Below, piece after piece: positions 1 through 64,000 of a DNA stretch of 64,000 nt. Position numbers and translations under genes: made by a program. The notes beneath the pieces are model-generated. The model did no database searches and was not told the DNA's origin. It saw only the letters and a list, made by a program, of their open reading frames with translations. This stretch comes from Arthrobacter bambusae (GTDB lineage: Bacteria > Actinomycetota > Actinomycetes > Actinomycetales > Micrococcaceae), in NCBI RefSeq assembly GCF_022606295.1, contig NZ_JAHHZS010000013.1, positions 1-64,000 on the forward strand. Direction: 5' to 3'. Each line of letters starts with the position of its first letter. Position 1 is the stretch's first letter.

Positions 1-310
1 TGCCCGACGACGACAGAAAACCCCTGCTATTCCACCAAGGACAATACGCCAGACTCACCACGTGAGCCAACGGACCCCACACACACCAGCCTCAAAAACC
101 CCAGCCGGAAAGACAAAGACATGGTGATCGCCTGGGCAAAGAAAATTCGCCGTAGTGCAGATGCGCCACGACCCGACCTTTTGTGTAAAGACATGGAAAA
201 AGGAAGCATGAACCGCCGGCTTCGAGGACAAATTCTGCGGTTTTCCAAAAGCAAAACGCCCGGAGACTCAATTCGCAGTTTTCTAAAACTCCATCGAGAA
301 ATACGACAGA

Positions 311-628
311 ATGGTTCTTAGTCGCGATCATGCCGCTTTTGCAGCCGACGCGGCTGCTGCGAGTGCCGCATATGGGGCCGCGTCCAGAATTCGCGTCATC
401 CGCCACCTCCGCCTGAACGGGCCCTCAACACGTCCTGACATCGTTGAAGCCACGGAATTAAGCCACGGTCAGGTCGGTCAGATACTAAACAAACTGGGTA
501 ATTTAGGCATGGTGTCAGCCTGCGCAAATAGTGCAACTTTGCCGTCAAGGGAACGCGTGTACGTACTCAATCTGGGGCGGGCCGACTCCCTGCTCAATGT
601 GCTCATAGAATACACAAGTGGTGCCTAG
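311..628 (+). CDS. Small winged-helix DNA-binding protein
   Basis: The 105-aa product has an MarR/ArsR-like winged-helix core at about residues 25-75, with a recognition-helix-like stretch SHGQVGQILNKLGNLGMVSA that resembles HTH domains which match a half-site and then run into the wing. No ligand domain follows, so it is either a minimal regulator or an orphan DNA-binding domain. It lies 118 bp upstream of the ureohydrolase gene on the same strand and could regulate it, but this is inference. The 310 bases before it hold no other gene that I can support. Confidence 0.55.
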   Translation: MVLSRDHAAFAADAAAASAAYGAASRIRVIRHLRLNGPSTRPDIVEATELSHGQVGQILNKLGNLGMVSACANSATLPSRERVYVLNLGRADSLLNVLIEYTSGA

Positions 629-745
629 CACGCAGGGAGCCAGCTCCCCCTAAATGTCATTCGCACCTTGCCATGCCCCCATACACTTCGTACATTTATT
701 CGGCACATTTACGTAGACAACAAATCAAGAGGAAACGACTTAAAC

Positions 746-1810
746 ATGGAAGAGCTTCGTATTGAGGCCAACGGCAACCTTGGTCCTATTGATTCGGCCC
801 GAATCCCGCGCTATGCCGGTGCTGCCACCTACGCCCGCTTGCCCCGCCTGGACCAGGTGTCCAAGGCCGATGTCACGGTGGTCGGTGTCCCCTTCGACTC
901 CGGAGTTTCCTACCGACCCGGCGCCCGTTTCGGGGCCAACCACGTGCGTGAAGCCAGCCGTTTGCTGCGCCCGTACAACCCGGCCTGGGACGTCAGCCCC
1001 TTTGAGAACATCCAGGTTGCCGACGCAGGCGACATGGCTGTGAACCCGTTCAACATCAACGAGGCGATCGAGACCATCCAGCAGAACGCGCTGGATCTGA
1101 CCGCCAACGGAAGCAAGCTCGTGACGCTTGGTGGCGACCACACCATCGCCCTGCCGCTGCTCCGCGCCGCTGCCGAACGCGCCGGCGAGCCCGTTGCCAT
1201 GCTTCACTTCGACGCCCACCTCGACACCTGGGACACCTACTTCGGCGCCGAATACACGCACGGCACCCCGTTCCGCCGCGCCGTCGAAGAAGGCATCCTG
1301 GACACCGAAGCCATCAGCCACGTCGGTACCCGCGGCCCTCTTTACGGCAAGAAGGACCTCGACGACGACCACCGCTTCGGCTTCGGAATCGTCACCTCGG
1401 CGGACGTCTACTACCAGGGCGTCCTCGAGACCGTGGCCAAGATCCGGGACCGCATCGGCAGCCGCCCGCTGTACATTTCCGTGGACATCGACGTCCTGGA
1501 TCCGGCCCACGCTCCGGGTACCGGCACGCCTGAAGCCGGCGGCATCACAAGCCGCGAACTCCTCGAAATCATCCGCGGTTTCCGAGGCATGAACCTCGTG
1601 GGTGCAGACATTGTCGAGGTCGCCCCGGCGTATGACCACGCTGAAATCACGGGCGTCGCGGCCAGCCACGTTGCCTACGAACTCGTCACCCTCATGGCGG
1701 ACAACGCCGTCGAAGGCAACCGCCACGGCGCCCCGAACGGCTACGCTGCCCAGGCCCTTGGCCAGGAATCCCGGCGCCCGGCCGGGTTCGCCGCGGTGGT
1801 CACGAAGTGA
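746..1810 (+). CDS. speB: Ureohydrolase: agmatinase or guanidinobutyrase
   Basis: A 354-aa ureohydrolase (arginase fold, Mn2-dependent) that releases urea from a guanidino substrate. The metal-binding motifs are all present: GGDHT at 129-133, DAHLD at 156-160 and [16 protein letters not shown] starting near 246 (Asp247 and Asp249). I chose the ATG at 746, preceded by AAGAGGAAA, over an upstream ATG at 668 because homology begins there. The next gene, a ThDP enzyme, overlaps by 4 bases (GTGA), so the two are translationally coupled. This pairing fits the arginine transaminase/oxidase route, in which 2-ketoarginine is decarboxylated and 4-guanidinobutyrate is hydrolysed. Guanidinobutyrase is therefore as likely as agmatinase; the sequence alone cannot separate them. 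Confidence 0.88.
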
Positions 1811-3471
1811 CGGACCAGCGCAACGGCGGGGATCTCGTCGTCGAGACCCTTGAGGCGCTCGGTGCGAAGACGGTCTTCGGGATCCCGGGCCAGCATGCCC
1901 TGGGCCTGTTCGACGCGATGGGCCGCGGCAATCTGCACTTCGTCTCCTCCCGTGTGGAGAACAACTCGGCTTTCGCCGCGGACGGGTATTCCCGTGCCAC
2001 GGGCGAGGTCGGGGTGCTGTTCCTGTCCACCGGTCCGGGCGCTTTGACGTCCCTGGCCGGCCTGCAGGAAGCGTATGCCACCGGCGTGCCGATGGTGGTC
2101 GTGGCGAGCCAGATCCCCTTGGAGGGTTTGGGGGCGCGCCGGAAGGGCATGCTGCATCAGCTCGATGACCAGAAGGCCTCGGCCGCGAACGTCACCAAGA
2201 GCCAGCGCCTCATCCAGCACGCGTCCGGGATTCCCTCGGCCATCCAGGACGCCTGGACCGAGGCCATTTCCTCGCCCCAGGGCCCGGTGTGGATCGAAAT
2301 TCCGCAGAACGTACTCCTGGACCCCATCATGGTCCCGCCGGTGGAGGACGCCCTCGCCGAGGCGGCTGACAACCCGCCGCGCGTGGAGCTGATTCGCGAA
2401 GCCGTCAAATGGCTTTCGACGGCGGAACGTCCGGCGATCATCGCCGGCGGCGGCACGCGCCGCGGCCGGGCCGAGAAGTCGCTCCTGTCGATCGCGGAAA
2501 AACTCCGCGCCCCGGTGATCTGCACGCCGGGCGGCAACGGGGCGTTCCCGTGGACCCACGAGCTGTCCCTGCAGTCCTGGATCGAGGACCGCCACATGAC
2601 CGATGTCCTCGAGGACGCCGACGTGCTCATCGTCATCGGTTCCTCCCTGGGCGAGGTGACGTCCAACTACTTCACCTTCGAACCGCGCGGGCGCATCATC
2701 CAGATCGACGCCGAACCCCGGGTCCTCGAGTCCAACCGGCCCGGCCTGGGCATCCGCGCCGACGCCGGACAGGCCCTTGCCGCCCTCGACTCTGCCTTGG
2801 ATGAGGCTTTGTCTGCGACGGCGACGGTACCGGACTGGCACGGCGCTACGCCCGAGGACCTCGTCAAGGAGTCCCTGGCCAAGGTCAAGACGCGACTTGA
2901 AGAGCAGGACCTCGGCAAGGAACTGAAGTTCATGGCCGACATCCGCGAAGCCGTTCCGGCGGACATGCAGACCTTCTGGGACATGACGATCTCCGCGTAC
3001 TGGGGATGGAGTTGCTGGGACGCCCGCGAGGGCCAGTTCCACTCGGCCCAGGGCGCCGGGGGCCTCGGCTACGGTTTCCCGGCGGCCATCGGTGGTGCGG
3101 TGGGATTGGAAACCGTCGGCAAACCCAGCCGCGTGCTCGCAGTTTCGGGCGACGGCTCGTCCATGTATTCAATCTCCGAGCTGGCCACCGCCAAGCAGCA
3201 CAACGTCCCGGTCACGTGGCTGATCGTGGACGACGGCGGCTACGGCATCCTGCGCGAATACATGGTGGGCGCCTTCGGCAAAGCCACGGCCACCGAGCTC
3301 GCCCGCCCGGACTTCGTCAAGCTCGCCGAGGCCTTCGGTGTCCCGGCCCGCAGAGTGGCCCCGGGCGACGTCGGGGACGCGCTCCGGGAAGGGTTCGCCG
3401 CGGACGGCCCCAACGTCGTCGTGGTTGAAACCCTCCTGAAGATGTTCGGCCCCACACACCTGGGCGACTAA
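1807..3471 (+). CDS. ThDP-dependent decarboxylase (2-ketoarginine decarboxylase-like)
   Basis: A 554-aa protein of the acetolactate synthase/benzoylformate decarboxylase superfamily. The N-terminal pyrimidine-binding domain has the conserved Glu51 in [14 protein letters not shown]. The central domain carries nucleotide-fold features, and the C-terminal PP domain has GDG at 448-450 followed by a Mg-binding DDGGYG near 474. The start is GTG and overlaps the ureohydrolase stop. Known family members in this context are AruI-type 2-ketoarginine decarboxylases, which make 4-guanidinobutyraldehyde. Together with the upstream ureohydrolase this suggests guanidino-compound use, but acetolactate synthase-like activity cannot be excluded. 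An aldehyde dehydrogenase that would join the two steps is not in the window. Confidence 0.85.
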
Positions 3472-3501
3472 CACAATGAGAACGGGGTGGCACTCATTGT
3501 G
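3472..3501. repeat. Inverted repeat after the ThDP gene
   Basis: CACAATGAG at 3472-3480 is repeated in inverted form as CTCATTGTG at 3493-3501, with a 12-base spacer. It starts directly at the stop codon. No T-tract follows, so it is a weak terminator or possibly an operator. From here to 3881 I see no gene. Confidence 0.5.
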
Positions 3502-3881
3502 CCTGGAACAGATTTCACTAGGCCGCAGTCTTACCTCAGGCGGTGTCACATTGAGATCTGGGAGGGGACCCAACTGGCCGGGCGCTCATCTCGATGACGG
3601 CTGGGATTTGTTGAGTGAACGGGCCTCCTTTTTCGTTGTTTCACCCGAGTCCGTCAACGAACGACTAGTCCGGATATGGATCGAGCCCGAGGCGGACAAC
3701 TGGACGCGCCGTGGGAAAGTTCGGGCCGGAAAACGCGACACGCCGCCTTTGCTGATGGCTGACGAGGTCCGCCCCGAAACCCCTTCACGAATAGCCGCCA
3801 TTCGGGAACAGGACGAAATACGGTCACCGTCTAACCGACCGCGCCACAACATAACTCACACCACACGACAGGAAGGTTCTC

Positions 3882-4010
3882 ATGCTGACATCTATCGACC
3901 CGGATTCCGACCGTGCATTCCGATCGAAGGTCGACGTCTCCTGTAATTGTCGCGTGCAAATTGACGCGACGGCCCTCAGGGCCCGCACAGCGGAGCAGGT
4001 GTCCGAATGA
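3882..4010 (+). CDS. Short peptide coupled to the downstream hydrolase
   Basis: A 42-aa open frame beginning MLTSIDPDSDRAF, with an AGGAAGG ribosome site five bases before the ATG and a stop that overlaps the next start (ATGA at 4007-4010). The spacing and overlap argue for real translation. It contains a Cys-Asn-Cys tripeptide. No signal peptide, membrane helix or family is recognised. It may be a leader that sets translation of the hydrolase, or the truncated end of a former upstream gene. Confidence 0.5.
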   Translation: MLTSIDPDSDRAFRSKVDVSCNCRVQIDATALRARTAEQVSE

Positions 4011-4906
4011 ATCGTGGGGAAGGCACAGTGGACGAAGCTGATGAGTTCTTCCTCGGAAGCGTCAGCCCGATGTACGTCCAGCGTCGACTTGGCGGGGTCG
4101 GGCCTTCGCGCTCCGGTCCTGCGATCGTCTTGATCCCGGGCGGTTGCCACACAGGCATGTGCTGGACAACCACGCCAGATGGCCGCCCCGGCTGGGGACG
4201 TCTTCTTGCCGTAGCAGGTCGGACCAACTACGTCGTCGACTGGCCAGGCACAGGCCGGTCTCGTCGGGATGAGGGGTACACCACGCAGGGCGCAGGTCCG
4301 ACCGTCGATGTCATCGCGCAGCTGCTCGGCCGCCTGGATGATGTCGTGGTTATCGCGCACAGCATCGGGGCACCGCTAGCGGCGAAGGCGATCGAAACTG
4401 CACCGGAATCTGTCCGCGCATTCGTTTGTCTCGCGCCATCAGCACCCGGAAACATTCCCCAGGCTTGGCCAGGGCTACCCACAACGCAGCCCTACAAGAT
4501 CGGCGCCGACGAGGCGGCCCGTACCCTCGCCAATTCCGAGCGGTTCCCCCGCGAGTACTTTGACGAGTATCTTAGCTCGCTATGCGACCTGAGTCCGTCC
4601 GTCCAGAACGCGTGCGGCAACGTTGACGGCAGTGGAACGCTCATGATTCGCAACGTCGCTCGACTCACCGCGGTGCGGTCGCTGGTGATTGCGGCCGAGC
4701 AGGATGCGCTTAGCCCGACCGAGTCCTCCATCGAGGTGGCCGACTTCCTTCAAGCTGAGTTCGTTCTCCTCGGCCGCGACTGGGGCTTGCCCGGATTTGG
4801 TCACATGATGCCCATCGAACGCGGTTCGGAACAAATCCTTGACCGGATCTCTCAATGGATTGACGCCGACACCCCAACCGGAGAAACCGGGTCGAAATTC
4901 GGATGA
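4007..4906 (+). CDS. Alpha/beta hydrolase
   Basis: A 299-aa serine hydrolase. The nucleophile elbow AHSIGAP puts the catalytic Ser at 119, and the C-terminal GFGHMMPIERG supplies His266. The loop IPGGCHTGMCW near residue 45 is the oxyanion region. Long GG-containing loops before the elbow resemble hydrolases annotated as esterases or lactonases, and the substrate is unknown. It is coupled by ATGA to the short frame upstream. No clear operon partner follows. Confidence 0.75.
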   Translation: MNRGEGTVDEADEFFLGSVSPMYVQRRLGGVGPSRSGPAIVLIPGGCHTGMCWTTTPDGRPGWGRLLAVAGRTNYVVDWPGTGRSRRDEGYTTQGAGPTVDVIAQLLGRLDDVVVIAHSIGAPLAAKAIETAPESVRAFVCLAPSAPGNIPQAWPGLPTTQPYKIGADEAARTLANSERFPREYFDEYLSSLCDLSPSVQNACGNVDGSGTLMIRNVARLTAVRSLVIAAEQDALSPTESSIEVADFLQAEFVLLGRDWGLPGFGHMMPIERGSEQILDRISQWIDADTPTGETGSKFG

Positions 4907-5737
4907 ATGCCCCGCCGAGAAAGCGCCCTAATAGGTTTGAACCGCACGCCGAAAGTTGGACTCGAAAATAAGAGTCTGGTCTTCGGAGGGCTGAATAAAC
5001 ATGATGTTCGAGTCTGCCGACAGGTGGCGGATCGCACCGAGCGTGATACGGCTCGCGGGCCGTTGTGACGTTGATGGGAGTGCCGAAGGAGACCATGTAG
5101 TGGGGGCTACATTACCCTTATGGGATCGAAGGTCTGGAGCCTGTAATGACGAATCGGAAGTGCGCGTTCGTGGTCAAGACCGCGGCTGTCGAGGCGTTCC
5201 CGGCCGAGGCGACGAGGGAATTCTGACTTGAAATAGTGGCCAAAGTTTATGGTCTACGGCAGACAATGCTGATGCTGAGCGGACACCCTGATCTGCATGT
5301 GCCGTCGTAACGCGCCGTCGGCTACCGCCAGCGTTCGCGTTAATGGGACGATTCGGCGCGAGCAAGAACCCTCGGTGGATCCAGCTGGCGACTTGGCGCC
5401 TCTTCGGGTTTGGAAGAAGGACCGCTGGGGCTGAACCGAACAGGGGCGCGGCGAGGTAGAGTCTTCCACGAGAAGGTTCGTGACGATTTCGGGATTTTTT
5501 ACGGAACGAAATGGTCGGAGTCCACGGCTCGGAGATCCGCCACAGCTGTCCTGCCGATGCTTGCTTGCCAACACCCAGGTTCTGGTCGCGTTGCGGGGAA
5601 GCCCAACGACTCTCCTTCCGGCAGGCACGCGGCGCAGGCCGGAAACGGAGGGGAACCTCCCGCAAGGCCACGCGCAACTCGATCAGCAATTCTGCGTTGC
5701 CCCCGAACGTTTGGACTGGGCCGCTCATGGGACCTCG
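4907..5737. other. No supportable gene
   Basis: About 830 bases with several overlapping frames of atypical composition on both strands but no recognisable domain, ribosome site or conserved start. It may be the eroded edge of the decayed regulator that follows. Confidence 0.5.
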
Positions 5738-6720
5738 ATGGCTGAGCAGTCTTCCACCCTCTACGATGTCGGCGTCCTCGCTCGGCAATCCGTCCTTCAA
5801 GCCTCTGAGGCACTCCACGGTGGGGCGACGCTGGCGTAGCACCAGTCTGATCGCTTGTTCGTCGCGATGAGGAAGCTCGGCTACCGCCCTCTAGTGCCTG
5901 CAATCGGCGAAGCACCTTTGGGTGTAAAGATCGTGGTGCCCGCCCTGACATCGTGGTTCTACGCCCAGGCCGCAAGCATCGCACATCGCATATTTCAGCT
6001 CCGGGGGATTCCGTCCACCGTGCTTAGCTTCTGTCGGGAGCTCGGGCACGGACTCCCGCAACTCGCGGGCCTCGATCAGGTCATCCACCAGGTGAACCAG
6101 CGCAGCAGTGGGGTCCTGGCGAGGGGACTGGACTCGAGCTCCAACAGATCGATGCCACGCAAGATTCAGGTGCCTCCGTCGTCCAAAGGGGACAGGCGAC
6201 GGAACTTTGGGACACGGTGGGGACCGACGACGAACTTGCTGCCTGGATCGCAACCAGCCATTGGCTGGAACATACGACACCATGGCCGTACTGCGGGCAG
6301 GGTACGGGCGGGCACTGGCGGAGAGCGACCTGGAGGCTGACTAGGACCTCATCGTCACCACGAGCACCTCGATCGATGGCGGCTACCGCGCTGTGAACGA
6401 GCTCATCACCTACCGTGGACGCCCCACCACCATGGTGGCCGGATGCAACGAGATCGCCTTTGGATCTCTGAAAGCGCTTGAGGAACACGGACTGAGAACC
6501 TCTGAGAATCTCTCCATCGTGGGCATCGACGATCACACCATAAGCTCCCAGCTCCACTTGAGTACGGTCGCGCAACCGGTGAAAGACCAGGCGGCCCTGT
6601 GGCCCGCCTCTTGGTGGACAGGATCGCGGGGATGTCTTCCCTTCCGAGTCGCTATGCGCTGTCGACCAGGATCGTTCCGGGACAGACATCCCGGAGGGCA
6701 CGGGCCTCCCATGGTGCTCT
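5738..6720 (+). pseudogene. Decayed LacI-family regulator
   Basis: Fragments of one LacI-type repressor lie in order in different frames. From 5738 there is a DNA-binding start (STLYDVGVLARQSV, then EALHGGATLA), broken by a TAG at 5837-5839. The same frame resumes with the hinge and first ligand-domain strand (VVPALTSWFYAQAAS). A frame change leads to GTYDTMAVLRAGYGRALAES, a TAG at 6342-6344, then IVGIDDHTISSQLHLSTVAQ. A last frame change gives ARLLVDRIAG and an LSTRIV tail. At least two stops and two frameshifts make it non-functional. Its former target is unknown. Confidence 0.75.
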
Positions 6721-6730
6721 GGAGTGTATT

Positions 6731-7468
6731 TCAGCCGAGCTGATCAGCCGGGCGGAGGAGGACCTCGTTGATCACCAGGTGGCGGGGCCGGGAGAGGACG
6801 AAGGCGATGACCTCGGCCACTTCCTCGGGCTTGACCTTGGCGACGTCGTAACTCTTCTGAACAGCCTCGCGGGTTGCCTCGTGGGTGATGTGGGTGGGCA
6901 GCTCGGTGTCGACGACACCGGGCTCGATCAGTGTCACCCGGACGGTCGGCAACAGTTCCTGGCGCAGCGATTCCGACCAACCGTTGACGCCCCACTTGGT
7001 GGCGGCGTAGACGCCGTTTGTTGCCCGGGCGGTACGGCCTGCGACGGACGAGATGTTGATCAGGTCACCGCCGTCGCCGTTCTTGAGCTGTTCGAGAAAG
7101 ACCTCGGTGGCGGTGATGCAGCCGAGCAGGTTGGCCTCGATCATGGCCCGGTAGTCCCCGTGCTGATCGGGGGAGAACGGCCCGAGCAGCATGACCCCGG
7201 CATTGTTGACCAGGACATCGGCTCCGCCGAGCTCGTCCTGTACTCGCTGAGCGGCGGAGAGGAGCTGATCGCGGTCGGTCACATCGGCTTGGATCGCGAT
7301 GGATCCGTTGCCGAGTTCGGCGGCAAGAGCTTCGATCCGGTCCAGCCGGCGTGCGAGCAGCGCGACGCGGTACCCGTCTGCTGCCAGGGCTCGGGCGGTT
7401 GCTGCGCCGATGCCGGAGGATGCGCCGGTGATGACGGCGACGCGAGCGGTGTTTTGGGTGTTGCTCAT
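6731..7468 (-). CDS. Short-chain dehydrogenase/reductase
   Basis: A 245-aa classical SDR. The NAD(P)-binding GASSGIG lies at about residues 15-21, NNAG near 85, the catalytic Ser in ISSVAG and the YxxxK pair in YAATK. Arg residues after the first beta strand (LLARRLDR) favour NADPH. The protein is intact, whereas the genes on both sides (LacI regulator, flavodoxin) are decayed. Related clusters combine such SDRs with aldo/keto reductases and flavodoxins for aldehyde or quinone reduction. The substrate is not known. Confidence 0.85.
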   Translation of the reverse strand: MSNTQNTARVAVITGASSGIGAATARALAADGYRVALLARRLDRIEALAAELGNGSIAIQADVTDRDQLLSAAQRVQDELGGADVLVNNAGVMLLGPFSPDQHGDYRAMIEANLLGCITATEVFLEQLKNGDGGDLINISSVAGRTARATNGVYAATKWGVNGWSESLRQELLPTVRVTLIEPGVVDTELPTHITHEATREAVQKSYDVAKVKPEEVAEVIAFVLSRPRHLVINEVLLRPADQLG

Positions 7469-7551
7469 GAGTGGGGACTCCTTCGAATCGTTGATTACAG
7501 GTTTATGTCGCTGGTCTGTGGTCTCTTGATGCCGCAGGCTGGCGGAGTTGA

Positions 7552-8176
7552 TTACATGACGCCGTTTGCTCGAAGCCAGGCATCAAGTTTGGCTGGGGCC
7601 TTTGTTGACGTCTTCGCCTCGGACGGCCAGACCATTGCGGACGATGCTCCCGGCAGTTTTTCCGGTAGCGCCGATCAACACCCCCCATGCCGCTGACGGC
7701 ATAGGTGACGAAGGGCATGACGGTCTTGCCCTTCAAGTTGACGCTCTCGATGAAGGTGGACATGCTCATCGGTGCGCGGACATTCCAGATCGGGCTGCCC
7801 TGCAGCACCGTGTCGTATCCGGACATAACTCGGATCGTTCCGGCGATGCCGGGCCGTGCGTCGCGTTTCTTCTCCTCCACGTTTCGCTAAAGGGTCGGAT
7901 CGTAGGCCGGGGATAAGGGTCTGCTGCCTGGATTTCGAAGGTGTCGCGGTCGACGAGGCCGGCGATCGTCTGTGTTGAGGGTTTCGTGTTGCCGAACTCG
8001 AGATCGCGACCTCCTCCCTCGCAATAGTTCTCGCCAGGCCGGGAGAAGTACGTGAGCAACGTCCTGGATCCTGAACTTGGCGGGAACTGCGGTGGCATAT
8101 CGAGTGATCCTTTCGGCGTCGCCAGGGCTGCGAATCCTGCGGCGCTGATGAGGGGCCTGCGGGTCAGTTCGCTCAT
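7552..8176 (-). pseudogene. Decayed exported flavodoxin-like protein
   Basis: Reading from 8176, an N-terminal segment with RRPLISAAGFAAL (Tat-like) and the FMN-loop start TLLTYFSRPGENY is in one frame. The core (MSGYDTVLQGSPIWNVRAP, then GKTVMPFVTYAVSGMG) is in another frame near 7880. Two further shifts are needed to reach the C-terminal AKLDAWLRANGVM, ending at a TAA at 7554-7552. The order matches one flavodoxin with at least three frameshifts. It lies between the SDR and the MFS gene on the same strand. Confidence 0.7.
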
Positions 8177-8183
8177 CGAGGAC

Positions 8184-9551
8184 TCAGGCAGCCTTGCGAA
8201 GACGGAGAGTTACGGCGGCAAGGACCAGGAGCACCAAACCGGTGACGATGTAGTCGATGCGGAGGCCTGCCTGGAACACGGTCTGAGTAGCGAGGACCGC
8301 ACCGAAGATCGCGATGCCAAGCGAACCACCCATCTGCCTCGCTGTGTTCAGCACACCACTGGCCGTACCGGCCCGTTCGGCGGGGATATGGTCCAGGATG
8401 AGAGCGGTCAGCGGGGGAACGGTGGAGGATCCACCCAGACCGACAGGAACCATGAGCAAGGCGTTGACGATGACCGGGGCGTCCGCCGGAAGCAGAGCCT
8501 GGGAAAGGAGCCCGAGAGCCATCAAAGTCATGCCACCGATGGTGGTGGAGATCTTCCCGAGTCGTTCCATCGCACGGGCGACGAACGGGTTGAGCAGGGC
8601 CACGAGTCCGGTCATCGGCAGGAACAGGAGGCCGGTGATCAGGGCGCTGACTCCGCGCTGTTCCTGGAAGTAGAGGCTCTGCACGAAGACGACGCCATAA
8701 AACGCAGCCATGGTGACGAAGGCAATGCCAAGCCCGATAGACACCGTGGTAGACCGGAACAAGTCCAGAGGCATCATCGGATGCAATCCACGAGCCTGTG
8801 CGATGAGGAACATGACCGCACCGATCACGGCCAGTGCGAACGCGGCGAGAACCTCAGGGGCACCATAGCCGATGGATCCGCCTTCGATAATGGCGAAGGT
8901 AAGTCCGCCGAGAGCGGCGATCGCCGCGATCTGCCCGGCCCAGTCGAACGGGACGGCTCGGCGCGGGGACGGGGCGACGCGGGCAAGGACGATGAGAGCA
9001 AGGACGCCGACGGGCAGGTTGACGAAGAAGATCCAGCGCCAGCCGACCTGGGTCAGGATCCCGCCGACTACCGGTCCGGCGGCTGAGGCGACGGAACCGC
9101 CGAGCGCCCAGTAGGTGATCGCTCGTCCGCGCTGGACGGCGTCGTGAAAGGCCTCGCGGATCAGCGCCAGGGAGGTCGGGGTGATCATCGCCGCGCCGAT
9201 GCCTTGCACGACACGCCCCGCGATCAGGATGGCAAGGCTCGGGGCCGCCCCGCACGCTGCGGAGCCCAGGACAAAAACAATCATGCCGATGCCAAACGCG
9301 CGGCGTGCACCGACACGGTCGGAGATGGACCCGCCGAAGAGCTGGAGCGCGGAGAACATTAGCGTGTAACCGGTGACGATCCACTGGAGCCCGGACAGCC
9401 CGCCGCTCAGCTCGTCACGGATGTGGGGGAGTGCGACGTTCACGATCTGGGCGTCGAGCGCGACGACGAAGAAGCCGAGCATCGCGACGGCGAGCGACAT
9501 GCGCGGCCTGGCGGCCTGGATGGTGCGGGTGGGGGAACTGGTCTCGGCCAT
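8184..9551 (-). CDS. MFS drug-type efflux transporter (DHA2 family)
   Basis: A 455-aa membrane protein with about 12-14 helices. Motif A-like GGSISDRVGARRAFG follows helix 2 and the proton-translocating ALDAQIVNVALP is in helix 1. The strings GRVVQGIGAAMITPTSLALI and GWRWIFFVNLPVG are typical of EmrB/QacA-type H+ antiporters. I placed the start at the ATG complementary to 9549-9551, where homology begins, rather than at longer upstream frames. It is divergent from the MmyB-type regulator at 9683; the 131-base gap between them probably holds both promoters. Export of a toxic or reactive compound is likely, but the substrate is unknown. Confidence 0.85.
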   Translation of the reverse strand: MAETSSPTRTIQAARPRMSLAVAMLGFFVVALDAQIVNVALPHIRDELSGGLSGLQWIVTGYTLMFSALQLFGGSISDRVGARRAFGIGMIVFVLGSAACGAAPSLAILIAGRVVQGIGAAMITPTSLALIREAFHDAVQRGRAITYWALGGSVASAAGPVVGGILTQVGWRWIFFVNLPVGVLALIVLARVAPSPRRAVPFDWAGQIAAIAALGGLTFAIIEGGSIGYGAPEVLAAFALAVIGAVMFLIAQARGLHPMMPLDLFRSTTVSIGLGIAFVTMAAFYGVVFVQSLYFQEQRGVSALITGLLFLPMTGLVALLNPFVARAMERLGKISTTIGGMTLMALGLLSQALLPADAPVIVNALLMVPVGLGGSSTVPPLTALILDHIPAERAGTASGVLNTARQMGGSLGIAIFGAVLATQTVFQAGLRIDYIVTGLVLLVLAAVTLRLRKAA

Positions 9552-9682
9552 GTTCGTCTTTCGGTTCTGCGCGTTAGGTACTTCATCAATGCAAGCAGTC
9601 AGGAAGAGAGCGAAGAAGGGACCGGTTATCCGTGTAATGGCAGTTCCTCCCAAGTAGCTGAAAACCGTCGTAGCGTTTATGC

Positions 9683-10552
9683 ATGGACCAGAAAAATGCG
9701 GTGGGCGAATTCTTGCGCACCAGACGAGACCGGATCTCGACGGAGCAGGCGGGGATCCTCGGCGGTACCCGTCGCAGGGTTCCGGGCCTGAGGCGTGAGG
9801 AAGTGGCAATGCTGGCCGGCGTCAGCGTCGAGTACTACGCCAGGATGGAACGGGGAGACCTGCGCGGAGTCTCAGATGAGGTCCTCGACAGCATTGGCAG
9901 AACCTTGCTTCTGGACGAGGCCGAGACCGATCACCTGCATGCCCTTGCTACGGCAGCCAGTCCTCAGCCGGTCCGCAGGCGCAAACGTCCGCTGGAGCAG
10001 CCGTTCCGTCCGAGCCTGCAGCGGTTCATCGACGCGATCGCGATGCCCGTGTGGGTGCGGGATCGCCGGATGGATTTCGTGGCCGGCAACGCGCAGGGCC
10101 GGGCTCTCTATGCGCCGCTGCTGGAGGATCCGGCGAGCCAGGGCAACACGGCAAGGTTCACCTTCTTCAGCCCGGCCGCGCGGGTGTTCTTCCCCGATTG
10201 GGAGCAGAACGCCTCAGACATCGTCGCCTCGTTGCGCAGCTACGCAGGTCAAAACCCCCGGGACAAGCGCCTGACCGACCTGATTGGCGAACTGGTGACG
10301 CGCAGCGATGACTTCCGCGTCCAGTGGGCCGCGCACAATGTCCGGCACCACCGGACCGGCATCAAACGCATCCACCATCCCGCGGTTGGCGACCTTGAGC
10401 TGGTGTACGAGGCGATGGACTTCCCCTCGAACCCCGAATGGTTCATGTTCGGCTACACCGCCGAACCCGGCACCCCCAGCGAGGAGCGCCTGAAGCTGCT
10501 GGGCAGCCTCGCCGCCGAAACCTCACCTTCCGAACACAAGGAGAAAGCATGA
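9683..10552 (+). CDS. XRE-family regulator with MmyB-like ligand domain
   Basis: A 289-aa regulator. The N-terminal XRE helix-turn-helix (GLRREEVAMLAGVSVEYYAR, about residues 38-57) is followed by the MmyB-type ligand-binding region, with the typical MPVWVRDRRMDFVAGNAQGR near 115-134. Many actinobacterial members control divergent oxidoreductase or efflux genes. Here it faces the MFS pump and its stop overlaps the start of the aldo/keto reductase. It probably controls both, as repressor or ligand-dependent activator. Confidence 0.88.
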   Translation: MDQKNAVGEFLRTRRDRISTEQAGILGGTRRRVPGLRREEVAMLAGVSVEYYARMERGDLRGVSDEVLDSIGRTLLLDEAETDHLHALATAASPQPVRRRKRPLEQPFRPSLQRFIDAIAMPVWVRDRRMDFVAGNAQGRALYAPLLEDPASQGNTARFTFFSPAARVFFPDWEQNASDIVASLRSYAGQNPRDKRLTDLIGELVTRSDDFRVQWAAHNVRHHRTGIKRIHHPAVGDLELVYEAMDFPSNPEWFMFGYTAEPGTPSEERLKLLGSLAAETSPSEHKEKA

Positions 10553-11424
10553 ACATCACCCTGAACAACGGCGTCGAGATGCCGGCCCTGGGCTTTGGCG
10601 TCTTCCAGACCCCGCCCGAAGAGACGGTGTCCTCCGTCGTGGAGGCGATCGGTGTCGGCTACCGGTTGATCGACACCGCCGCGTCGTACTTCAACGAGCG
10701 CGAAGTCGGCGAAGGTATCCGCCAGTCCGGGATCCACCGGTCCGAGGTTTTCATCGAGACCAAGCTGTGGATCAGTGACTATGGCTACGACGAGGCCCTG
10801 CGCTCCTTCGAGAAATCCGCCGGTAAGCTCGGCGTGGAGCAGATCGACCTGCTCTTGCTGCACCAGCCGCTGCCCACCGACTTCAGCAAGACCATCGGCG
10901 CGTACAAGGCCTTGGAGACCCTGCAGGCCGATGGCCGGGTCCGGGCGATCGGTGTTTCCAACTTCATGCCGGAGGTCCTGGACCGCCTGCTCGCCGAGAC
11001 AGGCGTGGTCCCCGCCGTCAACCAAGTGGAGGTCCACCCGTACTTCTCCCAGCCGGAGGTCCAGACAGCGGACGCCAAGCACGGCATCCTGACCCAGGCC
11101 TGGTCGCCAATGGGCGGGATCACCAGCTACCGCGGAGACGCCAGCAAGTCCACGTTCAACGACCCGGTGATCGGTGAGATCGCTGAGGCGCACGGAAAGA
11201 CGCCCGCCCAGGTCATGCTGCGCTGGCACCTGCAGGAAGGCCGCTCAGCCATCCCGAAGTCCGTCAACCCGGTACGCATCGCTGCGAACTTCGACGTCTT
11301 CGGTTTCGAGCTGACCGCTGATGAGCTGGCCCAGATCGACGCCCTGAACACCGGAGTGCGCGGCGGCCCGGACCCCGCCATCATTACCCTGGAATCCTTC
11401 CACCGCGACATCCCCGAGGCCTGA
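10549..11424 (+). CDS. Aldo/keto reductase
   Basis: A 291-aa NADPH-dependent reductase with a TIM-barrel fold. The tetrad is visible: Asp in LIDTAASY, the Tyr of the same segment, Lys in IETKLW, and His in LLLLHQP. The IPKSVNPVRIAANFDVF segment near the end binds the cofactor's 2'-phosphate. The start ATG at 10549 has AAGGAGAAAG upstream and overlaps the regulator's stop (ATGA). It is of the 2,5-diketo-D-gluconate reductase-like group. It is co-transcribed with the MmyB-type regulator and likely reduces an aldehyde or ketone. Confidence 0.9.
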   Translation: MNITLNNGVEMPALGFGVFQTPPEETVSSVVEAIGVGYRLIDTAASYFNEREVGEGIRQSGIHRSEVFIETKLWISDYGYDEALRSFEKSAGKLGVEQIDLLLLHQPLPTDFSKTIGAYKALETLQADGRVRAIGVSNFMPEVLDRLLAETGVVPAVNQVEVHPYFSQPEVQTADAKHGILTQAWSPMGGITSYRGDASKSTFNDPVIGEIAEAHGKTPAQVMLRWHLQEGRSAIPKSVNPVRIAANFDVFGFELTADELAQIDALNTGVRGGPDPAIITLESFHRDIPEA

Positions 11425-11440
11425 GCCGCGAGGGCCGCGC

Positions 11441-11825
11441 GTGCCGCAGATTAACGCACCGGGGCCGGGGACTTCGGAGCCGGGAATACCGTTCCAGTTC
11501 ACGGCAATCGGCACCGGCTGGCAGATCGACACTACGGATGCGCTGCCCGGGCGGTTGCGCTCTGAAATCCTCGGGCTCGCTGAGGATTTCGACCGCACCT
11601 GGTCGCGGTTCCGCGCAGACTCGCTGGTCGCCGAGGTCGCGCACGCGCCGGGGTCGCTCACGCGCCGGGCGGGGGACGGTCGCGTTCCCCGCCCGTAACG
11701 CGGCCTTGCTGGATCTTTACGACCGCCTCGTCGCGGCGACGGGTGGAGCGGTGGACCCTCTGGTTGGGCGCGACCTGGAACTGTTGGGCTACCGTGCTCT
11801 GATCCTGTTACCGGCAGAATCTTGA
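11441..11825 (+). pseudogene. Truncated, frameshifted ApbE-like FMN transferase
   Basis: The first part (FQFTAIGTGWQIDT, then LAEDFDRTWSRFRADSLV) matches the N-terminus of FAD:protein FMN transferases. After a frameshift near 11665 the match continues with FPARNAALLDLYDRLVAATG and VDPLVGRDLELLGY, then stops at about one third of the usual length. The catalytic C-terminal part is missing, so the gene is dead. It follows the aldo/keto reductase by 16 bases and was probably the operon's last gene. Confidence 0.7.
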
Positions 11826-11839
11826 GGTCAATTAAACGA

Positions 11840-11874
11840 ATCAGGGACTGAAGCTAATTTCTTCAATCCCTGAT
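11840..11874. terminator. Bidirectional hairpin between convergent genes
   Basis: ATCAGGGACTGAAG pairs with CTTCAATCCCTGAT with one mismatch and a short AT-rich loop. CTCTTTTG follows on the + strand and A-rich sequence lies on the other side. It sits between the ApbE remnant (+) and Lsr2 (-), as expected for a shared terminator. Confidence 0.7.
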
Positions 11875-11964
11875 CTCTTTTGTTGAATAGTCAATTGCGC
11901 CCCCATACGCTCTGTTATAGCCGATACCAGTTAGACGTGCACGCTTTCCTGGTCGGTATCGAAC

Positions 11965-12285
11965 CTAGTGAGCTGTTTGGTAGCGCTCGATTACGTCGGC
12001 CTGAATTCGGCCCCGACTGTTGATCGGAATACCTTGTCCAATCGCCCAGGCGCGGATAGCCTTGGTGTCGGTGGTAGTAGCGGCCGAGCGACGTGACGGA
12101 GTCTTGACTCGCCCCACTTTACGAGCCGCGGCCGTGAACTTGCTCACGGCTTCACGCAGTTCATTCGAGTGAGCTTCATTGAGATCAATCTCATATTCAG
12201 CACCGTCGATGGCAAAGCTGATAGTTTCGTTTGCATCGGTACCGTCGATGTCGTCGACTAGACGGATATATGTTTTAGTAGCCAT
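11965..12285 (-). CDS. lsr2: Lsr2 nucleoid-associated protein
   Basis: A 106-aa Lsr2, the actinobacterial functional counterpart of H-NS that silences AT-rich foreign DNA. The N-terminal oligomerisation domain starts MATKTYIRLVDDIDGTDA. The C-terminal AT-hook-like domain contains IRAWAIGQGIPINSRGRI, whose RGR inserts into the minor groove. Start chosen at the ATG complementary to 12283-12285. Extra Lsr2 copies are common on actinobacterial phages and islands, and here it lies beside terminase remnants. It may be a cargo copy rather than the housekeeping gene. Confidence 0.9.
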   Translation of the reverse strand: MATKTYIRLVDDIDGTDANETISFAIDGAEYEIDLNEAHSNELREAVSKFTAAARKVGRVKTPSRRSAATTTDTKAIRAWAIGQGIPINSRGRIQADVIERYQTAH

Positions 12286-12316
12286 GGGAACAAGCATAGT
12301 TGAGGAAGCCTTAAAT

Positions 12317-13180
12317 TTAGATGTCACGGGCTGCGCTTCGAGCGGCTTCCATAACCGGCCCGACGATCCGCGGGCCAATCCGATAACCATCCGCTTTATG
12401 CGTCAGAAACGTCTGGGCGACTTCACGACGACGCTGCATCGTCGTGGCATTTTTCCAATCAGGCAGCGTTTTCAGCTCATCAGCTAGTTCCTGAATTTGG
12501 TACTGGAACTTTCTCTCATACTCGAAGATGTTCTGGTCCGCTACTCGACCAGCTTGGCTGGCAGCTTCACCTACAACATAGGGTTCAATCTCGTCTTTGG
12601 TAACGGACGCTATTATCGACTCCGCAACCTGACGACGCTTATTCGCCGGCGCACCGCGGAACTCGGGAGATGTGACGAGAGCGGAGATGAGCTCAATGAT
12701 CCTGACTTTTTGAGCGATCTCGTGGTTTAGAGATTCCAGGGTCATGGTTCGCTGGGTTTCGGCCATCGCGGTATCCAGGCTCTCAAACAGCGACTCCCGC
12801 CATTCGCAGGTTGCCGTCCATTCGAAAATAAGACCGTGCGCCGGCCAACGTAGCCACAGCACGTCCACTTCGCCGTCATGTGAACCGGCTGCCGAAACAA
12901 GGCGGTTCACCTCGGCCGGAAGCTCCTCTCCGTCCTCCTGGGCTATGACTTCTCTTAGCTCGTCAGGATCAAACTTGTGCACCGTGAGGGAGACGAACAC
13001 TGCCTGGGCGGAGATAGCGATAGCAAGTGCGTTGTCGATGCTGACCATCGCCGCGCTGAGTTGCACGTCAGCCGATTTCACAAATTCGGCTTCTGCTACA
13101 TACAGCAACCCGCGATCCACGGCCTTGTTGGGGATCTCTTCAGCCAATGCGGCTAGCTCAGCAGATGTGAAGATCGTCAT
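12317..13180 (-). CDS. Hypothetical protein, coiled-coil C-terminal half
   Basis: A 287-aa protein, not recognised. The first half looks like a compact soluble domain containing the aromatic-rich stretch WLRWPAHGLIFEWTATCEW. The second half is charged and helical (NIFEYERKFQYQIQELADEL). There is no signal peptide or membrane helix. The start is uncertain: the ATG complementary to 13178-13180 fits domain logic but has no Shine-Dalgarno, and upstream starts to 13282 exist. It lies next to Lsr2 in the mobile-element segment. Confidence 0.55.
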   Translation of the reverse strand: MTIFTSAELAALAEEIPNKAVDRGLLYVAEAEFVKSADVQLSAAMVSIDNALAIAISAQAVFVSLTVHKFDPDELREVIAQEDGEELPAEVNRLVSAAGSHDGEVDVLWLRWPAHGLIFEWTATCEWRESLFESLDTAMAETQRTMTLESLNHEIAQKVRIIELISALVTSPEFRGAPANKRRQVAESIIASVTKDEIEPYVVGEAASQAGRVADQNIFEYERKFQYQIQELADELKTLPDWKNATTMQRRREVAQTFLTHKADGYRIGPRIVGPVMEAARSAARDI

Positions 13181-13263
13181 GAGGAGGACTATAGGGGATG
13201 GGGCTGACAGGTTCGACGCTGCCATTACGAAGGATCGTCCGCTTGCTCCAGTAGGCTCAGCGC

Positions 13264-13992
13264 ATGGAGCATCATTTGTCATGGTTTGACGCCAACGCGG
13301 GTTGGATTGGGTTTGCCGGCCTGGTAGTTGGTGTCCTAGGAGTCCTGACCGGTTTCATCTTTTACTGGCTGTCACGCAGGCCGAAGCGGTTCGGCTGGCA
13401 GCTGATGGATCAAACGCCAATCCTCAGCAGGAGTGCTGCGGGGTTGCCAATCAGGATAATTCATGGCGATGGCGTTGAAGCCCAGTTTCCGCAGCTCTCA
13501 GTTATCCGACTGGGAAACCGCGGAAAAGCTGAAATTACGGCGCACCACTTCGATGGACCGATTCGGGTGTCCTTCAAACGAAGCAAACTCATCGGCGCGG
13601 CTCTGCACGACCGCCTGGGAATTGGCGTGACAGCGGACATCACGCAAGAAGGCAACTCTGCCACATTCACTCCATCGTTGCTCAACAAGAATGAATGGTT
13701 TGAAGTTCAGTTTGTTACTGATGGTGACGTAGAGACGCCCATACTGTCCGCAAGAGTAGCTGGCCACGACACCGAGACTGTCGAGATTGCTGAAAAGCGG
13801 CGAGATTTTTGGCGGCTTGTGCAGTTCATTTCAGGATTTATGTTTGTCGTGATATCTGGGACCAATGTATTCGCTCCGCATGACTGGCAGCCCCCTGGAG
13901 TCGCAGTGACTTTAATTTTCGGTGTAATTTACTTTGTCGCTGGTAGACGGAAGTCGAAAGCGCCTACCTGGCGGCATCCCCGTCACCGCTAG
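13264..13992 (+). CDS. Hypothetical membrane protein
   Basis: A 242-aa protein with one N-terminal membrane helix (about residues 14-37, rich in Gly/Val/Leu), a soluble domain of about 150 residues and two C-terminal helices (about 192-232). The soluble part has alternating strands and no motif that I know. The order TM, soluble domain, two TMs suggests a membrane-anchored sensor or effector, but no catalytic residue stands out. It faces away from the preceding hypothetical gene. Confidence 0.55.
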   Translation: MEHHLSWFDANAGWIGFAGLVVGVLGVLTGFIFYWLSRRPKRFGWQLMDQTPILSRSAAGLPIRIIHGDGVEAQFPQLSVIRLGNRGKAEITAHHFDGPIRVSFKRSKLIGAALHDRLGIGVTADITQEGNSATFTPSLLNKNEWFEVQFVTDGDVETPILSARVAGHDTETVEIAEKRRDFWRLVQFISGFMFVVISGTNVFAPHDWQPPGVAVTLIFGVIYFVAGRRKSKAPTWRHPRHR

Positions 13993-14036
13993 TTTGGCGT
14001 AAATGCTATAATCCACTCATAGCAGGAACTCAGCAA

Positions 14037-14126
14037 ATGGGTGGAATGACCATCTCCGACATTCCAGTACTAACGAGGCAGGGTCAGCCTCCGATCTCGA
14101 CGCCTGCACCCAAGCCGCAAGATTAG
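14037..14126 (+). CDS. Very short frame before the terminase genes
   Basis: A 29-aa frame (MGGMTISDIPVLTRQGQPPI, then a Pro-rich end) with AGGAA eight bases upstream. It ends two bases before the terminase start. A TATAAT box lies at 14007-14012. It could be a genuine small phage gene or a leader; no family is recognised. Confidence 0.35.
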   Translation: MGGMTISDIPVLTRQGQPPISTPAPKPQD

Positions 14127-14128
14127 TG

Positions 14129-14556
14129 ATGGCAGAGAGTCAAATTGCCGAAGCCAAGAAACTCAATCCCAAGCAGGAATTTTTCTGCAAGCTTTACGCT
14201 GCCCCAGGCGAGTACTTCGGGAACGGCACGCAGGCCTACATCGAGGCGTATCACGCTGATCTGACGAGGGTAGGAGCCTACGCGGCCGCTCGCGCCGGGC
14301 ATACGACAAGGTCACTAAGCCTCACATTCTTGCTGCTATTCGTGCGTTGCTAGAACTCGGTCCACTGAACGAAGAGACCGTCGATCGAGAGCTCCCGTTC
14401 GTCATCATGCAGAACGCTGATCTCCCGTCCAAGATGGCTGGAATCCGCGAGTACAACGCTCTCAAGGCTCGTATTAACAAGAAGCTTGAACACACGGGTA
14501 AAGGCGGTGGCCCCATAGCCTTCGTCGACATGGCCGCAGATGACGGAGACAGTTAG
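14129..14556 (+). pseudogene. Frameshifted phage terminase small subunit
   Basis: The first frame gives LNPKQEFFCKLYAAPGEYF and TQAYIEAY, the DNA-binding N-terminus typical of terminase small subunits (Terminase_2). At about 14297 the reading frame must change to continue as AYDKVTKPHILAAIRALLEL and a C-terminal part ending GKGGGPIAFVDMAADDGDS. One frameshift separates the halves. It is followed by an overlapping large-subunit fragment, marking a prophage or satellite remnant. Confidence 0.65.
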
Positions 14557-14722
14557 ACCTCGTATCATCCCCACGCCGAATCAGCGTGAAGCCATCCGAG
14601 CCATCAAGGCCGGCATCCGCTACATTCTCACCGGCGGCGCGATTTCGACAGCTAAGGGCTACGGCCCAGCGCAGATCTTCATTTCCGGCACTTCGCAGAC
14701 TAGCGTGGTTAGGGCCGTCTGA
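14540..14722 (+). pseudogene. N-terminal fragment of a terminase large subunit
   Basis: A 60-aa fragment reading NQREAIRAIKAGIRYILTGG and then AISTAKGYGPAQ, which resembles the region entering the Walker A loop of a large terminase. The expected GKT/S is replaced by AKG and the frame ends soon after. It overlaps the end of the small-subunit gene, the usual phage order. Only this fragment of the packaging module remains. Confidence 0.5.
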
Positions 14723-14757
14723 CGTCGGGGGCAGGAGAGGTCAAGGGCCTCTTTGAA

Positions 14758-15093
14758 TTGGTGGCGACCAAGCTTCCAAATAGAAAAAGACACCCTGATA
14801 TGCCCAGCGCTACTTCCTTCCCGGGCGGTCTCTGTTGCGAGCGGGCAGACGTGGTTCTTGGCGTCGACGGCATCGAACTCTGCTCTGTCACGGCGCCCGA
14901 GCCCGGTCTGGTTCTGCACGTTGAGACCGCCGAAACTCTTAGCGGTTATCCGGACTGCGGTGTCGTCGCCGCCCGGAACGTCCACCGGCAGGTCCAGCTC
15001 CGCGACACCCCGTATTTCGGCCGTCCGGTGCGGCTGCTGTGGGCAGAGCGTGTCCGGCGCCGCCCGAAAGACAAACCGTGCCTAAATATTAAG
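14758..15093 (+). pseudogene. Fragment of an ISL3-family transposase
   Basis: After about residue 30 the frame matches the N-terminal zinc-binding region of ISL3 transposases: LGVDGIELCSVTAPEPGLVL, a CGV-containing finger after SGYPDCG, then RNVHRQVQLRDTPYFGRPVR with RLLWAERVRRR. The DDE catalytic domain that should follow is absent. It is a remnant with no detectable terminal repeats. Confidence 0.6.
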
Positions 15094-15491
15094 AGCCGAA
15101 TTAGTACTACGCCTCCACTTGACGCGCGCCGCCAACGAGGAGAGCCTGCTGCCGTGGGGCACCGCGAATACGTCCAACGCCGCTGCAGCTCAACTTTCGA
15201 AATCGCCAGGTATCCGGAGCCGGCGCCCACAGCAGTACTGCTGTACGGTCTGTTGCCCAAAGTGTCGCGGCTTGAGATGACTAGATTGTGGGCTCCACCC
15301 AGCAGAGGATGGAAAAGGGGCAGACGCCTTTCCGGCAAGGAAGCTGGGGGATTCGCCAGCTCCGATCCAGCGGAGGACCCCGCTTCGGTCGGGATGTCGA
15401 GGTGATGACCGGTCGAAACCTTGGGCGACACGATCCCAGCGCGGATCGTCTTGCCCGTGATTGCCCCTAAGTTCCCAGATTCATCGGCAGA
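15094..15491. other. No supportable gene
   Basis: About 400 bases after the ISL3 fragment. Frames are present on both strands but none carries a recognisable domain or ribosome site. Confidence 0.5.
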
Positions 15492-16349
15492 ATGGACTGC
15501 ATGGACCCCGAACTCAATGTGGCGAAAAGAATTATGCCCCGCGCGCGAAACCCTGTGCCTCGTGGAAAAGGCTCGTCGTACTCAGCACGCAGGCTGCTAG
15601 GACGCTCAATAGTGTCCACTAAACATGGGAGTCTAGGAACACCAGGAATGGTCATCACCCTGGGAGCCATCGGCACTATCTACTATGCGTTACGGATCAT
15701 CGGCTTCGTCGATGGAGACATAGACTCGGCCCTGGCTTTGATACCACACCTTGATCTCTTGCCGACTCTGACAGCAATGGTAGTTTCGGTCGTCCCGTTC
15801 ATGGCGATCCCGTTTGCCCTGCTGTTGGTGCTGGTGCTTCGACGTATGGTTGCTGACGAGGTGACGAAGTGGGTCATCCCTCTGGTCGGTGTCATTTTTG
15901 TGGTGGCGGCACTTGCTTTGTCAAACGTCGCGATCGCTGCCCTTGCCACGCTATTGTGGGGGGCTCGAAGTCTATACAAAGGAATCCATCGGCACCGGCT
16001 AGTGCCCCGTCGGATGGCGCGCCTTCTGCAGGCCTTCGTGCCAACTGGCGGAATCGTCATGACCTGGACAGGAGTCATTCTTCTCTTCACAACGGCCATC
16101 GGACTTCCCTGGCAATCGTCCGAATCGATTGCGTTCCACGGCGAGCCAGCTAGGACGTTCTTCGTAATTTCGCAGGACGACAACCATCTGACCGTTGTCG
16201 ATGACGCCGCACGAAATGTGACCATTCGAAATGCAACTGCGATTGACACTCGCGAATCCTGCATATTTGAAGAATCTCGCGTCCCCTTGTCAAGGTCGGT
16301 CTACCAATTGTTGATCGGCTGGCAACCCCGGCGAGCATGTCCAAATTGA
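15492..16349 (+). CDS. Hypothetical multi-pass membrane protein
   Basis: A 285-aa protein with a basic, Arg-rich N-terminus of about 45 residues and four to five hydrophobic helices between residues 50 and 215. A soluble tail of about 70 residues follows (FVISQDDNHLTVVDDAARNV). The tail looks like a small beta domain. No family is recognised. A later start is possible because the first 40 residues are unlike a membrane-protein N-terminus. Confidence 0.5.
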   Translation: MDCMDPELNVAKRIMPRARNPVPRGKGSSYSARRLLGRSIVSTKHGSLGTPGMVITLGAIGTIYYALRIIGFVDGDIDSALALIPHLDLLPTLTAMVVSVVPFMAIPFALLLVLVLRRMVADEVTKWVIPLVGVIFVVAALALSNVAIAALATLLWGARSLYKGIHRHRLVPRRMARLLQAFVPTGGIVMTWTGVILLFTTAIGLPWQSSESIAFHGEPARTFFVISQDDNHLTVVDDAARNVTIRNATAIDTRESCIFEESRVPLSRSVYQLLIGWQPRRACPN

Positions 16350-17435
16350 AATTTCCTGATTGCCCAAGCGATCCGAAGGCGCACCGGAGGACTGTCCCTG
16401 TGGTGGAACCGTGAGTCTGACTTTAGGTACTTATGGTCGAGCGGCTGCGGCTTGGCATTAGCGCATCTAATGTGTCTAGTGATCCCAAGCAACATGAGGT
16501 CGTCCGGCGAAGGCCGGGCCCCGTAGCTTGAGGCTGCCGAAAGACTGCAGGCTGCCTTTCGCCGGCACCGTTGGACCCCGGCCCTCTGGCGCTACTTACG
16601 AAGCGCTCCGTATTTTCGAGGTCGTGCTTCGAAATGCCCTCGATCAAAACATCAGACCGGGGCGGGCCGTGCATATCAACGAGAAGTCAGGCCAGGACGC
16701 GGACAGTGGCATTTTTACGACATCTCATCGAGTTCGAAGCTGCTCGCTACTGCGCCGCGCTTATGCGGAAGGGGAAGCGACGGTGAAAGGCCGGAACGTT
16801 GCGGCGTTTGTGCTCATCGCTTCGATGACCGGCGTGCTCGTCTACGCGTGCATCGCGTAGGGCCTTATCTGGTGGCCAGCTTTAATCGGGGCACCATAGT
16901 CAGGCTATTTGGTGGCGGCCTTCTGGCGGTCGGCAGCATGCAACTTTTCGACTATGGAGACGACGTTCATGAAGCCTCTGCCTCGAGGGCGAATAAGGGC
17001 CTCTGGTCGAAGGCCCGTCGAAGCTAAGCGGACTTAACCTCCAGCGAGGTCCCTGAGCTTCGCCGTACAAGCCTGAGCTTCGCCGTACAGACACGGGCGA
17101 CGAGCGCCCACCAGACTGGGCCAATTCTCAAGGCCCAGAGATCCATCGGGGTGAAAGGTCGGGTTGTAGCCGTGATCCTCTTAACGGCATTCGTTGGTGC
17201 GCACGGCAGAATCTTTTCAACTGGGTGTGGGCCTCACCGGAATGTTGCCGTTGCGGGTGGTGGCGGCAAGCCTTAGCGCGATTGCCGTTCGGAGAGGCAG
17301 CGCTGCCGCCCTTGAGGGCAGGGGCGAGTCGGTGGACCGACCGCTTTCGGCTCGGCTGCCAACTGGTTGCGAAGAATTAGGCAAACTTCGGAGGTCTCGG
17401 TGTTAGTTGGCTGCGGTGCCTGCGCGGATTGGCGC
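16350..17435. other. Gene-poor stretch with a possible Abi-like fragment
   Basis: About 1.1 kb without a convincing gene. A frame near 16590-16700 contains YEALRIFEVVLRNALDQNIR, which resembles the LEVALRNA helix of Abi-like proteins in actinobacteria, but is too short and unsupported on either side. It may be a remnant of such a defence gene. Confidence 0.4.
17052..17089. repeat. Tandem direct repeat, 20-bp period
   Basis: CCTGAGCTTCGCCGTACA occurs at 17052-17069 and again at 17072-17089. It is isolated within a non-coding stretch and its role is unknown; a local duplication is the simplest reading. Confidence 0.7.
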
Positions 17436-18161
17436 TTAGAGCAGTTCGGGACCGGGTTCGGGGTTTGCCGGCCCGGTGGGGTTGGCTGAGTCTGTGTGGG
17501 TTGTGCCGGGGTTTTGGCTGGTTTTGTGGATTGTTTCGGCGAAGTCCAGGAGGGTGGTGCTGAGGGTGGGGAGTTCACGGGGTTGCAGGCCGTATTTGGT
17601 GAATTCGGTGGTGGGGAGTGTCCGGTGCCTGGCGATGGCGGCGGCGAGGGTTGGCAGGTCCAGGGTCGGGTCGCGGCGTTGGCAGAGGGTGATCAGTTGT
17701 TGGTGGGTGAAGCGGTGGCTGGTGATGATGGAGTAGGCGTCGAGGTAGTCGCGGGCGTATCCGCGGGCGTAGACGGCGAGCAGTTTGGACGCGACGGTAT
17801 CTTTGAGGGAGAGGACGGGGCCGATGTCGATGATGGCGGGGGAGTTCTCCCACCAGTCCAGTCCGAGGTCGATGACGACGGCTTGTTCATTGTGTCCTAC
17901 GGTGACGCTGGCGAATTCCTCGTATTGTCGGGTGATCTCCACGGCGTATCCGGCGGCTTCGAGGGCGGCTGTCATTTTCTGAACCGATGCGGCGAAGGTT
18001 GCCGGGGTGTGCTGGCGGTGCAGGGCGAAGAGATCGATGTCGTCCGAGAGACGTTCGGTGATGCCGTGCTCGATCAGGGCCTGGCCGCCGGCGAGGATGA
18101 AGCCATCAGCTGCCAGGACGGCAAGTGCGATCTTGGCTGCTACGCGCTGAGAGTCGTCCAT
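17436..18161 (-). CDS. AbiEii-type nucleotidyltransferase toxin
   Basis: A 241-aa protein of the AbiEii/nucleotidyltransferase family. GG at 25-26 and SDDIDLF at 39-45 form the core G(G/S)x(9-13)DxD/E motif that transfers nucleotides to RNA targets in toxins of this class. The later Lys and Tyr cluster (LKDTVASKLLAVYARGYARD) matches the family. The C-terminal 30 residues are Pro/Thr-rich and look unconstrained. Start at the ATG complementary to 18159-18161. It overlaps the upstream RHH gene by 22 bases, so the pair is probably an operon. The usual AbiEi winged-helix antitoxin is absent. Confidence 0.8.
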   Translation of the reverse strand: MDDSQRVAAKIALAVLAADGFILAGGQALIEHGITERLSDDIDLFALHRQHTPATFAASVQKMTAALEAAGYAVEITRQYEEFASVTVGHNEQAVVIDLGLDWWENSPAIIDIGPVLSLKDTVASKLLAVYARGYARDYLDAYSIITSHRFTHQQLITLCQRRDPTLDLPTLAAAIARHRTLPTTEFTKYGLQPRELPTLSTTLLDFAETIHKTSQNPGTTHTDSANPTGPANPEPGPELL

Positions 18162-18637
18162 GACGGGTGTTCCTTCGCTTCGCGGGTGCCGGGAAGCTGG
18201 GGGAAGGTCGTTTCCCAGAGCTGCCTGCACCGGGCGGGCAGGATCATGGTCGGCCACAGGGCGGTCAGCCGTCCAGCGTGGACGATGCGGCAGATTTCCT
18301 CGATGGACCCGGAATTCTGCAAGGTGAGTTGGTACAGCACCGAGCAGCTGCCGTCATCGTCCACGTTGTAGCTTCTCTCCGGCCCCCAGTCCAGGTGCAG
18401 CGGGAGTTCCACGGATCCGGTCGCGGGGCCGTGCAGGTCGTTTAAAGCGGGCGGGACCAGGTATACGAGGGAGTCAGCGATCGTGTGGCGGTGCTTGTCC
18501 GGGGCTGCGACGTATTCGTGGAGCCGGGTACGGATGAGTTCGGACACCGACGTGCCTTCCCGCACGGCTTTGCGGTGGGCTTCGTTCCAGAGGTCGTCGC
18601 TGACGCGGATGGTGTGCCGTGGTGTCCCTGCCGACAT
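18140..18637 (-). CDS. Ribbon-helix-helix protein, candidate antitoxin
   Basis: A 165-aa protein. Residues 5-45 form a ribbon-helix-helix domain (RHTIRVSDDLWNEAHRKAVR, then GTSVSELIRTRLHEYV). A C-terminal domain of about 110 residues, with no family that I recognise, contains DLHGPATGSVELPLHLDW. The start is the ATG complementary to 18635-18637. It precedes and overlaps the AbiEii gene. Operator-like repeats lie directly upstream at 18687-18721. Position and domain type point to an autoregulating antitoxin; the large C-terminal domain could bind the toxin. Confidence 0.7.
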   Translation of the reverse strand: MSAGTPRHTIRVSDDLWNEAHRKAVREGTSVSELIRTRLHEYVAAPDKHRHTIADSLVYLVPPALNDLHGPATGSVELPLHLDWGPERSYNVDDDGSCSVLYQLTLQNSGSIEEICRIVHAGRLTALWPTMILPARCRQLWETTFPQLPGTREAKEHPSWTTLSA

Positions 18638-18686
18638 GGCGCGCTCCTGCCTTTGAGAGGGTTTGGCTTCATGGTCAAGCCTACCC

Positions 18687-18721
18687 GGTGTCATGACACC
18701 CCGATATAGGGTGCCATGACA
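18687..18721. promoter_or_regulatory. Operator-like palindrome and half repeat
   Basis: GGTGTCATGACACC (18687-18700) is a perfect 14-bp palindrome. A second GGTGCCATGAC starts at 18711, 24 bases on. A -10-like TATATC on the minus strand lies between them. The arrangement fits two RHH dimer-binding sites over the promoter of the RHH/AbiEii operon. Confidence 0.6.
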
Positions 18722-18776
18722 AGGTAAGAGGCGGGCCATCCGCATCCCATCACGTCTTTTCGTTTTTCTTGTTTCA

Positions 18777-18812
18777 CTTGTTTTGTTTATTTCGCTTGTT
18801 TTGTTTATTTCG
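18777..18812. repeat. 18-bp AT-rich tandem repeats
   Basis: CTTGTTTTGTTTATTTCG occurs twice head to tail (18777-18794 and 18795-18812), with degenerate partial units on both sides. It lies in the divergent gap between the RHH gene (-) and the HTH gene (+), far more AT-rich than the surroundings. It may be an operator array for one of the two antitoxins or a promoter-spacing element. Confidence 0.65.
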
Positions 18813-18876
18813 TTTGTAGGGTAGCGTAAATACATACATACACACAGAAGACAGGAAAGTGGAGAGGAGTAGGACA

Positions 18877-19332
18877 ATGGCGACTCAGGCACCAACCCCG
18901 GCGTACCCTCACGGAAATGATTCTGAACTGGCGCGGGAAGCACTGAAGACGCTGCGTCGCGCCGTTGAGGCGCACGCGGATCCGCAGCAGCCGGTGGAAA
19001 TGAAGGTTACCGATGGGGGGCAGCTGGAGATGCCCCGTGCTGCAGCGGATCTGATGATGAGAATCCTTGGGAAGATGGCAGCCGGGCAAGGGGTCACGGT
19101 GGTTCCCATGAATGCCGAACTCACGACACAGCAAGCAGCGGATATTCTGAATGTATCGCGCCCGTATCTGGTGGGGCTCCTTGAGTCCCAGGAAATCAAG
19201 TACCGAAGGGTCGGAACGCACAGGCGGGTACTCGCCGAGTCACTCTATGATTACAAGCGCCGCACGTCTGTAGCTCAGAAGGACGCCGCGGACGAGCTGT
19301 CAGCGCTGGGTCAGGACATGGGGATTATCTAG
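18877..19332 (+). CDS. Excisionase-type HTH antitoxin of a PIN toxin
   Basis: A 151-aa protein with a strong AGGAG ribosome site. The C-terminal half contains a MerR/excisionase-type helix-turn-helix (LTTQQAADILNVSRPYLVGL, about residues 89-108) followed by the wing KYRRVGTHRRV. The N-terminal 80 residues are helical. This layout is known for antitoxins paired with PIN-domain ribonucleases. The toxin gene starts one base after this stop. It probably binds its own promoter, in which 18-bp repeats lie. Confidence 0.8.
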   Translation: MATQAPTPAYPHGNDSELAREALKTLRRAVEAHADPQQPVEMKVTDGGQLEMPRAAADLMMRILGKMAAGQGVTVVPMNAELTTQQAADILNVSRPYLVGLLESQEIKYRRVGTHRRVLAESLYDYKRRTSVAQKDAADELSALGQDMGII

Positions 19333-19333
19333 A

Positions 19334-19888
19334 GTGGTCGTTACGGTCATTTACGATGCAAACGTCCTGTATCCGAGCATGCTCCGCGATCTTCTGATAC
19401 GAGTTGCTCAGGCGGGATTGGTTCGAGCCCGCTGGACGGAAGCCATACTCGACGAGACCTTCCGGAACCTGAAGGAGAACCGGCCGGACCTGGATCCGTT
19501 GAAGCTCGACCGCACCCGTGAGTTGATGTGCACCGCGATACCGGATTGCATCGTAGATGACTACCAGCCTCTGGAGCAGGTCTTCATGGACCTCCCGGAC
19601 CCGGGGGATGCCCATGTAATGGCAGCCGCTTTGAAGGTTCAGGCTCAAGTAATCGTCACCAACAACCTCAAGCATTTTCCGGCGGAAACGCTCAGCCCAT
19701 GGGGCGTGGAGGCCAAACATCCCGATGATTTCCTCATGGACCAGTTTTATTTAGATGCGGTGGAACTTCACATTGCTATACGCAACATGTCCGAGGCCTA
19801 CAGGAATCCACCGCTGGATGTTAACGATGTCTTGGACCGGCTCGATTCCGAGGGAATGCCTCAAATTGCTGCGGCTCTTCGCAGGTAA
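19334..19888 (+). CDS. PIN-domain ribonuclease toxin (VapC-like)
   Basis: A 184-aa PIN-domain protein. The acidic residues expected for Mg2+ binding are visible: Asp8 in VIYDANVLYPS, Glu in ILDETFRNL, Asp in DPGDAHVMAAA and the TNNLKHFP segment that carries the fourth acidic/Asn position. It starts with GTG one base after the HTH antitoxin stop, so translation is coupled. It is likely to cleave RNA when unbound. It lies just left of the first junction repeat and may belong to an island that began upstream. Confidence 0.82.
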   Translation: MVVTVIYDANVLYPSMLRDLLIRVAQAGLVRARWTEAILDETFRNLKENRPDLDPLKLDRTRELMCTAIPDCIVDDYQPLEQVFMDLPDPGDAHVMAAALKVQAQVIVTNNLKHFPAETLSPWGVEAKHPDDFLMDQFYLDAVELHIAIRNMSEAYRNPPLDVNDVLDRLDSEGMPQIAAALRR

Positions 19889-20093
19889 GCCGTAGACGTT
19901 GCTTCTCAAGCGTCCGCTCGGCGTTTCCCGGCGGGCCCTCGGTCTTGCGAGAGGCTTCGATGAAGGGTGAAAACCGCGAGTGGTTTTGCCGTGGCTCAAC
20001 GGGTCCCGTGGCCCGCGACGACCGCGTGTTCGTTACGGGCACTTGTTCGGCGTGATTCCAGGGACGGTTCAGATCTCGAAGGGGCAAAACGGC

Positions 20094-20280
20094 GTGTGCA
20101 CAATGTGAACACTTTGGCCTTCGGACTGGGTCGTACATCGGCCGGACTGGGCCGTACTCGGCATGTTTTCGGGAGTTCTCAGTGTTTCCGCGGCCTGGAA
20201 TGCGGTTCGAGTCCCACCTCGGGCACAGCTTTTTCGCAGGTCAGGGGCTTTTTGTCTTCTTACTGTTGACAAAGCTTGAC
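20094..20280 (+). repeat. Junction repeat copy 1 (att-like, tRNA-Leu 3' fragment)
   Basis: Palindrome-like GTGTGCACAATGTGAACAC (20094-20112, one mismatch) is followed by two direct repeats GGACTGGGTCGTAC (20123) and GGACTGGGCCGTAC (20144), 21 bp apart. Then comes GGTTCGAGTCCCACCTCGGG and CAC at 20204-20226, the T-loop and acceptor 3' strand of a tRNA-Leu. A left-end motif CTGTTGACAAAGCTTGAC follows at 20263-20280. The rest of the tRNA is missing. The 21-bp repeats look like integrase arm sites; the tRNA end is the core. Confidence 0.8.
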
Positions 20281-21285
20281 TTTTTGGAATTCTTCAGAAA
20301 GAAAATCCATCGCGTCGAGGGTAGGAAACCTCGACCCCGAGGAGATCACTACGCGGAGCAGGTCCGACGTTTCTCGAAGACTTGGCCCGAAATCCGCGCT
20401 GGGTGAGAGCTGAAATCGGGGCACGGGGCCATGCACGCGATGGAGCCGTTCCCGCCGCAGACGGCGACGGCAGTCAGTTTCAGGAACCCGGCGCACTTCG
20501 GAGTGCTGTTCCTTGACTAGGCGTGAGATCGGGGGCATGGCCACGCGAAAAGGGTCAACGAAAGCAGCTTCGCTCGAAGCGACGCTCCATAGTAGCCGCT
20601 TGCTCGTCTCGGATCATTGCCGCCGTCCCCACACGGAGGCGCTGGCCAATGTGCCGTACACGCCCGTCGCGCTGGGAAAGCACGACGCCGAGGCGGTCGA
20701 CCCTTGCTGTGGAATTAGCCAGGCCGGGGAGTTTTTCATGGAATAATCTCGGCGAGCTAAGCAAGAAATGAGTCACGACACCGATCGAGGGCTGTTAGAT
20801 GTCTCAGATTGTTGCCCTCAGCCGCTGCAACGCCAGCCTTGCCCGAAAAACGAAAGTGTCCGGTTGGCAAGGGACCTTCCGCCCACTTCCCGCCACCCGG
20901 GCGCTTATCTCGGTCGAGCGCTTGCCGATCTACGGCGCAATAGACTTGAACTTTTCCAACCGGCACCGTTCAGGTGCGCTTACACGCCCTAAATTCCATG
21001 AAGCAGCAGAGTACTGCCGGCATGTAGCGAAATATTCGGGGCCAAGGGACACTGACATTACTTGGGTAAGTTCTCTGGCATCACGTATTTCAGGTGTGCG
21101 TCATCAGTAAGTTTGTTGCGGCGTCCTAAGCTCTCATTCCCAATGACATCCCTAATCGAGGCATGCAAACCTAAGGTTCAGCCGCTGGCAGGAAACGCCG
21201 CTGGAGGAATCGTTCAGCTTTCATCAGTTCCGCGATTTGACGTTCTAAGATGATCCTTGGTCCGTTTTGTATGGGGGTGGTTGGA
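20281..21285. other. No supportable gene
   Basis: About 1 kb between the junction and the first cargo gene of island 1. Several short frames exist on both strands but none has a domain or a good ribosome site. Confidence 0.5.
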
Positions 21286-22533
21286 ATGGCGCGGAGTCGC
21301 GGATTTCTTGCAGAAATTCAACGTCAACAGCGGTTGGCTCAGCAGCGGGAGAATGCTTCTCAACGGGCGTCTGCGGCTGCCCAGGCAAGGGCGGAGAGAG
21401 CGCGGGCTGCCGCGGTTCGGGCTGCGGCGGCAGCGGAACGGGCGTCTGAGGCCCAGCGCAAGCGGCTCGAGAAGGAGGCCAATGCCGCGCACGTCGAGGC
21501 GCAGCAGGCCGTGGCCGAAAAGCTGAACGCGGACCTAGCCAACGAGTACTCGCAGATCGACGGACTCCTTGCTGCCACCCTGGAGTCAGACGACTGGGTT
21601 GACCTGCAGTCGCTGAAGCAGACAGTGCAGCACCCGCCATTCCCCCATCCCGAACTGGAAAGTCCGAATCCAGTTCCTAGACCCATTGAGGTACCCCCAG
21701 CTCCGGTTCGGCGCGAACCGGAGCCTCCAACGGGACTCTTCGGCCGGAAGAAGAAGCTCGAGGCGGCTCGCCAGGAGGCCGAGATCGAGTATGAGCAGGC
21801 CATGCGGGAGTGGACGGCGTACCGGGACTCGATCCCGGCAAAGGAGGCTGCGCTCAAAGCGACACGTGCTGCCTTCGAAAAGAAGAGGCTCGAGCAGCTC
21901 AAGGCTGAAACTTCCCGTTATGAGGGGGACTGCAAGGAGCGCGAGAAGGAGGTGGCCGAGCACAACGCTGCCATCGACGACCTTGAGGCCGCCCTCGGCT
22001 ACGGGGTAGCCGACGCGGTCGAGGAGTACGTCGGGATCGTTCTAGCTAACTCCCTCTATCCCGAGCGCTTCCCCGTTCAGCACGAGGCCAAGTTCGACCC
22101 GGATACGGCTGAGTTGAAGCTCACTGTTGCTGTGCCAGCACCGGACCAAGTCCGCACCGTGAAGGCCTATAGGTACGTCAAGGCCAGCGACGAGATCACC
22201 GAGACCCAGCTGTCGAAGGCGGAAGCGAGCAATCGCTACGCCTCCGCACTGCACCAGGTCGCGATCAGATCACTGCACGAGATCTTCGAGTCCGACCGTC
22301 AGGGCCTCATCCATGCGGTCTCCCTGCAGGTCGGCCCCCAGACGAAGGACCCCGCGACGGGGCGAAGCACGTTCATTCCGCTCGTCGCGGTGACCTCACC
22401 CCGGGAGACGTTCCTGGAGTTCGACCTCTCTGGTGTGGTCCCTGCTGCCACGCTCCAGCACCTCGGCGCTGCCGTGTCGAAGAACCCCTCGGCGCTGTCA
22501 GCGGTGGATCCCGCCGGCGTACGCCGTTCATGA
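21286..22533 (+). CDS. Coiled-coil protein paired with a DUF4041 gene
   Basis: A 415-aa protein. Residues 10-100 are an Ala/Glu/Arg-rich coiled coil. Then come a Pro-rich linker (about 105-150), a basic segment GLFGRKKKLEAA and a second coiled coil to about 230. A C-terminal globular domain ends LEFDLSGVVPAATLQHLG and VDPAGVRRS. There is no signal peptide. I chose the ATG at 21286. The next gene overlaps by ATGA. Similar pairs in actinobacteria are often labelled restriction-system proteins, from my recall only. A role as partner of the GIY-YIG protein is inferred. Confidence 0.6.
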   Translation: MARSRGFLAEIQRQQRLAQQRENASQRASAAAQARAERARAAAVRAAAAAERASEAQRKRLEKEANAAHVEAQQAVAEKLNADLANEYSQIDGLLAATLESDDWVDLQSLKQTVQHPPFPHPELESPNPVPRPIEVPPAPVRREPEPPTGLFGRKKKLEAARQEAEIEYEQAMREWTAYRDSIPAKEAALKATRAAFEKKRLEQLKAETSRYEGDCKEREKEVAEHNAAIDDLEAALGYGVADAVEEYVGIVLANSLYPERFPVQHEAKFDPDTAELKLTVAVPAPDQVRTVKAYRYVKASDEITETQLSKAEASNRYASALHQVAIRSLHEIFESDRQGLIHAVSLQVGPQTKDPATGRSTFIPLVAVTSPRETFLEFDLSGVVPAATLQHLGAAVSKNPSALSAVDPAGVRRS

Positions 22534-23918
22534 GCCCGGATCGCCTGCGGTTCAACCCGGCCCCCGGGTGGCCACCTGCACGGGCGGGGTGGACGCCCCC
22601 TGCGGGTTGGAGGCCGCCGAGCTCCTGGCCTCCGCCGCCGACGGGCTGGCAGCTCTGGATCCCCGACGGCGAGGATGAAGCGGTCGACGAGCCCACCGGT
22701 ATGCCGGATCCCGACTGTGCCGAGCTCGCGCAAGAGACAACGCAGGCAGGCGCCCTTGGTTCCGGGGGTGAGACGTCCACGGGGAGGATCGAAGCACTCG
22801 AGGCAGAGAACGCAAGACTCCGCCGACTCCTCGAGGACGCGTCCGCGGCGTCTGAAGCCGATGTTCAGCTCGATGACCAGAAGGTGCTGCAGGAAGTCGG
22901 CGTCTACCGGTACCACCACCCTCTTGAGAACGCCGCGGCATACCTGTCACGCCTCCAAGACGTCGAGTCCCGCGCGGCGGCCCTGATCCGCGACGGCCAC
23001 GCGATCGAGACGTCGAACATGTTCACTTTCGACAACTCGCTGGCCAAGGGACGGAAGATGTCCGCAGACATGGCCAAGCTAATGCTCCGCGCCTACAACG
23101 CCGAAGCCGACAACAGCATCCGCACGCTGAAGGCCGGCAACGTTTAGACGGCCAAGCGGCGACTGGAAGCCTCCCGCGTCGCGATCGCCCGATTGGGAGC
23201 GATAATGCAGATGCGCATCAGCGATGCCTACCATTCTCTCCGCATTGGGGAGATCGAGCTGACGGCTGACTGGCTGATGATGAAGCAGGAGGAGAAGGAG
23301 CGGGAGCGCGACGAGCGGGCCCGGCTCCGCGAGGAACGGCGCGTGGAGAAAGAGCTCGCGGAGGAACGTGCCAGGCTCGACAAGGAACGCGCGCTGCTCA
23401 TGCAGACGCTCGAGACCCTCACCGCCGCCGGGACCACGAACGACGACCTCGTCCGGCGGCTCGCCGAAATCGACCAGGCGATCGCGGAGAACGACTACCG
23501 TGCAGCCAACATCCGCGCAGGCTACGTCTACGTCATCTCCAACCGAGGAGCGTTCGGCAAGGGAGTCGTCAAGATCGGCCTGACCCGCCGGCTCGACCCC
23601 ACGGACCGTGTCAGCGAGCTCAGCGGAGCCTCTGTCCCCTTCCGCTTCGACATCCATACCATCTACTTCTCCGAAGATGCCGTCACCCTCGAAGCCGATC
23701 TACACCGTCACTTCGCAGACCGCGCCGTGAATCAGGCGAACGCCCGGAAGGAGTTCTTCTTCGCCACACCGGCCGAGGTACGGGACGTCCTAGCAGGCAA
23801 AGTCGGTAATCTCCTCGAGTTCACCGAAGAGGCTGAGGCGACCGAATACTTCCAGTCTTTGGGCGCGTGGCCTCCCCAGCGAAGAGCATTAGACGGCGGA
23901 TTAGAAACATCGAGCTGA
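22530..23918 (+). pseudogene. DUF4041/GIY-YIG protein split by an amber stop
   Basis: One continuous frame of 463 codons. The N-terminal part holds a Pro-rich segment and the DUF4041-like region (QEVGVYRYHHPLENAAAYLS). A TAG at 23145-23147 interrupts it after LKAGNV, yet the same frame continues with no further break through the coiled coil EEKERERDERARL to a GIY-YIG (T5orf172) nuclease domain. Its motifs are GYVYVISN and VKIGLTRRLDPTDRV, with Glu in HRHFADRAVNQ further on. A restart at ATG 23205 is possible. A nuclease domain tied to DUF4041 is typical of phage-related and defence genes. Either a recent nonsense mutation or readthrough explains the stop. Confidence 0.75.
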
Positions 23919-23973
23919 CGAGATAACAGACGGAACGTTATATGCGGCTGTCGCACCTTGACGAACTGGCACG

Positions 23974-24450
23974 GTGCTGAATGCGAACCTCCCCAACCCT
24001 CAGACACGAAGGGTGCCCATGTCATGCGGATCGGAAGGCCGCCTTATCGGTAAGGGCGGGAAGACGCCCGCATCGTTCCCGTGGATCCGTGATGCCCCTG
24101 TGCTGGTCTACTGGGGCGACATGGACTGCGACGGCTACGAGATCCTGGATGGCTACCGGGCCGACTTCGGGCGCGACATCGAGTCGATCCTCATGGGACC
24201 GGAGGCCTACGAGGCCTACGAGGTCTTCGGCACAGAACTGGACCAGACGGGCCGGGTGCTCCAGCCCGGCAAGCCGAGGCCGGTGGAGACGCTCCGCGCA
24301 GAAGAGCGGATGGTGTACCTGCGTCTCCTCGATCCGCAGCATACCGGCCACCGGCGCGTCGAGCAGGAACGGATCCCCCTCGCCAGGGCGCTGGAAAAAG
24401 TGGAGTTGGTTCGCCGGAGGTTGGACCGGTGCGAAATCTTTGGGCCCTGA
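23974..24450 (+). pseudogene. JetD (Wadjet nuclease) C-terminal remnant
   Basis: From about 24040 the frame reads VLVYWGDMDCDGYEILDGYR, the TOPRIM-like active-site segment of JetD (DUF2220), in which WGDxDxDG binds metal. It then continues to VEQERIPLARALEKVELV, the conserved C-terminal end. The N-terminal DUF3322 half and JetA, JetB and JetC are absent. Wadjet systems cut circular plasmid DNA; this fragment cannot act alone. It shows that a Wadjet operon once entered this locus. Confidence 0.7.
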
Positions 24451-25084
24451 CGTAAATTGGGTGCTGTTTGCAAGGCCTCTTGGGGTGACATGCAGAAATC
24501 CGGAATTACGTTCAACACCAACCGGATGCCGGAGAAGTGGCGCCACCATTTCAAGATCTACCGCGCCAAGATCAGCGTCTATCTGGACACGGCTGACTTC
24601 GGGCGCAGGGGATCGAGGAACCTTCGTTAGTCACGAAGACGGGACCGGTAAAATCGGGAGGTGAAGCACTCCGGATCAAGCGGAAGTCCCCGGCGGCCTG
24701 CCTTCCCGGCCAGCGAATCAGGGCAGTCGTGCACCGCAGCAGCAAGACGCGGATCAGCTTCATGGCGGAACCCTGGACCGGCGCGGAGCAGGAATACTGG
24801 ATCGAGGGTTGACGCGGCCGCCGACAAGTACCTTGAGTTGCTGACTGTCGCACTGGAAGACGGCAAGATCATCGGCGACGAAGCGAAAGCACTAAGCAAC
24901 CGAGGAATTGGGCCAATCTCCCCTCTACACCGTCTATAACGCTCACGCCTGTAGGACGTGATGCATGAAAAACAGGCTCGATGGCAAGGGGAGTTAGTAA
25001 TCTAGCTATTCCTGGTAGGCGGACGAACCAGCGCACCCCCAGGACAGCCGCGCTCGATGTGACTGGGGGCAGGATGGACCGGCC
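24451..25084. other. Remnant stretch
   Basis: About 630 bases without an intact gene. A 46-codon frame at 24490-24630 (MQKSGITFNTNRMPEKWRHH) may be the end of a former cargo gene, but I do not recognise it. Confidence 0.45.
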
Positions 25085-27514
25085 TCAAGCAATTGCAGCT
25101 TCAAGGCTGCTTCCGGAGTTGGGCGCACGGCTTGCTAGAAGCACGGCGTCCAACTCCAACGCAGTACACATGTCCATAAAATGCTTGGAATCATGGTTTC
25201 GCATGAGTTCAAACACGGCATGAAGAACGGAAACAGCCTCGGGACGATTGACTCCCCGCGTGGTCTCCACGCGCTCTTGGTGCGAGTATTGATGCAGGTA
25301 AGTGACCAATCTCTGACGTGTCAGGCCATCATCAACCTGGTCAATTGCTGCTTGCATCTGAAGTCTGAAATCACCCATTAGGGCGGGGAATTTGAAGCTA
25401 AGAAATCCTTCCAACATCCGTCGGCAAATGTTGGGAAGGATGATGGCCGCGTCCATCTCGTGCTCAATTGTGGGTTCGCCTTGGCACGAGATCAGCGTTG
25501 AGGCCGCCCTCCAAAACAGATAGTGGTATTCCGATCTCAGGCGTGTACGAAGCGCCTTGTGCTCCTTGTTTTGGTCAGACCCCCAATCGCGCCAGACGGG
25601 CACGCGACGTGCAACCCCTACTTCCACTCTCCTGCCCTGAGCCTGTAGCTCGAGAATCTTGAAGCGGCGCCCTTGTTTCATTACGCTGCTTTGGAGCCGA
25701 TCTAGTTGGTTGGACCAAATCCGGAAAAGTTCGAAGTTGTGGGTCATCAGGAAGACCTGGCCACAGTCGCGGGTGGGCTTCTGGCCGCATGAACAATCCA
25801 GTGGTGCTCCGCACGAGCAAATGGAAGGCTGGACCAATTCCGACCAAAGTAGGCTCGACGCGCCGACTGTAAAGTTCTCGTCCAAGCTAGACACGGGATC
25901 GTCAATAACGATGATTTGGTCACGACGGCTCCGACCTCCGGTGTTAAGGCTCCGGACGAAGTAGAGCAACGCCAGAGCCGTGCATTCGCCCTCACTCAGG
26001 TGCAGAGCCGGCTCACCGTGCCTATATATCGCGTAGCGATTGCCTTCCACAGGCTCCACCCTGAGGTCGGACCTGCCCAGAAGGGTTTGCAGACGGTGGT
26101 TTAGCCATTCGGCCGGGGGCGCAGGATCAAGCTCGGCATTTTCTAGCTCAGTGATGACACGCCGAGTATCTTTGATCGCCTTGGCATTGTCTTCAACAGC
26201 CATTGCGGCAGCGTCTGCATCATGTAGTGCCGCCATATAGGTCTCTTGTTGCTCACCGATCCAAAAGGCTTCCAGGCTTTGACAAGCCGACTTCCGAACA
26301 GCTTCAAACCGGGTACTTCTGTCGTTGTGGGTAGCAAGGAGCTTTTTGAGCGGCCTGACGTCCGGAATCGAAAACGACTTAGTCCGCCAACTCTCCGGAA
26401 GAGGAGCCGCAGCATGTAGATGCTGCTGCTTGCGTTCGAGGAACTCCCGGAGCTTCTCCAGTTCGCTAAGATCTATTTGAATTTGGATCTTCAGTGAGCT
26501 TCGAAGCAGGTCATATTCGGTCCGAAACTCTGGGTAGAGCAGTCCCGACTCAGGAAAAAGCGCGTGCAACTTGCCTAACGACGCGACCAGGGCTTCGAGC
26601 TGTTTGCCGAGCAGGCGTAAATCATTTTGCAGCTCACGCGAGCTGGAGTCGAAGTGGCGGTTTAGAGCCTCTAGGCGCTCTTGAGACAACTCGCCCGTAC
26701 AGAAGAGGCACACATGCTCATGGTTGTGGAGATCCAGACCTTGTTGTACCCAAGCAGCCCGTTCGGGGTGTGCTGCCAAAGTATCAATGACTCGTGCTGT
26801 TGGGATCCGTTCGAAAACACCGCTGATGGTCGAACACGAGAGAGGCTCTATAGCTGAAATCAGAGGTATGTCGACCTCCTTTAGGAACGTGCTCTGAGCT
26901 TTCGCTATCTCTTCTTCGGTCCTAAAATCACTGCGCTCCTCAAGCGGCATCGCGAAGGGTAGTCGCTTCAAGACGTTGCGAGCGTCGTAACCTCGACCGT
27001 AGCCGTCTACCCCGCCAAGGGTGGACGTAACGAGTGTCCCGATGCTCTTAAGAATGGCGTTAGGAAGCGCCTGCTTGCGCTTGGCTTCTTTCGTCAAAGA
27101 GTCGGTTAGGCGCGACAAGTCGTCCAAGCGCGTACGCGCGGCTCGGAGCTCTTTCTCACGGTTCGCGTTTGCCTTGCCGATTGCCAAGAGTGCTTTGGCC
27201 TCGCCGACCGAAAAGTCGAAGCAATCGGCAACATAATCCTTGTTGAAGACTGACATCCGATCCCAAAAGGCATCCTCAGAAGATACAACGGTTCTCGTCT
27301 CTGTGATTCCCTTACCGGAAACCTCCACAGAGACGCCGGCTTCCCATGCATCGGGTGATTGGGCGGGGGAAAGGAGTGACGCTAAGGTCGACTTGCCAGT
27401 GCCGTTGTTGGCATAGATGAGATTGATGTCGCTGAAGCCTGTGAAATCGCTGCTGGGAGACCAGTTCTGAAAGATGCGGAAATTTTTGATGGACCGGACG
27501 TTCTCTATGCGCAA
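25085..27514 (-). CDS. AAA_13 ATPase with zinc hook, RloC-like
   Basis: An 809-aa SMC/ABC-like ATPase. Walker A ANNGTGKST is at 35-43, a central coiled coil carries a CLFC hook near 267-270, the ABC signature LSEGECTAL is near 505 and Walker B IIVIDDPVSSLDE near 538. The switch His lies in MTHNFELF near 590. Between Walker B and the His a Cys-rich insert (CSCGAPLDCSCGQ, then CG) may bind another zinc. The C-terminal domain has RSEYHYLF near 660, which could be the Arg-Glu-His cluster of anticodon nucleases such as RloC/PrrC, but this match is weak. The start is TTG after a GGGGG site. Most relatives act in phage defence. No partner gene adjoins it. Confidence 0.78.
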   Translation of the reverse strand: MRIENVRSIKNFRIFQNWSPSSDFTGFSDINLIYANNGTGKSTLASLLSPAQSPDAWEAGVSVEVSGKGITETRTVVSSEDAFWDRMSVFNKDYVADCFDFSVGEAKALLAIGKANANREKELRAARTRLDDLSRLTDSLTKEAKRKQALPNAILKSIGTLVTSTLGGVDGYGRGYDARNVLKRLPFAMPLEERSDFRTEEEIAKAQSTFLKEVDIPLISAIEPLSCSTISGVFERIPTARVIDTLAAHPERAAWVQQGLDLHNHEHVCLFCTGELSQERLEALNRHFDSSSRELQNDLRLLGKQLEALVASLGKLHALFPESGLLYPEFRTEYDLLRSSLKIQIQIDLSELEKLREFLERKQQHLHAAAPLPESWRTKSFSIPDVRPLKKLLATHNDRSTRFEAVRKSACQSLEAFWIGEQQETYMAALHDADAAAMAVEDNAKAIKDTRRVITELENAELDPAPPAEWLNHRLQTLLGRSDLRVEPVEGNRYAIYRHGEPALHLSEGECTALALLYFVRSLNTGGRSRRDQIIVIDDPVSSLDENFTVGASSLLWSELVQPSICSCGAPLDCSCGQKPTRDCGQVFLMTHNFELFRIWSNQLDRLQSSVMKQGRRFKILELQAQGRRVEVGVARRVPVWRDWGSDQNKEHKALRTRLRSEYHYLFWRAASTLISCQGEPTIEHEMDAAIILPNICRRMLEGFLSFKFPALMGDFRLQMQAAIDQVDDGLTRQRLVTYLHQYSHQERVETTRGVNRPEAVSVLHAVFELMRNHDSKHFMDMCTALELDAVLLASRAPNSGSSLEAAIA

Positions 27515-28102
27515 TTTTTCCCCCGACTTATATGTGCCTGAGTCATCCTAATTCGTGCTGGTGCCGTGTCGACGATGACACGGCGGCATCGGGAAAACTA
27601 AGGATGGACGGGTAGATATCGCCGTGGTCAGCTCGGCGTTCTCGCAGCTACTTTCACTCCCGTGGTTTGAACGCCGATACCGAAGATTCTTTAGGGCTGG
27701 GGCAGTGGCGACTTTAGAGGGTATTTCAGAAACGGTAGTTGGGGTGTCACCACAATGGTCGGGCTCGTGTCGCCCGGCAGCACGGTGAAAATCGTGGATC
27801 ACACCCACGTGGACACCATGCAAAACGTCCGTTCGCACCTTCATTTTTCTGCCTATGCTCTCATGGGACATGAGCAATCATCAGCCCGGGACCCGAGGCG
27901 TGTACGCAAGAAACTTGACAGGATCCAGTATGGTCAAAGTTAGAAGAAGCTGCCCTCCTCCCAGCGCAAGTTTCGATTCTGCAGTACTCGAGGACCGGAG
28001 CTGCAGGCCGACCCGCGGCGCTGAATTTGCCTGGCGATAGTCACCCGAACCCTCGACTTGCAAGTGACACGGAAGTCGCAGGAACATCGGGCATAGCTTA
28101 AG
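27515..28102. other. No supportable gene
   Basis: About 590 bases upstream of the AAA ATPase start. No gene or repeat recognised; it probably holds the ATPase promoter. Confidence 0.5.
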
Positions 28103-28133
28103 AGGGACCCCTGCCTGCCGCAGGGGTCTCTCT
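28103..28133 (+). terminator. Intrinsic terminator
   Basis: GAGGGACCCCTGC pairs with GCAGGGGTCTCTC around a short loop and is followed by TTTG. It lies before the leader of the 28541 gene with no clear gene ending upstream, so it may insulate that leader. Confidence 0.65.
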
Positions 28134-28245
28134 TTGCGAAGGCCAGAAGCACTGCTGATGATCCGCGTGCACAGTTAAATTTGGAGCGACTGCTAACTTA
28201 AGGAGTAGATACGAACGTGCGCTGTTACGCGTAACCAAAAACCTA

Positions 28246-28427
28246 TTGACACGACCCGCCACCATGATTCGTATAGGTAGCCTGATAGCAGCCTTCAGAC
28301 CGTGTGATCATCGCCGTTGAATTGGTAACGGCATACGGGGCATACTGCCTCAACAACCTTCAAACCTCTGCAACAGCAGGGGTTTTTGTCTTTTAAGCAC
28401 CGAAAGGAGCCAACCTCTATGCCCTAA
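28246..28427 (+). promoter_or_regulatory. Leader with two-codon frame, attenuator-like
   Basis: A TTGACA -35 box (28246) stands near CGTATAGGT as a possible -10. The leader has a hairpin CCTCTG/CAGGGG with a T-rich tail (about 28365-28395). Then an AAGGAG ribosome site lies nine bases before ATG-CCC-TAA (28419-28427), a Met-Pro frame of two codons. A strong terminator follows at 28452. This order (promoter, hairpin, tiny frame, terminator, gene) fits translation-dependent control of readthrough. Confidence 0.5.
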
Positions 28428-28451
28428 GTCAGCCTCAAAATCATGACCCCT

Positions 28452-28484
28452 AAAAGGACCGTCCCCTGGACGGTCCTTTTCTTT
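28452..28484 (+). terminator. Strong intrinsic terminator in the leader
   Basis: AAAAGGACCGTCC and GGACGGTCCTTTT form a perfect 13-bp stem with a 3-base loop (28452-28480), followed by CTTTT. It lies 57 bases before the next start codon on the same strand. Confidence 0.8.
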
Positions 28485-28540
28485 TGCCCTTATCCGAAAC
28501 TTCCGGGCGCCGCAGACGCCCTCAGACACAGAAGGTAACC

Positions 28541-29320
28541 ATGAAGTCACACCCATATCCACGCTTCATCGACTGGACCGCGGCGACTTACATCGAGGAA
28601 CGCCAACTGGGCACCGGGCAGTCTCGGCCGGTACTCACTTGGCTAGGGGCCCATGGCATTACAGCCGCAAGGGTCGACGCCTTCCTGCGGCTTAGCGGCC
28701 ATGACCCCGCGACGATGCCCAACGCGCTTGTCATAGACATTCTGGAGCTCAGCAACTCAAAGGTCCGCCAAACGCTGAAAGACGAATATCTTCTCGATGC
28801 GCTGCTCCATACGTGGAGCTCCCTGGCGGATGTCTACGGCAGGGCCGCCACCCCGGCCAACCGCGAAGTGGCCAGACTCCAGCTGATGGTTGAAGCCGGC
28901 CACGCGCTCATCATGGCAGAAGGTACGGGATACCCCGGAGAAGAGACATTGCTGAGGAGGTACTGGCTGGAGACCGAGCTGTTGGACCTTTCCCAGATTC
29001 ACAAAGGCACAGCTGGTTTCAAAGATGTCGGCAGTGACCTCGAGTACATCAAGCGGCAGAGAAAGGAGCTTCCACAGCGGCCAACTCCTGTGCAGCTCTC
29101 ACAACAGCAACAACCTACAAAGCCGACTTCAGCGCACAGGAGGGCGCCAAACGGTTCGGCAAACCCGCGCCCTGGCGCCTTCACGCCTGCCCAGGACCCG
29201 GATCGACTCCCGCCCCTGCCGACCAGCGGCCGCCATTGGCGTAAGCCCTCTGCAGATCTGAACGATGGACTGTACGGAAACTGGCGCGACCATTGGGACA
29301 ACACGTTGCCCGAACGGTAA
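28541..29320 (+). CDS. Hypothetical protein behind an attenuator-like leader
   Basis: A 259-aa protein with GAAGG five bases upstream of its ATG. The first 180 residues are mostly helical, with LTWLGAHGITAARVDAFLRL near the start. The rest is a Pro/Gln-rich disordered linker ending in a short conserved-looking tail (DGLYGNWRDHWDNTLPER). There is no membrane helix, signal peptide or motif that I know. The upstream leader suggests inducible expression. It is the last gene of island 1. Confidence 0.6.
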   Translation: MKSHPYPRFIDWTAATYIEERQLGTGQSRPVLTWLGAHGITAARVDAFLRLSGHDPATMPNALVIDILELSNSKVRQTLKDEYLLDALLHTWSSLADVYGRAATPANREVARLQLMVEAGHALIMAEGTGYPGEETLLRRYWLETELLDLSQIHKGTAGFKDVGSDLEYIKRQRKELPQRPTPVQLSQQQQPTKPTSAHRRAPNGSANPRPGAFTPAQDPDRLPPLPTSGRHWRKPSADLNDGLYGNWRDHWDNTLPER

Positions 29321-30022
29321 AGCATGCGACTCCAACACCCGCCGCTTACTTCGCGACCGGCGGGGTAACGGCGCCCCCGTCCCGCCCGTTCGCGCGTTGA
29401 CACCGCCCCTGATATTTGTCAGGCGATGTCGGCGGAAGGCCTGAAATTGGCGGAACTCCGGCCAAATAGCGGTTGGTCGAAGTTTCATGAACATCGCTGC
29501 AGGGTAATCCTTGGGGCTGTCTGGGAGCGCGGGGGAGGGGAGGGGCTTACTCCAAAGCTGCGTGGCGAAGGTACTCTTCGCCGTCTACACGAGCGAACCC
29601 TGCCAGCCCGGGCAGGCCAGACCGCAGACCGGCACCATCCCCGCGCTCACAGGAGTCCTCGCCGAACAAAGCATTGCCATCCGCGACGGCTTCTTCATCG
29701 GCGACGAATCATTCTCCCCCTACGACGGCGACCCAAGCACCAGCCTCGCCCTGCCCGTCAGCTCCACCTAGACCAGCGCGATCAACGGTCCTGTCCGGGT
29801 TCTCGTGGTTCTGCCCGGCGAGAGATGGCGGACGGGAAGTCCCTTATCGGCAAGCGGAAGACGGGCTAAGCCCGGTCGGCATCGAAGAGATGGAGGGAAC
29901 TGGGTAGTGCCTATTTCAGGATCCCGGATACAACGCTTCCAAGTGGAAAGTAGTGGGTCTGCCGCGCACCGGACTGGTGTGCGGCGCCTGGTCGGTGTTG
30001 CTGTGTGGAACAAGAATTGGGG
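29321..30022. other. No supportable gene
   Basis: About 700 bases before junction copy 2. A frame ending at 29771 has a plausible globular composition (RDGFFIGDESFSPYDGD) but no family or ribosome site. Confidence 0.45.
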
Positions 30023-30210
30023 GTGTTGACACTGTCAACACATTTGGCTTTGGACTGAGCCGTAAATCGGCCGGATTGGCTCGTACTCGGCATGTTTTCG
30101 GGAGTTTCCAGTGTTTTCAAGGGCCGGAATGCGGTTCGAGTCCCACCTCGGGCACAATGTTGTCGCAGGTCAGGGGCCTATTTGGCCCCTGACTGTTGAC
30201 AAAACTTGAC
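30023..30210 (+). repeat. Junction repeat copy 2 (att-like, tRNA-Leu 3' fragment)
   Basis: Perfect palindrome GTGTTGACACTGTCAACAC (30023-30041). Direct repeats GGACTGAGCCGTAA (30052) and GGATTGGCTCGTAC (30073) lie 21 bp apart. The tRNA-Leu 3' fragment is at 30133-30155. A hairpin CAGGGGCC/GGCCCCTG (30171-30191) then acts as the former tRNA terminator. CTGTTGACAAAACTTGAC (30193-30210) nearly repeats the end of copy 1. Spacing of all parts equals that in copies 1, 3 and 4. Confidence 0.82.
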
Positions 30211-30515
30211 TTATTGCTGTGGTTGGGTGTAGAAGCGGTGCCACAATTCGCGCCGCTCGGCCCATTTGAAAGTCGGCATACGCCATCGTTGTTTGACGTT
30301 TCTGGCGACGCGCAGCATCCTGCAGGTGCCGCGGGTGAACTCTCGGATCATGGCTCGCAAATCATGACTGTACCGACGGCGGGACGAGCTGTTTATCTGA
30401 TTTACATCGAGGTGCATAGACTCTCCGCGATAAGGCCGTGGCTCCGGGCATACAGCCTTTCGGCAAGCAGCTGATCCTCGCGCCGCGTTTAAGATGGAAG
30501 TACTGCCCTGAACTA

Positions 30516-33500
30516 TTAATTGCTGCACCACACGATAAGTGGCGCTTTGATCGTAGTTTTGAGATATGCCTGTGTGGATGCCAGCAAGTCGAGTTGCTGG
30601 GATGATGCTTTGGACGCGGACAATCCAGGCTGGACGATCACGATCTCCATCCGCCGGGGCAACACCATGGCCTTGTCCTGAAGTTGGTAAAGCCTCCTGA
30701 TGTCACCTACCTCAAATGGGCTACTGCCCTCCCTTTTTTCCTTCTTTCTTGCACGATCGAGAAGTGTCGTAAAGAAGGGGGCAAGGTCGCTACGGCGCCA
30801 CATGACCGATTTTTGGGCTTGCCCGCAGACCTCGTACAAATCCGAAACGCGCGCGCCAGGTACGCCGGCGTGCGCGTACTTGCAGTGGATCAGCCGGACA
30901 AGTAGCCCGTGCTCATCGATTCGCATTGCCACTACGTCGGCTATTTCGCCGGAGCCGTCGTCGTCTATTACGACGTCCCAAGGTTCGATATCCGCCTTGA
31001 GTTTCGCGATTGCTTTGAACTGGATCGAGTCGGTGCGTCGTTCCTTAGTCTGGGATTCACGGTTGAGCTTCGTACCCTTCCAATCGAGGGCGATGAGGGT
31101 TGATGAATCGAACGGTTCCTTATCCCAGGTCGGCCGGAGAATCATGTCGTCTTCGATGATTCGGTCATCGTCAAGCGTGAGAATTAGCCCGGTGTCGTTG
31201 AGCCAATCGCTGAGCCGCGTTTCGGAACGTGAGCGGACGACCATGACTTCTTCGGTTGAGTCGGTGCTGTAAATCAGTCGACCCTTTTCCACTGTCGCCT
31301 CGTAAGCGACTTCCCAGGCCCCTGTTTTGACGGCGAAGCGGAACGGACCTTCTTGAGAAGCCGTATCTGGAACGAGATCCGTGTACGCAAGTTCGTGGGA
31401 TTTGCCCCCGTACGACAGATGAAGGTTATCAGCCCGGAGCGCGTAGATTTGCCAGGGCCAGTCCAAGGCAATGAGGACCCCTTCTGGTCGTTCTTTTATG
31501 GGAATTGGAAGGATGAACTGGCCGATGACCCGGTCTATGTTGATGCTATCGTCGAGGAGTTTCGAGCCGATGTCGTCGCACCAGTCACGCCAATGTTTCA
31601 GGCTCTTGGCTGTTGTGTGAGACCAAATACGGCCTTTGAGTGAGGCGCTGATGCTGACGCGTTCACCATTGCGGAAACCACCTCCGGAGATGTTTGTCTG
31701 AGTCTTCGTTCCAGCTTCCGCTTGAGAAAAGCTGGCCGTTACGTCGGAGCCCGCATGCATGGAGAATCGCCGAAAGCGATCGTGAGCGTCCAACACACCG
31801 ACATTGGTAGGGATCAGGCGCTCTATGTCCGCCATAACGCGGTAAACAGTCGACCCGGTGAATCGCGACGCATCCTCGCCTGCGACGGCGCACGCAAGGT
31901 CTTCGAATACTCCGTCGTTGGCGGAGTTGTTGATGTAGAGCAGCCGGCGATCATGGTCGAAATACAGGATGTAGAGGTCATAGGTGACCTCCTCGATGGT
32001 TTGCAGAACTCCCCATCGAACGTCGGTGCGGTTCTCGACGACGCACCAAGCTATTCCCGCCTCTTTGTTAAGACCTATCGGGGTAGTCAACAGATTGACT
32101 TCTCCAAAAAAATCAACGATGTTCTCGGGCTCCCAGAGTCCGTGCGCAGTCCGGTATACCACCGTGCTCATCTTTGGAAGCAGGCTTCGAAGCGTCACTT
32201 CCTGCGGCAGGCTTGTGAACCCGTACTCAAAGTCGCTAACTTGTTGTTGCTCTCCCACCGCCTCCTCGGTGAGATTGCGAAGCACAACGTTCCAGTCAGA
32301 GTCTTCGGAATAAAGGCTACGCAGCCTTTTGTCTACCTCGAAGTCCTTCCGAGCCACGAAGATTGATGCCTGCCCATATGCCCCGTTCGTCGACGTACGA
32401 GCGAAGCGGCCGATAAACTGCAGGGTTACACCAAGGCTTTTCTGGGGATCGTGAACCGCAGCCACTTTCAGAGCTGGGAGGTCAAATCCTTCGCCGAGCA
32501 TGTTTACGCAGATGATGACCCGCGACTTGCGCGTTTTCAGCTCGGTAAGGGCCTCCGTCTGGTGCTTCTTCGGCATCTGGCTGTTGATGATGACTGGGTG
32601 AAGGTCCGGGGCGATTTTGTCGTAGTAGGGTTTGACAGCCTTTGCCCGAGCTATGCTGCCAACGCGGGCCATCAGAACGTGGTCTGAACCTGCCTTCAGG
32701 TCTGTACGCAACCTCTCTATGCTGCGCACAGCTAGGGCGCTATCGATGTCTCCAAAATCGATGACGCTCGTGTAGTCGATCTTGGAGAAGTAACCCTGGG
32801 CTTGTGCCTCTCGTAGTGGGAAAGAGTAGAGGACTCGCCCCTGGAGATGTTTTCCGTCTTCGCGGAACGGAGTTGCAGTGAACTGAACCACGCGTTTGTC
32901 AGCGAATTGCTCGCGAATCGAAGCCCAGGTTTTGGCGGCGACGTGGTGGGCTTCATCGACGAATAGGTGTGTGCAAGAGTCGAGGATTGCTTTGCGCGCA
33001 TGGTCTTGGCAAGCATCGAGTGCTTGAGGGGTGGTGACGATGACGTTGCATGACCGCGCAAACGCTTCGGCGACGGCAGGTGTAGCGAATCCGTGTTGAA
33101 TCTGTCCCACTGCGGGTCGGATGGCGGAGGGGGTTACGATGCCGAGTTCCTGAAGGACTCCAAGTGACTCAAATTTGGTGGCAACTTGTGTACGCAATGC
33201 GTCGGATGGAACGACCACCAGAACGCGCTTTGGGCGGGCCGCCACGAGGAGCGCAAGCATGGTTTCAGTCTTGCCAGTACCTGTGGGCATCACCACAGTT
33301 GCCGGCGTTGAGCTATTGGTTGTCCAGTATCCGAGTACTGCATGCATTGCACCCAGTTGAGGTCGTCGAAGTCCGGGTGCTTGGTCCGTGCCTTCAGCAA
33401 AGGTGATTGCGCCTTCGTAGCTTGCAAGGACCTTCTCGGGATCGTTCCGACGGAGCTTAGCCGACTTGATCCACGCGCTCGTGGCTATGGAATCGCCAGG

Positions 33501-33746
33501 CTTGGAACCAATGGGGAGTCTGGCCCAAATCGTCGGCGGTTCCTCAAGTCCCTGGCTAGTTGCTGCTGGCCAAGTTCCGTAGTTGTTCTGAACGCGAAGA
33601 TCGCCCTCAACGCCATGGACTTGCGTGAAGAGCCCTGCGGGTATCAGCAGTTGCTTTACGACGTTACCGTCGAAGGCTTCCGGCGTCGCCCAGACTTTTG
33701 GATTTCGCCACCCTGCAGATGACCGCCGCTCATCGGTTTCGTCCAT
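30516..33746 (-). CDS. SF2 helicase with C-terminal nuclease-like domain
   Basis: A 1076-aa protein. Helicase motifs: MPTGTGKTE (Lys near 158), DEAH near 263, QFTATP and the motif VI QFIGRFARTS near 445. A middle region of unknown type follows. Near residues 925-960 EIADVVAMR and LIHCKYA resemble the acidic residue and strand of a PD-(D/E)xK fold, with Cys at the usual second acidic position. I chose the ATG at 33746, ten bases after AAGGGG. Such fused helicase-nucleases act on foreign DNA in many defence systems. It is the largest gene of island 2 and divergent from the HEPN gene. Confidence 0.75.
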   Translation of the reverse strand: MDETDERRSSAGWRNPKVWATPEAFDGNVVKQLLIPAGLFTQVHGVEGDLRVQNNYGTWPAATSQGLEEPPTIWARLPIGSKPGDSIATSAWIKSAKLRRNDPEKVLASYEGAITFAEGTDQAPGLRRPQLGAMHAVLGYWTTNSSTPATVVMPTGTGKTETMLALLVAARPKRVLVVVPSDALRTQVATKFESLGVLQELGIVTPSAIRPAVGQIQHGFATPAVAEAFARSCNVIVTTPQALDACQDHARKAILDSCTHLFVDEAHHVAAKTWASIREQFADKRVVQFTATPFREDGKHLQGRVLYSFPLREAQAQGYFSKIDYTSVIDFGDIDSALAVRSIERLRTDLKAGSDHVLMARVGSIARAKAVKPYYDKIAPDLHPVIINSQMPKKHQTEALTELKTRKSRVIICVNMLGEGFDLPALKVAAVHDPQKSLGVTLQFIGRFARTSTNGAYGQASIFVARKDFEVDKRLRSLYSEDSDWNVVLRNLTEEAVGEQQQVSDFEYGFTSLPQEVTLRSLLPKMSTVVYRTAHGLWEPENIVDFFGEVNLLTTPIGLNKEAGIAWCVVENRTDVRWGVLQTIEEVTYDLYILYFDHDRRLLYINNSANDGVFEDLACAVAGEDASRFTGSTVYRVMADIERLIPTNVGVLDAHDRFRRFSMHAGSDVTASFSQAEAGTKTQTNISGGGFRNGERVSISASLKGRIWSHTTAKSLKHWRDWCDDIGSKLLDDSINIDRVIGQFILPIPIKERPEGVLIALDWPWQIYALRADNLHLSYGGKSHELAYTDLVPDTASQEGPFRFAVKTGAWEVAYEATVEKGRLIYSTDSTEEVMVVRSRSETRLSDWLNDTGLILTLDDDRIIEDDMILRPTWDKEPFDSSTLIALDWKGTKLNRESQTKERRTDSIQFKAIAKLKADIEPWDVVIDDDGSGEIADVVAMRIDEHGLLVRLIHCKYAHAGVPGARVSDLYEVCGQAQKSVMWRRSDLAPFFTTLLDRARKKEKREGSSPFEVGDIRRLYQLQDKAMVLPRRMEIVIVQPGLSASKASSQQLDLLASTQAYLKTTIKAPLIVWCSN

Positions 33747-34302
33747 TGTGCGCATACCCCTTACTAGCATTGTTAGGCGCCCGCGCCCAGATACTGAAAG
33801 ACTAATCGGTGGCGGTCCGCCCCAATACCTGATGTCGAGGTGGGCCTCTTCGCGTGTGGGCCAGGAACAAAAGAACCCGCTCCAATTTTGATCGACGAAG
33901 GTAAACGCAAGCCTTCAACTGGGAAGTAGAAGACAATTTCAGGTTCAGGCTGTGGGGTCTTGAACTGGATGAACCTTAGCGCGCTGCTGTTTCACCTTCG
34001 ACCCCTCCAACGTGCTGCTCGATGCAGATTCGTACACTGCGACTGTTGAGGACAAATTCGCCGTCGGTCGCCAAAGCGCGGTCGCGCTCGACGAATTCCC
34101 GACTCTCCTGCAAGCCGTCGAGGATTCATGAACCGGTATGCGTCTGATCGCCGAACCAATCAGCGAAACGCAGGATGCCTCCGAGCGGGAACTCCATCTG
34201 TTCGTTGGAGGACTGAACGCGCAGATGTAAGCGACCCGGCACTCTTCGTGCCAAACACCTAGAGTATGTCCGACAAACATATTCAGGACTGAAAGGCAGT
34301 TT
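33747..34302. other. Divergent intergenic region
   Basis: About 560 bases between the helicase (-) and the HEPN-motif gene (+). It should contain both promoters. No repeat or gene recognised. Confidence 0.45.
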
Positions 34303-34986
34303 ATGCCACTCCGAGAGCCAACCCGATCAGAAGCGGTCGAGTACGCGCGTAACGACCTCCCCGGCGACGTTGCTTGGCATGTGGAATACTTCGACTTCAT
34401 TAGTGACCTAGAGCTTCGCCAGCGGATCGGGCAAGAGTTCTACGCCGCGAGATACCTCTACAAGCTCTGGGAGGGGTTGAGGGTCGACGAGAATTGGGCG
34501 AGGCAGGCTCAGGTTCAGTTGCAGGTCCAGCAGTATGCATCCATTTACGAGGCATCCATTCACCACCTACTGTTCGTCGAGGCAGCGGACGCGCCTGAGG
34601 TTCAGCGCCTCTTTGAGTATGAGACCTTGATCGAGCGCCAGCTGCCTGGTCACATCATGAACCGAATTCGGGGGCTCAACGGGGGCGACTCCGACAGTAT
34701 CATTGGGGCGGTGCGCGTAACGCGCCGCACGCGGGATTCGAAGATCAGATTCGATAGCAAGGTGGCTGCGGCTGTGGGATTGGGAATTATCGACGAGGGA
34801 CTCGGTAAAGAGATAGCCGGCTACTATACGGCACGGAATTACATCCACATCCACGCGGCGCTGCGCCAGGCCGATCTCGAATGGCAGATTTCATTCGCCC
34901 GCGATGCGTATCGGCGCCTACAGCCTTTCAAAGACCAGGTGTCGAAATGGCTGACCGAGCGGGCATCGGCCAACGGGCACAGTTAG
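34303..34986 (+). CDS. HEPN-motif helical protein
   Basis: A 227-aa, almost wholly helical protein with a GAAAGG site before the start. RNYIHIH at 178-184 fits the R-x(4-6)-H signature of HEPN ribonucleases (Arg178, His184, with Asn after the Arg as is common). The rest is poorly conserved, which is usual for HEPN proteins. HEPN toxins cut RNA in abortive-infection and toxin systems. It faces the helicase-nuclease gene; a joint role is inferred. No nucleotidyltransferase antitoxin lies beside it. Confidence 0.55.
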   Translation: MPLREPTRSEAVEYARNDLPGDVAWHVEYFDFISDLELRQRIGQEFYAARYLYKLWEGLRVDENWARQAQVQLQVQQYASIYEASIHHLLFVEAADAPEVQRLFEYETLIERQLPGHIMNRIRGLNGGDSDSIIGAVRVTRRTRDSKIRFDSKVAAAVGLGIIDEGLGKEIAGYYTARNYIHIHAALRQADLEWQISFARDAYRRLQPFKDQVSKWLTERASANGHS

Positions 34987-35364
34987 GGGCTCTGAAGGGA
35001 TTGTGCGTTAGGTCGACTTGGCTGAGGATTCCCGGCCGCACTAAGAAGGGAGATCGATTCCTTGTGGACGTCGAACCTTTTATCGGTCCGCCCAGCTAAC
35101 AGTCCGGAATTGCGGCCGGTCGGGGACACGCAATCGGCCCGCGTTGGCCGCTTGTCGCTGAGCGAACCACGCCGTCGGTTAAAGAGGTACCGCCAGGTTG
35201 AACACAAAGATCCGCGCGGCAGCTGGTGTCATAGGCGAAGTCGACCAACCCGTTCTGACAATAGACATCAACGGACAGCAGACGATCCTCGATGGAGTAA
35301 TTTAAGGGCGCCGCCGTCAGATCCAGAGTGTTGAACGCACGCGCCACGGACGTCACGATGAAGG
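34987..35364. other. No supportable gene
   Basis: About 380 bases between the HEPN-motif gene and the convergent fused gene. No clear hairpin terminator or repeat. Confidence 0.45.
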
Positions 35365-37788
35365 CTAGTAGACGTCGCTTTCGATGAGTCTGAAGACCGC
35401 GCCCGTTGGGTCGGTCAGGGTGGACATCTGGCCGTAAGGAGTGTCCTCAGCCGCCTGGACGACCGTGGCGCCCAAGGAGACAGCCTGCTCGATGGTGTCA
35501 TCGACCTTGTCCACGGCGAAGTAGACGCCCCAGTAGGACGGCACCTCCGCGGGGAGGAAACCGGAGGCATCCATGATGCCTGCCTTCGAGTCGTCGCCCG
35601 CCCCGAGCGTGGTGTAACGGAACTCCGGGGTATCGCCGACGACCGTGGTTTCCCAACCGAAGACGTTCTGGTAGAAGGCGACCGCGGAATCGTATTCCTT
35701 GGCGAAGAGCTCGTGCCAGACGGGGGAACCTACCGCGCCAACAAGCTGAAAGCCCTTCATCTCGCCGAACTGCCAGGCACCGATCGCCGCTCCGGACGAA
35801 TCCGCGTACATGGCCATGGTCCCCTGGTCAGGCACCTCCATGGGTTCCATGTAGACCTGGCCGCCGTTGGCGACGACCGCTTCAGTGGTGGCCTTGATGT
35901 CTTCAGTGCGAAGGTAGGTGGACCAGACATCGGGCATCTGGCCCATGTCTTCCTGCTTCTGCATGATCCCGGCCACCATGCTTCCGTCCTTCGAGGCCGT
36001 AATGTAGCCGCCGTACTTCTCCTGGTCCCCGGTCTCGTAGGTCCAGCCGAAGAGCGTGTTGTAGAAGGACTTTGCCTTCTCCGGGTCCGAGGTCATCAGG
36101 TCGATCCAGCAAGGCGAACCGGGGGTGATGTCAGGGGTCCGCCCATAACCAATATGTCCTCCGTTCTCTGACCAGAGTGTTGTGAGCTCGGTATGGGGAT
36201 CGGACAGCCTGTGGTCGACCGCAGCATCAGCTGGTTGCTCATGCCACACCTCCATGCTCTGACGATGGGGTTCTCCAAAATTCACCGGCTGCCCAGGGTA
36301 CGCTGCTTTTGCCGATTGTTGACGAAGGTGGGACGTGAATGTCATGAAGTTCAGGCCCAGCTTCTCAAGGGCGAGATTCAGCACCGAAGACGGTTCGTCA
36401 GTACGCCCGTCCAGATCTACCTTCGTACGCGCACTTTCAGGGGCGCGGTGCAGCGCTCCGACTTCCTCATTGGTTAGGTCTGAGGCTTGTCCCACGAATC
36501 GGATCCTGCGGCCATCCGAGGGCACTCCGGTCTTCAAAGCGAGAGACGGTTCCGAGGGATGCTCGCCATAAAAGGTCGTGTTGGTCTGGCTCCAATCGAC
36601 TGCGCTTGCGTAGCGGCGAATGCTAGCCAGTGCACGGCCCACACGATCGTCTTCATTGACCTCGGTGTCTGAGGTCCTTCGGCGTATTAGCTCCAAGCCG
36701 TCGATTAGCAATCGAATGCCCTGAGTATAAGTTGGGACGCCACGATCAGCCGCTTCAAGTAGCCGGTGGTTGGCCAGTTCCAACTGCGTTCGATCACGTG
36801 AACGCAGTAGCTGCCAGGCGTGGACTAGAGCGGCATCCGGCAGCCAGTACATCCAGTTTGCGAAGTTTTTCGGCCAGTCATGGAGCCTTGCATCGGCGCC
36901 CTCTCGGAGAAGATAGTAGCCGCCGATGGCGGCACCCATTGGGCTCTCCAATTTGTGCAATAGTAGATGCTCGGCCGCGCGAACAGCCACATCAGAACCT
37001 TGAGGGAACTCGCGTGGCGGGACCATGTCGTGAAACTGCAGGGCCTGGTATTCGACATTTGCCCACATGCTTTGGGCCGCGTCCGACCGTCCGCCGTGCA
37101 TGTAGTGGAGCAGTGTCTCCGCGGTCCACTCCGTGCTGAAGACTTTGGCGGTCAAACCGCCATCAAGAACGTTTGGTGAGCGGGAGGGCCTCACCAAGAT
37201 CTGAATCGGACCGAAGGTAGGAGGCAACGCGATGAACCGCCAGGGAACGAATGGGCCCCCTATTTGAAGCAGGCGCGGCCGCAGGGCTTCCTCCTGTGCT
37301 GGCAACAGTTCGAGCAACCCGGCGTGTTCGTCGATGCGTTGCCAGCTCGCCCAGCTCGCATTCTCGCTCACCTCCCAACGCGCATTGTGCCCGGACTCCA
37401 TATCGGCGGACCCAAACAATTCCCGATTCCGCCGATCTACCCATACACGCAACCACGTAGCGGGAAATCGACGTAACAACACTTGGTCCACGTTCTCGTC
37501 GAACTCTCCAAGAAAGCGCGGCCAGGCGAGCCATTCTTGGCCTGGATCGGAAAGGCGAAGCAGGACAAAGCCAGCCTTCAGTTCCGTGACTGTTGCGACG
37601 GAACTGACGGTTTCCCCTGAGGGTGTGCGGGCGCGCACCCGATATGTCCCCGATTCCACAGTAAATGTGGCTTCCCCACGGATGGACGCCCATCTGGACT
37701 CAAGACGGTCATCGAGGATTTCTACCGCAACGGGAATGTCCTCGCGCTGAAGATTCGGTATCTCGACGCAGATTCGCAGCTTATTCAT
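35365..37788 (-). CDS. Unknown defence-operon protein fused to double VOC domain
   Basis: An 807-aa frame of two unlike parts. Residues 1 to about 545 are the third product of the hydrolase-caspase operon: an N-terminal beta-rich domain (IPNLQREDIPVAVEILDD) and a helical part with VPWRFIALPPTFGPIQILV and repeated Arg/Trp/Leu helices. From about residue 551 it reads PDITPGSPCWIDLMTS, the exact type of start seen in standalone actinobacterial VOC (glyoxalase-fold) proteins, and two VOC modules follow to the end. It starts at an ATG sharing one base with the caspase stop (TGATG), with GAGGA upstream. The join at about 36,140-36,160 is probably a deletion fusion, not a designed architecture. Confidence 0.7.
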   Translation of the reverse strand: MNKLRICVEIPNLQREDIPVAVEILDDRLESRWASIRGEATFTVESGTYRVRARTPSGETVSSVATVTELKAGFVLLRLSDPGQEWLAWPRFLGEFDENVDQVLLRRFPATWLRVWVDRRNRELFGSADMESGHNARWEVSENASWASWQRIDEHAGLLELLPAQEEALRPRLLQIGGPFVPWRFIALPPTFGPIQILVRPSRSPNVLDGGLTAKVFSTEWTAETLLHYMHGGRSDAAQSMWANVEYQALQFHDMVPPREFPQGSDVAVRAAEHLLLHKLESPMGAAIGGYYLLREGADARLHDWPKNFANWMYWLPDAALVHAWQLLRSRDRTQLELANHRLLEAADRGVPTYTQGIRLLIDGLELIRRRTSDTEVNEDDRVGRALASIRRYASAVDWSQTNTTFYGEHPSEPSLALKTGVPSDGRRIRFVGQASDLTNEEVGALHRAPESARTKVDLDGRTDEPSSVLNLALEKLGLNFMTFTSHLRQQSAKAAYPGQPVNFGEPHRQSMEVWHEQPADAAVDHRLSDPHTELTTLWSENGGHIGYGRTPDITPGSPCWIDLMTSDPEKAKSFYNTLFGWTYETGDQEKYGGYITASKDGSMVAGIMQKQEDMGQMPDVWSTYLRTEDIKATTEAVVANGGQVYMEPMEVPDQGTMAMYADSSGAAIGAWQFGEMKGFQLVGAVGSPVWHELFAKEYDSAVAFYQNVFGWETTVVGDTPEFRYTTLGAGDDSKAGIMDASGFLPAEVPSYWGVYFAVDKVDDTIEQAVSLGATVVQAAEDTPYGQMSTLTDPTGAVFRLIESDVY

Positions 37789-39014
37789 CAAACTTCCTCA
37801 CAGCTGAGGGGGTGCGGATCCGGATCCGGACCTGGTGGTGTAATGACCACTTCAACGGTTTGCGCTCTGAATCGACCTTTCGGGAAGTCTGCTCGCAGAT
37901 CGTATTTTCCAGCTGGAACGCCATCGATCCACCATCCGTCGCCGTTGAGAGTGCTGTCCGGTCCACCCGAAAATTGCCACACGAGCGCAGGGTCAGTCGA
38001 AGCGATTAACGCCAGATTCGCTTCCAGGGCGGCACTGTCCGGTACTAGCCGTACCACGACAGGCACGAGCGGGGGGCGGTCAGATTCAAGGAGTATTCCC
38101 TTTCCCTTGGACCAAAGCAACATCGACTCTTGACGGTTTCCCCCATCAATTTTGGGAAGAAAGTCCATGACGTCATTTATCGACTCTTGGAGGTGGTCAA
38201 TACGGATAACCCATTGGCCGCTTCGGCGTTGGGAGGCAAGTCCTTTCAGGCATCGGACAAGTGCCTCAGTGAATCGGCTGACTTGCCCAATAGTTCCGTA
38301 AGCGCTATTGCCGTTCGCTGCTGCATGCAGTGCCAAACCACCAGGAGAAGTTAAAGTCGTCGTCTGGTCGTCATCGAAGATCCTTGCTCCCGAGGTAAGT
38401 AGCTTCGGAGGGTCGGGGGGCCTGGTGCTGCACGCATCTATGAAGAACATCTGCAGGCCAGCTGAGCAAGACTCCTCCATTCCACGCCGCATAGCGCTGA
38501 AATTGAAAGCGCCATCAAAGCGCGGCCGTTTGGCCCCATAGTCCTCGGCCAGGAGAACGTTGGCATCTTCCAGAAGGACACCGTGGCCGCAGTAGTAGAA
38601 GATAGCGACGTTGCCGGGATGTTCATGGCATCGATCTCTCCACCGCCAGAAGGCATCCTCGAGATTATCAATTGTGGCTGGCTCGATAGGCCACGACCGG
38701 GTTCCGTCAGGGGAGAGATACTCAACCTCACTAGAGGGTCCACTGTCATGCTCTGCCAAGGACGGACGAGGCTCCGATAGCAAAAGCTCCACTGTGCCGA
38801 GCTCGGCAGATGAATTGTGGAAGTCCTTGAGAAGCCAATCCGTGAAATGTCGGGCTGAGATGGTCGGCGAGGTAAGTTGGCCCAGACTAAACAGGGGGTC
38901 ATTGCGCTTGGGTTGGGCTCCTTTCCTTAAATGACGGTAAGCGCCGACCCCGACAACCAGTGCATGGGTCCGGGGCTGGCCGGGCTCCCCTGGAGTCAGC
39001 TCAACTGTTGTCAT
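37788..39014 (-). CDS. Caspase-family protease (peptidase C14)
   Basis: A 408-aa protein with a caspase-like p20 region. THALVVGVGAYRHL starts the fold, the catalytic His is 144 in YYCGHGV and Cys195 in FFIDACSTR. A C-terminal domain of about 100 residues (VPVVVRLVPDSAALEANLAL) may be a beta-sandwich adaptor. It overlaps both neighbours (ATGA upstream, TGATG downstream), so the three are tightly coupled. Bacterial caspases are known in defence, where they trigger cell death by proteolysis. Here the upstream neighbour is an alpha/beta hydrolase, a partner I do not know from a named system. Confidence 0.82.
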   Translation of the reverse strand: MTTVELTPGEPGQPRTHALVVGVGAYRHLRKGAQPKRNDPLFSLGQLTSPTISARHFTDWLLKDFHNSSAELGTVELLLSEPRPSLAEHDSGPSSEVEYLSPDGTRSWPIEPATIDNLEDAFWRWRDRCHEHPGNVAIFYYCGHGVLLEDANVLLAEDYGAKRPRFDGAFNFSAMRRGMEESCSAGLQMFFIDACSTRPPDPPKLLTSGARIFDDDQTTTLTSPGGLALHAAANGNSAYGTIGQVSRFTEALVRCLKGLASQRRSGQWVIRIDHLQESINDVMDFLPKIDGGNRQESMLLWSKGKGILLESDRPPLVPVVVRLVPDSAALEANLALIASTDPALVWQFSGGPDSTLNGDGWWIDGVPAGKYDLRADFPKGRFRAQTVEVVITPPGPDPDPHPLSCEEV

Positions 39015-40237
39015 CGGCAATCGCTCCCCAGGCGTTCGGCGAGCCGTTCATGGAAGGACGGTTGTGAGAAGTAACTGGAGTGGGCCGCCAAAAGGGGCTT
39101 GCCTGTGGAGAAAGCATAATCCTTGGTGCCTGAAAATATGCCTTCAGTCGCAAAGCCGAGGACATCCTGTTCGTCAAAGACGTTGATCCAGCAATCGACG
39201 TTGGCCGGGCGCGAAATCTTGTCCAAGCCCGGATTGAATCGGGTGTCCGATGTGTGCTCGGTGAATAGTTTCATTTCCTCGAAGACAGTGACTTGAGAGC
39301 CGACCGTCACCAGTGCATCGATCCTGATGTCTGGCCTAAAGTTGGTCAATATGTCGTACAGAATCACGCCGCCCATGCTGTGACCAATTACGTATAGCCT
39401 CTTCCCTTCCTGTCCGCGCAAGTTGTCGGCACGCTCAAGGTCGCTAAGAATTCGGCTGACGATTTGACCCGGCTGATCGACCGTCCCGCGGAAACGTAGA
39501 TAAACAAAAACATCGCCGAAGAAACGTGCCAAGCGTCGATGCAGCTCCGCGCGATTCCTACTCACAAAGGCAGCACCTACCTTTCGTCTGGCAGCGTTTG
39601 TCAGGCCCGGCAGCCGTTTACGGACGAGTTCAATACCCGCTGTGAGCTTAGATGATGCGGTTCCACCGAACGCCTCCTGTTGGCTCGATGTATCAGAATC
39701 GGCAGATGTTGGGAGAGTAAACTCCTCTAACTCGTTTCGGAGCCGGCTGATGAACTGCGGGTCTGTCCCGACTTGTCCAAGCCATGCAGGCCGAGGGTTA
39801 AGGTGTGCATACTGGGCAGCGGCAGCGCCTGCCGCTGCCCAGGCGGTCGCCTCTTCAACATTTGGCGTACGAGAAGAGGAAGCCGCCCAGAGGAGGTCAA
39901 TTGCGTCAATCAATGTGCCACGCCGCGCTGTCTCTAGCGCGACCAGCCCGGGGGAGGACGGATCGGTGACCACCTCATCCAAAAGGAGAGACAGTGCCTC
40001 GTCTTCCGGCCCGAACGTCTCCTGCTCCCCACGAGGCAAGCCCGCATGATTCCAAGGGAATGAGGCACCGAGATCCCCCCAGTACGGATTGAAAATCGCC
40101 ATCTTGGGGGATTCGGATACTGCATCCCTGAAGGAAATTTCCCTGAAAAGCGCGTCCCTGGATCTGACAGACGATTCGAATTCGGCAGGGTCGTCTTCAC
40201 ATCTGACGTTCACTCCATGGACAAATACGAGTGGCAT
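39011..40237 (-). CDS. Alpha/beta hydrolase of the caspase operon
   Basis: A 408-aa lipase-like hydrolase. It begins MPLVFVHGVNVR with the HG oxyanion loop, and GHSMGG places the nucleophile at Ser287. A long insertion (about residues 100-240) with Ala-rich helices and a low-complexity Ser/Thr/Gln stretch separates these parts. The last His-containing segment is HSSYFSQPSFHERL. The ATG at 40237 has GGAG seven bases upstream and is preferred to the TTG twelve bases earlier. Its stop overlaps the caspase start. It might cleave lipids, be the sensor, or be a substrate of the caspase. Confidence 0.75.
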   Translation of the reverse strand: MPLVFVHGVNVRCEDDPAEFESSVRSRDALFREISFRDAVSESPKMAIFNPYWGDLGASFPWNHAGLPRGEQETFGPEDEALSLLLDEVVTDPSSPGLVALETARRGTLIDAIDLLWAASSSRTPNVEEATAWAAAGAAAAQYAHLNPRPAWLGQVGTDPQFISRLRNELEEFTLPTSADSDTSSQQEAFGGTASSKLTAGIELVRKRLPGLTNAARRKVGAAFVSRNRAELHRRLARFFGDVFVYLRFRGTVDQPGQIVSRILSDLERADNLRGQEGKRLYVIGHSMGGVILYDILTNFRPDIRIDALVTVGSQVTVFEEMKLFTEHTSDTRFNPGLDKISRPANVDCWINVFDEQDVLGFATEGIFSGTKDYAFSTGKPLLAAHSSYFSQPSFHERLAERLGSDCR

Positions 40238-41339
40238 TTCAGTCTCCAAACCACGACTCAGGTCTCAGCCACGAGAACGAGACGAAAATCGCCGACCGTG
40301 TCGAGACCCGGACATTGCCGTTATGCGATTAGGAGCCTCGCGCCCGTAATCTCCACTTATACACCTGACTGCGCATCTGAAACACCGGCTCGGGCAGAAA
40401 ATACGAGTCCGTGTGTGGAAGACGCCGTTCGGTACTGAGTCCACAGTGACGATGTTCGCGCCAGTCGCGGGTGCGCGAATTGAACCGATCGGCGTTTCCG
40501 ATTCCTGCGGCCGAAGTTTGGTGACAACGCTGTAAGGATCGTCGGAATTGTGCTGGGCAGATGACTGTTCCTCCTTCATGAAGGAACATTGCGCGCGGTC
40601 CGCAGCCTTGCTGTGAGACGCCGGATTCGACCTTTTCTTGGGCCTCATCACCCTAGTTGGCGCCCAGTACGGCGCCAGGCCTATTGCCGCACGTTGCCAG
40701 CCTGATTTTTGTCACCACGGAATCGGGCTGGCAACGGGACGAGCAGTCGCCCGACACGCGCTGGGCTGAGGCGGTTCTTCTTCCGCCGGACATTCGCCCT
40801 GAAGCTTCTTGCCCCAGACGAAGGAGAGCGTGGTCCCCGCAACGCGGATCGGCTGCCGCGGCTAGGTGCGGTCAACACGATTCCGGAGAGACCGGCTCGC
40901 GGGTGATTAGTCGTTCCGGTGGTGCGACGCTAGGTTCGCTGAACCAGCATCTGGCTCGCCGGGTGATGCGAGAAACATTTGGAGCACAGTGTCGTCCAGG
41001 TGACCGGCGACGGTGCGGCGGGTCGCCCGAAAGTCCGTGCTCCTGCTCTTTCTGGTCGTGCTAGCGGCGGTGGTGGCCATGCCTGTGGTCTACTGGGCGT
41101 TGGATAGACGCGGCCGCCGTCGGATACCGCGCCAGGCTCAGGCCTGGGGTGGAAGTGATCCCAATGGTGATGATCCACGTGCGCAGCGCGTTCGTTGGAT
41201 CTTGCAACATCTGGTCCCAGGGGATGCACGTGCTTACCGCCCGGGACGCCATGGAACGGATCGGCGATACGATCGCGGGATCGGTCGACCTCTGGCAAGA
41301 CAATCCCGCCGTACGGATGCGTGCGCCTCCCGGTGATAT
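40238..41339. other. Gap with possible membrane-protein debris
   Basis: About 1.1 kb. A frame at 41013 has a single hydrophobic helix (SVLLLFLVVLAAVVAMPVVY) that loses sense after about 35 residues, and another frame may continue it, so it may be a broken membrane gene. The remainder is unassigned. Confidence 0.4.
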
Positions 41340-41371
41340 AACTCTTGAGTTGTATACCCTGTGGGTTGTAT
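41340..41371. promoter_or_regulatory. Operator-like repeats before the HigBA pair
   Basis: AACTCTTGAGTT (41340-41351) is a near-symmetrical site. TTGTAT occurs at 41350 and again at 41366, 16 bp apart. It ends about 12 bases before the toxin start and fits an operator for the XRE antitoxin. Confidence 0.45.
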
Positions 41372-41382
41372 CATGGGCTTTG

Positions 41383-41736
41383 GTGTGGAATGTTGACCTC
41401 GACTTCGTGGAGCCGTGGCTGCTCGGGCTCGATCAGGACTCGTACGAGCAAGTGATTGCCGCGTTGGAACTTCTTGCCGAGCGTGGTCCGCACCTTGGCA
41501 GGCCGCTGGTCGACACGGTGGTTCGTTCGCGGCACAAGAACATGAAGGAACTTCGGCCGGGGTCGAGCGGCCGGTCGGAGCTGCGGATCTTGTTCGCCTT
41601 CGACCCGGAACGGCATGCGATTTTGCTTGTCGCAGGTGACAAGGCCGGTAACTGGAGCAAGTGGTACAAAACGAATATCCCGATTGCGGATGATTTGTTC
41701 GATGATCATCTGAGGATTCTGAAAGGAGGATCGTAA
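41383..41736 (+). CDS. HigB/RelE-type toxin (Gp49-like)
   Basis: A 117-aa protein of the phage-derived Gp49/HigB family. It begins VWNVDLDFVEPWLLGLD, and the core reads RHKNMKELRPGSSGRSELRI, then LFAFDPERHAILLVAGDKAG and WSKWYKTNIPIAD, all standard for actinobacterial members that cleave mRNA on ribosomes. I chose GTG at 41383, where homology begins; longer upstream reading is possible. Its TAA overlaps the antitoxin ATG. The toxin-first order is typical of HigBA. Confidence 0.85.
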   Translation: MWNVDLDFVEPWLLGLDQDSYEQVIAALELLAERGPHLGRPLVDTVVRSRHKNMKELRPGSSGRSELRILFAFDPERHAILLVAGDKAGNWSKWYKTNIPIADDLFDDHLRILKGGS

Positions 41737-42041
41737 TGGCAAAGACTATTGAAGAGATGCTGGCGAAGCGGCCTGTCGACCGGGTTGCCGTGGAGGCCCA
41801 CAAGAAGCATCTGCTCGATGAGGTCCGGGCCTACCGGCTTCGGGAGCTCCGCGAGGCCTCGGATCTGACGCAGGTCGAGCTGGCTGCGCGCCTGCACGTC
41901 AGCCAGAACAGGGTGTCCCGCATTGAGCACGGCGACATTGACCGTGCCCAGGTCGATACCTTGCGGAAATATGTTGAAGCGGTCGGTGGCCGGCTTCGTG
42001 TCGAGGTTGAACTCGGCGACGAACGGATCCAGATCGCCTGA
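41736..42041 (+). CDS. HigA-type XRE antitoxin
   Basis: A 101-aa protein with an XRE helix-turn-helix at about residues 41-65 (SDLTQVELAARLHVSQNRVS, then RIEHGD). The N-terminal helix (EEMLAKRPVDRVAVEAHKKH) would bind the toxin. It overlaps the toxin stop by one base (TAATG) and ends 72 bases before junction copy 3. TA pairs next to att sites often stabilise islands, which would fit here. Confidence 0.88.
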   Translation: MAKTIEEMLAKRPVDRVAVEAHKKHLLDEVRAYRLRELREASDLTQVELAARLHVSQNRVSRIEHGDIDRAQVDTLRKYVEAVGGRLRVEVELGDERIQIA

Positions 42042-42113
42042 CCTGACAACCCGGACCATTGCTCAGGCACCCCCTGGTTTCGCCGGGGAGCAGGCTCAAT
42101 GGGGGTAAAAAGG

Positions 42114-42277
42114 AAGTGTTGACAATGTCAACACTTGTGGCGTCGGACTGGGCCGTACTGACGCCGGACTGGCTCGGATTGCCTATGTTTTCGGGAGTTC
42201 CCTCTGTTTTTAGGCGTTGGAATGCGGTTCGAGTCCCACCTCGGGCACGGCATACCCCCTCGTCAGAGGGGGTTTTT
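42114..42277 (+). repeat. Junction repeat copy 3 (att-like, tRNA-Leu 3' fragment)
   Basis: A 23-bp perfect palindrome (42114-42136; inner part GTGTTGACAATGTCAACAC). Direct repeats GGACTGGGCCGTAC (42145) and GGACTGGCTCGGAT (42166) lie 21 bp apart. The tRNA-Leu 3' fragment is at 42226-42248. A hairpin ACCCCCT/AGGGGGT with a T-tract (42254-42277) forms a strong terminator. It closes island 2 on the right. Confidence 0.82.
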
Positions 42278-42834
42278 GCTTTAACGTGTGTACATTCTGG
42301 CGGGGCGAATTCTGCGGGTCCCTCGGACGTTGGCCGCGGCTTGTGCTTGGCGCCGCGGTGGCCTGTTCGGTTGTGTGGGTGGCGGGTTCAGGGTCCTTGC
42401 TTGTGGCCCCTCCGCTTTGTGGAATCTAGGTTATATGTCGTCCTTCTCTGCTGTTTCCGGTATCCGGTTGTTGGCCGTCACTCGTTCATGGTCAAGTTTT
42501 GTGGTGACGACATGACGAGGCCGAATTGTCTTCGAGAATCATCTCGGGATGGCTGCCTTCTGCGAACCAGGCAGTGTGCGCTCATCGTGTGTTTGTCCGG
42601 CCAAAGATGGTGTGCACATCGTGCAGACCTTTGTGCACGCGCGGCTTTTCGACCTGCATTTTGATCCCTTCCTACGGGTTCTCCGACACCGCTTCATGCA
42701 GTTCTCTGTTGCAGGCGACATGACTTCGCGGCCTGGATCCTCGGTGTCGTTGGACGTTCCTGTCAGCGGAAACGTCTTTGGGCTCTTGGGTCCGATCCGT
42801 CGACAGGGTCCAGGTGTGTGGGATCCGGACTTTC
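42278..42834. repeat. Type II left end, copy next to junction 3
   Basis: This non-coding stretch aligns base by base, with scattered changes, to 55229-55772 after junction 4. It contains an imperfect palindrome GTGTGCACATCGTGCAGAC at 42610-42628, 384 bases from the tRNA fragment. It is the presumed left end of island 3. The remainder to 43117 holds no gene. Confidence 0.65.
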
Positions 42835-43117
42835 TTCCGGGCTGTCCTCGTTTGGTTGCCATCATGGCTGTCCAATGCGGACGCCCGGCCGTGGGCAAGC
42901 CGGCGTGGATGACCGGAAGCGGCCAGCGGATCATCGGCGGGTTTTGGGCTGACCGGGTGTGTCCAGCAAGACAAGGGTTGCGGGACGGATCGCTGAGAAC
43001 CAATAAACGGAACAGCCGGGTTCAGGATGTCTTGAAACTTTTGGCGTTAAAGGCCGTAGCCGTCGCACGCAAGTGACGCGCCCTTGGGGACAAAAAATTG
43101 ACGTCCTTGTCCTGTGG

Positions 43118-43846
43118 CTACGAGACGTCTGAGGTCCTGGCCTGCTGGATGATGGTTGCTGTCGACAGGATGTGTCGTTCCATCTCTGCCTTGGCGGTTG
43201 CGGCGTCGCCGGCCTCGAGCGCTTTGATAATGCGGCCGTGGTCTTCATTGCGCTCGGCAATGGCCGAGCCGAAGGGTTGGGGAGCTCCGGTGGTGTTGAT
43301 GAGGAAGTCGCTGAGGTCCCACATGCGGCGGCTCATGTTGCTCATGACCCGGGAATGAGCCATTCGGTGGATGATCTCGTGGAAATTGCGGTTTTGGATC
43401 CGGTATTGACGTGCCCGGACCGCAGGGTCGGGTTCGTTGTTCAGGCGGTCCATCCGACGGGCGGCGAGGTACAGCTCGTCCAAGTGCTCGTCCGTGCGCC
43501 GCTGGGCTGCTGCGGCAGCAATGACGGATTCGAAGCCGGCGAACATCCGGAAAAAGTCCTCGACCTCTTGAAGGGAATACTCGGTTACGACGCAGCCGAT
43601 TTGCGGGAAAATCTCGACGAGTCCGTCGGCAGAGAGCAGGCGGAGCGCTTCCATGACGGGCTGTTTGCTCACGCCGAATTCCGCGCGGATGGCTTCCACG
43701 GAGAGCTTTGACCCGGCGGGGTAGTCACCTACGAGTAGCCGGTTCTGGATGGCTTCGTAGATGCGTCCGAGAAGCCGCCCGCCGGTGCCGGTCGAACGTT
43801 GATTCAGAGCTGAAGATTCCGGTGCCATATGTCCAGTATCGCGCAT
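43118..43846 (-). CDS. GntR-family regulator (FCD/FadR type)
   Basis: A 242-aa regulator. The N-terminal winged helix has LSVEAIRAEFGVSKQPVMEA, and the C-terminal helical FCD domain has the metal-site His residues in NFHEIIHRMAHSRV and HGRIIKALEAGD. The start is uncertain: the ATG at 43846 has CGGAA upstream, while a GTG at 43873 gives nine more residues. It controls, by inference, the catabolic operons beside it. A TAGCATG half site lies at 43874-43883, which suggests autoregulation. The inducer is probably the substrate or a pathway intermediate. Confidence 0.85.
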   Translation of the reverse strand: MRDTGHMAPESSALNQRSTGTGGRLLGRIYEAIQNRLLVGDYPAGSKLSVEAIRAEFGVSKQPVMEALRLLSADGLVEIFPQIGCVVTEYSLQEVEDFFRMFAGFESVIAAAAAQRRTDEHLDELYLAARRMDRLNNEPDPAVRARQYRIQNRNFHEIIHRMAHSRVMSNMSRRMWDLSDFLINTTGAPQPFGSAIAERNEDHGRIIKALEAGDAATAKAEMERHILSTATIIQQARTSDVS

Positions 43847-43873
43847 GGTGTTCCGTTTCTTTGCGACTGGCAC

Positions 43874-43883
43874 GCTAGCATGT
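43874..43883. promoter_or_regulatory. Candidate GntR operator, upstream of regulator
   Basis: GCTAGCATGT resembles the CTAGCATGCTAG palindromes at 45935 and 49763, with the right half degenerate. It lies 28 bases upstream of the regulator start. Confidence 0.45.
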
Positions 43884-43956
43884 GCATTTTTCGTTGGAAG
43901 GTTGTGAGCTTGCCCGGCAGCCGGGTGCGAGCACGCGGCTGCCGGGCACGGCTTAT

Positions 43957-44562
43957 CTAAACGGTTTGCGGGGCGGATGCCCCGACGATCTCGGCAGTAG
44001 TCGAGATCTCTGCCAGCAGGCCAAGGGATTCGATGCTGGCCTTGTGGGCTTCAGGGGTGGCGGCGGAGCAGGCATCTTCGGCGATGATGACCCGGTAGCC
44101 GGCGTCCGTGGCGACCCGGGCAGAGCTTTCGACCGATGCGTTGGTTGCAACGCCCGCGAAGACCACGGTGTCGATGCCACGCCCCTCCAGGATCGCGGTG
44201 AGCTCCAGGACGAAGCCGCCGACGCGTTGGTGCGTGATGACGACATCCTCGCCGCCGGGGGCCAGTTCCGGGACGATTTCGGCAAGGCCGGTGCCCTCCT
44301 TCAGGCAGCCGGCTTGCTCGACTACTTTCAGCAGCGGCGAGTTGGCGTTGAGGTCGCTGAAATCAGGTTTGAACGCGACGCGGGTGTAGATCACGGTCAT
44401 TCCGGATTCACGGGCGGAGTCGAGCAGATTGCCGATCTTGCTGATGACGTTTCTGCTGACGACCTGGTCGTGGAAGAACGGGGCGAAGGCTCCGTCGCCC
44501 GAGACGATGTCTCCCTGGCAGTGGACGGCGATGACGGCCGTGCGTTCTGGGTTGAGTTCCAT
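43957..44562 (-). CDS. Isochorismatase-like protein lacking catalytic residues
   Basis: A 201-aa protein with the isochorismatase/cysteine hydrolase fold. The usual triad positions are changed: DxQ becomes His14-Cys-Gln16, the Lys is His111 (VITHQRVGGF), and the nucleophile Cys in GVATNxC is Ser143 (GVATNASVESSARVA). The fold segments around them are well kept. It may act on a substrate by another mechanism, or be a scaffold or ligand-binding relative. It lies between the regulator and the MDR gene on the same strand in the catabolic island. Confidence 0.75.
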   Translation of the reverse strand: MELNPERTAVIAVHCQGDIVSGDGAFAPFFHDQVVSRNVISKIGNLLDSARESGMTVIYTRVAFKPDFSDLNANSPLLKVVEQAGCLKEGTGLAEIVPELAPGGEDVVITHQRVGGFVLELTAILEGRGIDTVVFAGVATNASVESSARVATDAGYRVIIAEDACSAATPEAHKASIESLGLLAEISTTAEIVGASAPQTV

Positions 44563-44638
44563 TTCTGGTCTTCCGTTCTTGGCTGGTGGAGTAAGGATGT
44601 GGCCGCTGACTATCGCCCGCGGCCACGTGTGGCTGTTC

Positions 44639-45751
44639 TTAGGAGCCGGGGGCTACGACGACATTGGTGAATCCGCCGCGTCTCTTGTCTACTGCGTCCA
44701 AGGCTTCATTGACTTCAGAGAGCGGGTAGACCTCGTGCTCGAAGACCGAGAGGTCCAGGGTCCCGGCGTTCGCCATTTCGGCCATGTCCTGGCCTTCGGC
44801 GACGCTGAACCAGAGGGAGCCGATGACGCTGATCTGGAAGCACATGAGCTTGAACATTTCCAGCGGAAGCGGCTCGGACATGCCCCCGATGTCGACCATG
44901 CGGCCACCGCGGCGCAGGGCTTCGATGCCGGCGATGGTGATTTCGTGGGGGGCTCCAGGGCCGACGGCGTCGATGAAGATGTCAGCACCCAGGCCGCCAG
45001 TGTTCTCCCTGACCCATTCGCCCACCGGCTGGTCGCCATGGGAGAGGACATGGACGCGCTTGGGATCAAGGAGGCGGACCCGCTCCAAGAGCTCACGGTC
45101 CCGGGCCATTGCGAAGACCTTTGTCGCGCCCATGGCCAGGGCGTTCAGTACCGCGCCGAGCCCGAGGGTTCCGGTGCCGCCGTTGACCAGCACGGAAGTT
45201 CCGGCCCCGGCACCGGCCTTGCGGAGTGCCGAATATGATGTGCCCATGTAGCCGAAGCGGCAGGCCGCTTCGAAGGAGATTGTTTCGGGCAGGACCACCA
45301 GGCCGTCGGCGGGCGCCTTCATGTATTCACAGAAGCCGCCGTGGGGGTAGTCCTCGAAGATTTCCTGTGATCCGGCACCGAAGCCGAAGTATCCCTGGAA
45401 CGTGTAGGCCGGGTCATTGATCCGTTCCCCGCGCAGGGAGGCATGCGAGTCACCGGAATCGCGGCCCGGGTTGATGTAAACGCGGTCTCCAGGCTTGACG
45501 TTGCGGACCTGGGATCCGACCTTGCTCACAACCCCGGCGGCATCCAGCCCGTAGATCGCCGGCAGCGCAGGCAGGGGGAGGTACGGGAACCATTCGGGGT
45601 AGGACGTGATGACGTTTCGCAGGTTGGGCACGACGTTGCACGCCTTCACCTCCACGATCACATCCCGCGGCCCCGGCTCGGGAATTTCAACCCGGTCGAT
45701 CTGGAAAGGCTTGCCTACTTCATGAAGCCGAGCGGCCTGCATCAAGCTCAT
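44639..45751 (-). CDS. MDR-family alcohol dehydrogenase
   Basis: A 370-aa medium-chain dehydrogenase. The N-terminal GroES-like domain has EVKACNVVPNLRNV and GLDAAGVVSKVGSQV. The Rossmann part has VNGGTGTLGLGAVLNALAMG. One Cys occupies the catalytic zinc position, but the structural zinc Cys cluster is lacking, as in some zinc-independent or single-zinc members. It faces the hydroxylase across a 332-base gap with a GntR-type operator. It may oxidise an alcohol side chain of the aromatic substrate before or beside ring cleavage. Confidence 0.82.
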   Translation of the reverse strand: MSLMQAARLHEVGKPFQIDRVEIPEPGPRDVIVEVKACNVVPNLRNVITSYPEWFPYLPLPALPAIYGLDAAGVVSKVGSQVRNVKPGDRVYINPGRDSGDSHASLRGERINDPAYTFQGYFGFGAGSQEIFEDYPHGGFCEYMKAPADGLVVLPETISFEAACRFGYMGTSYSALRKAGAGAGTSVLVNGGTGTLGLGAVLNALAMGATKVFAMARDRELLERVRLLDPKRVHVLSHGDQPVGEWVRENTGGLGADIFIDAVGPGAPHEITIAGIEALRRGGRMVDIGGMSEPLPLEMFKLMCFQISVIGSLWFSVAEGQDMAEMANAGTLDLSVFEHEVYPLSEVNEALDAVDKRRGGFTNVVVAPGS

Positions 45752-45934
45752 CGTTGTGCTCCTTGCATTCGGGAATCGGAGAAAGCGCCGTCAGGATGCG
45801 TCTGGACGGGCAACGTGGGCCCAACCACAGCATGATCTGCGTCACGAGTACGTGAGCCACATTACATTCATGACTGCAAGCGTGCAAGCATGCCAGTGAA
45901 GCCTTTAAGTTACCTAAGATCCTTTACAAACGAT

Positions 45935-45946
45935 CTAGCATGCTAG
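45935..45946. promoter_or_regulatory. Candidate GntR operator in the divergent promoter
   Basis: CTAGCATGCTAG is a perfect 12-bp palindrome in the 332-base gap between the MDR gene and the hydroxylase. A second related site GTGCAAGCATGCC lies about 50 bases to the left. TTTACA at about 45923 could be a -35 box for the hydroxylase operon, so a bound repressor would block it. Confidence 0.6.
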
Positions 45947-46083
45947 TACGCTTGCTCCAAGTGATGGACCTCACGTTTCACCGCGGAAGCGTAGAGGCCA
46001 CGCACTCGGCCCGGCCGGAGAATGACCTCCGCTCGTGCACGGACGGGATGATGCCGTCCCGGAACCTGGACTTAGAAGGTGTG

Positions 46084-47892
46084 ATGAAAACTCAGTTGGA
46101 ATTCGACACGGATGTGCTCATTGTCGGCACCGGCCCGACCGGAGCCACGGCGGCTCTGGCACTGGCCACCCAAGGGGTGCGCGTCCACATGCTTTCGCGG
46201 TGGAACTGGCTCGCCAATACTCCCCGCGCACACATCACGAACCAGCGGGCCGTGGAGGTACTGCGGGACCTGGGTGTGGAAGAAGAAGCCGCCAAGTACG
46301 CCGTTCCCTGGGGTGACATGGGCGATACCTTGTTCACCACCAGCCTTGCGGGACAGGAAATAGCCCGGCTCCGCACCTGGGGGACAGGGGACGAGCGGTA
46401 CGGGGATTACCTGAAGGCCAGCCCGTGCACGATGCTCGACGTTCCACAGCCGCTGATGGAACCGATCCTGCTCAAGAACGCCGGCGAACGCGGGGCGCAG
46501 GTCACCTTCAACACCGAGTACCTCTCCCACGTCCAGGACAGGGACGGCGTGACCGTGACGTTCCGGAACCACGTGACCGGTACGGACTACACGCTGCGGG
46601 CCCGGTACCTGATCGGCGCCGACGGTGCCCGCTCCCAGATTGCCGAAGACATCGGCCTGCCCTTCGAAGGTCAGCTTGCCCGCGCCGGCACGGCGTATGT
46701 CCTTTTTAAGGCGGACCTGAGCAAGTATGTCGCCCACCGCCCCAGCATCCTGCACTGGATCATGAACCCGGTCGCCGGCTTCGGCGAAATCGGCATGGGG
46801 CTGCTGCGGGCCGTGCGTCCGTGGGGCGAATGGATCGCCGGCTGGGGATTCAACATGGCCGACGGCGAACCCGACCTCTCCGAGGACACCGTACTGGCGA
46901 AAATCCGCACCCTCGTGGGCGACCCGGACCTTGAAGTTGATGTCCAGACGAAGTCCACCTGGTACGTGAACCAGCAGCACGCCAACCAGTTCTCCGTCGG
47001 ACGGGTCTTCTGCGGAGGAGACGCCGTGCACCGCCATCCGCCGAGCAGCGGCCTGGGTTCCAACACCTGCATGCAGGACGCCTTCAACCTCGCATGGAAA
47101 CTCGCCTACGTCATCAAGGGCTACGCGGGGGAAAGCCTGCTGGACTCCTATTCCCTCGAACGCGCGCCCGTCGGCCGGCAGATCGTCGCCCGCGCCAACC
47201 AGTCCCGCAAGGACTACGGCCCCCTGAACGAGACCTTCCGCGTCCCGGGCCAGGAACACAGCATCGAAGCAGGGCTGGCACGGCTGCACGCGCCGACCCC
47301 GGAAGGCGTCGAACTGCGCCAGAAACTGCAGGAAGCCCTGGAACTGAAGAACTACGAATTCAACGCCCACGGCGTGGAACTCAACCAGCGCTACGAATCC
47401 GCCGCCGTCATCCCCGACCCGACAGCGGGAGAGGAACAGTGGGCCAAAGACCCGCAGCTCTACGTCCAGCCGACCACCCGGCCGGGAGCGAAAATCCCGC
47501 ACGCCTGGCTTGTGGACCCCAACGGCAGCCGCACCTCCACCCTGGACGTCACCGGCCACGGCAAATTCAGCCTCGTCACCGGACTCGCCGGCAGGGCCTG
47601 GGAAGCCGCCGCCGCGGAGCTGAATGAACCCTTCCTGCGCACAGTCGTCATCGGCGAAAAGGGTGCAGAAGACCCCTACGGCGCCTGGCACAAGGTCCGC
47701 GGCATCCATGAGGCCGGCGCCCTGCTCGTCCGCCCCGACGGCTACATCGCCTGGCGCCAAAGCGCCCCCGTGTGGGATGTGGAGACAGCCCGCACCGAAC
47801 TCCGGACCGCACTGGACGCCATCCTTGGCCACACCCAACAGACCACCCCCGAAAACGTAGGAGAAACCCGTGAATTCACGCACGTACACTAG
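46084..47892 (+). CDS. FAD-dependent aromatic hydroxylase (TfdB/PheA-like)
   Basis: A 602-aa flavoprotein monooxygenase. The FAD site GTGPTG is at 15-20, GADGARS near 178 and GGDAVHRHPPSSGLGSN, with Asp313, closes the FAD site. A C-terminal thioredoxin-like domain of about 200 residues is present, as in phenol hydroxylases. The start ATG at 46084 has AGAAGG upstream; earlier in-frame starts lack homology. It should turn a phenolic substrate into a catechol using NAD(P)H and O2. It is the first gene of the ring-cleavage operon. The phenol substrate itself cannot be read from sequence. Confidence 0.85.
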   Translation: MKTQLEFDTDVLIVGTGPTGATAALALATQGVRVHMLSRWNWLANTPRAHITNQRAVEVLRDLGVEEEAAKYAVPWGDMGDTLFTTSLAGQEIARLRTWGTGDERYGDYLKASPCTMLDVPQPLMEPILLKNAGERGAQVTFNTEYLSHVQDRDGVTVTFRNHVTGTDYTLRARYLIGADGARSQIAEDIGLPFEGQLARAGTAYVLFKADLSKYVAHRPSILHWIMNPVAGFGEIGMGLLRAVRPWGEWIAGWGFNMADGEPDLSEDTVLAKIRTLVGDPDLEVDVQTKSTWYVNQQHANQFSVGRVFCGGDAVHRHPPSSGLGSNTCMQDAFNLAWKLAYVIKGYAGESLLDSYSLERAPVGRQIVARANQSRKDYGPLNETFRVPGQEHSIEAGLARLHAPTPEGVELRQKLQEALELKNYEFNAHGVELNQRYESAAVIPDPTAGEEQWAKDPQLYVQPTTRPGAKIPHAWLVDPNGSRTSTLDVTGHGKFSLVTGLAGRAWEAAAAELNEPFLRTVVIGEKGAEDPYGAWHKVRGIHEAGALLVRPDGYIAWRQSAPVWDVETARTELRTALDAILGHTQQTTPENVGETREFTHVH

Positions 47893-48784
47893 CGTCTGGT
47901 CCGACCTCAACCAGGTCGAATTCAGCCAGGGCTTCCTCCAGGCCGGCCCCTACCGCACCCGCTACCTGCACGCCGGCGACAGCTCCAAGCCCACCCTGCT
48001 GATGCTCCACGGCATCACCGGCCACGCCGAAGCCTACGTCCGCAACCTCAAAGCCCACGCCGAGCACTTCAACGTCTACGCCATCGACTTCATCGGCCAC
48101 GGCTACAGCAGCAAGCCCGAACACGCGCTGGAAATCCGGCACTACATTGACCAGGTCAACCACTTCCTGGACGCCATCGGTGTCGAAAAGGCCTACTTCA
48201 CCGGCGAGTCCCTCGGCGGTTGGGTCACGGCACGCTTCGCCATCGAGTACCCCGAACGGGTCGAACGCATCGTCCTGAACACCATGGGTGGCACGATGGC
48301 CAACCCAGTTGTGATGGAACGGCTCTACACACTCTCCATGGAAGCTGCGAAGGACCCGTCCTGGGAGCGCGTGAAGACGAGGCTCGAATGGCTCATGGCC
48401 GACCCCGCCATGGTGACCGATGACCTCATCCGCACCCGCCAGGCCATCTTCCAGCAGCCCGACTGGCTGCGCGCGTGCGAAGCCAACATGGCACTGCAGG
48501 ACCGGGAAACCCGCCGCAGGAACATGCTCACCGATGATGACCTGCGCTCTATCCAGGCGCCCGCCCTCGTCGTCTGGACCACCAAGGATCCCTCAGGCCC
48601 GGTCGATGAAGGCCGCCGCATCGCGGGCCTCATCCCCAACGGCCGCCTCGCCGTCATCGAAAACGCCGGCCACTGGCCCCAGTACGAACAACCCGAAATC
48701 TTCAACAAAATCCACCTGGACTTCCTGCTCAGCCTCGACGCCTGCACCGGCACGGAACTGACCCCCGAACACGCGAACGGCTAG
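47870..48784 (+). CDS. Meta-cleavage product hydrolase
   Basis: A 304-aa alpha/beta hydrolase of the MhpC/BphD type. The nucleophile Ser114 lies in GESLGG, an Asp in WTTKDPSGP near 240 and His268 in NAGHWPQYEQP. GHGYSSKPEHALEIRHY is the typical cap approach. It starts at GTG 47870 with TAGGAG upstream, overlapping the hydroxylase by 23 bases. It should hydrolyse the C-C bond of the ring-opened dienoate, releasing an acid and 2-hydroxypenta-2,4-dienoate. Confidence 0.87.
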   Translation: MNSRTYTSVWSDLNQVEFSQGFLQAGPYRTRYLHAGDSSKPTLLMLHGITGHAEAYVRNLKAHAEHFNVYAIDFIGHGYSSKPEHALEIRHYIDQVNHFLDAIGVEKAYFTGESLGGWVTARFAIEYPERVERIVLNTMGGTMANPVVMERLYTLSMEAAKDPSWERVKTRLEWLMADPAMVTDDLIRTRQAIFQQPDWLRACEANMALQDRETRRRNMLTDDDLRSIQAPALVVWTTKDPSGPVDEGRRIAGLIPNGRLAVIENAGHWPQYEQPEIFNKIHLDFLLSLDACTGTELTPEHANG

Positions 48785-48793
48785 GAGACCGCC

Positions 48794-49738
48794 ATGACTG
48801 TTGCACTGCTAGCCATGTCCCACAGCCCGCTGCTGGAACACGGGGATCCCGGGCCCGAAATCAAAGCCGAAGTCGAGGCCGCCTTCGAAGCCGCTCGCAG
48901 CTTCGTCCACGACTACGACCCGGACGTGGTCATCAACCTCGGACCCGACCACTACAACGGCTTCTTCTACCAACTCATGCCGCCATTCTGCATCGGCTAC
49001 GACGCCGTCAGCATCGGCGACTACGGAAGCCAGGCAGGACCGCTGAACGTCCCGAAAGACATCGCGGAAGGCCTCGCCCAGTTTGTGATCGACCGCGGCA
49101 TCGACATCGCCATCTCCCTGAAAATGGAAGTCGACCACGGCGCCGTCCAGCCCATGGAGCTCATGTACGGGGACATCACAGCCAAGCCCATCGTGCCGGT
49201 CTTCATCAACTCCGTCGCCCCGCCCTTCACCCCGCTCAAACGCGTCCGCCTCCTCGGCGAAGCCATCGGCGAATACCTGAAGACACTGGACCGGAAGGTC
49301 CTGCTGATCGCCTCCGGAGGCCTCTCCCACGATCCTCCGGTGCCCCGGCTGGCAACCGCCACCGAAGCGCAACGCAGGATGCTGCTCGGCGCCGACGGCC
49401 ATCAAACGGCCGAAGCGCGTGCCGCCCGGCAACAGCGGGTCTACGACACCGCCGACGCCTTCGCCCGCGGCGAAGCGGACATCCAGGACCTCGCCCCCGA
49501 ATGGGACCACCAACTGATGAAGATCCTCGCCTCCGGCGACCTGTCACCCATCGACGCCTGGACGCCCCAGGAAATGACCGAAACCGCCGGGAACTCCTCC
49601 CACGAAGTCCGCTCCTGGATCGCCGCCTACGCAGCACTCGGCGCCATCGGACCCTACACCGTCCAGTACAGCTACTACCGCCCGATCCGTGAATACATCG
49701 CCGGCTTCGGCGTCACCACCGCAACCCTCAACAACTAA
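48794..49738 (+). CDS. mhpB: Class III extradiol ring-cleavage dioxygenase (MhpB-like)
   Basis: A 314-aa LigB-superfamily dioxygenase. His10 in LLAMSHSPLL, GPDHYNGFFYQLMPPF, KMEVDHGAVQPMELMYG and ASGGLSHDPPVPR hold the Fe(II) ligand and acid-base His residues of the MhpB family. Closest in type to 3-carboxyethylcatechol 2,3-dioxygenase, which opens the ring of 3-(2,3-dihydroxyphenyl)propionate. TAGGAGA precedes the start. The substrate is presumably a 3-substituted catechol made by the upstream hydroxylase. Confidence 0.9.
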   Translation: MTVALLAMSHSPLLEHGDPGPEIKAEVEAAFEAARSFVHDYDPDVVINLGPDHYNGFFYQLMPPFCIGYDAVSIGDYGSQAGPLNVPKDIAEGLAQFVIDRGIDIAISLKMEVDHGAVQPMELMYGDITAKPIVPVFINSVAPPFTPLKRVRLLGEAIGEYLKTLDRKVLLIASGGLSHDPPVPRLATATEAQRRMLLGADGHQTAEARAARQQRVYDTADAFARGEADIQDLAPEWDHQLMKILASGDLSPIDAWTPQEMTETAGNSSHEVRSWIAAYAALGAIGPYTVQYSYYRPIREYIAGFGVTTATLNN

Positions 49739-49755
49739 CCAACCCGCCACACGAT

Positions 49756-49776
49756 CTAGACGTCTAGCATGCTAGA
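49756..49776. promoter_or_regulatory. Candidate GntR operator inside the pathway
   Basis: TCTAGCATGCTAGA (49763-49776) is a perfect 14-bp palindrome overlapped on its left by CTAGACGTCTAG (49756-49767). It lies between the dioxygenase and the hydratase, so the operon probably has a second regulated promoter here. Confidence 0.6.
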
Positions 49777-49834
49777 CCGTGTGATGTCCCTTTTCTCGCC
49801 GCAGCCTACGGGCTGCACGACAGAGAGCAACCTC

Positions 49835-50671
49835 ATGACACACCAACCCACTCCCGCCAAGGACGGCGGAGCGGTTACGGCGCGCACGTCGCCGGCGAGC
49901 CTCAGGAGCGTCGCCAACACCCTTCTCGGCGCCCTGAAGACAGCACGCCCCTGCAAGCCCGTGCGTGATCTCCTCGACGGTGATCTGGACTCGGCTTACG
50001 AGGTTCAGGAACTGATGATCCAGAGCCGGACCAGCCTCGGGAACCGCCGTATTGGACGCAAAGTCGGACTGACCGCCCCGGCCGTCCAGCGCCAGCTCGG
50101 CGTTGACCAGCCCGACTTCGGCGTCCTGCTCTCGGACATGCAGTTGGGGGAGGACGAACAGATCCCGTACGACAGACTCATCGCTCCGCGCATCGAAGCG
50201 GAAATCGCCTTCATCATGGGTCGCGACGTCGACGCCACCGACCGAGACTCGGTCCTGTCGGCCGTGGACTACGTCGCACCGGCCCTTGAAATCGTGGACA
50301 GCCGCATCGCCGGATGGGACATCGGCATCGTCGACACGGTGGCCGACAACGCCTCCAGCGCCTACTTCGTCCTCGGCCAAGGCAAGGCGACACTTAACGG
50401 CTACGTCCCGGCCGGGGCGGAAATGATCATGACCATCAACGGTCAACAGGGCTCGATGGGGACCGGGGCGGACTGCCTCGGGGATCCCGTCAACGCCCTG
50501 CTCTGGGTCGCGGAAACCGCCGCCGCGTTGGGCCGGCCCCTCCGGGCCGGGGAGATCGTTCTCTCCGGCGCCCTCGGCCCCATGGCCCCCCTCAACGCCG
50601 GCGACATCGTCGAAGCCCGCATCGGCGGGCTGGGCACCGTCACCGCATCAGTCACTAAGGAGCTCTCATGA
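49835..50671 (+). CDS. mhpD: 2-keto-4-pentenoate hydratase (MhpD-like)
   Basis: A 278-aa hydratase of the fumarylacetoacetase-like superfamily. It has [20 protein letters not shown], then DFGVLLSDM and [11 protein letters not shown], the typical metal-binding acidic cluster, and [12 protein letters not shown]. The ATG at 49835 follows an AGAGAG stretch; a frame start at 49769 overlaps the operator and is unlikely. It hydrates 2-hydroxypenta-2,4-dienoate to 4-hydroxy-2-oxovalerate. It overlaps the next gene by ATGA. Confidence 0.88.
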
Positions 50672-51612
50672 GCGCAAAAGCAGCCATCATCGGCTCAGGA
50701 AACATCGGCACCGACCTCATGTTCAAGATCTTGCGGCTGACCGACAAGCTGGAGATGGGCGTCATGGTCGGTATCGATCCCGCCTCCGACGGTCTGGCCC
50801 GGGCATCCCGGCTCGGCATCGCCACCACAGCCGAAGGAGTCGAAGGCCTCATCGCCATGCCGGAATTCGAGGATATCGAGGTCATCTTCGACGCCACCTC
50901 AGCCGGGGCCCACCGGCACAACGCCGCCGGACTGGCTCCTTTCGGGAAGAAGCTGGTAGACCTCACACCGGCCGCCATCGGACCCTACGTCGTGCCCTCC
51001 GTAAACCTCGAACAGCACCTGGACGCCGGCAACGTCAACATGGTCACCTGCGGCGGACAGGCCACCATCCCGGTCATCGCCGCCATCAACAGCGAAACAC
51101 CGGTTCACTACGGCGAAATCGTCGCCTCCATCTCCTCCAAGTCCGCCGGACCCGGGACACGCGCCAACATCGACGAATTCACCGAGACCACCTCCGATGC
51201 CATCGTCACCGTCGGGGGAGCGGCCAGGGGCAAGGCCATCATCGTGCTCAACCCGGCAGAACCGCCCATGATCATGCGCGACACCGTCCTGTGCCTGGTG
51301 GACCGGCTCACCGACGCCGAACAGGACCGCGTCGCCGCCGCCGTCCGGGACCGGGTCACCGAAGTCGCCGGCTACGTCCCCGGTTACCGGCTCAAGCAGG
51401 CCGTGCAGTTCCAAAACGAAGGTGCCGAAGTCAGCGGACTCATTCCCGAAGGCCGTGGAACAGGAGAATACACGAGGGTCAGCGTCTTCCTCGAAGTCGA
51501 AGGCGCCGCACACTACCTCCCGGAATACGCCGGAAACCTGGACATCATGACCTCCGCCGCGCTCCGCGTCGCCGAACGGCTGGTCACCACCAAAGAGGAA
51601 GTAGCATCATGA
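50668..51612 (+). CDS. mhpF: Acylating acetaldehyde dehydrogenase
   Basis: A 314-aa enzyme with GSGNIGTD (NAD-binding) at 9-16 and the catalytic Cys128 in [10 protein letters not shown]. The [20 protein letters not shown] stretch is typical of MhpF/BphJ/DmpF. It converts acetaldehyde plus CoA to acetyl-CoA and should channel acetaldehyde from the aldolase encoded just downstream, in a known bifunctional complex. Overlaps with both neighbours by ATGA. Confidence 0.93.
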
Positions 51613-52658
51613 GCCAGACCCCCACCCGCGTCTTCATCCAGGACGTCACCCTGCGCGACGGCATGCATGCCGTCCGCCACCGCCTCAGCCCCGAGAACGT
51701 CGCCAGGATCGCCGCGGCACTGGACGCCGCCGGCGTCGACGCCATCGAAGTAGCCCACGGCGACGGCCTCGCCGGCAGCAGCCTCACCTATGGCCCCGGA
51801 AGCCACACCGACTGGGAATGGATCGAAGCTGCCGCCTCGGTCGTCAAGAACGCCCGGCTCACCGCGCTGCTGCTGCCCGGCATCGGCACCCTGAAAGAAC
51901 TCCGCCAGGCCTACGACCTCGGCGTGCGCTCCGTCCGGGTCGCCACCCACTGCACCGAAGCGGACGTCTCGGCCCAGCACATCGCCTACGCCCGCGAACT
52001 GGGCATGGACGTCTCCGGATTTCTCATGATGTCCCACATGTCCGAGCCGGAAAAGCTCGCCGCCCAGGCCAAGCTCATGGAATCCTACGGCGCCCACTGC
52101 GTCTACGTCACCGACTCCGGCGGCGGCCTGACCATGGACGGAGTCCGCCAGCGGGTCCGTGCCTACCGCGACGTGTTGAAGGCGGAAACCGAAATCGGCA
52201 TCCACGCCCACCAGAACCTCTCCCTGGCCGTCGCCAACTCCGTCGTCGCCGTCGAAGAAGGCGCCTACCGCGTGGACGCCTCTCTCGCCGGCCACGGCGC
52301 AGGAGCCGGCAACACCCCGGTCGAACCCTTCGTCGCCGTCGCCACCCTGCACGGCTGGGAACACAATGCAGACCTCTTCGCCCTGCAAGACGCAGCCGAA
52401 GATCTCGTACGGCCCCTGCACGACCGGCCCGTCCAGGTCGACCGCGAAACCCTCACCCTCGGCTACGCCGGCGTGTACTCCAGCTTCCTGCGCCACGCAG
52501 AACGCGCCTCGGCCCGCTATGGCCTGGACACCCGGGACATCCTCGTCGAGGTCGGCCGCCGCCAGCTCGTCGGCGGCCAGGAAGACATGATCACCGACGT
52601 CGCCCTGGACCTGCAGCACGCCGCCAAAAAGCACCCCCAACCCCTCCCCGTCCGCTAA
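51609..52658 (+). CDS. mhpE: 4-hydroxy-2-oxovalerate aldolase
   Basis: A 349-aa aldolase of the DmpG/MhpE family (HMGL-like TIM barrel). [13 protein letters not shown] near 12-24 has the Mn-binding Asp and base, and [13 protein letters not shown] supplies His metal ligands. It splits 4-hydroxy-2-oxovalerate into pyruvate and acetaldehyde. It overlaps the dehydrogenase gene by ATGA, as expected for the partner enzyme. It lies before the transporter gene. Confidence 0.93.
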
Positions 52659-52683
52659 CACCACCTCTTCCAAGGAACCCCAA

Positions 52684-54042
52684 ATGTCAACGAAGACATC
52701 CCCGGCCGACAGCCATACCGGCCCCATGAAGGTGGCCATGGCCAGCCTCATCGGCACGACCGTCGAGTACTACGACTTCTTCATCTACGGGACAGCGGCC
52801 GCACTGGTCTTCCCCAAACTGTTCTTCCCGGAAGCGAGCCCGCTCATGGGCACGCTGCTGTCCTTTGCCACCTTCGGTGTCGGGTTCCTGGCCCGCCCTC
52901 TCGGGGGGATCGTGTTCGGGCACTTCGGTGACCGGGTCGGGCGGAAGACGATGCTCATCATCTCCCTGGTCGGCATGGGCGCCGCCACGTTCCTGATGGG
53001 ACTCCTGCCGGGGTATGCCCAGATCGGCATCGCCGCCCCCATCCTGCTGACCGTGCTGCGCATCATTCAGGGCTTCATGGTCGGCGGCGAATGGGGCGGC
53101 GCCACACTCATGGCCGTCGAACACGCACCTAAAGGCAAGAAGGGCTTCTTTGGTGCCTTCCCGCAGATGGGCGCCCCCGCCGGAACCAGCCTTGCCACCG
53201 TCGCCTTCCTCGGAGCAACCCAGCTGCCCGGGGACCAGTTCATCACCTGGGGCTGGCGATTGCCCTTCCTCGTCAGCGCCGTCCTGGTCATCGTCGGCCT
53301 GATCATCCGGCTCACCATCGCCGAAAGCCCCGCCTTCACCGCCGCCCGCGAAAAGCAGGAACTCGTCAAGCTCCCCATCAAGGAAGCCTTCCGCAGCCAC
53401 CCCAAGGAAATCTTCCTCGTTGCCGGCACGTACCTCAGTCAGGGCGTCTTCGCCTACATCACCATGTCCTACCTGGTGAACTACTCCACCGCGGTAGCTC
53501 AGATCGACCGCACCAGCGTCCTGCTCGGGGTCTTCCTAGCCGGACTCGTCGCCGTCGTCCTCTACCCGGTCTTCGGCTCCCTGTCGGACAAGTACGGCCG
53601 CAAGACGATGTACCTCATCGGGGCAGTGGCCATGGGCGTGCTCATCGGGCCCGCGTTCATGCTGATCAACACCGGCGTGGCGGCGAACTTCGTCCTGGCG
53701 GTGGTGCTGATCTTCGGCGTGGCGATGGCACCGGCCGCCGGCGTCACCGGGTCGCTGTTCTCCATGGTCTTCTCCCGCGAAGTCCGCTACACCGGAGCAT
53801 CAGTCGGATACACCATCTCCCAGATCTGCGGATCCGCGTTCGCCCCCACGATCGCCACCGCGCTGTTCGCCGCAACCAAGAGCAGCGACTCCATCGTCGT
53901 CTACCTCCTGATCGTCTCGGCCATCTCCATCATCTCCGTTGCGCTCCTCCCTGGAGGCTGGGGACGCAAGGAAGCAGCACGCCAAAACGGAGAGGGGCAG
54001 GAAACCCAACCCACCCCGCATCCCAGCACCGCTGACGCCTGA
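52684..54042 (+). CDS. MFS transporter, metabolite:H+ symporter family
   Basis: A 452-aa protein with 12 expected helices. GTTVEYYDFFIYGTAAALVF in helix 1 and GHFGDRVGRKTML, the motif A loop, are marks of the MHS family, which imports shikimate, alpha-ketoglutarate and aromatic acids. AAGGAA precedes the start. It closes the ring-cleavage operon. It likely imports the pathway's aromatic acid, so the substrate is probably anionic, such as a hydroxyphenyl-alkanoate. Confidence 0.87.
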   Translation: MSTKTSPADSHTGPMKVAMASLIGTTVEYYDFFIYGTAAALVFPKLFFPEASPLMGTLLSFATFGVGFLARPLGGIVFGHFGDRVGRKTMLIISLVGMGAATFLMGLLPGYAQIGIAAPILLTVLRIIQGFMVGGEWGGATLMAVEHAPKGKKGFFGAFPQMGAPAGTSLATVAFLGATQLPGDQFITWGWRLPFLVSAVLVIVGLIIRLTIAESPAFTAAREKQELVKLPIKEAFRSHPKEIFLVAGTYLSQGVFAYITMSYLVNYSTAVAQIDRTSVLLGVFLAGLVAVVLYPVFGSLSDKYGRKTMYLIGAVAMGVLIGPAFMLINTGVAANFVLAVVLIFGVAMAPAAGVTGSLFSMVFSREVRYTGASVGYTISQICGSAFAPTIATALFAATKSSDSIVVYLLIVSAISIISVALLPGGWGRKEAARQNGEGQETQPTPHPSTADA

Positions 54043-54106
54043 TCCGGCCATAGGGCGGGCGGCCGGTATGGCAACTAACCGTCCGCCCTAACCGGAAAAC
54101 GACGAA

Positions 54107-54487
54107 ATGGACAAGACGAGCGCAGCGACCACCAACGATTTGGACAAGGCCGCCACCAATCGACAGAAAGGGCCGGCCCCCATGCAAGGGAATTCCCGGT
54201 ACTACGAGCCCGCGAACGAACCCGGTGGTCTGGAAGCTGCCGGAATCCACCGCCCGTATCCCTTCATGGAATGGAGCATGCTGGTCGGCGCCGTCGTCGA
54301 TGTCAGGCGCGAAGGCATGTTCGTCAGGACAGGCTTCGTGGAAGACGCCACCCCGTCCGGCGACACGGCATGGATAGCGGCGGACGGGCTCGACCGCCGG
54401 ATCATGATCGAAAAGTCCGCAGGCTACGGCCTCTGGATCACAGCCGAGCAACTCCAGCTCCGGAGAGTCCGCCCCCCAATCCGCTGA
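54107..54487 (+). CDS. Hypothetical small protein after the transporter
   Basis: A 126-aa protein, not recognised. The first 40 residues look disordered. The core (about 45-120) has alternating strands (LVGAVVDVRREGMFVRTGFV, then DRRIMIEKSAGYGLWI) and could be a small beta-barrel domain. A start at 54182 would give a compact protein. It lies 64 bases after the transporter gene and may belong to the same transcript. Confidence 0.5.
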   Translation: MDKTSAATTNDLDKAATNRQKGPAPMQGNSRYYEPANEPGGLEAAGIHRPYPFMEWSMLVGAVVDVRREGMFVRTGFVEDATPSGDTAWIAADGLDRRIMIEKSAGYGLWITAEQLQLRRVRPPIR

Positions 54488-54576
54488 ATAGAGACCGGCT
54501 GTGGGAAGAGGCGCCGGCAGCAACGCCAAGAGAACCGCACTGCACGTCGCCAGATCAGCTACATAAAGGAGAGAAC

Positions 54577-54753
54577 GTGATCACCGTCCCCACCGAACCT
54601 AAGCTGGACAACTCCAACGACGGAAACGGCAGCACGCATGCAAGCGGCAGCCCGCGGAGCGCCGAAGACTTTCCCCAAGGCCAAATCACCTCATCAGCCT
54701 GGGAAGGCTGGTGGCACCAGACTGCCCCCCGAAGACTGAAGAATGACCTCTAA
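54577..54753 (+). CDS. Short hypothetical protein with strong ribosome site
   Basis: A 58-aa frame that starts at GTG with AAAGGAGAG six bases upstream. The sequence is polar and probably disordered, rich in Ser/Asn/Gly, ending SSAWEGWWHQTAPRRLKNDL. No family is recognised. The good ribosome site is the main support. It ends island 3; the next 315 bases, to the junction, hold nothing I can support. Confidence 0.5.
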   Translation: MITVPTEPKLDNSNDGNGSTHASGSPRSAEDFPQGQITSSAWEGWWHQTAPRRLKNDL

Positions 54754-55068
54754 GCTAGCTCAAAGACCGTGCCCGCAGAAGCCGGCACCTCGAAAGTTTG
54801 GCGGCACTCCCCACGGCGGCCCACGGAGTTATCCAGGTGGATGCGGGCCCGGTGAAGCTGAGAAATCATGAATTAGGCAAGGAGCAAAGTAGACGGACGC
54901 GACTGGAACGCGACTGAATTCAGCAGGTTTGATGCCGCCTGACGCCAGGCAAGAAGGATCGGCTCGGTCTGCCTGGGCTGCGGCGGTCCGATCGCCGTCC
55001 GGAAATCGGCCAGCCACTTTCGCCGCTAGACATCAACTGGTCTGTGCGGTCCTGACTGTGCAAGAAGG

Positions 55069-55228
55069 GTGTGCACAATGTGCACACTCCTGCCTTGGGA
55101 CTCGTCCGTACCGGGGCTGGACTGGCCCGTACTCGGCATGTTTCCAAGACTTCCCAGTGTTTCCGGGGCTTGGAAGCCGGTTCGAGTCCCACCTTGGGCA
55201 CAGCATGACCTCTCGTCAGAGGGGTTTT
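55069..55228 (+). repeat. Junction repeat copy 4 (att-like, tRNA-Leu 3' fragment)
   Basis: Perfect palindrome GTGTGCACAATGTGCACAC (55069-55087). Direct repeats GGACTCGTCCGTAC (55098) and GGACTGGCCCGTAC (55119) lie 21 bp apart. The tRNA-Leu 3' fragment at 55179-55201 has one change (CCTTGGGCAC). The terminator hairpin CCTCT/AGAGG with a T-tract ends near 55228. It closes the catabolic island on the right. Confidence 0.82.
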
Positions 55229-55780
55229 TGCTTTAATGTGTGGACATTGACCCTCTGCGGGACCCTCTGACGTTCGCCGCGGTTCGTGCCGGGCGCCGCG
55301 GTGGCCGGTGAAGTTGTGTGGGTAACGGGTGCAGTGCCCTGGCTGGTGCCCCCCGCGTGGCGGAATCTAGGGTTATGTGTCGTCCTTTTCTGCTGTTTCG
55401 GGTGTCCAGTTGTTGCCGTTACTCATTCATGGCCAAGTTTTGTGGTGACGACATGACGAGGACGGATTGTCTTCGAGAATCATCCCGGGATGGCTGCTTT
55501 CTGCGAGCAAGACAGGGTGCGCATATCGTGTGTTTGTCCGGCCAAAGGAGGTGTGCACCCTGTGCACACCTTTGTGCGCGGGCGGCTTTTCGACCTGCAT
55601 TTTGATTCCTTCTCCCTGGTTCTGCCTTCACCGCTTCATGCAGTTCTCCGTTGCGGGCGGCATGACTTTGCGGCCTGGATCGTCGGTGTCGTTGGACGTT
55701 CCTGTCAGCGGAACGTCCTTGGGCTCCTGGGTCCGATCCGTCGACGGAGTCCAGGTGTGTGGGATCCGGGTTCAAGTCCC
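55229..55780. repeat. Type II left end, copy next to junction 4
   Basis: It matches 42278-42834 over its whole length. It contains palindrome GTGTGCACCCTGTGCACAC (55551-55569), 372 bases from the tRNA fragment. It ends with GGGTTCAAGTCCC (55768-55780), another T-loop-like sequence not shared with copy 3. Confidence 0.65.
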
Positions 55781-56195
55781 CTGCTGGTGGGCCTTCCGCC
55801 TGCTGTGTGGCTGTTGAATGGTTCCTCGTTCCGGTTTTTCCTGGTTGGTCGTGGGTGGCTAACACCAGTTCATGGTCCGGGGTTGCGGGCACGACATGAC
55901 GTCGCCGACTTTGGTCCAAAAGTTTTCTTGCGGAGGCTCCTCTTCGACGTCACGGGAGCCGTATGAGCTCGGTTTGTCCTGCCAAAGGGGGTATGGACAA
56001 TGATGCTCCTATTGTTGTCAATCGCCTGACGAGCCCCCGCGCCGGGATAGGGTACCGGGCCGGCCACTCCGGCCTCAAGGGTCTTCGATCGCTGTGCGAC
56101 GGCCTGCGGCCGCCCTTGACCCCGGAGCCTCTGCTGCCCCGGTTGGGCAGGCAGGCGCCAGGGCCCGGTCCAGGCCGGCCCCTGGCGGTGCGATG
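55781..56195. other. Diverged third left-end-like segment, no gene
   Basis: Words from the type II left end recur in order but diverged: ACGACATGACG near 55892 and GTTTGTCCTGCCAAAGG near 55973, compared with GTTTGTCCGGCCAAAGG in the other copies. It may be a nested or older element end. No gene is seen before the IS110 stop. Confidence 0.45.
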
Positions 56196-57455
56196 CTATG
56201 CCGATCCTCGGGCCAACCCGTGGTGCGGAGTCTGTACGGTTTCAGGGGATTGCGCGGTGAGCCAGGTTTCGTAGCGGTGGTGGAAGTCGTTGTCGTGACT
56301 GAGTCCGCGTTCGAGGCGGGACAGCGTGGTGGGCCAGACGTGCAGGGCGTCGGCGGCTTGTTGGAGGGTCAGGTGCTTGGCTGTCCGTACTGTCCGGAGT
56401 GTTCCGGGGTCAGGGCCGGGGTGCGGGTGAAGGAGTTGCTCGTAGAGTTCCCGGGCGACGTACCGTTTGAGGCAGCGCATGATTTCCTTGGTGCTCTTGC
56501 CCTCCTGACGACGCCTGGCAACATAGGCCCTGGTCCTGCTGTCCCACCTCATCCGCACGAGCACGACGTGGTGGATGGCCTTGTTGGCCTGTCGGTCCCC
56601 GGCCCGGCTGAGCCGGTGCCGGGTCGTCTTTCTCGATGAGGCGGGGATCGGGGCGACGCCGACCAGGGCCGCGAACTTCGCTTCGGTGGTGACGCGTTCG
56701 GGGTTGTCGCCTACGGTGACCAGGAGTTGGCTGGCGACGTCGGTGCCCACGCCGGGAAGGTCGCGCAGCATCGGTGCGTGGAGGGTAAGGATGGCGTCGA
56801 GTTCGGCATCGATCAGTGCCAGCTCTTGGTGCAGGTGCCGGTAGCTGACGGCGAGTCGTTTGAGCACGGTTGCGGTGCTGGTCAGCGGATCGGACGGTGC
56901 TCCGACGGGCCGTGCTTTGACCAGTGCAGCCATCAAGGCCGGGCTTCTCATGCCGCGGTATCTGGCGCGGATGGTTTCCGGGGCGGTCACGAGGATGGCC
57001 TTGGCCTGGGCCATCACGGCGATGCGTGCGCGCATTGCCGTGGCGCGCTCGGCGCGCAGCACCCGCAGGGATTCCACCGCACCGTCGCGGGATTTCGGGG
57101 TGGCAGTGGCGTGGCCGGCGAGCACAGATTCGGCGGCCTGGTAGGCATCGAGCGGGTCGGATTTTCCCTGCAGGCGGCGGGCCTGCCGGTTGGGGCGCGT
57201 GACCTCCACGACGTGCATGCCCTCACGGGTGAGTACGCGTGAGAGTTCGGCGCCGTAGCTGCCGGTCCCTTCGACGCCTACGGCGAGGACCGGACCGAAA
57301 CCGTTCATGAAGTCGATGATGCCCCGGTAGCCGGACCCCGCGGCGGGGAATCCCCTGTCGGCCAGGTGCCGGCCGGTTTCGGTGATGATGGCGACGTGGT
57401 GGGTATCGGCGTGGGTATCGATACCGGCGATGACTTTCAGATGTTCCTTTGCCAT
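56196..57455 (-). mobile_element. IS110-family transposase with C-terminal XRE-like domain
   Basis: A 419-aa IS110 recombinase. The N-terminal DEDD RuvC-like domain has AGIDTHADTHH, GVEGTGSYG and KSDPLDAYQAAES. The C-terminal Tnp domain has LRDLPGVGTDVASQLLVTVG and AALVGVAPIPASS with the serine. Residues of about 360-400 form an extra helix-turn-helix (LTLQQAADALHVWPTTLSRL), which the basic family lacks. Start chosen at the ATG complementary to 57453-57455. IS110 elements have no clear terminal inverted repeats, and the ends of this one are not visible to me. Confidence 0.9.
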
Positions 57456-57700
57456 GATGAGAACTGCCCTGGTCTTCCGTTGCATGCGATGAGAAGGGGC
57501 ACGCCGGCCGGGTGGGCAGACAAGACAGTAATGGGACTCTTCGGAACAGGCTCCTATGAGGTCATGTCCACCTGGCCGCGAGCGTTTACCGCAGCCGTGT
57601 TGTGGTGGACAGATCATTGTCAAGACAAACCCTGCATACGGGCGTCAGGCACACTTAGAGCCACACCGCAACACAACCAATTTCATCATTACTGTCCACA
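57456..57700 (-). other. Upstream end of the IS110 element, possible bridge RNA
   Basis: About 245 non-coding bases upstream of the transposase. IS110-group elements are known to encode a structured bridge RNA in this position. I cannot fold it reliably by eye, so the presence of such an RNA is inferred only from position. Confidence 0.35.
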
Positions 57701-58612
57701 CTTACCTCTGCTTTTCCAGGAAGTCACACTCAGCTTCCCTCTTCGCTACCGGGCTCACACGTTTTCATTGCGCGTGGGTATGGCCCTAATAACTTATCCC
57801 GAGAGGCAAAGGACCCTCCGAGAGCGAGTGGTACGTAGCCCCCTACGCAGCGCCCTTTGACAGGTCCGTTCATGACTTACGGTCGACCGATACCTGCCCG
57901 GGGCGTGACTTGGGGGAGCTGTCGCCTTTGGGGTGTGGTTGGGCGAATCAGTGCGGGTCAGCAATGCCAGGAGTTGATAGGGGGTTGGGTGTCGGCGGTG
58001 GGGGTGCCGATCCGGTGCAGACCCGTGGGCGTCATGTAGTTGTGGTGGGCGCTGAACCTGTCTGTTGCGCCTCCGTTAATTGGATCTTGGACCTCATCTG
58101 GCCCCTTACAGCTTTGGCTCCTGCCGTGACAGATGCCAAGTTAAGGGTGTCCGGGTGCACTCGAATTGGCGTCCTTTGCCTCGTGCCCTGTCCCGCGGAA
58201 AGAGCATGCCAGTCTTGCGTCGAGACCTTATGGAGGGGCCACGTCAGTCCGGAACAGAAGACTCGACGCTCTTGCCGATCGACTTCAGTCTTCATAAATG
58301 GACACATCATTTGACCTTGTCATTGGTGAGAAGGTCAGACGATGAGTGGGTGAATTCGCCTTACGTACAGATTCTTGTTGGTTGCATGCAGCAGTTACAT
58401 ACCGAAGGGGTCGACCTCGAACATTACGTCTCAGAGCGCATCGTCCGCACCAGGATCAACAAATGCGTCCAAGAAACCGCAAAGGCCGGATACGACGCGC
58501 ACAGCGACTTCAACTTTGACTTTCGCAAGTCGGATTTGAACCGGAGAGATCTCCGTATAGCGCGCAGTCGGCAGCACGAACAGCTCGGATCTGCGCGCGG
58601 AAGAAGGACATC
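57701..58612. other. Gap with an unrecognised frame ending at the monooxygenase start
   Basis: About 900 bases. A frame on the + strand ends at 58616 and overlaps the monooxygenase ATG at 58613, and its last 120 codons have a protein-like composition (GYDAHSDFNFDFRKSDLNRR). No family or ribosome site is seen. It may be a truncated gene. Confidence 0.4.
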
Positions 58613-59935
58613 ATGACCAGACAAATGATTATCGGCATGCATCTAGGCAACGGGTATGGCAACTTGCCGGGTGCCTGGCGCGCCCCGGCGGTCGACCCCA
58701 TGAGCTATACAAGTTTCGACGCGAAGGTTCGGCACGCCCAAGCGGCCGAGCGCGGAAAGCTCCAGTTCCTGTTCCTACCGGACGGTCCCAGTCACGTCGG
58801 CGACCTTGAGAATGAGCCGCCTAACTTCAATCTCGATGTCATGGTTACCTTGGCAGCCGTTGCCCGCGAAACGAGCCGGATTGGCCTCGTCGCCACCGGC
58901 TCGACCACCTTCAACGAGCCCTTCAACCTCGCACGGCAGTTCAAGGCGCTGGACGTCATGAGTCATGGACGTACCGGTTGGAACGCCGTCACATCGATTG
59001 GCGAGGACGTCGCGGCGAATTATGGCCAACGACTCCCATCCAGCCCCGAACGCTACGGAAGGGCGCATGAGACGGTCCAGCTGGTACAGGCCCTCTGGGG
59101 CAGCTGGGGAAACACGGCATGGGTGCACGATAAAGCAACGGGCCGCTTCGCGAACGCCAAACAGGTCGCTCCCATCAACATGGGCGGCAAGTTCGTCGCC
59201 TCGCGTGGGCCGCTGTACATTCCTCCCTCCGAACAGGGGCAACCCGTCATCTTCCACGCCGGAGGCAGTCCGAACGCCCTCGAACTCGCCGGCCGCTACG
59301 CCAGCGGCGTCATCGGCGCGGCATTCACGATCGACGATGCGCGGGCGCAGCGCGCCGCGTTTCGTGAAGCGGCCGAACGCGCCGGGCGGGACCCGGATGA
59401 GATTAAATTCTTTGCCGGCCTGATGACGACGATCGCGAACGATAGGCGCGAAGGCCTCGATCGCCGAACCAGGTTGAGCGGACGACTTTTTCCTGAGCGC
59501 GCGTCTTATCTCGGACAGATGCTCAGCCTGCGCCTCGATCCTGCACGGCTCGACGAACCACTATCGGCGGATCAGTTGTCCAGCGCCCGTCCATCAGCGG
59601 GTGACCCGCGCTCGGTCCATGCACTCAAGATCGCTCGTGAAGGCTGGTCGGTCCTCGACGTGCTCGCGCACGGTGTCATCGACTACCACCCCGTCATCGT
59701 AGGACCTGCCGCCGAAGCCGCTGACCACATGCAGGAATGGTTCGAGGCAGACGCTGTTGATGGCTTCTGGGTGTCCCCAGACATATACGAGGATGGGCTG
59801 GACGCCTTCGTTGATGGCGTGGTGCCAATCCTCCAGGATCGCGGGTTGTTCCACCGTGAATATGACGGTACTACCTTGCGCGATCATCTTGGCGCTCCGG
59901 CCCAATATGGAGTCGATCCGCGAACCATGCGGTGA
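58613..59935 (+). CDS. Flavin-dependent monooxygenase, NtaA/DmoA type
   Basis: A 440-aa bacterial-luciferase-like (LLM) monooxygenase. ARQFKALDVMSHGRTGWNAV and VTSIGEDVAANYG, and the RYGRAHETVQLVQALWGSW stretch, are typical of the NtaA/SnaA/DszA/DmoA subgroup, which uses FMNH2 from a separate reductase to oxidise sulfides, aminopolycarboxylates or similar. No flavin reductase lies near. The neighbouring Dabb, SDR and ABC genes suggest a scavenging or catabolic set with unknown substrate. Confidence 0.9.
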   Translation: MTRQMIIGMHLGNGYGNLPGAWRAPAVDPMSYTSFDAKVRHAQAAERGKLQFLFLPDGPSHVGDLENEPPNFNLDVMVTLAAVARETSRIGLVATGSTTFNEPFNLARQFKALDVMSHGRTGWNAVTSIGEDVAANYGQRLPSSPERYGRAHETVQLVQALWGSWGNTAWVHDKATGRFANAKQVAPINMGGKFVASRGPLYIPPSEQGQPVIFHAGGSPNALELAGRYASGVIGAAFTIDDARAQRAAFREAAERAGRDPDEIKFFAGLMTTIANDRREGLDRRTRLSGRLFPERASYLGQMLSLRLDPARLDEPLSADQLSSARPSAGDPRSVHALKIAREGWSVLDVLAHGVIDYHPVIVGPAAEAADHMQEWFEADAVDGFWVSPDIYEDGLDAFVDGVVPILQDRGLFHREYDGTTLRDHLGAPAQYGVDPRTMR

Positions 59936-60036
59936 CTTTAAGCCAACATCATCTCGCCGTAGGCGAGCCGCGGTTCGTGACTGACACCGGCAAGGACATC
60001 GACGGCGGCTACGCCGGGTAAGTAAAAGGAAACATC

Positions 60037-60330
60037 TTGATCCGACACATCGTTTTATTCCGCGTGATCGAAGGCACGCCAATCGAGCGGGTGCAAGAGG
60101 CGATGGATCGCCTGGAAGCACTCGTGGGCGTAATCCCCGGCTGACGCTCTCTGGAGGCAGGTATCGACATTGGCATCGAGGGAAACTTCGACTTCGGCCT
60201 CGTCGCCGAACTCGAAGACCGCGCCGCCCTGGAGGTGTTCTCGACCGATGCCACCCACATGGACGTGGCCATGTATATCCTCGAGTTCCGCAAGAATACC
60301 GACATCGCCATCCTCGACCTTGAGATCTGA
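60037..60330 (+). pseudogene. Dabb (A/B-barrel) protein with one internal stop
   Basis: One frame reads RHIVLFRVIEGTPIERVQEA and EALVGVIPG, then TGA (60142-60144), then RSLEAGIDIGIEGNFDFGLV and the rest of a stress-responsive A/B-barrel domain of about 97 codons. The stop falls within the conserved IPG-x-RSLE stretch, so a single base change is the simplest cause. The start is TTG with AAAAGGAAA upstream. If expressed, it would be truncated. Confidence 0.75.
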
Positions 60331-60461
60331 GCCAATCCACGGGGGCTTCCGAACCAGCAGTTCGGAGGCCCCCGTCCGACCTCGGCGGATGAGGTGGGTT
60401 TCGGATCCCAGCAGTCCTGTGACCGAGCACGGCCCGCTGTGTGAGTAGGAAAGCGGGTTTT

Positions 60462-61229
60462 TCACTGAGAGGTAAATCCGCCGTCGATAACGAGCTCGGT
60501 TCCGGTGATGAATTTCGCCTCATCCGACGCAAGGTAGACCATGCCATACGCAATATCAGAGGCCTCCCCGGCGTGAGGCGGCAAAGGAACGGTGCCGGGG
60601 TTGGCCAGCGATTCCTTCGTAAGCCCGTAGCCACGGGTCAGGCCGGTGTCGACCGGACCTGGATGCACTGAGTTCACCCGGATGTTATCCTTGGCAAACC
60701 ACTGGGCGGTGTGTTTTGTCAGTGAGCGGACTGCCCCCTTCGAAGCGGAGTAGGCCGCGCTGCCGCCGTCGGAAGCGCCGCCGACAATCCCGGCGATCGA
60801 CGATACGTTCACGATGGAACCGCGGCCGGCGGCCTGCATCGCGGGGATGACACTCTTCATTCCGAGCCACGGTCCGGTGACATTGATCGCCATCACCTTG
60901 TTCCAATCATCAAGCTCGGCTTCGAGGACACCCTTTGCCATGGCAATGCCAGCGTTGTTTATTAGGATGTCGATGGTGCCCCATTCGGCGAGGACGTCGT
61001 CAACTACACGCTTCCAGTCCTCAGCGGAAGAAACGTCGTGCGTGCGTGCCATCGCCTCGCCGCCGTTCCCGGTGATTTCCGCGACCGCCTGTCGCAGTGC
61101 CTCCGCGGAGATGTCCGTGGCGACTACCCGCGCCCCCTCGGCCACGAAGAGCTTGAGGGCGGAGAGCCCTATTCCGCTGGCTGCTCCCGTGATGATGGCG
61201 ACCTTGCCGGCCAATCGCGACATATTCAT
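60462..61229 (-). CDS. Short-chain dehydrogenase
   Basis: A 255-aa classical SDR. GAASGIG at about 14-20, NNAG near 93, Ser in NVSSIAGI, YSASK and PGPVDTGLT are in place. Asp in VVATDIS after the second strand favours NAD. The end FITGTELVIDGGFTSQ is typical. It is the last gene of the ABC-importer operon (51 bases after the permease), so it likely oxidises the imported polyol or sugar. Confidence 0.9.
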   Translation of the reverse strand: MNMSRLAGKVAIITGAASGIGLSALKLFVAEGARVVATDISAEALRQAVAEITGNGGEAMARTHDVSSAEDWKRVVDDVLAEWGTIDILINNAGIAMAKGVLEAELDDWNKVMAINVTGPWLGMKSVIPAMQAAGRGSIVNVSSIAGIVGGASDGGSAAYSASKGAVRSLTKHTAQWFAKDNIRVNSVHPGPVDTGLTRGYGLTKESLANPGTVPLPPHAGEASDIAYGMVYLASDEAKFITGTELVIDGGFTSQ

Positions 61230-61279
61230 CTTCCTTCTCTGATAGTGGATTCTTCAGCGCCTGCCATTGTCGACATAGC

Positions 61280-62296
61280 TCAGGCTTCTCCTGACCGCTT
61301 CCGAGACCGTGTGTAGGCGTCCAGCGATACGGCGGCGAGCACGATCACGCCGAGGGCCACCTCTTGTGTCGCCTGTGGAAATGCCAGGATGTCGAAGACA
61401 TTGTTGATAGTTCCAAAGATCAGGATGCCAACGAGCGTCCGCCACATGGCGCCTTCTCCGCCGAGCAATGAAGTTCCGCCGATGATAACGATCGCGATCG
61501 AGTTAAGCGTGACTCCAACGGCCACGCCCGGCTGTCCGACGCCGATGACCGACCCCAAAACGATTCCCGCGAGTGAGGCGAGCATAGCTGTCAGCACGTA
61601 GGTACTTGCCCGAAGTGAGATCACGGGCAGTCCGGCCAGCCGTGCGGCTTCGTTATTGCCTCCGATCGCGTAGATTCCCCGGCCGTAGACGGTCTTGGCT
61701 AGCGTGAACCATCCTGCAGCGACGAGGATCGCGAGCAGCCAGACGGAGAGCGGCGCTCGAAGGAAGTCAACGCCCGAGAGAAAATCGTAGCCGCCCGTTG
61801 CCATGGACACGGGTTTGGAGTTCGTGTAGAGCAAGGTCAGGCCGCTGAACAATGAGGCCGTTGCGAGAGTCGCGATGAACGCATTTACTTTGGCTTTTGT
61901 GATGAGGAGGGCGTTGATCAGGCCGAGGAGGAATCCGATCACCAGCGTGATGAGTATGGCTGGCCCCGCGGGCATCATGTGGGACAGGGTTGCATAGGAC
62001 ACTCCGCCGATAGCGAGCACGGCGGCCACCGAAAGGTCGAAGCCCCCTGCGATGATAATGAATGTCATCCCTACGGCAATGATGCCGACGGGGGCGTTCT
62101 GGGTCAGGATGTTGACCAGGTTTCCCACGTTGAGGAAGCGGGGATTGAGGATGGTCGCGGTGATGACGAGGATGATGAGCACCCAGACCATCCCGAGGCT
62201 TGCTGCTCGCTCCCGCAGGTTGAGCCTCCTGTTTGCCGTCACATTGGGAGTAACGGTGTTATCCGGGGTGGTGTCCCTGTCGATGGTGGCGCTCAT
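61280..62296 (-). CDS. Sugar-type ABC transporter permease (RbsC-like)
   Basis: A 338-aa integral membrane protein with about 10 helices. VGMTFIIIAGGFDLSVAAVL, GGNNEAARLAGLPVISLRAS and GGTSLLGGEGAMWRTLVG are marks of the RbsC/AraH family. It overlaps the ATPase gene by ATGA. It forms the channel of a pentose or polyol importer together with the ATPase and the binding protein at the window end. Confidence 0.92.
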   Translation of the reverse strand: MSATIDRDTTPDNTVTPNVTANRRLNLRERAASLGMVWVLIILVITATILNPRFLNVGNLVNILTQNAPVGIIAVGMTFIIIAGGFDLSVAAVLAIGGVSYATLSHMMPAGPAILITLVIGFLLGLINALLITKAKVNAFIATLATASLFSGLTLLYTNSKPVSMATGGYDFLSGVDFLRAPLSVWLLAILVAAGWFTLAKTVYGRGIYAIGGNNEAARLAGLPVISLRASTYVLTAMLASLAGIVLGSVIGVGQPGVAVGVTLNSIAIVIIGGTSLLGGEGAMWRTLVGILIFGTINNVFDILAFPQATQEVALGVIVLAAVSLDAYTRSRKRSGEA

Positions 62297-63861
62297 GCGT
62301 GCTCCTTCAATCCAAATGCTGCTTGTAGTACGTCTTCCATGGCGATCTGCTGATCGCCGTTTGGCTCAATGAGCCCCGTGCTGCGGCCCTTGGCGACAAC
62401 GAGCACCCGATCGGACACCGCAAGCACTTCCTCAAGCTCGGACGAGACCATGATCACGGCAATGCCATCGGCTGCCATCACGCGTAAGGTCTCCAGAAGC
62501 TCGCCCTTGGCTCCGACGTCGATGCCGCGTGTGGGCTCGTCGGCGAGGAGGACTCGGGGTCGGTCGTACAGCCACCGTGCCATCAGTAACTTCTGCTGAT
62601 TGCCGCCCGAGAACCTGTCGCTGCGTTCACCGAGTCGGGCTACGGGGAAGTTCAGCCGTGAGGCTGCCTCGGCGACCATCGCACGGAGTTTCCTTCGCCC
62701 GATCACGCCGCCGGATGAGGCCGCGCCAAGATTTGCGAGTGCGATGTTGTCCGCGGCGCTGCGGAGCAAAACGAGCCCTTCTCCCTTGCGATCTTCGGGG
62801 ATCAAGCCGATTCCAAGTTTGCGCGCGGCGCGCACGGTCCGCGGCCAGGGGGACTCCGCGCCCGCCAGACGGATGGTTCCCCGTGCGGTGGGTTCGGCGC
62901 CAGCGATTGCCCGCAGCAATGTCGAGCGGCCCGAACCCACCAGACCTGCGATGCCAAGTATTTCCCCGGGCTTCACTTCCAGGTCGATATTTTCGAGGGC
63001 TCCCGGGACGGTGAGCCCAACCACTTCAAGAATCGGGGCCACACCCGTCTCGACCGGCCTTGAGTGTATTTCCACGGGTTTGTCCATGAGTACCCGGCCA
63101 AGCGTCTGGTCACCCCGCTGCTCACCGAGCATCGCTCGCACGAGTTCGGCCCGGGATTTCTCCCCGCGCCTGCTCGTGGTGATGGCCCGGCCATTGCGGA
63201 AAACCGTTATCCAGTCCGCGAGCCGTTCGATTTCGTCGAAGTTGTGGCTCACGATCACGATGGTGACGCCGCGTTTGCGTAACCCTTCGATCGCTTTATA
63301 GAGCGCCTCGCGTTCCTCGACGGCAAGCGAAGCGCTGGGCTCATCGAAGAGGATGACGCGAGGCTCGACCACGAGGGACCGCATGATCTCGAGCAACTGC
63401 TGCTCTGCCACCGAGAGGGAGCCAACGGGAACGCCGGCAGGTATGACCCGGACGTCCAGCTCGGCGCACAGTTGGACGTAACGGCGACGCATTTCGCGGC
63501 TGGAGAGAACTCCGAACCGGGACAGAACGGACCCTAGGAATACGTTGGCCGCTGCATCCAGATGCGGGACGATCGTAAGTTCCTGATAGATGGCCGAGAC
63601 TCCGTTCCGGCGCGCAGCGCGAAGATTCCCCGCTTCAAGCGGTTCACCGAAGACTTCGACGACACCCCCATCAAAGTCGACGCGGCCGGCGATCGCGCCC
63701 AACGCAGTGGACTTGCCCGCTCCGTTCTCGCCGATCAGTGCATGTACCGTTCCTTCGTGGATCTCGACGTCCACATCAATCAATGCGCGGGTGGCACCAT
63801 AGGTCTTCGACACCGCTTTAAGCGCGACGGCGATAACCGGGTCCGATAGCGAAGGCTCCAT
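62293..63861 (-). CDS. Sugar-type ABC transporter ATP-binding protein (RbsA-like)
   Basis: A 522-aa double ATPase. The first half has GENGAGKST at 44-52 and signature LSVAEQQLLEIMRSL. The second half has a degenerate P-loop GLVGSGRSTLLRA, with Arg in place of Lys, and signature SGGNQQKLLMARWL, as in RbsA/MglA/XylG. It powers the adjoining permease. A strong hairpin precedes it. Confidence 0.92.
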   Translation of the reverse strand: MEPSLSDPVIAVALKAVSKTYGATRALIDVDVEIHEGTVHALIGENGAGKSTALGAIAGRVDFDGGVVEVFGEPLEAGNLRAARRNGVSAIYQELTIVPHLDAAANVFLGSVLSRFGVLSSREMRRRYVQLCAELDVRVIPAGVPVGSLSVAEQQLLEIMRSLVVEPRVILFDEPSASLAVEEREALYKAIEGLRKRGVTIVIVSHNFDEIERLADWITVFRNGRAITTSRRGEKSRAELVRAMLGEQRGDQTLGRVLMDKPVEIHSRPVETGVAPILEVVGLTVPGALENIDLEVKPGEILGIAGLVGSGRSTLLRAIAGAEPTARGTIRLAGAESPWPRTVRAARKLGIGLIPEDRKGEGLVLLRSAADNIALANLGAASSGGVIGRRKLRAMVAEAASRLNFPVARLGERSDRFSGGNQQKLLMARWLYDRPRVLLADEPTRGIDVGAKGELLETLRVMAADGIAVIMVSSELEEVLAVSDRVLVVAKGRSTGLIEPNGDQQIAMEDVLQAAFGLKEHA

Positions 63862-63883
63862 TGCCAGTTCTACTTTCTCTATT

Positions 63884-63921
63884 GGGCTGGGGCGGCGTTC
63901 GAGCGAACGCCGCCCCAGCCC
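63884..63921 (-). terminator. Perfect 18-bp hairpin between binding protein and ATPase
   Basis: The 18-base GC-rich arms (GGGCTGGGGCGGCGTTCG and its complement) are separated by two bases. It sits in the gap after the binding-protein gene, where such structures commonly lower expression of membrane components relative to the binding protein, by attenuation or mRNA protection. No T-tract is obvious. Confidence 0.7.
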
Positions 63922-63942
63922 CAGGTTGGGCGAACTGCGGCG

Positions 63943-64000
63943 CTAGCGTAGCTCGGCGGGCAGGTCGGAGATCGTTTCCTTTGTGACCACAAAAGGATTC
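63943..64000 (-). CDS. C-terminal end of a sugar-binding protein (cut by window)
   Basis: The last 18 codons read NPFVVTKETISDLPAELR and a stop, consistent with the end of a periplasmic sugar-binding protein of the RbsB type (VVTKENI-like endings are common). Position upstream of an RbsA/RbsC pair supports this. The rest lies outside the window. Confidence 0.6.
   Translation of the reverse strand, partial: NPFVVTKETISDLPAELR

Follow-up and report, generated by a model that had tools for sequence, protein, structure and literature searches.

The window analysed here, a 64,000-nt stretch of Arthrobacter bambusae DNA starting at one end of contig C9, carries four complete junctions on the + strand, at 20094-20226 (junction 1), 30023-30155 (junction 2), 42116-42248 (junction 3) and 55069-55201 (junction 4). 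Each is composed of a left-arm palindrome, two direct repeats and a 3' fragment of tRNA-Leu (the core, 20204-20226 in junction 1), an order described in the initial annotation and borne out alike by sequence reading, a repeat search and a profile built outside this genome. The repeat search of the window returned a single family of four copies of 178 nt, with the three others 70-77% identical to the first. The 133-position profile, constructed from 27 sites all belonging to other genomes, matched the four junctions over its full length (106-117 bits, E = 3e-35 to 6e-32) and recognised nothing else in the window as a complete site; the best score in 50 dinucleotide-shuffled windows was 7.9 bits. 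The 19-bp palindrome proposed earlier is present at all four positions but is imperfect at 20094, where its halves read GC/GA, and the proposed 23-bp tRNA-Leu fragment is likewise always present but with one mismatch to the tRNA 3' end in the core at 55069. Judged by sequence, the fragments resemble att cores of a tyrosine integrase targeting tRNA-Leu(CAA), accompanied by arm-like repeats, as had been suggested.

In addition to the elements reported initially, every core is followed by a hairpin and, about 37 bp on, by a TGTnnACA right-arm site: TGTTGACA in modules 1 (20264-20271, 37 bp after core 1) and 2 (30194-30201, 38 bp after core 2), TGTGTACA in module 3 (42287-42294, 38 bp after core 3) and TGTGGACA in module 4 (55239-55246, 37 bp after core 4). 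A possible reading of TGTCCACA as a DnaA-box-like motif would be at odds with the alleles TGTTGACA and TGTGCACA. Two homologous, apparently non-coding conserved right-arm regions, termed class B, follow junctions 3 and 4 on the + strand (42249-42828, with a further TGTGCACA at 42611, and 55202-55769, with a further TGTGCACA at 55561) and are also homologous to sequence on contig C51 and in genome G227. ORFs at 42549-43076 and 55490-55966 were rejected as genes, having no Pfam match and an alignment in which the DNA, not the reading frame, is conserved; an ORF overlapping the class B region on contig C68 has a C-terminal AraC-type domain and a doubtful N-terminal extension. Searches of the window found nothing in Rfam at gathering scores and no tRNA gene.

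The junctions divide the window into modules, all given on the + strand. Module 0 (1-20226), whose left end is the contig end, carries arginase-family and TPP-enzyme genes. Module 1 (20227-30155, 9.9 kb) contains a PrrC/AAA_13-like gene (25085-27514), and module 2 (30156-42248, 12.1 kb) a helicase gene (30516-33770), a caspase-domain gene (37788-39020) and a Gp49-type toxin gene at its end. Module 3 (42249-55201, 13.0 kb) holds an aromatic ring-cleavage gene set (45940-51612), an MFS transporter and a GntR regulator, and module 4 starts at 55202, passes the window's end at 64000 and continues to C9:113342 (~58 kb). Modules 1-3 have a left arm and core at one end and a core and right arm at the other; they are bounded by attL/attR-like ends, which may be used by one integrase.

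Five further complete sites were found in the genome beyond the window (C9:113210, C9:120909, C51:944, C67:1021 and C68:1095), giving nine on four contigs, so that the 'three islands' named in the initial annotation are not the unit. Stretches flanking the nine copies are 27-29% identical without gaps and are therefore unrelated. The source tRNA is an intact tRNA-Leu(CAA) on another contig (C93:28401-28483), and 86 bp behind it lies the integrase P0001, at the head of an ICE-like element. This lead element combines a PF00589 integrase, a TrwC relaxase, a TraG/D coupling protein (TraG-D_C) and T4SS genes including TrbL behind an intact att tRNA, the combination expected of an ICE, as read up to the contig end, beyond which its distal end lies, and with T4SS genes seen rather than a full set established. 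No PF00589 match was detected on C9, C51, C67 or C68, and C9, the window's contig, lacks a tyrosine recombinase. The proposed stacking in a single tRNA-Leu agrees with modules being stacked downstream of one tRNA, but no join was found between the window's contig and that of the tRNA (no exact end overlap of 15-300 bp, examined for the left end of C93). Similarly, C51, C67 and C68 gave no exact end overlap of 15-300 bp in a test for circles.

The same composite site, consisting of an inverted TGTnnACA pair, two direct repeats, the 23-bp tRNA 3' end, a hairpin and TGTnnACA about 37 bp on, was analysed in 41 complete copies across genomes of several genera (partial sites at G063:2067941, G164:1589394, G177:1928725, G227:3113609, G227:2997284 and G239:1181405, together with those in G295 and G381, were left out of the 41). 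The distance from palindrome to core end is 131-134 bp in 39/41, and TGTnnAC recurs 36-39 bp past the core in 30/41, despite differing hairpin sequences. TGTnnACA counts in three 50-bp bins were 66, 35 and 10, with 0.41 expected per bin. Palindrome halves, which fall into three alleles, match in 39/41 sites compared to a mean of 14.7 and a maximum of 26 in 10,000 shuffles; G239 alone has three alleles and 11/11 matching halves. Decay of sites with distance from the tRNA was weak (pooled p = 0.029). Arm alleles agreed within modules in 11/28 cases (shuffled mean 7.7, p = 0.07), from which we claim no pairing, and across one junction in 9/32 (p = 0.53). The highest numbers per genome were 11 complete sites (G239) and 13 site matches (G263). 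Spacing between sites ranged from 1.1 to 76 kb, and modules of 1,125 bp and 2,136 bp, the latter directly behind the tRNA, hold a toxin pair with no more than a single additional gene.

The initial annotation had placed the junctions at tRNA-Leu loci, and this was the case well beyond A. bambusae. Of the 94 site matches in 19 genomes that were searched in full, 90 are found downstream of tRNA-Leu(CAA) and on its strand, over up to 548 kb, rising to 93/94 if the G263 contig is circular (the 94 are 114 matches less 19 covering only the core end of the query, i.e. tRNA genes and lone fragments, and less G263:161327). Sites elsewhere include G263:3838612, G236:4115247 (~2 Mb away from the single core-type match listed for its contig) and two opposed sites in G009 on a contig different from that of the tRNA. 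With one genome per species in the comparison set, the left flank with the tRNA was matched in 150/150 genus genomes, 144 of them strongly (E < 1e-200), while the distance from the tRNA to a conserved block varied from 243 bp to 533 kb. The shortest distance belongs to G339, which has no site match (E 1e-5); in 20 other genomes, the tRNA and the same block are separated by 5 to 533 kb (G279, G331 and G378, where tRNA and block are on opposite strands, and genomes with the two on separate contigs are omitted). Since G339 lacks the TGTnnAC arm behind its tRNA, the arm belongs to the modules. Sites also occur beyond the conserved block in six genomes, so that this block is at best a tentative right border of the island. 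A conserved tRNA target with variable cassettes, by which an additive flexible genomic island is recognised, is present here, and the array runs in one direction from one primary site as recombinase-less cassettes, with the exceptions named.

Integrase relatives are situated 83-103 bp behind tRNA-Leu(CAA) in 53 of the 68 named. Involvement of phages was also considered, with the modules as phage satellites or prophage remnants (tycheposon or PICI type) using helper phages. Arthrobacter phage integrases are ~40% identical to P0001, and tRNA targeting with variable cargo is seen in tycheposons; however, phage records all fall short of 60% identity to the integrase, conjugation genes are present in the element that bears it, and no packaging gene is named among the scanned part of the window and module proteins, leaving this explanation very improbable.

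Additive islands at tRNA genes are known; to our knowledge, what moves their integrase-less pieces has rarely been established. The present system, with a single integrase family, a single tRNA and some modules of only 1.1 kb, offers a direct test of trans mobilisation. We propose that the four junctions are attachment sites and that the array would have been built by successive site-specific insertions at the tRNA-Leu(CAA) 3' end. Each module would then read as tRNA 3' end (core), terminator-like hairpin, TGTnnACA arm, cargo and sometimes a toxin-antitoxin pair, followed at its far end by the inverted TGTnnACA pair, two CGGACTGG..CGTAC repeats and the next core. The inserting enzyme would be the P0001-family integrase of the ICE-like element directly behind the intact tRNA, presumably binding the repeats and also excising modules. 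Circular modules would insert at the tRNA, the incoming 3' end restoring it and older modules being pushed outward. As the sites keep their geometry and palindrome symmetry, we infer that a resident or incoming integrase still recognises the sites of integrase-less modules and moves these modules in trans. Overall, we regard it as probable that an ICE integrase built the array by serial site-specific insertion, and that modules without an integrase of their own retain usable sites and are moved in trans.

In the majority of the modules examined, the integrase needed to move them is missing. At the tRNA of 15 occupied arrays, a P0001-type integrase was intact in 4, broken or a remnant in 3 and absent in 8, and in 7 of the latter 8 the first module has a TGTnnACA arm at 36-39 bp. 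In a plainer, rival account, the modules are dead remainders of ICEs or IMEs that lost their own integrase (CIME accretion), the sites persist because they are recent or are used in cis by a neighbouring integrase, and no movement in trans takes place. Integrase pieces were indeed found 13-749 bp after internal sites in three named loci (L230, L235 and L239) and 0 kb (G295) and 1.4 kb (G381) after partial sites, which means that an integrase was once present in some modules. In G239, six modules without an integrase show the right arm with two sites (at 38 and 59 bp) that is typical of elements bearing one, which suggests integrase loss; the first element of the own genome is ICE-like, and a three-step decay is the published account of tandem islands (PMC5704250). 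Against this, an integrase of this type or its remnant was found within 1.5 kb after 0/41 complete internal sites, none of the C93 ORFs compared has a homolog on C9, C51, C67 or C68, and modules of 1-2 kb hold little beyond a toxin pair. Geometry and compensatory symmetry of both arms, kept across species, are also unexpected for dead DNA. We consider decay without trans movement a serious but unlikely explanation. An uninterrupted attP was looked for on plasmids with a 61-66% identical integrase, and no site was present in stretches of four plasmids, of five such records.

A segment 96% identical to the helicase stretch that starts window module 2 likewise begins right after a junction in G263, in accordance with the expectation that module boundaries coincide with junctions in other genomes; in the same genome, the start and end of window module 2 sit in different modules. 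In G227, a 2.4-kb segment precedes two junctions, one of them partial, at 96% identity. A site was found within 1.5 kb in 1/5 loci matching the end of module 1 and in 1/2 matching the helicase. The separation of the two ends of module 2 in G263 and the G227 segment would fit homologous recombination between repeated sites and shared toxin genes, rather than an integrase, as the main shuffler of modules, and exact matches between sites of the own genome reach 40 bp and are often 23-35 bp long. On the other hand, the other own-genome copies are just 70-87% identical to junction 1, and recombination of this kind leaves the single tRNA, single orientation, fixed arm spacing and compensatory palindrome unexplained. 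We judge it rather unlikely in the leading role.

Additive islands at tRNA genes have been described as Alteromonas fGI1 (PMC4119200) and as Methylopumilus fGI-2, where the last 20 bp of tRNA-Lys recur (PMC10872708). As in those accounts, one conserved tRNA target is followed by varied cassettes marked by tRNA 3' repeats, and length differs from strain to strain; unlike those islands, for which the passages cited describe the tRNA repeat alone, the present arrays have a 133-bp composite site with conserved arms, a compensatory palindrome and linked toxin pairs. CIME/ICE-IME accretion (PMC5704250) shares the stacking of integrase-less att-bounded elements with an integrase-bearing ICE at a tRNA, and differs in the up to 11 complete sites (G239) or 13 site matches (G263) seen here in several genera, and in modules as small as 1.1 kb with no integrase remnant detected after the 41 complete sites. 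Tycheposons, to which the initial annotation likened the modules, have a tRNA 3' target, large variable cargo and, for some of the arrays, a tyrosine recombinase near the tRNA in common with the present system (PMC10872708); here, in contrast, the lead element is ICE-like with conjugation genes (TrwC, TraG/D, TrbL), each array has many sites, and no such recombinase is found at the tRNA in 8/15 occupied arrays. That likeness is therefore not supported, and additive genomic islands and CIME accretion are the closest known kinds.

In these Arthrobacter-related soil bacteria, large modules are stacked by one tRNA gene with the same recombination site at each end-point, some with a terminal toxin-antitoxin pair. 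In this genus of soil degraders, accessory genome amounting to as much as hundreds of kilobases, including defence, aromatic catabolism and conjugation genes, is marked by a fixed composite site that a profile can read. Integron cassettes have folded attC sites, whereas the site here is composite with arm repeats. The enzyme also appears to differ from that of integrons, being a tRNA-targeting integrase of an ICE-like element (PF00589 match, beside the tRNA), and spacings are 1.1 to 76 kb. In working, these arrays resemble integrons and CALINs (PMC11389934): a recombinase lies beside the primary site, the cassettes lack a recombinase and run in one direction, some arrays have no recombinase at all, and there are toxin-antitoxin cassettes. 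A bolder, tentative extension of serial insertion, which we rate below an even chance, is an integron-like system derived from an ICE integrase. Here the intact tRNA-Leu(CAA) would serve as primary site, while modules that have composite sites and linked toxin pairs but no integrase would form a cassette pool common to these genera, captured and reshuffled in trans by a resident or incoming integrase into arrays of hundreds of kilobases.

Two toxin families are often located just upstream of the site. In a homolog-neighbourhood test, a site was present within 700 bp downstream of the RHH-Fic pair in 19/30 loci and none in 11/30 (the 30 loci returned, of 106 genomes with a match, including one on own contig C68; among the positives, L277, L280 and L293 are clearly partial, and L271, L273 and L283 lack one profile end). 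For the Gp49 gene the corresponding figures were 17/22 and 5/22 (the 22 loci examined rather than every matching place, with one duplicate, L265 = L294, removed; L302, L306, L307 and L308 are weak or partial sites among the positives), compared to 0/9 loci for a control gene. Among the families listed (of 70 and 78), Fic accounted for 3/76 and Gp49 for 2/76 genes near sites, and both were absent among the 25 families listed for 76 length-matched mid-module controls; as these listings show part of the families, the linkage is drawn from the neighbourhood test. Such linkage parallels integron toxin cassettes and points to a way in which modules devoid of mobility genes may persist, in that toxin genes beside the site may stabilise them. 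In the window, a Gp49 (HigB-like) toxin-family gene lies at 41149-41736 (+; the query region, 41325-42053, ends 63 bp before the junction 3 palindrome), and a PIN_3-domain (VapC-like) gene at 19334-19888 (+), 206 bp before junction 1. An AbiEii toxin-family gene is found near the end of module 0 (17436-18257, -), and the region 17437-18735 shows 89% identity to C9:119450-120742, a stretch likewise located ahead of a junction.

Sequence reading and a repeat search bore out the four composite junctions of the initial annotation at 20094, 30023, 42116 and 55069, in the proposed order of palindrome, direct repeats and tRNA-Leu 3' end (core). Palindrome and core were present at all four, albeit with an imperfect palindrome at 20094 and one mismatch in the core at 55069. 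A 133-position profile, derived from 27 sites all belonging to other genomes, recovered exactly these four as complete sites in the window (106–117 bits); the top score on 50 dinucleotide-shuffled windows was only 7.9 bits. Nine complete sites were found in the whole genome, six on the 127.7-kb contig whose first 64 kb make up the window (C9) and one each on contigs C51, C67 and C68. Mean identity among these nine copies was 79% in the palindrome stretch and 27–29% in three stretches outside the site (100–300 bp to the left, 300–400 bp to the right), which are thus unrelated. The C67 copy (L017:1021-1164) contains 11 additional bases, a duplication within the direct-repeat region, and a degenerate lone tRNA-Leu 3' fragment, matching the site at its core end alone, lies at C2:6588-6630 (locus L011).

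No tRNA genes were found on C9, and a search for PF00589 (tyrosine recombinase) gave no match on C9, C51, C67 and C68. An intact tRNA-Leu(CAA) is located at C93:28401-28483, followed after 86 bp by the start of a 376-aa tyrosine integrase, P0001, that is encoded on the tRNA strand. From its gene content, the element following P0001 (C93:1-28315; loci L019 and L153) is ICE-like, with TrwC relaxase, TraG/D coupling protein, TrbL, NlpC/P60, ArdC-like, GmrSD and sigma-70-like genes. Membership of the system among tycheposons, the islands to which the initial annotation had likened it, was not supported. Part of this element is in common with genomes G239 and G063. The assembly consists of 103 contigs, and comparison of contig ends revealed no overlaps by which to order them.

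Among 245 genomes drawn from the family, 31, spanning 8 of 32 genera, had a site match at E 1e-9 or better (weaker matches were mostly the tRNA alone), and the profile matched, completely or partially, at all 29 loci fetched from other genomes of this draw. In an order-level draw, matches were seen in 8 of 248 genomes, every one from the same genus as our strain. The expectation that junctions occur at tRNA-Leu loci was upheld in 19 genomes searched whole: of 94 site matches including arm sequence (38 + 56), 90 lay downstream of tRNA-Leu(CAA) on the same strand. Three further matches, in G263, do so only if that contig is circular, and G263:3838612 is an exception. Outside this set, a G236 site lies ~2 Mb away from the single core-type match listed for its contig, and G009 has two opposed sites on a different contig from its tRNA. 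Integrase relatives in named genomes were located 83–103 bp behind a tRNA-Leu(CAA) in 53 of 68 cases; these come from Arthrobacter, Pseudarthrobacter and Paenarthrobacter. Arrays can be long, with 11 complete sites in G239 and the eighth and last site of G304 lying 548 kb behind the tRNA. This is a real system, situated at a single tRNA locus in a genus and some neighbouring genera.

The left flank and tRNA were matched in all 150 genus genomes, 144 of them strongly (E below 1e-200); the remaining six gave E values between 1e-4 and 1e-13, and of these genomes five were <85% complete. Beyond the tRNA, a 3.7-kb block, which starts ~20 bp after the sole complete junction of G137, was present at E 0 in 40/150 genomes (identity 88–94% in 37 of the 40). 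Tract length between tRNA and block was 243 bp in G339, a genome with no site match, and 5.0, 10.8, 15.1, 39, 41, 43, 58, 59, 65, 84, 91, 110, 186, 191, 194, 203, 222, 236, 373 and 533 kb in 20 others. Since sites also occurred past the block in six of the 20 (G303, G275, G305, G347, G304 and G267) and variable DNA comes after it, the block is an anchor and not a proven right border.

Site anatomy was analysed in 41 complete internal sites from 11 of 16 genomes fetched. They run from GTGTnnACAnTGTnnACAC through two CGGACTGG..CGTAC direct repeats, 21 bp apart, and a conserved ATGTTT..CCCAGTGTTT stretch to the tRNA 3' end, with 131–134 bp from palindrome start to core end in 39/41. To the right, a hairpin is followed by TGTnnAC 36–39 bp past the core in 30/41 sites, a spacing kept despite hairpin sequences of differing classes; TGTnnACA counts in three 50-bp bins were 66, 35 and 10 (expected 0.41 per bin). 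This arrangement fits a tyrosine integrase that would work on a tRNA 3' core with arm sites on either side. The variable dinucleotides of the palindrome were complementary in 39/41 sites (GG/CC 17, GC/GC 16, TG/CA 6), compared with a mean of 14.7 and a maximum of 26 in 10,000 shufflings, and G239 by itself contained all three alleles with 11/11 halves matching. Such pairing amounts to compensatory change, which argues that the sites are, or were until recently, under selection.

Behind the tRNA, the six elements that carry an integrase or the beginning of one (C93, G239, G063, G137, G278 and G295; loci L019, L094, L134, L108, L157 and L158) have a pair of arm sites, positioned at 38 and at 59 bp and hence 21 bp apart; a single one at 36–39 bp was found in 7/8 integrase-less first modules, and none in site-free G339. 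Arm-site number (two versus one) might separate lead elements from passengers. Class B modules start (window 42249-42828 and 55202-55769) with a conserved stretch of ~570 bp that appears to be non-coding; it is also present in C51 and G227 and includes an additional TGTnnACA site. Its possible roles are a further arm, an origin of transfer or a promoter.

New modules would be inserted at the tRNA, pushing older ones outward. Site score fell weakly with distance from the tRNA (pooled permutation p = 0.029, assuming that C9 reads away from the tRNA), in agreement with such entry and displacement. Using seven relatives as queries in 15 occupied arrays, we found a full integrase 86–87 bp behind the tRNA in four and a broken integrase or remnant near it in three (G278, G295 and G292); in eight, these queries detected no integrase at the tRNA. 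Modules lacking an integrase would, by inference, be moved in trans. We rate as about half as likely the alternative that they derive from dead ICEs with nothing mobilised in trans, as could be indicated by integrase pieces 13–749 bp past internal sites at three loci (L230, L235 and L239) and beside partial sites in G295 and G381, and by the two-site right arm, typical of integrase-bearing elements, on six integrase-less G239 modules; however, at all 41 complete internal sites the following 1.5 kb contained neither a P0001-type integrase nor a remnant of one. Trans movement, the favoured reading, would be integron-like. Tyrosine recombinases of other kinds also occur within arrays (e.g. at G239:1209792-1211461 and, as a cluster of three genes, at G208:1411128-1413486). 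Paenarthrobacter and Arthrobacter plasmids (L240–L243) encode an integrase 61–66% identical to P0001, near which the site was not found; on the AT5 plasmid, a death-on-curing toxin gene lies just upstream of it.

The system represents a novel form of additive islands anchored at a tRNA and of CIME arrays. Published accounts describe cassettes added at a conserved tRNA in Alteromonas fGI1 (PMC4119200), the additive island fGI-2 of Methylopumilus, whose mark is the final 20 bp of tRNA-Lys (PMC10872708), CIME accretion (PMC5704250), the instability of tandem arrays of elements with a common integrase (PMC3218068) and CALIN arrays (PMC11389934). A literature search for Arthrobacter genomic islands at tRNA-Leu, narrow in its wording and covering mainly freely accessible papers, returned none.

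Successive sites were 1,125 bp to ~76 kb apart, and the first lay up to 80 kb from the tRNA. The 1,125-bp module, in G239, comprises a ribbon-helix-helix and Fic/Doc pair with homologs in 106/206 genus genomes; a 2,136-bp module directly adjoining the tRNA of G299 holds a ribbon-helix-helix and Fic/Doc-type pair plus one more gene, and a 2,064-bp module of G292 a hydrolase gene. The Fic/Doc pair had a same-strand site 26–364 bp downstream at 19 of the 30 loci listed from a larger set. For the Gp49 gene ending window module 2 (30156–42248), a same-strand site followed within 700 bp at 17/22 loci, 15 of them at 61–77 bp; a mid-module control gene, also of module 2, had a site within 1.5 kb at 0/9 loci. 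Some module parts recur away from sites: a site within 1.5 kb was seen at 1/5 matching loci for the end of module 1 and 1/2 for the module 2 helicase. The latter positive was in G263, where a 96%-identical copy of the helicase segment directly follows one junction and the Gp49 end precedes another ~10.6 kb away, so that a single window module has its two ends in different modules there. Two different junctions of the G227 array (L122 and L127), one of them partial, are each preceded by a copy of a 2.4-kb segment (96% identity), which suggests duplication of a module end. A possible defence operon lies at window 35365-40249; its products are an 808-aa protein with glyoxalase domains, a protein with a caspase domain (PADLOC 'caspase') and one of 412 aa that matched a hydrolase weakly. 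Consecutive genes at 45940-51612, for an FAD aromatic hydroxylase, a hydrolase, a LigB-type ring-opening dioxygenase, an FAA hydrolase and an acetaldehyde dehydrogenase, look like a ring meta-cleavage pathway carried by one module.
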